Source: a virus. Taken from it: a DNA stretch of 35,574 bases. Shown here in pieces: positions 1-35,574 of this stretch. The stretch spans positions 1 through 35,574 of the IMG/VR virus record IMGVR_UViG_3300007541_007157, one strand, 5' to 3'. The notes below the pieces were generated by a model, which worked only from the letters and a program-made list of their open reading frames with translations, made no database searches and had not been told where the DNA came from. The translations under genes were made by a program, and so were the position numbers. Each line of letters begins with the position of its first letter. The stretch's first letter is position 1.

Positions 1-32
1 ATAGTTAATCCGTCTGGTAATGGTCTATACAT
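1..32 (-). CDS. 5' end of a gene cut by the left edge
   Basis: A minus-strand ATG lies at 32-30 and opens a frame reading MYRPLPDGLT up to the window edge. It sits directly behind a promoter-like stretch with a late motif (48-41) and a TATTAT box (39-34), which is the main reason to call it a start. Only ten codons are visible. The opening recalls the start of phage SET-domain proteins as I remember them, but this is a weak impression. There is no clear Shine-Dalgarno sequence. It is divergent to the acidic protein gene at 194. Confidence 0.35.
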   Translation of the reverse strand, partial: MYRPLPDGLT

Positions 33-33
33 A

Positions 34-61
34 ATAATAGTATTTATTGTGCTGTTGTCTA
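34..61 (-). promoter_or_regulatory. Putative composite promoter, minus strand
   Basis: On the minus strand TAGACA (61-56) and TATTAT (39-34) are separated by 16 nt, a near-consensus sigma70 arrangement. The spacer contains AATAAATA (48-41), matching the NATAAATA late-promoter motif of T4-like marine phages. It would drive the gene running off the left edge. Motif matches are by eye in AT-rich DNA. Confidence 0.4.
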
Positions 62-148
62 GTTATTATCTCAAGTGTTTATATAAAAAACTTTGATTAA
101 CATATAAGTTTAAGTCATATGTTGCGTTTTAATTTCAAAATATAGATG

Positions 149-156
149 CCTAAATA
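149..156 (+). promoter_or_regulatory. Putative late promoter motif (CCTAAATA)
   Basis: CCTAAATA followed by CTAT lies 38 nt upstream of the start of the acidic protein gene at 194. It resembles the CTAAATA/NATAAATA late motif found elsewhere in the window. No convincing -35 box accompanies it. Confidence 0.3.
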
Positions 157-193
157 CTATTGACTTAATACAAATTGCTTTGGGAGTAGACAC

Positions 194-466
194 ATGGAAG
201 AGAAAAATTTAATCGAAAGACTTAACGATAGAATCGATGAGTTAGAAGAAAAGATCAACAGAATTGTTGAACTATTAGAAATGGATCATGAGTTTGATAA
301 TGAAGAACACGATGATGATTATTGTGAAGAATGCTATCAAGATCCATGCGAATGCGATAACGAAGATGACGATGAAGATTATGTAGACGAAAACGATTGG
401 GATTCATCAAATGACGAAGATGAAGAAGATGATGAAGATTACGACTACAACAATGACGACAAATAG
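194..466 (+). CDS. Acidic coiled-coil protein with Cys cluster
   Basis: I do not recognise a family. The 90-residue product has two parts. Residues 1 to about 32 form a heptad-like amphipathic helix (IERLNDRIDELEEKINRIVELL) that is probably a coiled coil. The remainder is almost entirely Asp, Glu and Asn. A CxxC-x4-CxC group near residues 44-53 could bind a metal ion. The start is supported by GGGAG (182-186), eight bases before the ATG. The gene is alone on the plus strand and ends at a strong hairpin terminator. The acidic tail could mimic DNA or bind cations, but that is speculation. Confidence 0.7.
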   Translation: MEEKNLIERLNDRIDELEEKINRIVELLEMDHEFDNEEHDDDYCEECYQDPCECDNEDDDEDYVDENDWDSSNDEDEEDDEDYDYNNDDK

Positions 467-490
467 TTTTATATTACTAGTATAAAGATA

Positions 491-523
491 AAGGTAGGGT
501 ATTGATTTACCCTACCTTTTTTT
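491..523 (+). terminator. Rho-independent terminator
   Basis: A perfect 11-bp stem (AAGGTAGGGTA, 491-501, with TACCCTACCTT, 508-518) and a 6-nt loop are followed by a run of T. It ends the transcript of the acidic protein gene. On the minus strand the stem is followed only by a weak T-rich stretch, so it may also slow transcription coming from the lysozyme side. Confidence 0.9.
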
Positions 524-660
524 ATGATTAACTTACTCTACTTTGGTAACTGCTTCTATATAATGGTGCTTTAATCCTGTTTTAAAGCGTCTACAAGCAT
601 CATTACAATAGATTATGATGTTTGAGTGCTTAACAGTTAAAACCCTATTTAAAAGAGGAT

Positions 661-1104
661 TTAAGCAAGTGCTTTGATTCTATCTCTAAGACGAATTGCT
701 CTGTTTCCTACCTGGTTAGCCCAACGTGAATCCATCATTTCAACAGAAGCCGTGTCCCAATTGTGTGCTTCTATGGCCGCAATAAATTTTTTAAATTTGG
801 CCAATCTTGGTGCTCCCATGTTAAACGTCATGTTCACAATAACTTCTTGTGCTTCGCTAGGTAATGTTTCTAGGTTAGGAAATACTTTTTTTGCTTCATT
901 TATATAGGTTGCAACGTCGCTATCAAACACAGCATTTACACGTTCCTCTGATACAGGTGTACCCACTGGCTTACCATGTTCTTCATCAGATTCTACTATC
1001 AAATGGCCTATACCAAATGTAGGATATCCCAAATGATCTAGATAGATTTCGTACTTGACTCCTTCGTCTATTTTTAGTTGTTCTCTTAATTTGTCAACGT
1101 TCAT
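661..1104 (-). CDS. e: T4-type lysozyme (endolysin)
   Basis: This is a soluble muramidase of the T4 lysozyme family (glycoside hydrolase 24) that cuts peptidoglycan for host lysis. The N-terminus MNVDKLREQLKIDEG aligns with T4 MNIFEMLRIDEG. The catalytic Glu is in IDEG, the catalytic Asp follows in YLDHLGYPTFGIGHL, and the family Thr lies six residues after that Asp. The C-terminal block (SRWANQVGNRAIRLRDRI) matches the T4 region SRWYNQTPNRAKRV. An in-frame ATG exists at 1173, but I chose 1104 because it has a strong AAGGAG six to seven bases upstream and fits the family N-terminus. That gives 147 residues against 164 in T4. A late promoter lies at 1188-1181. Confidence 0.93.
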   Translation of the reverse strand: MNVDKLREQLKIDEGVKYEIYLDHLGYPTFGIGHLIVESDEEHGKPVGTPVSEERVNAVFDSDVATYINEAKKVFPNLETLPSEAQEVIVNMTFNMGAPRLAKFKKFIAAIEAHNWDTASVEMMDSRWANQVGNRAIRLRDRIKALA

Positions 1105-1180
1105 ATTATTCTCCTTTTGCAACTTTTCAATTTGATTCCAAAAATCTTTAGCATCGCTATTACTCATTATCATACATTGC

Positions 1181-1188
1181 TATTTATA
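1181..1188 (-). promoter_or_regulatory. Late promoter TATAAATA upstream of lysozyme
   Basis: TATAAATA on the minus strand is an exact match to the T4 late-promoter -10 element. It lies between the 3' end of the tRNA gene and the lysozyme start at 1104 and would give a leader of roughly 70 nt. Its position also argues against the upstream ATG at 1173 as the translation start. Confidence 0.75.
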
Positions 1189-1197
1189 TTGGCATAT

Positions 1198-1274
1198 TGG
1201 CCTGCTTGGCAGGAGTTGAACCTGCGACCTTCAGTTCCGCAAACTGATGCTCTATCCAACTGAGCTACAAGCAG
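1198..1274 (-). tRNA. tRNA-Arg, anticodon GCG, CCA encoded
   Basis: Read on the minus strand, the 77-nt gene folds into a complete cloverleaf: acceptor CTGCTTG/CAAGCAG, D-stem GCTC/GAGC, anticodon stem TCAGT/ACTGA with loop TTGCGGA, a 5-nt variable loop, and T-stem GCAGG/CCTGC with TTCAACT. The anticodon is GCG, reading CGC and by wobble CGU (Arg). The discriminator is G and the terminal CCA is encoded. Its 5' end is one base from the stop codon of the acetyltransferase gene, so it is probably processed from that transcript. Bacteria normally read CGN with an ACG (inosine) tRNA, so GCG is uncommon. Confidence 0.95.
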
Positions 1275-1275
1275 A

Positions 1276-1776
1276 TTATTCATTGAATACATATTCAAAG
1301 TTTACTGTGTTTTTGTTTTCTCTTAATTCTATAGCACCGTTCTTTGTGTGAAACTTTCTAGCCATTTCTGTCTTTGGTGATAATGTAACTAATCTAGTTA
1401 GATGATTTGACTGTTTGATCATTTTGAAAACTTCTTCTACAATTTTTTGGCCGCCTCCACGTTTACGACTCCACACTGTATAGGCAATGGCAATTTTTCC
1501 TTGAGCTTGTGCTGTGTTTATAGATTCTGTGTGAGCTTGTTTGCTCATTGTATCTAATTCTTCTACTGATGCTGGTACTTCGTTGGTAAATGCAAAACAC
1601 ATTACAGCAACAATTTCGTCTCTATCTTGAAGACCATAAATCTTTCTACCATACTGTTGCCTAAACCAATTGTCTAGTTCTGGTCTTACAGGATCTTCGG
1701 AAGTATCTATTTCATTAAGTTCAACTAGTTTAACTTTTTTTAACCATTCAAACTTATCTAGTATTTTACTAAGCAT
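1276..1776 (-). CDS. GNAT-family N-acetyltransferase
   Basis: The 166-residue protein looks like a small GNAT acetyltransferase, which would move an acetyl group from acetyl-CoA to an unidentified amine. The supporting motif is the acetyl-CoA pyrophosphate loop RKRGGGQKIVEEVF around residues 104-117, preceded by a beta-strand (IAIAYTVW). After it comes the typical FHTKNGAIEL ending of the fold. The gene has no Shine-Dalgarno sequence. A near-consensus promoter ends five bases before the ATG, so the message may be leaderless. It lies one base upstream of the tRNA gene and is probably co-transcribed with it. Confidence 0.72.
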   Translation of the reverse strand: MLSKILDKFEWLKKVKLVELNEIDTSEDPVRPELDNWFRQQYGRKIYGLQDRDEIVAVMCFAFTNEVPASVEELDTMSKQAHTESINTAQAQGKIAIAYTVWSRKRGGGQKIVEEVFKMIKQSNHLTRLVTLSPKTEMARKFHTKNGAIELRENKNTVNFEYVFNE

Positions 1777-1781
1777 TCTAT

Positions 1782-1809
1782 ATAATACTATCTTTTAAGA
1801 TTTTGTCAA
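1782..1809 (-). promoter_or_regulatory. Sigma70-like early promoter
   Basis: On the minus strand TTGACA (1809-1804), a 16-nt spacer and TATTAT (1787-1782) form a strong host-type promoter. The -10 box ends only five bases before the acetyltransferase ATG (1776), so transcription should start at or almost at the start codon. Confidence 0.7.
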
Positions 1810-1816
1810 GCACCAA

Positions 1817-2407
1817 TTACGGTTTAATTGGTGTAGTATCTAAAACTGTAGCAACTAGATGTACTCTGTCTTCTTCACCGCCATTGAATGCATTATGATA
1901 TCTTGTGTTATCTGTAACCCAAACTGATCCATCTGCTGGCATATGACGAGCTTCTGTGTCAATAACCATAATAGAACCTGGATTAGTTATGATTGGTATA
2001 TGCAATCTTGGTTCTGGATCTCTATGCCAACTCAATGTTGTTCTTGGTAGTTTCCAAAGTAGTCTAATTCTACCCAATTTATATTTTGCTGTGAGTGTAT
2101 CATATACTTCTTTGAAATACGTGTCTTCAAAAAGTTCAACAAATTGAGAATATTTTGTTTCGTCAATTCTTTCTTCACGTGTTACTTCAACACCTGTGCT
2201 GTCTGGTCTTGTCCAAAACAAACCTCTTACATTACCACCAGTAATTGAATTAGGGTCTCCAGGTATCTGTGTTAAACAAATTGCGTTGATATCTCTTTCA
2301 CCTAATGGTGATTGACGTGCTACTCTTGTGTCTACTTCTGCTAACGCAGACTGTAGTTTTGATATATCAAACTGTATATCAGGATCTTTATAAAAGTTTG
2401 TGTGCAT
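1817..2407 (-). CDS. Asp/Asn beta-hydroxylase-like 2OG-Fe(II) oxygenase
   Basis: The 196-residue protein has the double-stranded beta-helix signature of the aspartyl/asparaginyl beta-hydroxylase group. The iron ligands are H128-x-D130 (SWHRDPEPRLHIPI) and H171 (YHNAFNG), and R181 is the likely 2-oxoglutarate anchor. It would use Fe(II), O2 and 2-oxoglutarate to hydroxylate an unknown substrate. The start lies one base after the stop of a 50-residue membrane protein gene, so translation may be coupled. A TATAAATA motif ends six bases before the ATG. It lies outside the large oxygenase cluster. Confidence 0.8.
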   Translation of the reverse strand: MHTNFYKDPDIQFDISKLQSALAEVDTRVARQSPLGERDINAICLTQIPGDPNSITGGNVRGLFWTRPDSTGVEVTREERIDETKYSQFVELFEDTYFKEVYDTLTAKYKLGRIRLLWKLPRTTLSWHRDPEPRLHIPIITNPGSIMVIDTEARHMPADGSVWVTDNTRYHNAFNGGEEDRVHLVATVLDTTPIKP

Positions 2408-2408
2408 G

Positions 2409-2561
2409 TTAATTATTTATAATCCCAAATATTAAAAACCCAAACAACATTATTATTGTAACAATTACTGTTATTTTTATCCAAAATACACTGTCTGGTA
2501 TTTCTTTCCACTTTTCCTGTTGTTTAGTTGGTGGAAAAACGTTCCAAGGGTTTATTATCAT
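2409..2561 (-). CDS. Small single-span membrane protein
   Basis: This 50-residue gene starts at 2561 and is not a recognised family. The N-terminal half is polar (MIINPWNVFPPTKQQEKWK). The C-terminal half, from about residue 28, is one hydrophobic helix (ITVIVTIIMLFGFLIFGII). Its ATG shares a base with the stop of the upstream DsbA-like gene (TAATG), and AGGA lies just upstream. Its own stop is one base before the hydroxylase start. Such tight packing on both sides supports a real gene. A small membrane protein near the lysozyme could take part in lysis, but only the context suggests this. Confidence 0.7.
   Translation of the reverse strand: MIINPWNVFPPTKQQEKWKEIPDSVFWIKITVIVTIIMLFGFLIFGIINN
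2414..2421 (-). promoter_or_regulatory. Late promoter motif inside the end of a small gene
   Basis: TATAAATA on the minus strand lies within the last codons of the small membrane protein gene and ends six bases before the hydroxylase ATG (2407). Transcription from it would give an almost leaderless hydroxylase message. Confidence 0.5.
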
Positions 2562-2833
2562 TATTCCTGAGTGCCTGCTCCGCCACGTTTGATTGTTTCA
2601 AGTATCATTTCCATATCGTCAAACGCATCTCGCTCTTCTGATAAACTATTTTTGTATGCAATTTTAATTGCTTTGTTTAGCACAGCAGGTTTAATGTCTA
2701 ATTCTTCTGCTATGTGTTTTACTGTGTCTCTTAAGCCTGCTCTTAGATCATCTGTTTCTTGCAACACCTGTGTTGCTTCATCAAACAGTTTAATAAGTTT
2801 TGCTTTTTCTTCTTGGTTAATTGTTAGTGCCAT
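2561..2833 (-). CDS. dsbA: DsbA-like dsDNA-binding protein (late transcription)
   Basis: The 90-residue, charged, mostly helical protein resembles the small DsbA protein of T4-like phages, which binds double-stranded DNA and aids late transcription. The segment ELDIKPAVLNKAIKIAYKNS looks like the conserved DNA-binding half of that family. I am matching from memory of length and pattern, so the assignment is moderate. The start has AGGA eight bases upstream, within the last codons of the preceding gene. The stop overlaps the start of the small membrane protein gene. Confidence 0.55.
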   Translation of the reverse strand: MALTINQEEKAKLIKLFDEATQVLQETDDLRAGLRDTVKHIAEELDIKPAVLNKAIKIAYKNSLSEERDAFDDMEMILETIKRGGAGTQE

Positions 2834-2834
2834 T

Positions 2835-3041
2835 TTATCTTCCTAGTTTTTTAGATCTACCTAGTGGTAGTGTTTGTTGTTTTTCGTAAGTGCCGCCTTT
2901 TTTTGCTTCCCATTCAACTCTAACTTCTTTGCTTTTGGTACTTGTTTGAAAAGACTTGACTGCTTTTTTATAACTTACTGCATCTACTGTTTTTGGTTCT
3001 TGGTCTCCATCATAGAACGTAAACGCTCTCATTTTTGCCAT
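2835..3041 (-). CDS. Small basic phage protein, unknown
   Basis: I do not recognise this 68-residue protein. It is rich in Lys and Arg, with short beta-like stretches (MRAFTFYDGD, VRVEWEAKK) and a basic C-terminus (GRSKKLGR), so nucleic-acid binding is conceivable. It has a near-perfect Shine-Dalgarno sequence (AAGGAGGG) directly upstream, which supports good expression. It belongs to the small operon that runs from 3281 towards the hydroxylase at 1817, and its stop is one base from the DsbA-like start. Confidence 0.7.
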   Translation of the reverse strand: MAKMRAFTFYDGDQEPKTVDAVSYKKAVKSFQTSTKSKEVRVEWEAKKGGTYEKQQTLPLGRSKKLGR

Positions 3042-3059
3042 AACCCTCCTTGGTTACAA

Positions 3060-3281
3060 TTATTTATTTGCTTCAGCACTTGTATCAATATCAACTATAA
3101 TTTTATCATCTAGATATTTAACTCGTTGCTCCATATGTCTTATTTCCCAACCTTGACCTTCTGATAGTTTTTGTAGATCTACCCAAACATCATGGCCATA
3201 TAACTGTTGGTGAATATCATTTATTTTTGTTAGATGTTGTTTAAAATCATCAACCAATCTAACTACTTGTGGGTCTTTCAT
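3060..3281 (-). CDS. Small phage protein, unknown
   Basis: I do not recognise this 73-residue protein. It is predicted helical and mixed-charge (RLVDDFKQHLTKINDIHQQLYG, HMEQRVKYLDDKI), probably soluble and possibly forming a coiled coil. It is the first gene of the minus-strand run 3281-1817, with AAGGA about ten bases before the ATG. It is divergent from the radical SAM gene at 3362. Confidence 0.65.
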   Translation of the reverse strand: MKDPQVVRLVDDFKQHLTKINDIHQQLYGHDVWVDLQKLSEGQGWEIRHMEQRVKYLDDKIIVDIDTSAEANK

Positions 3282-3299
3282 GTATACTCATCCTTTTAA

Positions 3300-3328
3300 T
3301 TGACTTATTGTTCAATAAATACTATAAT
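3300..3328 (+). promoter_or_regulatory. Composite early/late promoter
   Basis: TTGACT (3300-3305), a 17-nt spacer and TATAAT (3323-3328) make a near-perfect sigma70 promoter. The spacer contains CAATAAATAC, so a late-type NATAAATA motif is nested just before the -10 box. It would start the transcript of the two radical SAM genes about 27 nt before the first ATG. Confidence 0.75.
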
Positions 3329-3361
3329 AAAGGATAATAAACAAATAGTCAAGAATAAATT

Positions 3362-4603
3362 ATGAAGCCAAACAACAAAACATTCTGTAATTTTCCATTT
3401 AGTTCTATATGGACAGGTGGTTCTGGCCTAATAAATCCTTGTTGTGAAGCTCAATTGCATAAAACAAAAGAGTATCAAATTCCAATACATTCAATAAATG
3501 AATATTGGAATTCAAAAGAATTACAAGGTTTAAGAAACGACCTAATTAATGGTATTCAACACCCTGCTTGTGTACATTGTTGGCGAGAAGAAACTCAAGG
3601 AATGACATCAAAAAGGTTACAACAACCTATTACTACAATAGAAAATGTAGATGTTAATAATCCTTCTATAAAAGAATTATCACTTGCACTTACAAATTTA
3701 TGCAACCTAGGATGTCGTATGTGTCATCATTGGGCTAGTTCAGTAATTGAAGATGAAAATCGAGAAAATCATTCTTTATATTACAGTGACAAATATAGAA
3801 TTGATGAAGATCGAAATTGGCACCATAGTGACTCACACTTTAAAGAATTAGATAAACAAAGAAACTGGTGGGCTAACAAAGACTTTTTAAATGAAATATA
3901 TAAATTGTTACACAATATAGAATACTTATCTATATCTGGAGGAGAGCCGACTCTTAATAAAACACTCTTAAAAATACTAGACTATTGTATTGACAATAAT
4001 CTTGCAAAAAACATATGGTTAGAAATTACAACTAACGGACAACAAATTAATCCAAAACTACTTGAAAAGTTACACAAATTTAACCAGACGGTTCTCCTTA
4101 TTAGTATCGATGGTTATAAAAATGTTTACGAGTACATCCGTTGGAAAGGTTCTTGGAATAAATTAGAAAAAAACATTATGTATCTAAAAGAAAATTCTAA
4201 AAAAAATATTTCTGTTACAGCAGTTATGACTTCTCAAGTATTAAATATTTTAAATTTACCAGAACTATTATCTTGGTTACAAGAAAACAAAATTAACTGG
4301 ATTAACATAAATGCTGTTACTCGTCCAAACTATCATAATGTACTTGTTCTTCCTAGTCATGTTAAATCTATTGCAAGTAAAAAATGGAATACATTTTTAA
4401 AAACAAATAAACTAAATTTCAAACAAGAAATGCATACAGTTAACATAATTAATAGTTTAAAAATAAATAACCAAAGTTTTGAAGACAAATGGTGGAAATA
4501 CTTTGTTAGAGATACTATGATTAAAGATGAAATTAGAAATCAAGATCTTGCAAAATCTATTCCAGAGTTGTATAATATAATAAAAGAAAGATATAAGTTA
4601 TAA
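3362..4603 (+). CDS. Twitch-domain radical SAM protein
   Basis: The 413-residue protein has an N-terminal auxiliary iron-sulfur (twitch/SPASM-like) region with C9, C27, C28, C70 and C73. The radical SAM core follows, with the [4Fe-4S] motif C114-x3-C118-x2-C121 (CNLGCRMC) and the SAM-binding GGEP at 193-196. Enzymes of this kind cleave S-adenosylmethionine to start radical chemistry, often on peptides or sugars. The substrate here is unknown, and no precursor peptide is obvious nearby. The stop codon directly abuts the ATG of the next radical SAM gene. The same architecture recurs at 22496 and 24613. Confidence 0.9.
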   Translation: MKPNNKTFCNFPFSSIWTGGSGLINPCCEAQLHKTKEYQIPIHSINEYWNSKELQGLRNDLINGIQHPACVHCWREETQGMTSKRLQQPITTIENVDVNNPSIKELSLALTNLCNLGCRMCHHWASSVIEDENRENHSLYYSDKYRIDEDRNWHHSDSHFKELDKQRNWWANKDFLNEIYKLLHNIEYLSISGGEPTLNKTLLKILDYCIDNNLAKNIWLEITTNGQQINPKLLEKLHKFNQTVLLISIDGYKNVYEYIRWKGSWNKLEKNIMYLKENSKKNISVTAVMTSQVLNILNLPELLSWLQENKINWININAVTRPNYHNVLVLPSHVKSIASKKWNTFLKTNKLNFKQEMHTVNIINSLKINNQSFEDKWWKYFVRDTMIKDEIRNQDLAKSIPELYNIIKERYKL

Positions 4604-5779
4604 ATGAAATTAGAAGACATAGTATTTTATGAACTAGAACTAACATCTAAATGTAATGCTAGATGTCCTGGCTGTTCTAGAACTTTAGACGGTGATACTC
4701 ATCCTGGACTTGAAATGCTAGACATTTCAATTGATCAAATAAAAAAAATATTTCCACCTAAAGCAATTAAAGGCAAAGACTTTGGATTCAGTGGAGTATA
4801 TGGTGATCCTGGTATGAACAAAGACCTATATGAAATATGTGAATACTTTTTAGAAAATGAGTGCCGGCCAATAGTTATCGATACTAATGGTGGCATGCAA
4901 ACTGAAAATTTTTGGTATAAACTTTCTCAACTTAGTTTAAAATACGATTGGAAACTATGTGTTAAGTTCAATGTAGACGGATACAAAGATACTAATCATT
5001 TATATCGTGTTAATGTTAATTGGGATAAACTAACAAAAAATATGGAAGCATACTCTAAAGGACAAGGTAGAGGTGTGTGGCAATATATTGAATTCGATCA
5101 TAACATTGATGACATTGATCTTGCAAGACAACATGCAAAAAGTTTAGGCTTTGAATTTAGAGTAAGAAGATCAGCAAGAAATCAATCTAAAAAATCATGG
5201 ATAGCAGTTTCTAAGAAAAAAGAAGATGGCAAAATAGTAGAACACGAACATAGTGTTACAGCAACCAACAACGCCATACTCCATAAACATGCACAAGCCA
5301 AATATAATATAACAAAAAACATAGACTCAATTACAAACACAAAATTCACAGATGTAAGTTGCAGATTAATACATGAAAAACGTGCATACATTTCACATGA
5401 TATGAGGTTATGGCCATGCTGTTGGTTTGGTGACATGCACAAAGATAACGCAAGAGCTTCTAGTATTCAAAAAGGTAGAGAAAAACTATTTGTTATGGAA
5501 GATAAGTTTGGAAAAGATTGGAATAATCTAAATAAACACTCAATAGATCAAATACTAGAACATGATTATTATGCAAAAATTTTAGAAGAATCGTGGAATA
5601 CTGAACATGAGTTGTATATTAAAAGATGCATCATTGAGTGTGGCGGGCACGGATCAAGATCTAAAATAGAATACGAAATTAAAGATCATGCAGATATATC
5701 AAAAGTAAAATCTAAGCCTAATGCAAAAGAAGTTTACACTTCTTATTTAAAGTATCAAAAAGAATCTGCTAAAAAATAA
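4604..5779 (+). CDS. Radical SAM/SPASM protein
   Basis: The 391-residue protein carries the radical SAM cluster motif C17-x3-C21-x2-C24 (CNARCPGC). The usual GGEP is replaced by FSGVYGDP (62-69). A C-terminal SPASM-type region supplies C253, C272, C273, C342 and C346, enough for one auxiliary cluster or more. It starts immediately after the preceding radical SAM gene (TAAATG) with no clear ribosome binding site, so the two are likely translationally coupled and may act together. The C-terminal 40 residues are Lys-rich and lack a recognisable domain. The substrate is unknown. Confidence 0.85.
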   Translation: MKLEDIVFYELELTSKCNARCPGCSRTLDGDTHPGLEMLDISIDQIKKIFPPKAIKGKDFGFSGVYGDPGMNKDLYEICEYFLENECRPIVIDTNGGMQTENFWYKLSQLSLKYDWKLCVKFNVDGYKDTNHLYRVNVNWDKLTKNMEAYSKGQGRGVWQYIEFDHNIDDIDLARQHAKSLGFEFRVRRSARNQSKKSWIAVSKKKEDGKIVEHEHSVTATNNAILHKHAQAKYNITKNIDSITNTKFTDVSCRLIHEKRAYISHDMRLWPCCWFGDMHKDNARASSIQKGREKLFVMEDKFGKDWNNLNKHSIDQILEHDYYAKILEESWNTEHELYIKRCIIECGGHGSRSKIEYEIKDHADISKVKSKPNAKEVYTSYLKYQKESAKK

Positions 5780-5788
5780 TTATTTTTT
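5771..5788. terminator. AT-only palindrome between convergent genes
   Basis: AAAAAATAATTATTTTTT is a perfect 18-base palindrome that contains both convergent stop codons (TAA and TTA). It could act as a weak bidirectional terminator. A stem made only of A and T would be unstable, so confidence is low. Confidence 0.35.
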
Positions 5789-5971
5789 TTGAAAATCTTT
5801 TGGGCTAACACCTAATTTAGAAAATGCATCAGCAAATACTGTATTAATAGGATTTGATGTTTTTTCTTTAACCTGATTGTTTTTAATTGCAGGCTTTTTA
5901 TTTTTTTTAGAGTTATTAACTTTTTTCTTTGGTGTGTCTTCACCTATAATGTATGTTTGTTTGTTTTTCAT
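5780..5971 (-). CDS. Lys-rich small protein, unknown
   Basis: I do not recognise this 63-residue, strongly basic protein. The middle is a low-complexity Lys/Asn tract (residues about 15-40). The C-terminus is more structured and amphipathic (FADAFSKLGVSPKDFQKK). Its stop abuts the stop of the convergent radical SAM gene. A TATAAATA late motif lies 22 nt upstream of the ATG, which supports a real late-expressed gene. It may bind nucleic acid. Confidence 0.6.
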   Translation of the reverse strand: MKNKQTYIIGEDTPKKKVNNSKKNKKPAIKNNQVKEKTSNPINTVFADAFSKLGVSPKDFQKK

Positions 5972-5992
5972 ATACTGCTCAATTGTATGTTG

Positions 5993-6000
5993 TATTTATA
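5993..6000 (-). promoter_or_regulatory. Late promoter TATAAATA
   Basis: This is an exact T4-type late motif on the minus strand, followed by CAAC, 22 nt upstream of the Lys-rich protein start at 5971. Confidence 0.65.
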
Positions 6001-6016
6001 TAGATATCTTTAAATT

Positions 6017-6259
6017 CTACTTATATTGATCTAAATCAATGTTTCTTGCTTGTTCTTTTAGATATAACCAATAGTCTATTACAATCAATTGCCATAGTGT
6101 TCCAAAAGGACTAAGTACATATCCAAATAAAAAAGGAATACCAAGTATAAAAAAGCAAATAATTAATAGATATTTTATAGGACGTTCAGGAGTCCAGTCT
6201 AACCACCTAGGTGGTTCATAAGGTTGTTTGTTTCTGTGATCTTCAAATTCATAATGCAT
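6017..6259 (-). CDS. Small membrane protein, unknown
   Basis: I do not recognise this 80-residue protein. Residues 1-28 are polar and Pro-rich (EPPRWLDWTPERP). Two hydrophobic stretches follow, at about 29-49 (YLLIICFFILGIPFLFGYV) and 53-66, and the tail is charged. It is probably an inner-membrane protein with one or two spans. Its ATG directly follows the stop of a 37-residue membrane peptide gene. It is the last gene of the minus-strand run 7194-6017. Confidence 0.65.
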   Translation of the reverse strand: MHYEFEDHRNKQPYEPPRWLDWTPERPIKYLLIICFFILGIPFLFGYVLSPFGTLWQLIVIDYWLYLKEQARNIDLDQYK

Positions 6260-6373
6260 TTACAGTGCTATCTCAAGAATTAATAAACTTAAAAAAGTAA
6301 TTATAATTCCTATAACTAATGGCTCAGTGATTAAATCTTTTAAGTATTCAATAAAAAAATTAATTATCTTCAT
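6260..6373 (-). CDS. 37-residue membrane peptide
   Basis: This is a very short frame starting at 6373 inside the last codons of the 88-residue gene. It reads MKIINFFIEYLKDL and then a continuous hydrophobic helix (LVIGIIITFLSLLIL). The stop directly abuts the next ATG (TAAATG). The tight fit on both sides and the clean membrane helix suggest a real gene. The ribosome binding site is weak and a chance frame is possible. The function is unknown. Confidence 0.5.
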   Translation of the reverse strand: MKIINFFIEYLKDLITEPLVIGIIITFLSLLILEIAL

Positions 6374-6626
6374 ATTTGTATAGATCAGTTAGTGTTCCAG
6401 TCATCATTGCTGATGTTGTTTTTAAAGTGTTAGAAGTTCTACCAATACGTTTTAGATGTTCTTTGGCTGTATCATTATATTTGATACCATAATGGTTTTT
6501 GATATATTTTGCAAACTCAAGAATTTCTCCTTCAAGTTCTTCCATCCACCAAACTTTTGAATCGTGTTCAGATGCTACAGAGTGTTTTACTTTTACTGGA
6601 TCTAATTTTATATGTTTCCCTTCCAT
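6360..6626 (-). CDS. Small soluble protein, unknown
   Basis: I do not recognise this 88-residue protein. It is predicted helical (VWWMEELEGEILEFAKYIKN, DTAKEHLKRIGRTSNTLK) and carries no Cys. It overlaps the DUF2061-like gene upstream by 19 bases and the 37-residue peptide gene downstream by 14 bases, as expected in a compact phage operon. No function can be assigned. Confidence 0.65.
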   Translation of the reverse strand: MEGKHIKLDPVKVKHSVASEHDSKVWWMEELEGEILEFAKYIKNHYGIKYNDTAKEHLKRIGRTSNTLKTTSAMMTGTLTDLYKYEDN

Positions 6627-6907
6627 TTACCGTATCCTTCTTTTTTCTTTTTCTTTTTTAATGGTTTTTTAGTAATTTTTGACATCCATAACTTATCTAA
6701 AACAAAATACCAAACTGAATTTGCTAATGGTTCTACAATAGCATCTGTCATTGCTTCATAAAATGTTACTTCTGCTACTGATTTAAGAACTATGATTGCA
6801 ATAACAAAGTGTCCTATTGTATAGATTAATGTTCTTAATAATGAACCTCTATTTGTTAGATAGAAATTTTTTGCTGAGTTAGGTAACCCATGTGTAAATT
6901 CAGTCAT
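6608..6907 (-). CDS. DUF2061-like membrane protein
   Basis: The 99-residue protein matches the pattern of DUF2061: a short N-terminus, then SLLRTLIYTIGHFVIAIIVL, a charged turn, and a second amphipathic segment (VEPLANSVWYFVLDKLW) that resembles the family's EVVVKIILYYLHERIW. Two spans are expected. The C-terminus is a strongly basic Lys run. DUF2061 proteins are small, uncharacterised inner-membrane proteins. The gene lies eight bases after the 92-residue gene in the same operon. Confidence 0.6.
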   Translation of the reverse strand: MTEFTHGLPNSAKNFYLTNRGSLLRTLIYTIGHFVIAIIVLKSVAEVTFYEAMTDAIVEPLANSVWYFVLDKLWMSKITKKPLKKKKKKEGYGKWKGNI

Positions 6908-6915
6908 GTTTTATT

Positions 6916-7194
6916 TTAACCTACTGGTTCTAGTTTACCATTTTTATCTGTAAACCAAGTGTATCCTGCTACCTTGGCTTGTTTGTCATAGCCTTTGAGA
7001 TTATAAGCAAACAATAGTTCAGGTTGATGTGTATTTCTAATCAAACCATACTTTGATTGTCTATTTCCTTCAAGGATATACGTGGCTTGTTTGGTTTGTG
7101 GATCTTTTACAAGCTCTACCTTAAATTTGTGTTTACCAATAGTAATTTCAGTATTCTGTGGTAAATCACTGTGCTTTTTTATTTCTTCTGTCAT
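6916..7194 (-). CDS. Small protein, unknown, first gene of its operon
   Basis: I do not recognise this 92-residue protein. It looks beta-rich and compact (TEITIGKHKFKVELV, ATYILEG, VAGYTWFTDKNGKLEPVG) with no Cys and no membrane segment. GAGG lies eight bases before the ATG, and a strong sigma70 promoter (7258-7231) gives a 36-nt leader. It probably belongs to the early-expressed small genes. Confidence 0.7.
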   Translation of the reverse strand: MTEEIKKHSDLPQNTEITIGKHKFKVELVKDPQTKQATYILEGNRQSKYGLIRNTHQPELLFAYNLKGYDKQAKVAGYTWFTDKNGKLEPVG

Positions 7195-7230
7195 TTATTT
7201 GCCTCGTTTGTATTTAACATAACTTTCTAT

Positions 7231-7258
7231 AGTATAGCATCTTATAGGTATCTGTCAA
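7231..7258 (-). promoter_or_regulatory. Sigma70-like early promoter
   Basis: TTGACA (7258-7253), 16 nt and TATACT (7236-7231) on the minus strand. The -35 hexamer is the exact consensus. It drives the run of small genes 7194-6017. Confidence 0.75.
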
Positions 7259-7282
7259 CCATAAAGATGCCTAAAAATTCAT

Positions 7283-7290
7283 AATAAATA
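7283..7290 (+). promoter_or_regulatory. Late promoter motif AATAAATA
   Basis: AATAAATAC followed by TATATAAT lies 10 nt upstream of the ATG at 7301. A transcript starting from it would have a leader of only a few bases. Confidence 0.45.
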
Positions 7291-7300
7291 CATATATAAT

Positions 7301-7600
7301 ATGATAGTATCTTGGAAAACAACTAACAAAAAAGAGGATATTAATGCTGTTTTACTGCGTATGGAACAGCAAATATTGCCGCATGTTCCTGAATTAGTTA
7401 AGCAAAAAGCACAGATTGTAAACAATTGTTTAGTTATTACAGAAGAATGGAATATCAATAACATAGAACAAGCAAAACAGGAATTTCCACACTTATTTTG
7501 GGGTTATAATGATTTGCCTATGGAATTTACTGATGAACATTTAGATCTCAGCGATTTAAAGCCAGGGCAGAGTTATTTTAACAATAAACTACACTATTAA
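7301..7600 (+). CDS. Small protein, unknown
   Basis: I do not recognise this 99-residue protein. It is predicted mixed alpha/beta (INAVLLRMEQQILPHVPELVKQ, CLVITEEWN) with an acidic C-terminal third (EFTDEHLDLSDL). There is no signal peptide or membrane span. The ATG follows TATAAT directly and has no Shine-Dalgarno sequence, so it may be translated without a leader. A convincing but unclassified gene, it is followed by the 111-residue gene on the same strand. Confidence 0.65.
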   Translation: MIVSWKTTNKKEDINAVLLRMEQQILPHVPELVKQKAQIVNNCLVITEEWNINNIEQAKQEFPHLFWGYNDLPMEFTDEHLDLSDLKPGQSYFNNKLHY

Positions 7601-7612
7601 CTACCTAGTTTA

Positions 7613-7636
7613 GATAAATATAAATGTTTATATAAT
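7613..7636 (+). promoter_or_regulatory. Putative late promoter with downstream TATAAT
   Basis: GATAAATA (7613-7620) and TATAAT (7631-7636) precede the 111-residue gene. A perfect 14-base palindrome ATTCTTATAAGAAT (7641-7654) lies between this and the ribosome binding site and may protect or regulate the 5' end of the message. Confidence 0.45.
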
Positions 7637-7667
7637 ACACATTCTTATAAGAATTAGGAGAAAAATT

Positions 7668-8003
7668 ATGGCAAAAAAGATATCTTATAAAACAAATGGT
7701 ACCGCTGGTGCTGTTGAAGCCTTAAAAGCATTTTTAGGCGAAACTGCTGGTCCAATCCCTGTTGAAGGTGACGGTACTTATAATGCTATTGATCATTCTC
7801 AATTTAACAATGTAGCAGGTGGTCCAAACAATCAAGTTGATTGGAACAAATATATTGGAGCAAAATGGGCAATGAGAGGTGATGATGTTGTGATTACTAT
7901 TTCATTTGATGACTCATATGATGATGCGGCATTGGCGGCAACTGGTATTCAAACTGACATTGGTAGTTTACCATTAGTTACTGAAACTGATCACTTAGAC
8001 TAA
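7668..8003 (+). CDS. Well-expressed small phage protein, unknown
   Basis: I do not recognise this 111-residue acidic protein. It has no Cys, no signal peptide and no membrane span. It is rich in Gly, Ala, Asp and Asn (EGDGTYNAIDHSQFNNVAGGP) and has a beta-like stretch (DDVVITISFDDSYDD), consistent with a soluble or virion-surface protein. The leader AATTAGGAGAAAAAT before the ATG is strong and almost identical to that of the conserved phage gene starting at 35201, which suggests high late expression. It ends at a hairpin shared with the convergent cluster. A virion role is inferred, not shown. Confidence 0.75.
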   Translation: MAKKISYKTNGTAGAVEALKAFLGETAGPIPVEGDGTYNAIDHSQFNNVAGGPNNQVDWNKYIGAKWAMRGDDVVITISFDDSYDDAALAATGIQTDIGSLPLVTETDHLD

Positions 8004-8017
8004 TAAATCAAAAACAA

Positions 8018-8048
8018 TTTAAGTGTCTTTTTTATAAAGGCACTTAAA
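8018..8048. terminator. Bidirectional hairpin between convergent genes
   Basis: TTTAAGTGTCTTT (8018-8030) pairs with AAAGGCACTTAAA (8036-8048) across a 5-nt loop. The one mismatch is a G-U wobble in the plus-strand RNA. T-rich stretches follow on both sides. It separates the 111-residue gene from the end of the 21-gene cluster and overlaps the last stop codon of that cluster. Confidence 0.65.
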
Positions 8049-9006
8049 CTTGTTTTGTTACTTTTAAAAAATTTTCTTTATCTATATGTATTTCAATTCT
8101 GTGCAGAAGTCTTTTTTCTAACTGCTCGACAGTTAAAACATCATTACCATCTGTTCTTGCTCTTCTATGAATAGATACTTCTTGATCAAAATATATAATG
8201 TCACCGTTTTGCCATACATGATCATATGTATACTCTGGTGTTACATACTCAGTCATTATGTATTTTTTAAGATCTAAAAATTCTTGTTCTGTCTTACCAA
8301 CTATGCCTGTAATCTGACTTGGTGAAAAGTGTAGCCCTTCTTTGCCGCTTATATTTTTTCTAACTAGCGGTTGTTTCTTATCCATCCAATCACCGCCATA
8401 GCCTGTTTCTGCTGTTCTATATTTGTCATCAACATCGATAATTGCATCTTCACCTTCTACAAATCCCCATTGCATGATTGTATTTTTTAGTTCTTGTTTT
8501 TTTTCTTCTGACTCTAAATGATATCTATCAACCATTTGACAAATTTGTGTCATTGTTCCTTCTGTACCTTCGACTCCATGTAAACCAACTATTTCAGGTA
8601 AAGGTCTTTCTACTCCATTTATTAATTCACGTTCTGCTTCAGCACAATGCCAATTAAATCTTTTTGTAAAACCTCCTGCTAGTCCTTTATAGTCACCTTT
8701 TTCATTTTTGTATTTGGCAGTTACCATATCAAGCCCAGGCCATATAGGAGCACCTTGCTCATCTAAGTAGCCTGTTTTGTGTCCTGTAGGTACTCCTCGC
8801 TTTTGTCCATGTGTTGCTATTTGTCCAATACCTTCAGATAACTGGTAAAATTGATCTATACTGTAATGCACTTGAGGTAGTACAACCACTAGTTCTTGTT
8901 TACACAACTTTGATACTTCATCTAACTCGTCTTGAACAAAAGGATATTTTAGGTCTGTTATTTCAACACCAAAATTTCCAAAGTTCTTTAAAGGTTTAAC
9001 TTTCAT
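8044..9006 (-). CDS. TauD-like 2OG oxygenase with His-x-Ala motif (halogenase-like)
   Basis: The 320-residue protein has a TauD/TfdA-type layout: an N-terminal GVEITDLKYP strand, NWH at 118-120, and a C-terminal GDIIYFDQEVSIHRR with distal iron ligand H280 and R303 in LLHRIEI. In TauD the NWH is followed by Thr-Asp, so the iron ligand pair is H-x-D. Here it reads H120-Cys-Ala122, with Glu at 123. Loss of this carboxylate is the hallmark of Fe(II)/2OG halogenases (SyrB2, BesD, WelO5). The H-to-H distance (160) matches TauD (156). The protein may therefore be a halogenase, an oxygenase using E123, or inactive. It is the last gene of the 21-gene run and overlaps its paralog by 11 bases. Confidence 0.8.
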   Translation of the reverse strand: MKVKPLKNFGNFGVEITDLKYPFVQDELDEVSKLCKQELVVVLPQVHYSIDQFYQLSEGIGQIATHGQKRGVPTGHKTGYLDEQGAPIWPGLDMVTAKYKNEKGDYKGLAGGFTKRFNWHCAEAERELINGVERPLPEIVGLHGVEGTEGTMTQICQMVDRYHLESEEKKQELKNTIMQWGFVEGEDAIIDVDDKYRTAETGYGGDWMDKKQPLVRKNISGKEGLHFSPSQITGIVGKTEQEFLDLKKYIMTEYVTPEYTYDHVWQNGDIIYFDQEVSIHRRARTDGNDVLTVEQLEKRLLHRIEIHIDKENFLKVTKQV

Positions 9007-9997
9007 ATACTGCTTCTCCTTGCTTTTGTTTTAGTTCAGCATATGGATTTCTAGAATCTGGATATACTTCTATTCTATGAAGCAAACGTTTTTCTAATTG
9101 TTCAAGTGTAAGTCCTGCTACATTTTTATTAGCATCAGTTCTTCTATGAATACAAACCTTTTGATCCATATAGAATATATCACCATCTTGCCATTCATGA
9201 TTGTATATATATTTGTCAGTAATATACTCTTTCATTATATAATCTTTAAGTTTTTGGTATTTTTCATTGTCTTGACCAACTATCCCTACTATTTGACTTG
9301 GTGAAAAATGTAGGCCTTCTTTACCATTGACTGCTACCTGTACAAGTGATTGCTGTTTAGACAATGCTCTAGCAATACCTAATTCTTTTTGTACTGCTTC
9401 TTTATATTCATCAAACTGCCCCCATTCTGGTAATATAGCATCATCACCTTCTACAAAGCCCCAATTCATAATTGTATCTTTTAGTTCTTGTTTTTTCTCT
9501 GGTGTTTCCAGTTCATATCTATCAATCATTTGACAAACCTGTGTGATAGATCCTTCTGTTCCACGTACACCTTGTAGTCCTACAAAATCTGCTAATGGTA
9601 GTTCTACACCGTTGATGCTGTCTCTTTTGGCTTCAGCACAATGCCAGTTAAAAACTTTTGTTCCGCCGTTTGGCAATCCATCTACTTTACCATCGGCATC
9701 TCTTTTGGCAGTTACTTTATCTAGTCCAAGTAATAGAGGATAACCATTGTCATCAACATAACCGCCTTTGTATGTTGTTTTTTCATTTTCATTTAATCCA
9801 TACTTCCATACTGTTCCTAGGTTAGTTGATAATTCATAATATTGTTCTTTGGTATAGTTAATTTTTGGAAATACCATTACAAGATTTTCAACTAATAGTT
9901 TTTTTAATTCATCCATTTCTTCTTTAACAAATGGATATTTTACTCCTGTTACTGATATACCAATAGAGCCAAAGTTTTTTATTTTATCTATGTTCAT
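8996..9997 (-). CDS. TauD-like 2OG oxygenase with His-x-Ala motif, paralog
   Basis: The 333-residue protein is a close paralog of the downstream gene, with the same frame throughout (NFGSIGISVTGVKYPFV, GLHFSPSQIVGIVG, LEQLEKRLLHRIE). It also has H119-Cys-Ala121-Glu122 where TauD has H-x-D. H284 and R308 are conserved as distal iron ligand and 2-oxoglutarate anchor. Two diverged copies keeping the same unusual triad argues that the change is functional and not decay. Its start overlaps the preceding stop as ATGA. The substrate is unknown. The pair may act as a heteromer or on related substrates. Confidence 0.8.
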   Translation of the reverse strand: MNIDKIKNFGSIGISVTGVKYPFVKEEMDELKKLLVENLVMVFPKINYTKEQYYELSTNLGTVWKYGLNENEKTTYKGGYVDDNGYPLLLGLDKVTAKRDADGKVDGLPNGGTKVFNWHCAEAKRDSINGVELPLADFVGLQGVRGTEGSITQVCQMIDRYELETPEKKQELKDTIMNWGFVEGDDAILPEWGQFDEYKEAVQKELGIARALSKQQSLVQVAVNGKEGLHFSPSQIVGIVGQDNEKYQKLKDYIMKEYITDKYIYNHEWQDGDIFYMDQKVCIHRRTDANKNVAGLTLEQLEKRLLHRIEVYPDSRNPYAELKQKQGEAVYES

Positions 9998-10650
9998 GCT
10001 ACTAATTTCCTTTCTAGCATTTGTTTACGCACAAATAAATCTGCCAATACTTCAAAACTATAAGGGTAGTCAAAACAAATTGTAAAATTAATTCTTTGCT
10101 TTGATGAAGCAGTATCTACTGAATGGTAAATTGTTGTGTTAATTAATGTTGGTTGATCAATAAGTGTTTCACTTATTAATGTTTTGTTATCATTTTTCCA
10201 AAAACGTAATGGATTTTTATCCTGCTCTCCTACAAAAGGAATTAATATTGCCGCTACTCTGCCCATGTCTACATGAGAAGGTATTGCTTTATCTTCTTTT
10301 GCTCTTAAAAATCCATTTGATTTATACATTGGAAAAATAAATTGTTCTTCTACAAACTTTGGTGTTGGTACCTGAGCATATCCTTGTATGTCTCGGTATT
10401 CACCTTTGCCTGTTGACCCAAAGTTTGCTGAATCATATAGTTGCTGTATTTCTTCTTTGTTATATTTAAAGTTTGGCAACTTAATATATCCTAGTGTTAG
10501 TTGTTTATAAAATTTAAGATCATCTTGTAACTGCTCTTGTGAAATACCCATATATTCTTCTAAGGCTGTGATGTCTTTTTCTGTTGCTATATCATCACGA
10601 GCTCTAAGTTTGATTACATTTTCAATTTTGTTTATTGTTTCTGTTAGCAT
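9994..10650 (-). CDS. 2OG-Fe(II) oxygenase, Asp-hydroxylase-like
   Basis: The 218-residue protein has the beta-helix hydroxylase pattern: H126-x-D128 in IPSHVDMGRVAAILIPF, H176 in TTIYHSVD, and R186 in KQRINFTICFD. An N-terminal helical extension of about 50 residues precedes the catalytic fold. It shares the phrase LPNFKYNKEEI with the next gene's LPNFKVNYQEL, and its C-terminal layout resembles the genes at 10650 and 11275, so the three are probably a diverged family. The start shares one base with the upstream stop (TGATG). The substrate is unknown. Confidence 0.78.
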   Translation of the reverse strand: MLTETINKIENVIKLRARDDIATEKDITALEEYMGISQEQLQDDLKFYKQLTLGYIKLPNFKYNKEEIQQLYDSANFGSTGKGEYRDIQGYAQVPTPKFVEEQFIFPMYKSNGFLRAKEDKAIPSHVDMGRVAAILIPFVGEQDKNPLRFWKNDNKTLISETLIDQPTLINTTIYHSVDTASSKQRINFTICFDYPYSFEVLADLFVRKQMLERKLVA

Positions 10651-11273
10651 CAGTTTAATAATTCTCCATTACTAATCATATTTACTACTTTTTCAAAAGT
10701 GTACTTACCATAAAAACTTATTTGATAAGTAACCCTATCGCCGCCTTTGGTATTGTCTACTCCATGAAATATATCTCCACTACACTTCATTAATGTTGGA
10801 ACCTTAAAATTTAAATCAACTATTTTGTTTTTTGTGGTTGCTTCATATAATGTTGTTGGTGCTACATCAAAGTCACCATACACTGAAAAGAAAATAGCAC
10901 ACTCTCTTGGTAGATTGCTCCACTCGTCATTGTTTACTTTGGTTTTCATCAGTGCCATTGCTTCTTCGTTTTCATGTAAACTTGGCCAATCTACATGTGT
11001 GTCTTCGTGGGGTGGCAAATAACATCCTGGCCAACATTTGACATACCCTGACCATGTATAACAGTGATCTTTAAAATTTTGTTTAATTGTTTCTGGTATA
11101 ATTGGTTGTATGTAATCAGCATATGGATCTTTAGATCCTATTTGATTAGGATTGGCAGGATTTTCTAACCAAGCATTGCGAGAGTCTATGTCTTTTACTT
11201 CATCAATAAGTTCTTGATAATTAACCTTAAAGTTTGGTAACTCTAAATATCCTTTTTCAATTTGTTCAATCAT
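10650..11273 (-). CDS. 2OG-Fe(II) oxygenase, Asp-hydroxylase-like
   Basis: The 207-residue protein has H89-x-D91 (LPPHEDTHVDW), H170 (GDIFHGVDNTKGGDR) and R180, the expected iron triad and 2-oxoglutarate anchor of this superfamily. It contains four Cys residues (71, 80, 84 and 125) near the active-site part of the chain. It lies one base after the upstream gene's stop and is coupled to the downstream one by TGATG. It is probably related to its two neighbours. The substrate is unknown. Confidence 0.78.
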   Translation of the reverse strand: MIEQIEKGYLELPNFKVNYQELIDEVKDIDSRNAWLENPANPNQIGSKDPYADYIQPIIPETIKQNFKDHCYTWSGYVKCWPGCYLPPHEDTHVDWPSLHENEEAMALMKTKVNNDEWSNLPRECAIFFSVYGDFDVAPTTLYEATTKNKIVDLNFKVPTLMKCSGDIFHGVDNTKGGDRVTYQISFYGKYTFEKVVNMISNGELLN

Positions 11274-11274
11274 T

Positions 11275-11901
11275 TTAATTTAAAATTTTTCCTTTACTAT
11301 GTAATAATAACAGATTTTCCCATAGTTGTCTATTTAAAAATTCAGTGTCAAATGTTAATTGAAATGATATACGATCTTGTGTTGGAACTTTTATTGTGTG
11401 CATTTTTTGAGTGTTAACTATTGTAGGACCAGTATACTCGTGTTCAAATAAAAACTGGTCACCATCATAGAATTCTATAGGTGATGTTTCATCTGTCAAA
11501 CTTATGTGAATCATTGCTTCTCGCATTTGACTATCAGGTTTTCCATAATCATCTGTATGTTTTAGTAATTCAAACCCTTTTGGAAATTTTATAAACTGCC
11601 CACGCATGGCTGGTTGTAATATAGGATTAAACTGTTCTATTATTGATTGTATCAGTTCATATGCTTGTGATTGTGTTTCGTAGTCTACATACTCTAACTG
11701 TTTAAATAAGTTATGACCTGTTTGTCCGTCATAGTTATAAATGTCATAATCATTTTTACTTACAAAATAAAGTGTTGTTTGATTTTTAGAAATAAAAGAC
11801 GTTACCCCAAAGTCATCAACCACTTGTAGTAACTTTGACTTATTATATTTTAAACCTTTTATTTCTAAAATATAATCTGACTTATCAATTGTTTCTACCA
11901 T
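11275..11901 (-). CDS. 2OG-Fe(II) oxygenase, Asp-hydroxylase-like
   Basis: The 208-residue protein carries H115-x-D117 (LLKHTDDYGKPDSQ), H168 (NTQKMHTIKV) and R177 (QDRISFQLTFD). The order of elements and the C-terminal sequence (FLNRQLWENLLLL) resemble the two genes downstream. Its first codons overlap the end of the desaturase gene by 17 bases. It would hydroxylate an unknown small molecule or peptide in the cytoplasm. Confidence 0.78.
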   Translation of the reverse strand: MVETIDKSDYILEIKGLKYNKSKLLQVVDDFGVTSFISKNQTTLYFVSKNDYDIYNYDGQTGHNLFKQLEYVDYETQSQAYELIQSIIEQFNPILQPAMRGQFIKFPKGFELLKHTDDYGKPDSQMREAMIHISLTDETSPIEFYDGDQFLFEHEYTGPTIVNTQKMHTIKVPTQDRISFQLTFDTEFLNRQLWENLLLLHSKGKILN

Positions 11902-12640
11902 GTGTTGTTTTTTCTAAAAAGAAATGTTTTATGATCCAAGCAGGTAAATCAATTTCCCACCATTTTTCTTTGTTTGTCCAACTGGTTGGTTTTTCATGAT
12001 GAGTGTTATGTAAACCACTACCTAATGTTAAAATGTTTACCCATGTATTATTTGTACTATGATCTTTTGTGTCAAACAATCTATATCCCCATTTATGACA
12101 AACTGTATTAACTAACCCGGCACTGTGAAAAGTAATCACTGCTGGTAACGATATTAAAAACACTGCTATACGCCAATCAATTAGTGCTACAATTAAATAT
12201 GTTCCTAACAATAATTTTAAATAGTGTTGATGTATAAATTTAATCCATGTGTCTTTTACTAGATCAGCAACAAACTTTCTTTCAATTGTAAATGGTTCCC
12301 AAAAAGTTGACCATATACGCCACATTGGTTGACCACCATGTGGATCTTCTTTGGTTTCTGGAACTGCATGATGCTTTCTATGTATTCCGCACCAAGCAAT
12401 AGGTGATCCAAAACAATTAAACATACTTAAAACAATAAGCAATCTTGATTTCCAATATGATGTTTCAAAACTTTTGTGTGTTAGATATCTGTGTAGTGCT
12501 ATCTCCCCGCCAATTTTTCCAAACACTATCCAACCAATAAAAGATAGCCATAACCATTCCCATCCAACATACACTAGTCCTATAATGGCTAATATATGAT
12601 TGGCTAATAAAATTAATTTTAATTTATACTCGTAACTCAT
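11885..12640 (-). CDS. Fatty-acid desaturase (delta-9 type)
   Basis: The 251-residue membrane enzyme would insert a double bond into an acyl chain using a di-iron centre. The three histidine boxes are complete: H50-x4-H55 (HRYLTHKSF), H87-x2-HH91 (HRKHHAVPE) and H211-x2-HH215 (HNTHHEKP). Hydrophobic segments flank them (about 9-45, 65-82 and 143-175). It is short but within the range of bacterial acyl-lipid or acyl-CoA desaturases. Electrons could come through the ferredoxin reductase encoded in the same run. A second, diverged desaturase lies at 30953. Confidence 0.92.
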   Translation of the reverse strand: MSYEYKLKLILLANHILAIIGLVYVGWEWLWLSFIGWIVFGKIGGEIALHRYLTHKSFETSYWKSRLLIVLSMFNCFGSPIAWCGIHRKHHAVPETKEDPHGGQPMWRIWSTFWEPFTIERKFVADLVKDTWIKFIHQHYLKLLLGTYLIVALIDWRIAVFLISLPAVITFHSAGLVNTVCHKWGYRLFDTKDHSTNNTWVNILTLGSGLHNTHHEKPTSWTNKEKWWEIDLPAWIIKHFFLEKTTHGRNN

Positions 12641-13352
12641 TTGCTGTTATTATATACTCTTTATATTTATTTGCACTCTTTTTTAATAGTATGTTGTGTT
12701 TTTCTGTATTTACAGTTCCTATAATAAATCCAACAATACGTTCATCATCAATACCAGGTTTAGGATCCATACCATGTAATTGTGTACAGTGATTTATAAC
12801 GTAAGCATCTGTATTTTTTGGAATATTACAGTATACTTTGTTTTTTCCTTGTTCGTCTTTGCACATATATAAAGTATCTCTTGAACCATGTACAATAAAT
12901 CTATAGCCTATTGGTTCGTTTTCTAATTGATGATCTAGTACTGCTTGAGGGTTGTCAACGTAACTAGGTACATCTATATAAGCGCCACTACTATCCATCA
13001 TACGACCAACGTATCCAACTGACGCTCCATCTGTGTGTGGAAGTACATGACCTTTTGCTCTTTCTAAACGTGCATCTAATATAGTTTCAAATGGATAGTA
13101 GTCATCAATCCATTTAATTAAATCAGGGTATGTTTTACGAGCAAAACTATTCCATGTTCCTTTATCTGATAACTGTTGTGCTTTCCATTGATAAAATACA
13201 TCAGATGCTTGTGATAAAGTATCATCACTAACATCTCTAAAAACTAACTCTTTATCTTTACCATATCCTACTGCTTGAGTTTTACCATAAAAATTTTTTA
13301 TGATTATATCTTTATTTGGTATAGGTGGTATATCTAACGGTAGAAATAACAT
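12624..13352 (-). CDS. 2OG oxygenase, tandem family copy A
   Basis: This is one of four adjacent paralogs sharing the N-terminus L-P-L-D-I-P-P-I-P-N-K, a central NEPIGYRFIV-GSRDTLYMC block, and a C-terminal HG-DP-PGIDDERIVGFI block. Here (242 residues) the iron triad is H106-x-D108 (LPHTDG) and H193, with R205 as the likely 2-oxoglutarate anchor. AGGAG lies eight bases before the ATG, which shares a base with the preceding stop. The family looks like a small Asp-hydroxylase-type dioxygenase. The substrate is unknown. Confidence 0.75.
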   Translation of the reverse strand: MLFLPLDIPPIPNKDIIIKNFYGKTQAVGYGKDKELVFRDVSDDTLSQASDVFYQWKAQQLSDKGTWNSFARKTYPDLIKWIDDYYPFETILDARLERAKGHVLPHTDGASVGYVGRMMDSSGAYIDVPSYVDNPQAVLDHQLENEPIGYRFIVHGSRDTLYMCKDEQGKNKVYCNIPKNTDAYVINHCTQLHGMDPKPGIDDERIVGFIIGTVNTEKHNILLKKSANKYKEYIITANELRV

Positions 13353-14116
13353 TAAATCGTCTCCTTACTATACCATGGAAGATCTTGCTTTGATAAAGAA
13401 TAACTTTTATATACATTATAACTTTTTTCTATTAATTGTTTGTGTTTATTTGGATCAACTATCCCATCTATAAATCCAACTACACGTTCATCATCTACTG
13501 ATTCTTTTGGATCCATACCATGCATTTGTGTACAATGATTAATAACATAAGCATCTGTTTCTTTTGGTGTTGAACAAAAAACTTTTTGCTGTGTATTATT
13601 TTCATTACACATATATAAACTATTGCGACTTCCACTAACAATAAATCTATAGCCTATTGGTTCGTTTTCTAGTTGGTGTTTATAAATTGCTTGTGGATTT
13701 GTAACTTCATTAGCATACGGTATTTTAACACTGTTGCCTTTACTATCTGTCATTACTCCTTCAAAAACATGATTATCCCAATCATAAGCATCAGTATGTG
13801 GTAATATACTTTGTTGAGCCCTATCTAATCTTACATCTAATTTTTGTGTAAAAGGAAAATTATCATCAATCCATTGAATAAGCTCTGGGTATGTTTGCCT
13901 AGCAAATTCATTCCATTCACCATCTTCTAATAGATTTTGTGTTTTCCATTTGTAAAATACATCGCTGGCTGAATCAATCTTTTTTTGATCAGTTTCAATT
14001 AACATAAGGTCATTGTTAGAATCATATCCTACAACTTTTGTATTTCCATAAAAATTTTTTAAAATTTTTTCTTTATTTGGAATAGTAGGGACATCTAATG
14101 GCACAAAAAGAATCAT
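13352..14116 (-). CDS. 2OG oxygenase, tandem family copy B
   Basis: At 254 residues this is the longest of the four paralogs. The triad is H107-x-D109 (LPHTDAYDWD), H199 (TQMHGMDPKE), with R211. It is closest to copy A by eye, sharing NFYGNTK/NFYGKTQ and SASDVFYKWKTQ/QASDVFYQWKAQ, which suggests a recent duplication. The region just after the HTD motif, likely near the active-site mouth, differs most. It overlaps copy C by four bases (ATGA). Confidence 0.75.
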   Translation of the reverse strand: MILFVPLDVPTIPNKEKILKNFYGNTKVVGYDSNNDLMLIETDQKKIDSASDVFYKWKTQNLLEDGEWNEFARQTYPELIQWIDDNFPFTQKLDVRLDRAQQSILPHTDAYDWDNHVFEGVMTDSKGNSVKIPYANEVTNPQAIYKHQLENEPIGYRFIVSGSRNSLYMCNENNTQQKVFCSTPKETDAYVINHCTQMHGMDPKESVDDERVVGFIDGIVDPNKHKQLIEKSYNVYKSYSLSKQDLPWYSKETI

Positions 14117-14862
14117 GTTACCATTTCCTTGGTCATTACATATTTTTTATATTTTTCAGCACTACGTTGTACTAGTTCTTTGTGTTCTTTAGGTTTAACT
14201 AAACCAATAATAAATCCAACAATACGGTCATCATCAATCCCTGGTCTTGGATCAACACCATGTGGTTGCGAACAGTTATCAATTACATAAGAGTCTGTGT
14301 CTTCAGGTATTGTACAATAGTGTTTTTTATCATCAGATAATTTTACTCGTTGATCTTTAGACATATATAAAGTATCTCGCGATCCACTTAGAATAAATCT
14401 ATAACCTACAGGTTCATTTGCTAATTGATGTTCATATATAGCATCTTCAACTGCTGTGTGTTTAAATAGTTCTGTTTTTGGAAAAGGACAAACTTTACCA
14501 TCATTTAATTTTTTATATAAATCATCTGCTTGTTGAGATACCCAAAACAGATTATTGTCCACATGTGGATCTGCTTTGTATAATCTTCCTAGTTTAATTA
14601 AAAAATACTTTTCAAAAGGCAGGTTTGTTTGCACCCAATCCATTATTTCAGGAAAATCTTTTTTAGCCGTATCAGTCCATTCTTCGTTTCTCCAATATAA
14701 ATTTGTGTCAGTCCAATGAGCAAAACGATCAGTGATTGTCATATTTTCTTTTTCTATTTCTATACGACCACAATGTCCTGTAACATAAGTTGTTCCTACA
14801 AATCTTTTTACTAATTCTGGCTTGTTTGGTATAGGTGGTAAGTCTAGTGGTACAAATATCAT
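14113..14862 (-). CDS. 2OG oxygenase, tandem family copy C
   Basis: The 249-residue paralog has H100-x-D102 (ADPHVDNN), H201 (SQPHGVDPRPG) and R213. It has a longer insert after the HxD motif (about 108-140) than the other copies and a different N-terminal third. The metal ligands and the GYRFILSGSRDTLYM block are intact, so it is likely active. Four-base overlaps on both sides indicate translational coupling. Confidence 0.75.
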   Translation of the reverse strand: MIFVPLDLPPIPNKPELVKRFVGTTYVTGHCGRIEIEKENMTITDRFAHWTDTNLYWRNEEWTDTAKKDFPEIMDWVQTNLPFEKYFLIKLGRLYKADPHVDNNLFWVSQQADDLYKKLNDGKVCPFPKTELFKHTAVEDAIYEHQLANEPVGYRFILSGSRDTLYMSKDQRVKLSDDKKHYCTIPEDTDSYVIDNCSQPHGVDPRPGIDDDRIVGFIIGLVKPKEHKELVQRSAEKYKKYVMTKEMVT

Positions 14863-15518
14863 TTTAGGTCTTCCTTATAAACTACATACTTTTTATATTT
14901 ATCTGCACTACGTTTTATTAATTTTTGATGCTCTGCTGTGTTTACTTTGCCTAGTATAAATCCAACAATGCGATCATCATCTATGCCTTGTTTAACATCT
15001 ACACCATGAGGTTGCGTACAATTGTTAATTAAAAAAGCGTCTGTTTCATTAGGTATTGTGCAAAACCATTTTTGTTGATTGTTCATATCTTTAGAATAGT
15101 CATACTCTTTGCACATATACAATGTATCTCTTGATCCGCTAACAACAAACCTATAGCCTATTGGTTCATTTGCCAATTGGTGATCTAACATTTTTTGAGT
15201 TATTGTCATATGATGTGGATGTGGTGCTGTAACGTAATTGCCATCCACATGCGGTGCAACATTACCAGTTGATCTTGCAAGTCTTACATAAAATTTATAT
15301 TCAAATGGAAAATATGTGTCTATCCATTCAATCAAATTTGGGTATGTTAAATGTGCAGATAACTCCCATTGTCTTGATTCTCCAAACGGTTCATCTAAAT
15401 TTTTAGTTCCTAGTAGTGTTTCTTCTTTCCACCAAGCAAACTTTTCAGAACCAATAAACTTATCAAGAATAGATTGTTTATTTGGTATTGGAGGTATATC
15501 TAACGGAGTAAAAATCAT
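14859..15518 (-). CDS. 2OG oxygenase, tandem family copy D
   Basis: At 219 residues this is the shortest of the four. The triad is H90-x-D92 (APHVDGNY), H171 (TQPHGVDVKQG), with R183. The segment between the N-terminus and the HxD is about 15 residues shorter than in A and B, and a His-rich stretch (APHPHHM) follows the motif. It begins the four-gene array directly after the ferredoxin reductase gene, with an ATGA overlap. Confidence 0.75.
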   Translation of the reverse strand: MIFTPLDIPPIPNKQSILDKFIGSEKFAWWKEETLLGTKNLDEPFGESRQWELSAHLTYPNLIEWIDTYFPFEYKFYVRLARSTGNVAPHVDGNYVTAPHPHHMTITQKMLDHQLANEPIGYRFVVSGSRDTLYMCKEYDYSKDMNNQQKWFCTIPNETDAFLINNCTQPHGVDVKQGIDDDRIVGFILGKVNTAEHQKLIKRSADKYKKYVVYKEDLK

Positions 15519-16273
15519 CTTTGTACAAATGCCTTTTCAATAACAAACTGCCCAGGGATTGATGTATTTCCTTCTTGCATACCCAATGATTCAAAATGTT
15601 CAATTAGATCTGTGTTTAATCCTTGTGACCCACAGATCATAAATCTATCAAACTCTGGTTCAAGTTTTTGATTAGTTGTAGTATGAAATAAATTACCATC
15701 TTTAATCCACTGTGTAATTCTACCTTGTCTTGGCCACTCTTGCTGAGTAAGTGTATTAAAATATCTAAACTTACCTTGTGTAACTTCATGCCAACTCTCA
15801 TTAAATGTTTCTAATTCATCCCTGTAGGCCAGTTCGTTTTCATACTGCACTGTGTGAGTAAGCACAACTTTGTCAAAGCGTTCATAGGTTCTTAGATCTT
15901 TGATAATAGCCATAAAAGGTGCAAGTCCTGTACCTGTTGCTACTAGATATAAGTTGCGTCCTGGTAACAAATAATCAATAACAAGTGTACCTGTTGATTT
16001 ATCATTGACAAGAACTTGATCACCTTCTTTGATGTGTTGTAGTTTTGATGTTAATGGGCCGTCTTGTATTTTAATAGACAGAAACTCTAGATAGTCTTCA
16101 TGATTAGCTGAAGCAAATGAATATGCTCTCATGAGTTTTTTACCTTCATGCTCTATGCCAATCATAGCAAACTCTCCGTTCTCAAACTTGTTTGGAAAAG
16201 ATCTTGTAGTACGAAATGAAAATGTTTTATCACTCCAATGTCTTACATGAGTTACTGTTTCTGTGTTAATCAT
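15515..16273 (-). CDS. fpr: Ferredoxin-NADP reductase
   Basis: The 252-residue flavoprotein would pass electrons between NADPH and ferredoxin or flavodoxin. The FAD site is RAYS (49-52) with the following SFAS. The NADP site shows GTGLAPF (114-120) and CGSQ (214-217). The C-terminal GQFVIEKAFVQR matches the tail of the alphaproteobacterial-type Fpr subclass. The length is normal. It sits six bases after the sugar dehydrogenase gene in the 21-gene run, where desaturase and radical SAM enzymes need low-potential electrons. It carries no ferredoxin domain and so must use a separate carrier. Confidence 0.9.
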   Translation of the reverse strand: MINTETVTHVRHWSDKTFSFRTTRSFPNKFENGEFAMIGIEHEGKKLMRAYSFASANHEDYLEFLSIKIQDGPLTSKLQHIKEGDQVLVNDKSTGTLVIDYLLPGRNLYLVATGTGLAPFMAIIKDLRTYERFDKVVLTHTVQYENELAYRDELETFNESWHEVTQGKFRYFNTLTQQEWPRQGRITQWIKDGNLFHTTTNQKLEPEFDRFMICGSQGLNTDLIEHFESLGMQEGNTSIPGQFVIEKAFVQR

Positions 16274-16279
16274 TTTTAT

Positions 16280-17494
16280 TTAAACGTTCCTTGTGTTACC
16301 ATACTCAACCACTGTACAACCTTCTAGTTGTGGACACTGCCTCCATGGGTCAACAATAATTGATCCTTCCGGAAAGTCATACTTAGATGTGTCATCTGTA
16401 CCATATGTTACTCTAGGATTGTGTGCTAACAAGTAGACTGCACGACCCAGTGTCTTAGGTGGAGTATCACCTGTGTGTTCATCTTTGTAGTACAATGTTC
16501 TACCTGCTTTTTCAACATAGTGCCCTATCAACAAACTGTATGATCCGTTAGTGTAAGGCACGTGAGGTTTATATGCTTTACCTACAATCACAATTGGTAA
16601 GTTATACGACATTAATTTTTTAGCAAGATTTTCTGCTTGTACTTCTCTAGCACCCATAATAGCGTCAAACAAGTCATAGCCTAAGCCTAGGTGATCTGCC
16701 ATCCAACGCAGTGCAATATTATCTCTAGGATGACAAGCACCACCATCACCCATGCCTGCTGTCATGTACTTTGGTCCCATAATTCTTTGATCTGAGTATG
16801 CAAGTGCTGATGTTACTACATCAACATTGATGTTACCTTGTTTCTCTGCTACATCTTGAATCATGTTTACCAATCCAATCTTTGCTGAAATAAATGTGTT
16901 GTAGAAAATTTTGATTGATTCACATTCGTCCCAAGTACCAACTATGTATCTTGGGTTGTTCTGCATCATTGGTTTGTAGAAATCTATAAGTTCTTTTGCA
17001 TCACCTGTTTTAGATCCATCTTCTGTGCCAATCATAATCATTTCTGGATTTACCATATCCCATTTTACAGATCCCATAGCAATCAAATACGGATTATACA
17101 CAAAACGTGCATTTGTAATTAGTGGTTCTAGTTCACGTCTTGTTGTGCCTGGCAACACAGTTGAAATTAGTACCACCAGTTGCTTTTTATTAACAAATTG
17201 ATTAACTTCTTTTAAAATGTTTTTTACAATTGTGTAGTCAAAGTCTTTTGGTTCTAGATGTGCTGTTGGTGTTGACCCATCATAACGTGGATCATGTGGT
17301 GTTGGTGCCGCAATAAACACAATGTCCTTGTCTTTAACTGCTTCAGCAATTGACTGTTTCATTGCAAAATTTTCTGGCTGTCTTGGTTCTACATCATAAC
17401 CTTCAACCATGTATTGTTGTGCCATTACTTCTGCACAGTCTTTTCCTAGTTTGCCGCAACCAATCATTGCGACTTTTGTATTTTTTAGTTTCAT
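16280..17494 (-). CDS. UDP-glucose/GDP-mannose dehydrogenase family protein
   Basis: The 404-residue enzyme would oxidise a nucleotide sugar to its uronic acid with NAD+. The N-terminal Rossmann motif is VAMIGCGKLG (8-17). The catalytic Cys is C254 in GGACHPRDN, which corresponds to the family motif GGSCFPKD. STVLPGTTR (111-119) is the conserved substrate-side loop. The C-terminal UDP-binding domain (VIVGKAYKPHVPYTNGS) is present. Its ATG overlaps the carbamoyltransferase stop (ATGA). With the carbamoyltransferase it points to surface-glycan or glycoside chemistry. The exact sugar is unknown. Confidence 0.92.
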   Translation of the reverse strand: MKLKNTKVAMIGCGKLGKDCAEVMAQQYMVEGYDVEPRQPENFAMKQSIAEAVKDKDIVFIAAPTPHDPRYDGSTPTAHLEPKDFDYTIVKNILKEVNQFVNKKQLVVLISTVLPGTTRRELEPLITNARFVYNPYLIAMGSVKWDMVNPEMIMIGTEDGSKTGDAKELIDFYKPMMQNNPRYIVGTWDECESIKIFYNTFISAKIGLVNMIQDVAEKQGNINVDVVTSALAYSDQRIMGPKYMTAGMGDGGACHPRDNIALRWMADHLGLGYDLFDAIMGAREVQAENLAKKLMSYNLPIVIVGKAYKPHVPYTNGSYSLLIGHYVEKAGRTLYYKDEHTGDTPPKTLGRAVYLLAHNPRVTYGTDDTSKYDFPEGSIIVDPWRQCPQLEGCTVVEYGNTRNV

Positions 17495-18981
17495 GAATAT
17501 ACCCTCACTTTGTGTTTTTGTTCAAATGCATCTGCATGTTGTCTTGTGTTTACCAAAGGTTCGCCTTTGATGTTTAAACTTGTATTCAATAGCATTGGAC
17601 AACCTGTTTGATCATAGAACTTTTTGATTAGTTTATAAAATCCTGGTGCTTCACGTTGTGTCACAGTTTGTACACGTGAAGTACCGTCAGCATGTATGAT
17701 TGCTGGAAATTCTTGTGGCTTTCTACATATCGCCACTGCCTGCATGTACGGTGATGCTGTTATACCACCTGGCATTGTAAAATACTCATGTACATGTTCT
17801 TCTAGGATAGCAGGAGCAAAAGGTCTAAACTTCTGTCGTTTCTTAATATCATTTACTCTGTCTTTGATTTCACCTCCTCTAGGATCTGCAAGTAAACTTC
17901 TATTACCCAATGCTCTTGGACCAAACTCTGCTCTACCACTTGCAACTCCAATGATGTTGCCATTCATCAGTGCTTTGCAGGCACTGTCCACAGGATAGTC
18001 GCCTTCAATGTTTGTGCCTAAAAATGGACCTTGCCAATTTAGTTTATCACCATATCCCAATGCCGCGGCGCCTAGTGAGTTACCTGCATCACCTGGATTA
18101 GGCATAATCCATATGTTTTGATTTTTATTGTACATCAACGAGTTGGCTACACAATTAAGTGCAACTCCGCCCATCCATACAATGTTCTTTTGTGAACTGT
18201 ATGAACGTGCTATTTCAAACAGTGTAAGAATTTTCTTTTCAATCACTTGCTGTATTGATGCCGCTACATCATATGAAAATTGATGATCAAGCAATGGCAT
18301 GTGTGGCATCCATTCTTCAATACCAGCATGAACATTTCGTTTTAGTTTCAAAGGATCACGTTCATCAAAGAAATATGTTTCAATGTCTTTGACATATTTA
18401 GGTTCACCGTACGCCGCCATTCCCATTAGAATGTATTCTTCTTCGTTTGGCTTTAGTCCAACTCTTTGTGTGAATGCTGAATACAATAGTCCTAGTGAAT
18501 GTGGATACTGATATGTTTTTAATCTTTTTAAACCATTTGGTGCTGTGTAATCCCATATAGATATTGTGTCAAACTCTCCTATTGCATCAGCAACAATAAC
18601 ACAGGCACTGTTGTATGGTGATGTGTATGCTCCTGCGGCCGCATGTGCTTTGTGATGTTCTACATATTCTAATTTGTGGGGCACCATGTGTTGAAACTGT
18701 TTCATATACTGTGATGGTAGATTATCTGTTTGGAATACTTCACTCCATTGTCCAGCAACCATTTGTCTACGTTTTTTCAACCAAGGTCTTTCATGCCATA
18801 TAACACGATCTGGATCACCATGCTCTAGTGCTTCGTTGATTATTTCATCGCATAGATCTGAATCATTTTTTACTCGTGTATATCTTTCTGTGTGAGCCGC
18901 AAACACTATTTCGCCATCTTTAACCACAGACAGAGATCCGTCATGTCCTAGTCCACATACGCCCCAAATTGTTTTACTCAT
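17491..18981 (-). CDS. Carbamoyltransferase, NodU/CmcH/TobZ family
   Basis: The 496-residue enzyme would transfer a carbamoyl group from carbamoyl phosphate through a carbamoyl-adenylate to a hydroxyl, commonly on a sugar. The Kae1-like N-terminal domain has GLGHDGSLSVV (11-20) and the metal-binding HHKAHA (109-114). The C-terminal domain has GRAEFGPRALGNRSLLADPR (349-368), FRPFAPAILEE and LNTSLNIKGEP. It ends about 50 residues earlier than the longest family members but is complete. Homologs occur in marine T4-like phages. Its position next to a UDP-sugar dehydrogenase suggests a carbamoylated sugar. Confidence 0.92.
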   Translation of the reverse strand: MSKTIWGVCGLGHDGSLSVVKDGEIVFAAHTERYTRVKNDSDLCDEIINEALEHGDPDRVIWHERPWLKKRRQMVAGQWSEVFQTDNLPSQYMKQFQHMVPHKLEYVEHHKAHAAAGAYTSPYNSACVIVADAIGEFDTISIWDYTAPNGLKRLKTYQYPHSLGLLYSAFTQRVGLKPNEEEYILMGMAAYGEPKYVKDIETYFFDERDPLKLKRNVHAGIEEWMPHMPLLDHQFSYDVAASIQQVIEKKILTLFEIARSYSSQKNIVWMGGVALNCVANSLMYNKNQNIWIMPNPGDAGNSLGAAALGYGDKLNWQGPFLGTNIEGDYPVDSACKALMNGNIIGVASGRAEFGPRALGNRSLLADPRGGEIKDRVNDIKKRQKFRPFAPAILEEHVHEYFTMPGGITASPYMQAVAICRKPQEFPAIIHADGTSRVQTVTQREAPGFYKLIKKFYDQTGCPMLLNTSLNIKGEPLVNTRQHADAFEQKHKVRVYS

Positions 18982-19285
18982 CTATTTTTACCTTTATAAT
19001 TTTAATCCATTTTGCAAACTGCTTTGCTTTTTCTATTGATTCTATATTAGTACTATGATTTAAAAAAGCATCAGCATTATTATTGTTGTTAAAATAAACT
19101 TCACAGACAGTTATATTAGCATTTGTGTTTACTTCTTGACCCCATCTAGTTCCTGTAGGTGCATCAAACTTTATAAAACCTGGCAATTGTTTTACCCAAT
19201 CATACCACGACTGTTCTGATTCTTTATATTCATTATAATCTGTATCAAAACTACTTACTTCACTTATAATTAATAGTTTAATCAT
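18974..19285 (-). CDS. Small protein, unknown (possible ferredoxin-like fold)
   Basis: I do not recognise this 103-residue protein. The alternation IKLLIISEVSS, SWYDWVKQLPGF, ITVCEVYFNN, ADAFLNHSTNIESIEKAKQFAKWI, IKIIKVKID suggests a beta-alpha-beta fold of the ABM/ferredoxin-like kind, but no signature residue confirms it. It overlaps the carbamoyltransferase by eight bases and the SDR gene by four, so it is part of the same operon and may be a small accessory or monooxygenase-like subunit. Confidence 0.6.
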   Translation of the reverse strand: MIKLLIISEVSSFDTDYNEYKESEQSWYDWVKQLPGFIKFDAPTGTRWGQEVNTNANITVCEVYFNNNNNADAFLNHSTNIESIEKAKQFAKWIKIIKVKIDE

Positions 19286-19806
19286 CTTGCACTTAATACC
19301 ATATGTTTAATTTCACTTGGCTGTTCAATTATCCATTTTACTGTGTCAATAATTTCTTGATAAGATAATTTAGGGCCAAGATAGTCTTTGTTAAATTCTG
19401 TATCAACATAACCTAAAGCCAATGTTGTTATTTTACATGTACGTTTTTGATTTTGTAATAGTTCTGCGTGTGAATGTAATGCAACTTTTTGAACAGGATA
19501 CATTTGATGTACTACTTGCCAATTAGTATAAGGTACACTATCAACACCTATATTGATAATTAATTTGTTTTTGTCTTTCCATGCAGTAAACATTTCGTCT
19601 AACATTTCTACTTGTCCAAATCCTTCATGTGCATTATTAATAAACACATCACAGTTTATACAAGAATGAATTATCTTTGTTCTTGAATCTTTATCAGTAA
19701 TATCATGACCTGTAGATCTACTTATACCTAATGCATTTGGAAATGCTTCATACAATGCTTTACCAATTTTTTTAGTATACCCTGTTATTGCTATTTTTTT
19801 ATTCAT
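19282..19806 (-). CDS. Short-chain dehydrogenase/reductase, compact
   Basis: The 174-residue protein is a compact SDR. The NAD(P)-binding motif is TGYTKKIGKAL (8-18), the NNAG-equivalent is NNAH (57-60), a Ser lies at 90, and the catalytic pair is Y103-x3-K107 (YPVQK). The usual SDR is 230-250 residues, so this one lacks part of the Rossmann helices or the substrate cap. All catalytic positions are present, so it is probably active. It would reduce a ketone or oxidise an alcohol on the cluster's unknown product. Confidence 0.8.
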   Translation of the reverse strand: MNKKIAITGYTKKIGKALYEAFPNALGISRSTGHDITDKDSRTKIIHSCINCDVFINNAHEGFGQVEMLDEMFTAWKDKNKLIINIGVDSVPYTNWQVVHQMYPVQKVALHSHAELLQNQKRTCKITTLALGYVDTEFNKDYLGPKLSYQEIIDTVKWIIEQPSEIKHMVLSAR

Positions 19807-20683
19807 CTATTACCTCATATGCTGGTGTTAGACAAACTCTGTTAACACCATTATCTCTCTTAAATCTATTCCATTCACTATCATATGTTGTGCCAAGCAA
19901 ATAAGAATCACTTGGTTGTAGATTAAATTGCTTACAAATATCATACTGCATTTTACTGTATTGTTGTTTTTTAGCAAACACACTACTGTTTAATGTTACT
20001 GCTTTAAATACATCTATAATGGCATGGTTAAAATATCCTACACCTTGAAGTTCTTGTTGTATTGCTTCTTGTTCTCTAGAAAATCTAACTCCTGCTCTTA
20101 ACAATCCAAGTCCGTATGGTTTTGAACAACTCCAAAATACTTCGCGAACATTGTCATATAAATTTATTTTATACTGTCCTGTTGTTCCAGCAAATGCTAG
20201 ATCTAAATATATTGGACAAATTTGTTTTAATCCTACTTCGTCATATCTTTTATCAAAATTGCCTGTAGCACTAAATGGATTACTCATATACAAAGGAATA
20301 TCAGCAATTAAATCACTTGTTGTTTTAGCAATATTAATAGGTTTTTTCATAAACAATGGATATCTATATTCTCCTTCAAACACTTGATACTTGTCAACTT
20401 TTATACACATCCAATCTATGCTTTCATGTATTCCATTTGTTGGATATGCCCATTGTAATTGTGATAAATCAATAAAAGGATCTAGATAATTACGTATTTG
20501 TTCTTGACAAGTTTCCCAACGTATTCTTCTTTTTACTGATGGCGTTTTGTCATTCTCATTTGTACTTTCAACATACGAATTATAACTTTTTGTTAATGCA
20601 TTTTTAATAGTCATATCTGTAGGAGAATGTATTGCTTTGCTTTTACCAAAAGTTTCATTTGTTATATTCATTGTTATTATCAT
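19799..20683 (-). CDS. Short PLP-dependent aminotransferase-like protein (fold type I)
   Basis: The 294-residue protein has the landmarks of class I/II aminotransferases in order: PTNGIHESID (81-90), SNPFSATG (134-141, the NPxxxTG turn), IYLDLAFAG (158-166, with D161 expected to contact the pyridine nitrogen) and SCSKPYGLGLLRAG (185-198). K188 would form the Schiff base with PLP. The family normally has about 400 residues. This one has lost much of the C-terminal small domain, although that region also carries substrate-binding residues in standard enzymes. It may be an aminotransferase or a related lyase or decarboxylase. Its start shares one base with the upstream stop. Confidence 0.75.
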   Translation of the reverse strand: MIITMNITNETFGKSKAIHSPTDMTIKNALTKSYNSYVESTNENDKTPSVKRRIRWETCQEQIRNYLDPFIDLSQLQWAYPTNGIHESIDWMCIKVDKYQVFEGEYRYPLFMKKPINIAKTTSDLIADIPLYMSNPFSATGNFDKRYDEVGLKQICPIYLDLAFAGTTGQYKINLYDNVREVFWSCSKPYGLGLLRAGVRFSREQEAIQQELQGVGYFNHAIIDVFKAVTLNSSVFAKKQQYSKMQYDICKQFNLQPSDSYLLGTTYDSEWNRFKRDNGVNRVCLTPAYEVIDE

Positions 20684-21342
20684 TACATTTCTCTCATATG
20701 TTTACAAACTGTGGCTACTGTTTCGTCATTAACATCAACATTAACTACAAGCCAATATGCCGGATCAAAGTTAGCATTAAACAAATAATGCATCTTAGCA
20801 GTATCAACAAAGTAAACAACACCTTGATGCCAATGTAATAATTTATCTTCAAGAACAAAGTTCATTCCTGGTGGATTACAGTTTTTTAAAGGAACTATTA
20901 ATCTAAAGGTATCAAATACAATTTTATTTGTATGATGAAAATCTTCATCTGGATGATCTCTATGCGGTGGAAAAAACCCACCGGGTTCTAATTTTAATAT
21001 ATGTGTTCTAAATATATGATTACCAAATAAACTTAAAAACTTTTTTAAAGATTTCCATTCAAATACCGGTGTTGGTACTTTAAAATCTCTTTCTGTCCAT
21101 TGTGTTCCATTTTCTTTGTTATATTCAAAAACACTATCTAAATCAGGTATACCTGACATTCCGCCATCTAAACTTGTAATACTTAATCCATATCTGTTAA
21201 CTTTTTTTCTTGGATTATACCTTACATAAGTAAAGTTTTTTTCTGTCCATTCAATAAACTCTTCACTATCAAACATATTTAAAACTAAAGGATATTGACT
21301 TCCAAAAGTTGTTAAATCTCTATATAAACTGTTCTTATTCAT
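20683..21342 (-). CDS. 2OG oxygenase-like protein lacking the usual Arg
   Basis: The 219-residue protein resembles the Asp/Asn hydroxylase group, with H127-x-D129 (FFPPHRDHP) and H185 (TAKMHYLFN). The Arg that normally follows the distal His by about ten residues is missing; the stretch reads FDPAYWLVVNVDV. The co-substrate may therefore be held differently, or activity may be lost. It overlaps the radical SAM gene by four bases, which suggests the two act on the same substrate. Confidence 0.72.
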   Translation of the reverse strand: MNKNSLYRDLTTFGSQYPLVLNMFDSEEFIEWTEKNFTYVRYNPRKKVNRYGLSITSLDGGMSGIPDLDSVFEYNKENGTQWTERDFKVPTPVFEWKSLKKFLSLFGNHIFRTHILKLEPGGFFPPHRDHPDEDFHHTNKIVFDTFRLIVPLKNCNPPGMNFVLEDKLLHWHQGVVYFVDTAKMHYLFNANFDPAYWLVVNVDVNDETVATVCKHMREM

Positions 21343-22505
21343 ATATATGTTTTATCTCCAGGCCATAATGGCATTTGTGTTCCTTCAGCACGTTTTGGTA
21401 TTTTTGAATCAGCACTTGATACACAACTACGTGAAATACATTTTTCTGGTTTATCAAATAATTTAAATCCTGTTTCAATATTACCCAAAGGTTTGTCATC
21501 ACAACTGTAACTTCTTTTTATACTACCATCTGGTTCTCTAATAATAATTGATCTGTAACCTGATGAACATTCCCAACCAGTAAACTGATTAAAATTAAAT
21601 GCATTGAATCTTTCTGCTTGATCCATAAACCATGCTTTGTTATCTTTGTCTCTAAACTCTACTTGAAAGTGTTGCGGTACTCCTTCTGAGTAAGTTTGTT
21701 TTTGTAGTGTTCTATCTTCATCAATTTTATATGTAGGCTTTGGTCTTGTTACATATTTGTTTTTTGCTTCAGTAAATCCACGTTGTGGCATACCATTCCA
21801 TAATCTTTTTAACATATCATCTGTGTAGCCATCTACACGTTTAGATGCTGTAGGATCTGACTGTGGTTTAAGTGTAACATTAATACCTCTGTTGTGAAAG
21901 TACAATGACTCTTCATATAGTTCATCAAACCATTCTGGCACCATAACTTGATTGATTGTTACTTGAACATCATGCTCTTGAACAAAACATAACTTGTCTG
22001 CAAACTCTTCTCGCTTTTCTTGTGTATTCACATGCTCTCTGTGATAACTTGCTGTTATACTTGCTCTGTGAAAAGGTGCTACTGCACTAACATACTGTTC
22101 AAACCATTTCATTGGTCTTGAACAGTTTGATGTCATATGGACAGAAGTATAATTAGTATTTGTTGTATCATCAGCAAGATGCTGAAGAATATCAAGGTAA
22201 CCAGGATGAAACGTAGGCTCGCCTCCAGAAAGAGAGAAATGGAAACTATTAAAGCCTCGCTCTCTTGCCTGTCTTTTGATTTCATCAATGGTAGCAAGAC
22301 AAAGCTCAGTAGGCCTATGATCTTTTCTGTCACTCCTAGCATACGGCCAACAGTATGAACACCTGTAATTACAAAACCTACCAAGAAGCCAACTAACTGT
22401 AAACAAGTCCCTATAAAGCATAGTACGTTGTCCAACACGTACGAGATCATCGTACGGAATTTGTGTAAAATCATATTCACTCCATTTTAGATCTGTCATT
22501 GCCAA
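21339..22505 (-). CDS. Radical SAM protein
   Basis: The 388-residue protein has the radical SAM cluster motif C45-x3-C49-x2-C52 (CNYRCSYC), SGGEP at 94-98, and a C-terminal Cys-containing region (about residues 312-366: WECSSGY, SYSCDD, CISRSC) that could hold an auxiliary cluster. It differs from the twitch proteins because the auxiliary Cys lie after the core and not before it. It overlaps both neighbours by 4-10 bases. The substrate is unknown. Confidence 0.88.
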   Translation of the reverse strand: MAMTDLKWSEYDFTQIPYDDLVRVGQRTMLYRDLFTVSWLLGRFCNYRCSYCWPYARSDRKDHRPTELCLATIDEIKRQARERGFNSFHFSLSGGEPTFHPGYLDILQHLADDTTNTNYTSVHMTSNCSRPMKWFEQYVSAVAPFHRASITASYHREHVNTQEKREEFADKLCFVQEHDVQVTINQVMVPEWFDELYEESLYFHNRGINVTLKPQSDPTASKRVDGYTDDMLKRLWNGMPQRGFTEAKNKYVTRPKPTYKIDEDRTLQKQTYSEGVPQHFQVEFRDKDNKAWFMDQAERFNAFNFNQFTGWECSSGYRSIIIREPDGSIKRSYSCDDKPLGNIETGFKLFDKPEKCISRSCVSSADSKIPKRAEGTQMPLWPGDKTYI

Positions 22506-23713
22506 TACTCTTTGAATTCTGGATACACTGACAAGAACTCTGTTTGATTTAATTTATCCATAGTTGTAATATACTCTCTAGTATCATCTGTCAATCTATC
22601 CACATTGATACTGGTATTATTCATATATTGTAACACATATTCACTCCACTTTGCAATCTTATTGTGTCTGGTTTGTTTTATTTTTCCTGACAGATCTGCA
22701 ACTGTGTTTCTAACCTGTTTGTTGACTTGTTGCTTTAATTCATTAGGTAGATACTGCACATTGATTGCCTCTGGATACTGTACCAAACTACAGTGCATGG
22801 GCAAGTCTAACTTGTTGTAGTATTCTATCACATAGTGCAACTTGGTTATGTTATACAATGATGTTGTGCAGGTTGCTGTCAACATCACATTGTCTAACTG
22901 CTGTAATTGTTTTATGTTGTGTTCTATTTTGGCAAGGTCACTGCCTGTTCTAAGATAACTGTGTGTGCTTTCATCACCGTCAATACTGACCCTACAGTTT
23001 ACCTGTTTAAAGTGTCGCCATAGATCAATCACCTGCTTGTCACCCTGTGCAATTGAATTTAGATTGCTGTTGTATTCAAGTGTTATGTTTTTTGCATATG
23101 GCAATAGTTTTTCCAATGCTTCATAGTGTTGTGGTTGTATCAAAGGTTCGCCGCCTGCAATAACTATTTCTTCTACTGTGGGTGCTATGTCATCTATCAC
23201 TTGATCCAGTGTTTCAGCAGGTAGTTTGGCTATGCCACGCCATGTGCTGGTTTCTGTGAGTTGATATTTGTCAAACAGTGTTTTAACATCTTGATGTTTG
23301 TTGTAGGCCACTGCCCATGTAGAACTGTATATAGATGAACAGTGTCTACATCTCAAATCACACACATTGCCAAAACGCAATTCGATTGTGCGAACATTCA
23401 TTGGCAATGCGCCATCTTTGACTGTGTCAAGTATGCTAGGAATCATATCAGCATACTGTTCATTGCACTGTTGCCGTGTTGACTTTGTGTGTGATTGTTC
23501 CATGTCCCAACAGCTCTTGCAACCTTCGTGCTGTATTCCGTTTAGTAGATTGTTTCTAATCTGTTTGTAATTTTCGTTGTTCCATATATCTTTTAATTTT
23601 TCTTCGCCATAGTGTCCCAGCAGATCGTGATTGCGCCAACAGGCACTCACATAACCTTTTGGTTTGAGGTTCATGTGTATGAACGGCATTATGCAAAATG
23701 TTTTACTTGTCAT
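22496..23713 (-). CDS. Twitch-domain radical SAM protein, GC-richer gene
   Basis: The 405-residue protein has the same plan as the genes at 3362 and 24613. N-terminal auxiliary Cys are at 7, 25, 65 and 68, followed by C118-x3-C122-x2-C125 (CDLRCRHC) and AGGEP (186-190). The base composition differs from its neighbours: two 60-base lines I counted have 42% and 48% GC, against 28% in a line of the adjacent PP-loop gene. This points to separate acquisition. It overlaps the PP-loop gene by 11 bases. Confidence 0.88.
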   Translation of the reverse strand: MTSKTFCIMPFIHMNLKPKGYVSACWRNHDLLGHYGEEKLKDIWNNENYKQIRNNLLNGIQHEGCKSCWDMEQSHTKSTRQQCNEQYADMIPSILDTVKDGALPMNVRTIELRFGNVCDLRCRHCSSIYSSTWAVAYNKHQDVKTLFDKYQLTETSTWRGIAKLPAETLDQVIDDIAPTVEEIVIAGGEPLIQPQHYEALEKLLPYAKNITLEYNSNLNSIAQGDKQVIDLWRHFKQVNCRVSIDGDESTHSYLRTGSDLAKIEHNIKQLQQLDNVMLTATCTTSLYNITKLHYVIEYYNKLDLPMHCSLVQYPEAINVQYLPNELKQQVNKQVRNTVADLSGKIKQTRHNKIAKWSEYVLQYMNNTSINVDRLTDDTREYITTMDKLNQTEFLSVYPEFKEYWQ

Positions 23714-24629
23714 TATCTTTCTTTACTGATTCCTTTGCCCATTGTCTTTCAACACACCAAAAGCATGGATTATCTAAATTTTTTTCTGTACATGTAATTA
23801 ACTTTGTTTCTTTATGAATATAAGTTGGAATTATCTCATTTGATTGACTATCATAAAGATTAGAATAATCACCTTCACAACTTCTTGTTGTGTTTAATAA
23901 GTCTTCCCAGCCATTTTTATAAAATTGATTAAGCACAAAATCTTTTTTAACAAGTAACCATGGAAATATTCTTTCACTTGTTTTGTTATATAAATGACTA
24001 AATTTTTGGATTGATAGTTGATATTGTGGTGGATACTTTCTTGTAGAAATCCATGTATCAAGTTTATCTTCACTCCATACTCTATCACTTGTATTCATCC
24101 AGTCATTTACTGATTTAGTATTTTCAGTTATATAATTTTTTAAATCTTCTTTTACAGGATTTAAAGTTGTAAAATTATAAACGGCTTCTAATTTATATTC
24201 ACTTGTTGCAAAAATATTAAAACTTGAAACAATTACAACATCACCAAATGCATTAAGTTTATCAATCTTTCCTAACGAGCCAGCTTCTAATTCAGGTGGT
24301 ATAAAACTTTTAATTTGTTGCATAGATACATTTGGATACATACTTTTAATTTTATTAAAAACATCAACAAATATATATCTTTGCCATGGACGATTTATCC
24401 ATCCACGCACATGACTTATTACTACTATTTCAGTATTGCAATTTAATTCAGTAATTAATTTACAAAGTATTGCTAGACCACAGGCACTATCTGCTCCGCC
24501 ACTAAGATTTACACCAACTTTTTTCCAAGATGGATTAAAGTAGAACAACTCTCCATTGATATCATGTAAAAAATTTTTATCTATATTGTCATAACTATTG
24601 TATGCTTTATTGTTAAGCGACTGTTTCAT
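23703..24629 (-). CDS. PP-loop ATPase with QueC-like zinc motif
   Basis: The 308-residue protein has the ATP-pyrophosphatase loop SGGADS (43-48). It also has a C-terminal Cys group C251, C280, C289, C292 with CFWCVERQWA, resembling the zinc site of QueC (CGxCxxCxxR). Enzymes of this type adenylate a carbonyl and then add nitrogen or sulfur: QueC makes a nitrile, others make amides or thiolated bases. No other queuosine or archaeosine gene is visible here. The protein sits between two twitch radical SAM genes with overlaps of 17 and 11 bases, so a joint pathway is likely. Confidence 0.8.
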   Translation of the reverse strand: MKQSLNNKAYNSYDNIDKNFLHDINGELFYFNPSWKKVGVNLSGGADSACGLAILCKLITELNCNTEIVVISHVRGWINRPWQRYIFVDVFNKIKSMYPNVSMQQIKSFIPPELEAGSLGKIDKLNAFGDVVIVSSFNIFATSEYKLEAVYNFTTLNPVKEDLKNYITENTKSVNDWMNTSDRVWSEDKLDTWISTRKYPPQYQLSIQKFSHLYNKTSERIFPWLLVKKDFVLNQFYKNGWEDLLNTTRSCEGDYSNLYDSQSNEIIPTYIHKETKLITCTEKNLDNPCFWCVERQWAKESVKKDNDK

Positions 24630-25878
24630 AAATATTTACTCCTATAATTTTTTCTAACTCTGGAAAGGTTTCTTTCCAATCTTCATTGCGTATTGTATCA
24701 AACAAATATGCTTTTTCAATAAACTCTCTTTTATTATCTGTAATACTATTTTGTTGTAAAACTAACAATACTTTTTTAATATCTTTTTTAATATAAGGAT
24801 ATCTAGAAATATCTTCAAAATCATTAGATAAAAAGTTTAGTATATTTTTTCTAACTCTATTATTAAAATTACGTATTGAAAGATATGTTGGTGTTTGTGC
24901 AATTGTCATATCAAACGAAAATTTATTTGATAGTTTTTCTTTTGCAAAAAAAGATTCCATCCAATCAATAAATTCTTTTAAGTATAAAACATTAAATATT
25001 GATACTGTGTGACTTATTGATATAAAAACGTTTGAGTTTTCTGATGCAAAACTTTTCCAACTATTTGCTGTTTCTAAAACCTTTGGCCATTGTGACCCTT
25101 TTCTTAAAAATTCTGCTCGTGTCCCAATTCCATCTAGACTTAGAGTAACTTTTACTTTTTTAAAATAAGGAAGCAGTTTACGAAAAGTATGTTTTGGAAA
25201 AAACGAACAGTTTGTAAAAACTTCAATGCTTATGTTTTTTGCCAAATCCCATTTAACTAGATTAGCAAGAAATATTTGAAACTGATCGTTTAGAAAAGGT
25301 TCTCCGCCAGTGGCCTTGACATTTTTTAAATCTTTAACTACTTCATATGATATATCAGCAATCTCTTGATTTGTTTTTGGTAATTTTTTTATTTGATGAT
25401 ATAAATCAATATCGCCTCCATAAAAATTTTCAACTGCTTTATGATTATTATCTAAGTCTTCGTCCCATGTTGTAGACAAATTTGGACCACATGATCGACA
25501 TTTTAAATTACAATATCTGCCTGTTTGTATTTCTAAAAATTCTAACTTTGTGTCTGTATAATCTATTTCTTGTTGAGAACGATAAGGAACTTCCTGATCT
25601 GAATTTGATTCACTATCTAATGCACAAGTTCTCATTGATTTTCCTCCTAATTCTTCTTCTTGATAACATCTCCAACACCCTTGTATTTTTTCTCCATTGA
25701 TTGCTTTTTGTCTTAGATCTTTCCATAATAAGTTATAACCATCTTTAAAAGATATTGCATATTTTTCTTTATTTTTTTGATATCTACAACAAGGAACTAT
25801 TTCTGATTGAGGCATACTTAGATTAGCCGCTCGAAATAGAAATGGGCAATAGGTTTTATTTGTTTTTAGATCAATCAT
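24613..25878 (-). CDS. Twitch-domain radical SAM protein, first gene of the cluster
   Basis: The frame can be extended upstream to a TTG at 25914, but I start at the ATG at 25878. A perfect TATAAT ends eight bases before that ATG, and the -35 box lies where the extension would be, so the longer form would not be transcribed from this promoter. The resulting 421-residue protein has auxiliary Cys at 11, 30, 31, 68 and 71, the core motif C123-x3-C127-x2-C130 (CNLKCRSC) and GGEP at 191-194. No Shine-Dalgarno sequence precedes it, so the message is probably leaderless. The substrate is unknown. Confidence 0.85.
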   Translation of the reverse strand: MIDLKTNKTYCPFLFRAANLSMPQSEIVPCCRYQKNKEKYAISFKDGYNLLWKDLRQKAINGEKIQGCWRCYQEEELGGKSMRTCALDSESNSDQEVPYRSQQEIDYTDTKLEFLEIQTGRYCNLKCRSCGPNLSTTWDEDLDNNHKAVENFYGGDIDLYHQIKKLPKTNQEIADISYEVVKDLKNVKATGGEPFLNDQFQIFLANLVKWDLAKNISIEVFTNCSFFPKHTFRKLLPYFKKVKVTLSLDGIGTRAEFLRKGSQWPKVLETANSWKSFASENSNVFISISHTVSIFNVLYLKEFIDWMESFFAKEKLSNKFSFDMTIAQTPTYLSIRNFNNRVRKNILNFLSNDFEDISRYPYIKKDIKKVLLVLQQNSITDNKREFIEKAYLFDTIRNEDWKETFPELEKIIGVNIYETVA

Positions 25879-25885
25879 TGCTTGT

Positions 25886-25914
25886 ATTATACAGTAAAAT
25901 TCTTTATAAATCAA
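25886..25914 (-). promoter_or_regulatory. Sigma70-like promoter of the 21-gene cluster
   Basis: TTGATT (25914-25909), a 17-nt spacer and TATAAT (25891-25886) on the minus strand. The expected start site falls within about one base of the ATG at 25878. It has the same hexamers and spacing as the divergent promoter at 25946. Confidence 0.78.
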
Positions 25915-25935
25915 TATAAAGTATGTAGTTTATAT

Positions 25936-25964
25936 TATTTATCACTTGATTTATTTGATAAATA
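25936..25964. promoter_or_regulatory. Inverted pair of late promoter motifs
   Basis: TATTTATCA (25936-25944) and TGATAAATA (25956-25964) are exact inverted repeats separated by 11 nt. Each is a GATAAATA late motif, one facing each way, so late transcription could start in both directions from this gap. Confidence 0.6.
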
Positions 25965-25974
25965 AGTATATAAT
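25946..25974 (+). promoter_or_regulatory. Composite early/late promoter
   Basis: TTGATT (25946-25951), 17 nt and TATAAT (25969-25974). The spacer contains the plus-strand GATAAATA motif. It is followed by AAGGA (25986-25990) and the ATG at 26000. Confidence 0.75.
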
Positions 25975-25999
25975 AAGTGCTATATAAGGAATTTAATCA

Positions 26000-26815
26000 A
26001 TGTTAATACGTAAAAAATACCAATTACCAACTATGTGGAAGTTCCAAACCCACAAATTTGATATAGAAAAATTACAACAAGAAGCTTTAACACTTGCTAA
26101 TGATTATGGCAATGTTATGGAAACAAACAAAGCCTTGTGTAGCAATAATCACGAATTAGTTATGAGTGTTTATAAACACTTTAAACAAATTAATCTAACA
26201 GAATTTGATCCAACCGCAGAAGCACCCACAGTAGAATCTTGTGAAGCCATGGGGCAAACTGCTGGCACTGGCAACGACTCTATTGGTAAAATTGCCAAAT
26301 ACAAACTAAAAGCACACAGAGGCGAAGGACTAAACCCGGCTCTTGATGAACACAACTACAATACTCCAACAGAAAAATACAAAGGCACATACTTTGAAGA
26401 AGTGGTTAACTCGTTCAAATCAGATGCTATAAGAGTAAGACTTGTTAGATTAGATCCAGGTAAAACACTTACTCCACACATTGATTATGATCCGACCTAT
26501 GCTGTAAGAGTAATTATTCCTATCTTTGCAGAAGAACAAGCAACAAATTATTTCTGGCGTAAAGGCAAAGAAGAAGCATATTATCTAAAAGCAGACGGTT
26601 CAGCATATTTCTTAAACATTGGCTTTAGACACACCGTAGTTAACTCAGGTAGTACACCAAGAATTAGTTTAATGTTTAGTTTAAAAGATCAATTAGATCT
26701 ACAAGAAATACCAGAAGGTGAATGGAACGAAACAAACAATATGGGTGAATTAAAAATACAAAAAGAATATACACAACACAAGGCTCAAGCAGATGCCCAA
26801 CCAGTGGCTGTTTAA
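26000..26815 (+). CDS. Asp/Asn beta-hydroxylase-like 2OG oxygenase
   Basis: The 271-residue protein has H160-x-D162 (LTPHIDYDPTYAVRVIIPIF), H211 (GFRHTVVNSG) and R221 (TPRISLMFSL), the full Fe(II)/2OG site of the aspartyl/asparaginyl hydroxylase group. The N-terminal 140 residues and a Gln/Lys-rich tail are not recognised. It has its own promoter and a good ribosome binding site and is divergent to the 21-gene cluster. The SET-domain gene starts within its last 23 bases in another frame. Confidence 0.82.
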   Translation: MLIRKKYQLPTMWKFQTHKFDIEKLQQEALTLANDYGNVMETNKALCSNNHELVMSVYKHFKQINLTEFDPTAEAPTVESCEAMGQTAGTGNDSIGKIAKYKLKAHRGEGLNPALDEHNYNTPTEKYKGTYFEEVVNSFKSDAIRVRLVRLDPGKTLTPHIDYDPTYAVRVIIPIFAEEQATNYFWRKGKEEAYYLKADGSAYFLNIGFRHTVVNSGSTPRISLMFSLKDQLDLQEIPEGEWNETNNMGELKIQKEYTQHKAQADAQPVAV

Positions 26816-27119
26816 AACTGAAGTAAAAGAATCATCTATACACGGTAAAGGTAGATTTGCACTAGAATCAATACCTATTGGAAGAAAAGTCGTTGAACTA
26901 ACTGGTTCTATAGTTCCTAAAGAACAAGCGCCTGGAAAATTTCCTGTAAGTTTAACACATAATATGAATTGTGAAGACACATATATAAATCACAGTAATG
27001 ACTCAAACTTGTCTTACATTGGAGGTACAAGTTTTATTTCTTGTAAAAATATCAAAACAGGTGATGAACTAACAATGGATTACAGAGAATTTGCTGGGGA
27101 TCGTAAATTTTTGTTTTAA
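26793..27119 (+). CDS. SET-domain protein (putative methyltransferase)
   Basis: The 108-residue protein has a minimal SET domain. It opens with SSIHGKGRFALESIPIG (14-30), has the pseudoknot segment YINHSNDSNL and the C-terminal GDELTMDYREF. SET enzymes transfer a methyl group from S-adenosylmethionine to a lysine side chain. At 108 residues it is near the lower size limit and lacks pre- and post-SET regions. It overlaps the hydroxylase gene by 23 bases, so both may modify the same target protein. Its stop overlaps that of the convergent gene. Confidence 0.85.
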   Translation: MPNQWLFKTEVKESSIHGKGRFALESIPIGRKVVELTGSIVPKEQAPGKFPVSLTHNMNCEDTYINHSNDSNLSYIGGTSFISCKNIKTGDELTMDYREFAGDRKFLF

Positions 27120-27814
27120 GATTTAAACTTTTCTTTCCAATTCATATTAGCAAATGGCCATCCTGTAATTACAACACGACTACCTACTTTACCACCTCTA
27201 ACTGGATTCACATAATGAGCTGACCCAACTCTCATCAGCACACATGAATTTCTTTTAGGGTTAATTGTTAATGGTCCTACTAGATAAGGATCTTGTCCAG
27301 TTTCATTATGAAGTTTTGTTTTAAACTCTTCCCAATTTTTACGTTCTTGTGGATAATAATTAAAATGTTCTTCAAGCATATACTCATTTGGTAAAACCAA
27401 CTCGCCACCATTTTCTGTTGTTAGATAATTTATAAAAACAAATTCTCCATATATATCTTTGCGTTCTGTATGAACATTATATACGCTATTTGGATTAAAA
27501 GTTTTTGTTGTAAACTGTAAAACATTTTTTTCATTTATATTTTGAATTAGTATAGGCTTATAAACTTCTGATAATATTTCATTTAATCTGTTGATGACTG
27601 CTACTACTACATCGCTATCTTTGTGTATATTATACTTTACATGATTATAATTATAATAAGACTTGCTAATAATATGTGGTTGTTCATTGCCATCTAGTTC
27701 TTTTATTTCTGATTGTCTTATTTTATCTAATGCTTGATCAACAAGTTCTTCATTAATAAAATTATCTGTATACCAGACTTCATTTTGAACTAGTTCTTTC
27801 CACATTAATGACAA
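27116..27814 (-). CDS. Prolyl-4-hydroxylase-like 2OG oxygenase with HxE
   Basis: The 232-residue protein has the P4H C-terminal layout: VHTERKDIYGEFVFINYLTT, GGELVLPN and GSAHYVNPVRGGKVGSRVVITGWPF. The iron ligands would be H115, E117 and H200, with R213 binding 2-oxoglutarate. The usual Asp is replaced by Glu, as in its paralog next door. It would hydroxylate proline or a related residue or small molecule. It overlaps its paralog by 10 bases and is the last gene of the 31708-27116 operon. Confidence 0.82.
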   Translation of the reverse strand: MSLMWKELVQNEVWYTDNFINEELVDQALDKIRQSEIKELDGNEQPHIISKSYYNYNHVKYNIHKDSDVVVAVINRLNEILSEVYKPILIQNINEKNVLQFTTKTFNPNSVYNVHTERKDIYGEFVFINYLTTENGGELVLPNEYMLEEHFNYYPQERKNWEEFKTKLHNETGQDPYLVGPLTINPKRNSCVLMRVGSAHYVNPVRGGKVGSRVVITGWPFANMNWKEKFKS

Positions 27815-28572
27815 TCCTCAGGTTTTGGTTCTGCATGACGCTGTGCATCAAAATAATAATTAAAGTTGCAATGTTGATCTAAATTGCTTATAAGTTCTTT
27901 AGTAGCATATGGCCATCCTGTAACTACTTGTCTTGAATCTTTTGTTACTTCACCTTGCAATGGATTAACATAGTGAGCAGAACCTATAGCAAATACAACA
28001 CATTTGTTATAAACCGGTTTAACAACTACATCATCTAAATAACGCATAGGAAATCCTCGAGATTCAACTAACTGTATGTTTTCTTCCCATCTAGATCTTT
28101 GAGCTGGAAACTTTTGTAAGTGTTGTTCTACTCCATTACGACTAGGAAATACTAACTCGCCTCCTTGCTCTGTAGAAAGAAAATGCATAAAAGCATAAGG
28201 ACCATACTTGTCAATAGGCTCAGTATGTAGATCATACCATCCACGTTTTGAAAAACTCTTAGTAAATAATTGTAGTCCTTCTAAATTATCCATTGGTACA
28301 GGAGTTTCAGTTAATGGTTGCATTAATTCATTTACCTTGCCCATATACAAGTCAATTAATACTCTATCTTTGTGTATATCAGTTCTATGAACTGTGTAAT
28401 TATATGTAGTAGCATTGACACCTGAATTTCTAAAGTTAGGTAATATTGCTTCACCAGGCTCAAGTTCTGTTTTACCTGCTGTTGACATATTTTGTTTTAT
28501 CTGCTCAATAGTATTATCATCAAGAAAGTTATCATACTCCCATAGTTCATTTTTTACTAGTTCTTTCCACAT
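27805..28572 (-). CDS. Prolyl-4-hydroxylase-like 2OG oxygenase with HxE, paralog
   Basis: The 255-residue protein shares its whole plan with the downstream gene (MWKELV start, LHTEPIDKYGPYAFMHFLST, GGELVFPS, IGSAHYVNP). The ligands are H116, E118 and H200, with R214. The two copies are a tandem duplication that has diverged. Its ATG shares a base with the radical SAM stop (TAATG), preceded by GGGAG. The substrate is unknown. Confidence 0.82.
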   Translation of the reverse strand: MWKELVKNELWEYDNFLDDNTIEQIKQNMSTAGKTELEPGEAILPNFRNSGVNATTYNYTVHRTDIHKDRVLIDLYMGKVNELMQPLTETPVPMDNLEGLQLFTKSFSKRGWYDLHTEPIDKYGPYAFMHFLSTEQGGELVFPSRNGVEQHLQKFPAQRSRWEENIQLVESRGFPMRYLDDVVVKPVYNKCVVFAIGSAHYVNPLQGEVTKDSRQVVTGWPYATKELISNLDQHCNFNYYFDAQRHAEPKPEDCH

Positions 28573-30353
28573 TATCTTTCACTCCCTATTGCCACTGCTT
28601 CAGTTAGCTTAATACGAGCATCTGTACCATACATGCTCATATCAAATTCTTTTTTCCATTGTGCTACATCATATTTAACCAATTTTTCTGGAAACACTTT
28701 TGATAAATCTTCTATAAACTGTGTTTGGTTATGCCAGAACTGATACACTTCATCTGATCGTAAACATCTTGAAAAATACAAATATGTTGCTAGATCTTTA
28801 ACTTCTGTTCTTGGTTCATCTTTAAATATATTTCTAATAATCTGTCTATTCTTTTCTACTAATGTTTTCATTAGAGGCATTTTATTTAAATGTTGATAAA
28901 ACCATTTAATTTGAAATTCAATATCATGCCCTGTGTCAAACAGATCTTTTATTGTATGACTTAATGCTCTAGAATTATGGAAATTATGATAAAACCACCA
29001 ATAATCAAACATGCGAACTATTTCATCTTCATCATACGAAAAGCATCTGTGCATTATTTCTATTTCCTCAAACTCGTATGTACTGCGTTCATCTCTGTAT
29101 TCTGGATGATTATGTAATTGTTTATATCCTAATCCTGAGAACGAATACGGAAATGCAAGTATCTTTGATTTAACTTTGTGTTCTTTTTGAAATTTATCTG
29201 TATATAGTTCTGTGTTTGGTACTAAATTTAAAAAATAAGAACGCATAAAATCAATACCAAGTTCATAGTCTTTGTTTAAACTGTATAACCAACTGTCTGC
29301 TGTTTCGCCTGGCAGTGCTATAATCATTTCACTAGTTACTGGTAATCCTTTTGATTTAAAACTGTCTATTAATGGTATAAGTTTGTCATTATTGATATTT
29401 GCTCTATTAATAATTTTGAGTGTATCTTTTGAATGCGTTTGGAAACTTACTTTTAAATTACGCTGGTCAGCATCTAAGTTGTTGTGTATAATATCTATAA
29501 TTTCTGGTAACCACTTACTACCGTTCTTTGCAAGTCCACTATATGATATTTTTGGATTGTTGCCTGTTGCTTCTTTATTTGCTTTCATTTTTTTAACAAC
29601 ATCTAAGTCTCTAGGTAACATACCAAAGTTAGCATCAAGTATTTCTACTTCTGCTATGTTTGTATGCTTGTATAAAAAATCTAATTGTTGGTATACTGGG
29701 TCTATGTCAAACTTTGTAACTTTTGATCTTGCTTGACCTCCCCAATCACAAAATGCACATTTAAAAGGACATCCGCGATTAGTTTCAAAAGATGCCTTGA
29801 CTCGTTTTTCTTCTTTTAGTATTGAATCAAATACTCCATCAATGTATGGTGTAGGCATTTCATCTGTACCAATTTGATATAGTTTGCGGCCTACCTCTAC
29901 GTTGTTCCAACCTCTTCCAAAACTACCAGCATGTATACTCATTGGAGCATTAATATTTTGTAAAAAACCACTGACTAATTTCTCTCCAGGTCCTACCCAA
30001 AATATATCTATATAAGGATGTTCTTGTGCAAACTTTTCTGCAAGTTTAGGATCTTCTGGGACGTTAGGGCCACCATACATAGTAATACCATTTGGATTTA
30101 CATCTTTATAGTGGCTCATTAATTGATTGTTATATGCTTGATTCCATACATAACAGGTTAAACCAAACACATCTATGTTTTTAAATTGTTCTGTGTATTC
30201 TTCTACAGGTTTGTACTTGTATAATGGTTCATTGAATTTGTACTTTGATTTTATCTCAGGTATCTTATTACAATAACTTATAAGACATGCCGCGGCATAT
30301 GGCAACCATGTTTCATGTATAACTGATATTGTTCCTAGTTGCACTGTTTTCAT
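28572..30353 (-). CDS. Cobalamin-binding radical SAM enzyme
   Basis: The 593-residue protein has an N-terminal B12-binding-type domain (residues about 5-130, with FGLTCYVWNQAYN and TMYGGPNVPE). A radical SAM core follows with C195-x3-C199-x2-C202 (CPFKCAFCDWGG), then a long C-terminal region. The classic DxHxxG cobalamin motif is absent, as in many class B enzymes. Such enzymes often methylate unactivated carbon or build rings. I start at 30353: GAGG lies five bases upstream, the ATGA overlap with the GNAT gene is typical, and the B12 fold begins there. An upstream frame to 30422 looks spurious. Confidence 0.88.
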   Translation of the reverse strand: MKTVQLGTISVIHETWLPYAAACLISYCNKIPEIKSKYKFNEPLYKYKPVEEYTEQFKNIDVFGLTCYVWNQAYNNQLMSHYKDVNPNGITMYGGPNVPEDPKLAEKFAQEHPYIDIFWVGPGEKLVSGFLQNINAPMSIHAGSFGRGWNNVEVGRKLYQIGTDEMPTPYIDGVFDSILKEEKRVKASFETNRGCPFKCAFCDWGGQARSKVTKFDIDPVYQQLDFLYKHTNIAEVEILDANFGMLPRDLDVVKKMKANKEATGNNPKISYSGLAKNGSKWLPEIIDIIHNNLDADQRNLKVSFQTHSKDTLKIINRANINNDKLIPLIDSFKSKGLPVTSEMIIALPGETADSWLYSLNKDYELGIDFMRSYFLNLVPNTELYTDKFQKEHKVKSKILAFPYSFSGLGYKQLHNHPEYRDERSTYEFEEIEIMHRCFSYDEDEIVRMFDYWWFYHNFHNSRALSHTIKDLFDTGHDIEFQIKWFYQHLNKMPLMKTLVEKNRQIIRNIFKDEPRTEVKDLATYLYFSRCLRSDEVYQFWHNQTQFIEDLSKVFPEKLVKYDVAQWKKEFDMSMYGTDARIKLTEAVAIGSER

Positions 30354-30952
30354 AATACCTCTGCAACATTTTCTATAGTGCCGTTGTGTTTGTGCCATAT
30401 AACAGCACTGGTTGGTTTCCATATATAATTAGGATCAATATAATAACTGTAGACAAACTGTATCATATCAGACTTTGGTGAATCATGAAAAACTAGATCT
30501 GTTTCTAGTGTTAATTGTTTGTAATCATCGTCTTCAAACCAACTGTTATCACCTCCAACATATTTTTTCTTATGTTGAAATAATTTGTTTATTGCTGTGT
30601 CTTTGACGTCATGCGTCCAATAGTAGTGTTTGAAACCATTTGCCTTTGCCCAGGCTATCTGATGTTTCATCATTTTAAAACCATAACGACCATGCCTGTG
30701 TTTCTTAAGGATATGGTACCTACACTTTCTTATTGACTCTGGAGTGCCTGTGATAAAACTTCTTTCAGCATAACTTATACTAGCAACTTCATCATCCACT
30801 ATTGCCAACCAAAGACTGCTTTGCTCGTCAAGGTTATCTAAATCAAATTTTTTTTGAGTATATGTACCAGCACTCCCTTCTGCTCTTGCTTGAGTTAAAA
30901 ATTCTTCTACTAGTATTTTGTATGCTGGATTGTATTGTACAATCTTTTCCAT
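30350..30952 (-). CDS. GNAT-like acetyltransferase
   Basis: The 200-residue protein resembles GNAT enzymes, with SLWLAIVDDEVASISYA, a central KKHRHGRYGFKMMKHQIAWAKANGFKHYYWT block in the place of the acetyl-CoA loop, and NKLFQHKKKYVG. The loop reads RHGRYG and not the standard R/Q-x-x-G-x-G/A, so the assignment is moderate. It starts directly after the desaturase stop (TAAATG) and overlaps the B12-radical SAM gene by four bases. Confidence 0.68.
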   Translation of the reverse strand: MEKIVQYNPAYKILVEEFLTQARAEGSAGTYTQKKFDLDNLDEQSSLWLAIVDDEVASISYAERSFITGTPESIRKCRYHILKKHRHGRYGFKMMKHQIAWAKANGFKHYYWTHDVKDTAINKLFQHKKKYVGGDNSWFEDDDYKQLTLETDLVFHDSPKSDMIQFVYSYYIDPNYIWKPTSAVIWHKHNGTIENVAEVL

Positions 30953-31708
30953 TTAAGTTTTTTGCTCTAGTTTTTTTATAAACCAACCACCTAGATCAAA
31001 CTCCCACCATTTGTATTTGAAACTTGAATTTTGTGGATCATAATGATGATTATTATGCCAACCTTCTCCCCACATTAGTATTCCAAGTAAAGGTATGTTT
31101 GTTGAATTGTCTGTTGTTTCCCAATTTCTATAACCAGTCATGTGTGTTAGTGTATTAATAAACGATCCAGCATTCCATAATATCATTGCTGGAAATAGAT
31201 AAGCACTGATCAATAACATTGGATCAATTAAATACCAAATTACTGCTATTGCTAGATGTAATGCAAAATACCATTTGTGTAAAAAGGCATGGAATTTTGA
31301 TCTAATAAGTTTTACCACATATCTTGGGTTAGGTGTTTCAAACATGCTTAACCATTGAACTCTAAAAAATCCTAAGTGTTCAGGTGAATGAGGATCACCT
31401 TCTTGATCAGTATAATGATGATGCTCTTTATGTATAGCCACCCATCCTATTGTTGATCCTGTTAATCCATATGTGCCTGCTAATGATCCAAAATATTCAT
31501 ACCATTTAGGTGCATTCCAACTTTTATGTGATAGTAATCTATGAAACGTCATTGTCATACCAAAACATCCAGTTACAAAATAAACAAAGAATGCTATCAA
31601 CCAATGATACCAATGCCCATAGATGATCATTGGAATTATAGACAAGTGTGCTATGATTTGAGCAACAAATAAAAAATATTGATCTTTTGTATATTTTTGT
31701 TTTTCCAT
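30953..31708 (-). CDS. Fatty-acid desaturase (delta-9 type), second copy
   Basis: The 251-residue membrane enzyme has complete histidine boxes H56-x4-H61 (HRLLSHKSW), H93-x2-HH97 (HKEHHHY) and H218-x2-HH222 (HNNHHYDP). It has the same length as the desaturase at 11885 but a clearly different sequence, so the two may act on different chain positions or lipids. It is the first gene of the 31708-27116 operon, under a composite promoter. AAAGG lies about seven bases before the ATG. Confidence 0.92.
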   Translation of the reverse strand: MEKQKYTKDQYFLFVAQIIAHLSIIPMIIYGHWYHWLIAFFVYFVTGCFGMTMTFHRLLSHKSWNAPKWYEYFGSLAGTYGLTGSTIGWVAIHKEHHHYTDQEGDPHSPEHLGFFRVQWLSMFETPNPRYVVKLIRSKFHAFLHKWYFALHLAIAVIWYLIDPMLLISAYLFPAMILWNAGSFINTLTHMTGYRNWETTDNSTNIPLLGILMWGEGWHNNHHYDPQNSSFKYKWWEFDLGGWFIKKLEQKT

Positions 31709-31719
31709 TTTGTACCTTT

Positions 31720-31748
31720 ATTATAACAGTATTTATTTGCTTTTGCAA
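31720..31748 (-). promoter_or_regulatory. Composite early/late promoter
   Basis: TTGCAA (31748-31743), 17 nt and TATAAT (31725-31720) on the minus strand, with AATAAATAC nested in the spacer. It would start the desaturase-GNAT-radical SAM-hydroxylase operon with a very short leader. Confidence 0.68.
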
Positions 31749-31750
31749 TA

Positions 31751-33580
31751 CTAAAATTTTATTTTCCAAGCAAGTGTTATATTTCTTCCTCCTTGATTAT
31801 ATCCGTCTGGTCTTTCATATTTGTCATTTGTTAAATTTTTAATATTTAATACTACTTCAGAATCTTTTGTTAGATAATATCCTGCTGTAAGATCTGCTGT
31901 GGTTTTTTCTTTTACTGTAATTGTTGACCAATCAGTTGAATCTGTATCTCTATGCTTTCCATAATATAATATACTAGGTGTAATGTAGTAATTGTCTTTG
32001 GTATAGGTAATTCCTGATTTCCATACTGTGTGTGGTCTACGCTTTAACCATGTTTCAGAAGAATCTTGTGCTGATGTTAATGCTATACTGTTATCAAAAC
32101 TAAAATTTCCTATGTAATAATTAAAATCAATATCAGCACCTTTGATTTTTGATGACCCTGAACTGTCGTTATTATATGTAGAATTAGAATATGTAATCAT
32201 ATTATCAATATCAATTGAATATAATGCAATATCAAAATTATGAGATTTACCTTTATTATTGTATCCTATTTCATTGCTTACAGAAGTTTCTGCTTTTAAA
32301 TTTGAATTACCTGTATAACCAAAATTGTCAGCACCATACAACTCATATAGTGTTGGTGATTTATATCCGGTTGACTGACTCACACGAAATCCATTGTATG
32401 CCGCACCTACACTGTAGGTTGATTGTCCTCCTGCAATAGAATGCTCATCATATCTTAAACCTCCTGATATAATTATTTTGCTATTGGTAATATAATCAAA
32501 ATTATGATATATTCCTACTACTGATGCTGATTTGTCCACAGTGGAATTATATGATCCTGTATTATTAAACTCTGCATCAAATCCTGTTATGTCAACTCCT
32601 GTTTTGGTTGATACTTGATCTGTGTTTGTCAACCAATCTAAAGATCCATGTGTTGCTATAGAATCGTAATTGTCTATTTCGTTACCATTTATATACTGCC
32701 TATCCCATATAGTATGATCCAACACTGTTTTTATTGTACCATATTCTACATCTGTAGATGTTTGCATTTGTCCAAAATAAAATTTTGTTTCATTTGTGTA
32801 ATCTGTATCATCTGCACCAGAGGCATCAATATCTGCTTCAGTGGTGTTAGTTATACCTGTAAATTTTACTTTAGTACCGTCATAGTTTGTAACGTAACCA
32901 AAGTTAAGTCCAATTACATCATATCCATCTGCTTCTGATCCTTGAGGATAAACAGATATACCGTTTGACCCTTCTGTGTATATTCCAAAATTAAAATAAT
33001 CTTTACTATAAGTATATGCTATTGTGTTTGTATTATGTGATCCATGTGAAAGTGTTAGTTCATTTTGTTTATAATCAGATGTTTGTATATCAATTACTCC
33101 ACCTACTGCATTGGCTCCATAAGTAGTACTCATTGGTCCTGTATATAAATGTAATCCATCTGCAAAATGAACATTGATATTATTCAAATCAGTAGCCCCA
33201 TTTGTTGTAGAATAATCTGTAATTGGTGATCCATTTATTGTTACTAATGTATGATTAGAATTTGTTCCTCTTGTAAATAATGATGTTTGTTGTCCAGCAG
33301 GACCAGAACGAACTGCATTAAAATTAGGTGCATCTTCTAGTGCTTCTGAAAGAATGCTTGACCCTTGTTTCTTTTGATCATCTAACCAAATGTAAGAATC
33401 TGTGTAAATTGCATCTGCTTTTTTTGATGGTGTCATTAGATGAAAAATTGGTATATTAACAACTAGACTGTCACACACTATTGTTTCGTCTTTCATTTCT
33501 TCCCAATAACATTCTTGTGATTGTGCTGGCTTAATAAACAGCCATAGAAGTATTAGTATTTTAAAAATATTTGTTAGCAT
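31751..33580 (-). CDS. TonB-dependent outer-membrane receptor, BtuB-like
   Basis: The 609-residue protein has a signal peptide (residues 1 to about 21, ending PAQS). A plug domain follows with QTSLFTRGTNSNHTLVTINGSPI and GPMSTTYGANAVGGVIDI, the same order as the plug of BtuB. The rest is a beta-barrel rich in alternating aromatic strands, and the terminal residue is Phe (ITLAWKIKF), the usual barrel-assembly signal. Length and plug match vitamin B12 receptors best, but siderophore or other ligands are possible. Two Cys near the mature N-terminus could form a disulfide. A complete TonB receptor is very unusual in a phage. Confidence 0.9.
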   Translation of the reverse strand: MLTNIFKILILLWLFIKPAQSQECYWEEMKDETIVCDSLVVNIPIFHLMTPSKKADAIYTDSYIWLDDQKKQGSSILSEALEDAPNFNAVRSGPAGQQTSLFTRGTNSNHTLVTINGSPITDYSTTNGATDLNNINVHFADGLHLYTGPMSTTYGANAVGGVIDIQTSDYKQNELTLSHGSHNTNTIAYTYSKDYFNFGIYTEGSNGISVYPQGSEADGYDVIGLNFGYVTNYDGTKVKFTGITNTTEADIDASGADDTDYTNETKFYFGQMQTSTDVEYGTIKTVLDHTIWDRQYINGNEIDNYDSIATHGSLDWLTNTDQVSTKTGVDITGFDAEFNNTGSYNSTVDKSASVVGIYHNFDYITNSKIIISGGLRYDEHSIAGGQSTYSVGAAYNGFRVSQSTGYKSPTLYELYGADNFGYTGNSNLKAETSVSNEIGYNNKGKSHNFDIALYSIDIDNMITYSNSTYNNDSSGSSKIKGADIDFNYYIGNFSFDNSIALTSAQDSSETWLKRRPHTVWKSGITYTKDNYYITPSILYYGKHRDTDSTDWSTITVKEKTTADLTAGYYLTKDSEVVLNIKNLTNDKYERPDGYNQGGRNITLAWKIKF

Positions 33581-34103
33581 AATCTTTTCCTTTGTTAACT
33601 ACCATTAGGTATATGTTATTCATAGGGCGAGATAGTGCTACTGTTATAGATGCCATTAGAGCAGTATAGATAACTGTTCCAAAAAGTGTATTTTGAAAAA
33701 ATGGTATTGCCATTGTATAACACATTATCAATCCTTCTAAAGTATTAGGATAATAATCCCACATAATCCATACTGCAAAATTTGTTATTAAAAAAAACAT
33801 TATAGAAGATATTAATGTCATTAATGCTAATGATATATAACTCTTTTGTAATTGCATAGATATGAATGTTGAAAGTGCTATAGATCCATACACCCAAAGC
33901 ATATAAGGATGTAATCCTATAAACACATCTGCTATAAACATTGCCATTAATGGTACTGCTATTGCTGTCCAACGATCGTTAATAACGTATGGAGCAAATA
34001 TAGCCGCGGCTAACATTGGTGTTAAGTTTGGTGGGTGCGGAATCAATCTTCCCAAGGCAAGAATGCCTGATATGTATAGAAAAGATAATAGTGTTTTCAT
34101 CAT
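33561..34103 (-). CDS. DUF6580-type membrane protein (S-component-like)
   Basis: The 180-residue integral membrane protein has five or six spans and the early motif GRLIPHPPNLTPMLAAAIFA. This is characteristic of the DUF6580 group, whose members look like substrate-binding S components of ECF transporters and, as I recall, tend to sit beside TonB receptors in vitamin loci. It overlaps the receptor gene by 20 bases, so the two form one operon. No ECF ATPase or T component is present, so it would have to borrow the host's module. A TATAAATA-containing promoter lies 52-80 bases upstream. Confidence 0.7.
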   Translation of the reverse strand: MMKTLLSFLYISGILALGRLIPHPPNLTPMLAAAIFAPYVINDRWTAIAVPLMAMFIADVFIGLHPYMLWVYGSIALSTFISMQLQKSYISLALMTLISSIMFFLITNFAVWIMWDYYPNTLEGLIMCYTMAIPFFQNTLFGTVIYTALMASITVALSRPMNNIYLMVVNKGKDYANKYF

Positions 34104-34152
34104 AATAGTATTACCCCAACCCCTATTGTTAAATACGGTAATTATATACTAC

Positions 34153-34183
34153 TATTTATAACATATTTTTTAAAATACGTCAA
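34153..34183 (-). promoter_or_regulatory. Composite promoter of the receptor operon
   Basis: TTGACG (34183-34178), 17 nt and TATAAA (34160-34155). The -10 hexamer is the first part of an exact TATAAATA late motif (34160-34153). The leader is about 50 nt. No cobalamin riboswitch fits in this gap. Confidence 0.65.
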
Positions 34184-34525
34184 TTAGTTCTTTTTCTTAA
34201 ATATATTATGAAACATACGATGCACGTTTTTATGAACTGTGTGTTCTAGTGAATCCATGTCTATGTAGATTTCCATGTTTATGATATCATGATAATTTTC
34301 AGCAATTTTTTCCCAATCTACTTGTCCTTTGACAGGTATAGTATTATAGATATCATCTTTGGTCATTAGGCTTGTTTTTCCATCTCTGTGAAATAATTTA
34401 ATTTTATCAACAAAGTGTGCTGGAATTCTTTTAGGATGTATCTCATGCATTATGCGATTGAATTCCGTATGATCTTGTTCGCTCTGTGATGGAATAAATT
34501 TTCTATTTGAATTTTTTTCTGTCAT
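34184..34525 (-). CDS. Conserved-type phage protein, unknown
   Basis: The 113-residue protein has a plan I recall from T4-like cyanophage hypotheticals: a helical N-terminus, RIPAHFVDKIKLFHRDGKTSLMTKDDIYNTI in the middle, a short beta element (NMEIYIDMDSL) and a helical C-terminus ending in Lys. No function is known. Its start codon lies immediately after a hairpin terminator, whose 3' arm offers an AGGCAGG ribosome binding site seven bases from the ATG. Confidence 0.75.
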   Translation of the reverse strand: MTEKNSNRKFIPSQSEQDHTEFNRIMHEIHPKRIPAHFVDKIKLFHRDGKTSLMTKDDIYNTIPVKGQVDWEKIAENYHDIINMEIYIDMDSLEHTVHKNVHRMFHNIFKKKN

Positions 34526-34528
34526 TAA

Positions 34529-34568
34529 AAAACCTGCCTACTGTTAGTATTTATCATAGGCAGGTTTT
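34529..34568 (-). terminator. Terminator overlapping a promoter and ribosome binding site
   Basis: AAAACCTGCCTA and TAGGCAGGTTTT form a perfect 12-bp stem with a 16-nt loop. On the minus strand the stem is followed by more T (six in all), ending the transcript of the gene at 34575-35201. The ATG of the next gene comes two bases after the T run. Confidence 0.85.
34548..34555 (-). promoter_or_regulatory. Late promoter motif in the terminator loop
   Basis: GATAAATA on the minus strand lies inside the loop of the terminator hairpin. Transcription from it would start at about 34542, after the 5' arm, so the new message could not form the hairpin. Confidence 0.6.
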
Positions 34569-34574
34569 AAAACT

Positions 34575-35201
34575 TTATGCTGTTGGTTCAGCAGTTGCTT
34601 CTTTTTTAGGTCTGCCTCTTGCTCTTTTAGGTTCAGCATAAACTAGTTCTTTGCCTAGTTTTTTCTGTATACCTGGAGACACCGCTTCTGCTTCATTGCG
34701 TTTTTTTAGTGCATCTGCTTCTAACAACTCTGCTTGTATCAACAAATTTCTTGCAATACCAACTTTGTCATTTTCATCAGCAGGATTTTGTATTGCACCT
34801 GCTTTGGTAGATGAATCCGGTGTTAATGGAATTGCTGGTTGTTGTTTAGTTTCACTAATCATTGTTTGATATGCATTAAACTCTTTCAAAGGAAGTGTTT
34901 CAGAAGGTGACGGAATTAGTGTTACCGTATCCACTGGAACTCTTCTTAAGAATCCTTTTTCATGCAGTGTACTTAAAATATTTCTACCATCCCAAAACAA
35001 TTTTCTGCCCAGCACTTCATATAATTTATTTGATGCTTGACCTTCTGGTGATTCTACTGCCTGCATAAGTCCGTCATGATAACGAGCCTCTAATGCATCT
35101 ACATCTACCACCAAGCAATTGTCTTGATCTTCTGGTATTGATGGGAAAACAACCACGACACGTCTGCCTGTTGTATCCACTTTACCTGTATGCTTTATCA
35201 T
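34575..35201 (-). CDS. Phage protein with AT-hook-like tail, unknown
   Basis: The 208-residue protein is probably a conserved T4-like marine phage protein. The N-terminal half is structured (GRRVVVVFPSIPEDQDNCLVVD, LYEVLGRKLFWDGRNILS). The second half is helical (VGIARNLLIQAELLEADALKKRNEAEA) and ends in a basic RARGRPKKE motif like an AT-hook, which may bind DNA. The leader AATTAGGAGAAAAAT gives a strong ribosome binding site. It ends at a terminator. The function is unknown. Confidence 0.75.
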   Translation of the reverse strand: MIKHTGKVDTTGRRVVVVFPSIPEDQDNCLVVDVDALEARYHDGLMQAVESPEGQASNKLYEVLGRKLFWDGRNILSTLHEKGFLRRVPVDTVTLIPSPSETLPLKEFNAYQTMISETKQQPAIPLTPDSSTKAGAIQNPADENDKVGIARNLLIQAELLEADALKKRNEAEAVSPGIQKKLGKELVYAEPKRARGRPKKEATAEPTA

Positions 35202-35234
35202 TATTATTTTTCTCCTAATTGCAATTATTTTATT

Positions 35235-35574
<340 letters not shown>

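Follow-up and report, generated by a model that had tools for sequence, protein, structure and literature searches.

A conserved phage run of radical SAM, oxygenase and sugar-type genes and its possible role in carbohydrate tailoring

Layout and boundaries of the run

The window, the whole 35,574-nt stretch of DNA that was analysed (IMG/VR record IMGVR_UViG_3300007541_007157), contains a run of 21 minus-strand open reading frames extending from 25878 to 8044 (Table 1), all located where the sequence-only reading had placed them. Specifically, the successive junctions measure, in downstream order, -17, -11, -10, -4, -1, -8, -4, -8, -4, +6, -4, -4, -4, -1, -17, -17, +1, -1, -4 and -11 nt, a range of -17 to +6 nt that agrees with the earlier claim of spacings from a 17-nt overlap to a 6-nt gap. 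The start of g04 is probably the ATG at 22499, which creates an ATGA 4-nt overlap with g03, rather than the alternative TTG at 22505. The proposal that such junctions leave no room for separate terminators also holds: no credible internal terminator is found in the run, the sole minus-strand match of this type (22442-22423) being weak. Consensus promoter matches within the run number 101 against a shuffled expectation of 100.5 +/- 9, a chance level that makes them unusable for calling promoters, and splitting the run on the basis of such matches was therefore dropped.

The two flanking elements noted from the sequence have likewise gained support. The putative promoter upstream of g01, which leaves a leader of a few nucleotides at most, is made more credible by retention of its -10 box (TGTATAAT or TGTATACT) in three relatives, and the hairpin at the opposite end folds strongly (-14.4 kcal/mol, z = -4.5). 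A search for a cobalamin riboswitch near the TonB gene found none; a match to IS009 scored far below the gathering score of that model. Close gene packing is by itself ordinary, as ten further minus-strand genes (27116-35573) are almost as closely packed as those of the run.

Table 1. Positions in the window of the genes and other features discussed in the text.
Feature	Position	Strand	Basis or remark
Putative promoter TTGATT-17-TATAAT, upstream of g01	25886..25914	-	-10 kept in G003, G004, G013
g01 N-terminal-twitch radical SAM	24613..25878	-	NF033640 2.6e-78, above cut-off; CNLKCRSC
g02 PP-loop ATPase, QueC-like layout	23703..24629	-	SGGADS and C-terminal Cys motif
g03 N-terminal-twitch radical SAM	22496..23713	-	NF033640 1.6e-97
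g04 radical SAM protein, most widespread member	21339..22499	-	
g05 Asp/Arg beta-hydroxylase-like 2OG oxygenase	20683..21342	-	PF05118 6e-4, below cut-off; HRD motif
g06 short PLP aminotransferase-like (D161, K188)	19799..20683	-	motifs retained in cellular homologues
g07 short SDR-like	19282..19806	-	sequence motifs TGxxxxIG, YxxxK
g08 103-aa protein	18974..19285	-	small ORF in same area of relatives
g09 NodU/TobZ-type O-carbamoyltransferase	17491..18981	-	PF16861 5.7e-55, PF02543 9e-38, phrog_1601 6e-103; HHKAH
g10 nucleotide-sugar (UDP-glucose-type) dehydrogenase	16280..17494	-	catalytic Cys motif
g11 ferredoxin/flavodoxin-NADP+ reductase, Fpr-like	15515..16273	-	NF008178 4.9e-38, below cut-off; RAYS motif
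g12 2OG-oxygenase-like, conserved one of tandem set	14859..15518	-	HVD...H; fold comparison
g13 paralogue of g12	14113..14862	-	
g14 paralogue of g12	13352..14116	-	
g15 paralogue of g12	12624..13352	-	
g16 membrane fatty-acid-desaturase-type	11885..12640	-	PF00487 9.7e-14; HRYLTH, HRKHH, HNTHH
g17 2OG-oxygenase-like	11275..11901	-	HTD...H...R
g18 2OG-oxygenase-like	10650..11273	-	HED...H...R
g19 2OG-oxygenase-like	9994..10650	-	HVD...H...R
g20 TauD-family, HCA replacing HxD	8996..9997	-	PF02668 1.3e-9; motif
g21 TauD-family, HCA replacing HxD	8044..9006	-	PF02668 3.1e-16; motif
End hairpin, probable terminator, shared with convergent + strand gene 7668-8003	8018..8048	.	folding
Further N-twitch radical SAM with d3, the radical SAM that usually partners it, outside the run	3362..5779 (3362-4603; 4604-5779)	+	

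Enzymes encoded by the run

The gene census drawn from the sequence was correct: three radical SAM proteins, a PP-loop protein, a PLP-aminotransferase-like and an SDR-like protein, a carbamoyltransferase, a UDP-sugar dehydrogenase, a ferredoxin reductase, a desaturase and ten oxygenase-type (Fe(II)/2OG) proteins are accompanied by one 103-aa protein, g08. Above-threshold Pfam matches cover part of this census, and g02, g06, g07, g12-g15 and g17-g19 are assigned from motifs. Profiles of g02, g12-g15 and g17-g19 compared with solved structures gave no match, and the predicted structure of g06 (pLDDT 38) was too poor for interpretation. For g12, the top fold matches of the model are all 2OG oxygenases (best E 3e-3, TM mostly 0.3-0.4), which supports, without proving, that identity.

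Membership of NF033640, defined by the curated cut-off of 170 bits together with CxxxCxxC, extends to g01 (263.9 bits) and g03 (327.1 bits), both of which carry the motif, but not to g04 (38.6 bits). Among solved structures, the radical SAM proteins come closest, though weakly, to SkfB and the anaerobic sulfatase maturase, which act on peptides or proteins. With both Pfam domains and the HHxxH metal motif, g09 is of the NodU/TobZ type, and the family match predicts carbamoylation of a hydroxyl. Its nearest solved relatives are GdmN, novobiocin carbamoyltransferase and TobZ, enzymes that carbamoylate antibiotic hydroxyls, in two of the three cases those of sugars. At the oxygenase end, HCA occurs in g20, g21 and the homologue L188, while copies in G013 carry HND, HNA and HNN, and the Glu at +3 varies alongside; replacement of the Asp ligand by Ala or Gly (HxA/HxG) is the hallmark of Fe(II)/2OG halogenases.

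Conservation in phages and counterparts in Bdellovibrionota

A DNA search with the complete run found no match among 50,697 phage records. Five contigs of related phages, one of them 328 kb long, retain the core of the run in the order g01-g03-g04-g05-g06-g07-g09-g10-g11-g12, usually followed by g16. The genes are found in one collinear, phage-borne run rather than as scattered singletons, the distinction on which the sequence-only reading had proposed to be judged. Its 21-gene operon stands in part: the core (g01, g03-g07, g09-g12, g16) is conserved, but a fixed 21-gene unit is not, as the oxygenase end varies. Specifically, g02, the copies g13-g15 and g17-g21 differ between relatives, and single genes have been gained and lost within the run; g02 is missing from it in close relatives and, in distant phages, is paired with radical SAM genes. 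Scans with the single sequences of g06, g15 and g21 gave no match, and alignment queries with g06 and g21 matched only the known clade and L188. The core is under purifying selection, with pN/pS relative to G003 and G004 of 0.06-0.11 for g09 and g10 and 0.15-0.35 for g04-g07, g11, g12 and g16.

In 24 of 50 loci, g09 has g10 on its own strand no more than 8.3 kb away, with order and identity (~50%) changed. In distant phages the same enzymes are encoded by still longer overlapping arrays, together with mannose-6-P isomerase, NTP-transferase, CTP-transferase-like, UDP-glucose dehydrogenase and aminotransferase genes. Moreover, each of the 22 jumbo-phage relatives tested has 7-21 N-terminal-twitch radical SAM genes on its contig, whereas none of 14 control genomes has one above the cut-off. 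The radical SAM genes of the run are one part of this genome-wide expansion, and the earlier idea of one pathway in one operon, sound in its phage-borne, conserved run, is therefore too narrow.

The most widespread member, g04, is common in these phages and has homologues of 57-67% identity on Bdellovibrionota chromosomes, where it adjoins d3 and N-twitch radical SAM genes. GT2 glycosyltransferases account for 13 of 90 open reading frames around these homologues, against ~0.8 expected from whole-genome density; further neighbours include NAD epimerases, GDP-mannose dehydratase, DegT and QueC, and one island also holds g05-like, g06-like and inosamine-phosphate-amidinotransferase-like genes. 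These islands resemble the phage in clustering g04, d3, N-twitch, g05-like and g06-like genes, but differ from the run in being chromosomal, in containing glycosyltransferases and in using both strands. In the g04 tree, whose root is not fixed, marine phage sequences form one supported clade (100/97) beside Bdellovibrionota rows. Metagenome-assembled contigs with g04 (L161, L162, L173, L180, L185) were rejected as pointers to a host, as they resemble binned phage contigs.

Carbohydrate tailoring and competing readings

The reading we favour, at a probability of a little under one half, is that a T4-like marine jumbo phage expresses the run as one operon, whose enzymes build and tailor a carbohydrate-type product in the course of infection. 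It draws on the core order kept in five relatives, the low pN/pS of core genes and the repeated linkage of g09 and g10, on the sugar-enzyme genes of the longer arrays in distant phages, on the enrichment of GT2 and the presence of sugar enzymes at Bdellovibrionota g04 loci, and on the antibiotic, including sugar, hydroxyls carbamoylated by the nearest solved relatives of g09. In such a pathway g10 would oxidise a nucleotide sugar, and g01, g03 and g04 could perform hard C-H or C-O chemistry of the dehydration, epimerisation or deoxygenation type on the resulting product. Amination and reduction of the sugar intermediate would fall to g06 and g07, activation of a carboxylate, so that an amide or nitrile can form, to g02, and carbamoylation of a hydroxyl to g09; the 2OG oxygenases and desaturase may hydroxylate or desaturate the product, and g11 could feed both the radical SAM enzymes and the desaturase with electrons via host flavodoxin or ferredoxin. 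The likely end point would be a host envelope glycan, such that receptors are changed or the infected cell shielded, and host envelope glycans are probably altered by the pathway.

Of the earlier resemblance to natural-product or modified-glycan clusters, sugar chemistry survives as the best-supported theme, while neither product nor precursor peptide can be named. The nucleotide-sugar enzyme of a phage LPS/glycan cluster is present as g10, with more in distant arrays; a search of seven phage contigs for the GT2 family (PF00535) found none, and a complete glycan-assembly route is therefore not visible there. In G005, a repeat protein of 938 aa next to g09 resembles a glycosyltransferase by eye, has no structure match and is not claimed as one. 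As the oxygenase end differs between close relatives, not all 21 genes can be required for one product. This variation and the lack of GT2, like the weak similarity of the radical SAM proteins to enzymes that act on peptides or proteins, count against the favoured reading. An extended form, which we consider unlikely, gives marine jumbo phages a genome-wide radical SAM/oxygenase system with up to 21 paralogous twitch radical SAM enzymes, exchanged with Bdellovibrionota; this system would make a novel compound resembling an aminocyclitol or sugar, carbamoylated and hydroxylated and perhaps also halogenated, and would remodel or shield the infected cell.

Single-gene gain and loss would also suit auxiliary genes that are merely co-transcribed and share no common product, with oxygenases, for example, drawing down 2-oxoglutarate; 2OG oxygenases have been proposed to modulate host 2OG, and the same authors asked whether LPS clusters are stuffer DNA (Sullivan et al., PMC3037559). 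The conserved core order, strong purifying selection on g04, g09 and g10, the recurrent g09-g10 linkage and a radical SAM set in common with bacteria make such independence improbable.

Somewhat harder to sustain is modification of a ribosomal peptide, virion protein or host protein by the radical SAM and 2OG enzymes. Most of the neighbours that g01, g03 and g04 have in NCBIfam and PDB mature peptides or proteins, and Asp/Asn hydroxylase-type and B12-dependent C-methyltransferase-type genes lie close by; however, no recognisable precursor gene occurs among open reading frames of at least 60 aa in the run (g08, though small, varies), and it is not obvious what the sugar dehydrogenase and carbamoyltransferase would do. 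This reading is further weakened because sugars and aminocyclitols are also established substrates of SPASM/twitch radical SAM enzymes.

Least probable is DNA hypermodification, in which g09 would carbamoylate a hydroxymethylated base and the other enzymes would further modify phage DNA to protect it from host nucleases. In its favour, a phage-encoded enzyme of the same NodU/TobZ-type family makes 5-carbamoyloxymethylcytosine (PMC8670742), g02 resembles QueC of 7-deazaguanine chemistry, and the arrays of G005 and G008 have a thymidylate synthase next to them. Against it, g09 occurs together with a sugar dehydrogenase, bacteria carry the same radical SAM set on their chromosomes, and those thymidylate synthases lie on the opposite strand in a phage core block and have Asn where cytosine-modifying forms have Asp; a motif search of the G005 and G008 stretches gave Asn-type homologues only, and none of the cytosine type (Asp) that partners the 5-hydroxymethylcytosine carbamoyltransferase. 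In unmodified contigs, carbamoyltransferases are reported to adjoin glycosyltransferases (PMC8670742).

Should carbohydrate tailoring prove correct, few tailoring pathways encoded by phages would be larger, and a role would emerge for a radical SAM family that has multiplied in marine jumbo phages and Bdellovibrio-like bacteria and for which, as far as we found, the literature offers no characterisation. It also makes testable the old question whether the sugar-type clusters of large marine phages work and what they produce, and g09 with g10, and g04 with d3, are small sets suited to expression and assay.

Related kinds are already known, namely LPS/carbamoyltransferase clusters and a T4-like genome for which 12 radical SAM genes are reported. 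The latter, the 183-kb marine TARA_ERS488813_N000010 (PMC5332604), possibly belongs, by its description, to the same broad group as the present phage; it is described under Fe-S metabolism, with no operon, sugar-locus or Bdellovibrionota link. Pelagibacter phage Mosig EXVC030M likewise brings together TauD, desaturase, Asp/Arg hydroxylase, aminotransferases, three MoaA-like proteins and a carbamoyltransferase (~30% identity to g09), but lacks N-twitch radical SAM and UDP-sugar dehydrogenase and has blocks on both strands. The clusters of the marine T4-like cyanophages S-SSM7 and S-CAM1 (PMC3037559) share with the run overlapping same-strand genes, sugar genes, a g09-family carbamoyltransferase (~31% identity) and a large T4-like marine phage as carrier; they have kinases, isomerases and nucleotidyltransferases where the run has radical SAM and 2OG oxygenases, and S-SSM7, unlike the present phage, is without N-twitch radical SAM.

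Architecture and gene content of the run

The window spans the entire IMG/VR virus record (35,574 bases), and all 21 minus-strand genes proposed in the sequence-only reading, g01 through g21, are confirmed, as are their junctions, which range from a 17-nt overlap up to a 6-nt gap. A -10 box, kept in three relatives, lies at the start of the run and a hairpin (z = -4.5) at its end. Within the run, matches to the promoter consensus occur at the rate seen after shuffling the sequence, and a single, weak terminator-like site is present on the minus strand. The genes next to the run (27116-35573) lie almost as close together, and tight packing by itself is therefore not special.

The gene list of that reading is correct as a census, while approximately half of its identities are supported at motif level only. 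Specifically, g01 and g03 are N-terminal-twitch (N-twitch) radical SAM proteins scoring above the NCBI cut-off, and g04 is a radical SAM protein of another type. The g09 product contains both carbamoyltransferase domains and an HHxxH motif, and its relatives of solved structure are GdmN, the novobiocin carbamoyltransferase and TobZ. Additionally, g10 is a UDP-glucose-type dehydrogenase, g11 a ferredoxin reductase (top family E. coli Fpr, with a score below that family's cut-off), g16 carries all three histidine boxes typical of membrane desaturases, and g20 and g21 belong to the TauD family. Identities based on motifs are those of g02 (an SGGADS motif plus a cysteine-bearing end resembling that of QueC), g06 (the PLP lysine and aspartate, which distant cellular homologues share), g07 (SDR motifs), and g12-g15 and g17-g19 (HxD...H); for g12, the fold neighbours of a predicted model are also 2OG oxygenases. 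No family was assigned to g08. In g20 and g21, HCA occupies the expected HxD place, as in Fe/2OG halogenases, and a Glu at +3 may substitute for the missing ligand.

Coordinates of features in the window
Feature	Position	Strand	Remark
g01	24613-25878	-	first gene of run
g04 start	22499	-	preferred ATG, creating ATGA overlap
g20	8996-9997	-
g21	8044-9006	-	last gene of run
SET-domain protein gene	26793-27119	+	108 aa, conserved in close relatives
KedN5-type B12-dependent radical SAM methyltransferase	28572-30422	-
TonB-dependent receptor	31751-33580	-
DUF6580 membrane protein	33561-34103	-
tRNA-Arg(gcg)	1198-1274	-	adjoins lysozyme gene
Ala/Gln low-complexity repeat	35400-35574		in truncated gene where assembly stops (window end)

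Conservation and radical SAM expansion in phages

In five close relatives (contigs G001-G004 and G013; g09 82-92% identical), the order g01-g03-g04-(g05)-g06-g07-g09-g10-g11-g12 is retained, as are most of the upstream genes u1-u12; g02 is absent from the run in all five, and G001, G002 and G013 have additional radical SAM genes between g10 and g11. The g13-g15 genes of the window are additional g12 copies, and a similar pair occurs in L188, where two g12-type genes precede g19 and g21. The matching end of G013 (328 kb) reads g16-g18-g18-g19-(292 aa)-g21. The pN/pS ratio is lowest at g10 (0.06-0.09), with 0.08-0.22 at g09 and 0.12-0.17 at g04. Of 12 contigs tested, 6 encode the T4-type capsid protein gp23; it is missing from the closest relatives, which are fragments but carry genes for tail fibre, DNA polymerase and PhoH. 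The SET-domain gene and a 2OG hydroxylase-like gene are divergent from the operon.

Among 50 viral g09 loci, several of them near-copies, 24 carry a same-strand g10 no more than 8.3 kb away. Three distant arrays (G005, G007, G008) each comprise ~30 largely overlapping genes, including up to ~10 radical SAM genes adjoined by PP-loop genes, and end with g04 (then g05 or g07), the core genes u10-u12 lying on the opposite strand. In two of these arrays, 19 of 61 ORFs scanned are radical SAM; the remainder include mannose-6-phosphate isomerase, NTP-transferase, CTP-transferase-like, UDPG dehydrogenase and aminotransferase. N-twitch proteins number 7-21 copies per contig across 22 jumbo-phage contigs, and none of 14 control genomes had one above cut-off.

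Bdellovibrionota relatives of g04

Homologues of g04 (57-67% identity) occur on Bdellovibrionota contigs, the longest 936 kb, and are usually adjoined by d3, a radical SAM partner gene, and a 470-aa N-twitch gene. Family-2 glycosyltransferases (GT2) match 13 of 90 other ORFs nearby, where ~0.8 would be expected in the 224 kb read (from 58 per ~15.6 Mb in four of these genomes, at slightly different search thresholds); epimerases, GDP-mannose dehydratase, DegT and QueC also occur. These genomes hold 4-19 N-twitch copies. One 30-kb chromosomal island (L186-L187) has ~13, with g05-like and g06-like genes and a StrB-like (inosamine-phosphate-amidinotransferase-like) protein. The g04 sequences of marine phages group in a single supported clade next to those of Bdellovibrionota, so exchange of the gene was rare. 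Five g04-carrying contigs (L161, L162, L173, L180, L185) in MAGs named Rickettsiales, Gammaproteobacteria, Chloroflexi and Acidimicrobiaceae resemble jumbo-phage DNA, L185 also carrying phage core genes, and are probably binning contamination.

Possible products and neighbouring functions

Taken together, the g10 sugar dehydrogenase, its linkage to g09, the sugar-nucleotide genes of the distant arrays and the bacterial glycan surroundings favour a carbohydrate product. Counting against a complete glycan pathway, a search for the GT2 family found none in seven phage contigs. Peptide modification is possible, since the nearest solved relatives of the radical SAM proteins act on peptides and proteins, and DNA modification is less likely, since the thymidylate synthases close by belong to the ordinary Asn type. 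Judging from what Fpr and flavodoxin are known to do, g11 would be well placed as electron donor for the radical SAM enzymes and desaturase.

Cyanophages are already known to carry large sugar/LPS clusters as well as carbamoyltransferase genes (PMC3037559), a mixed gene cluster in Mosig is analogous to the run, and a T4-like marine genome with 12 radical SAM genes has been reported (PMC5332604). Descriptions of the operon, the 21-fold expansion or the Bdellovibrionota link were not found in a search of largely non-subscription papers.

Upstream, the TonB-dependent receptor, DUF6580 protein and KedN5-type methyltransferase share a minus-strand run, and the phage may import and use cobalamin. 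A cobalamin riboswitch was looked for and not found; the receptor was found only in the window's clade.
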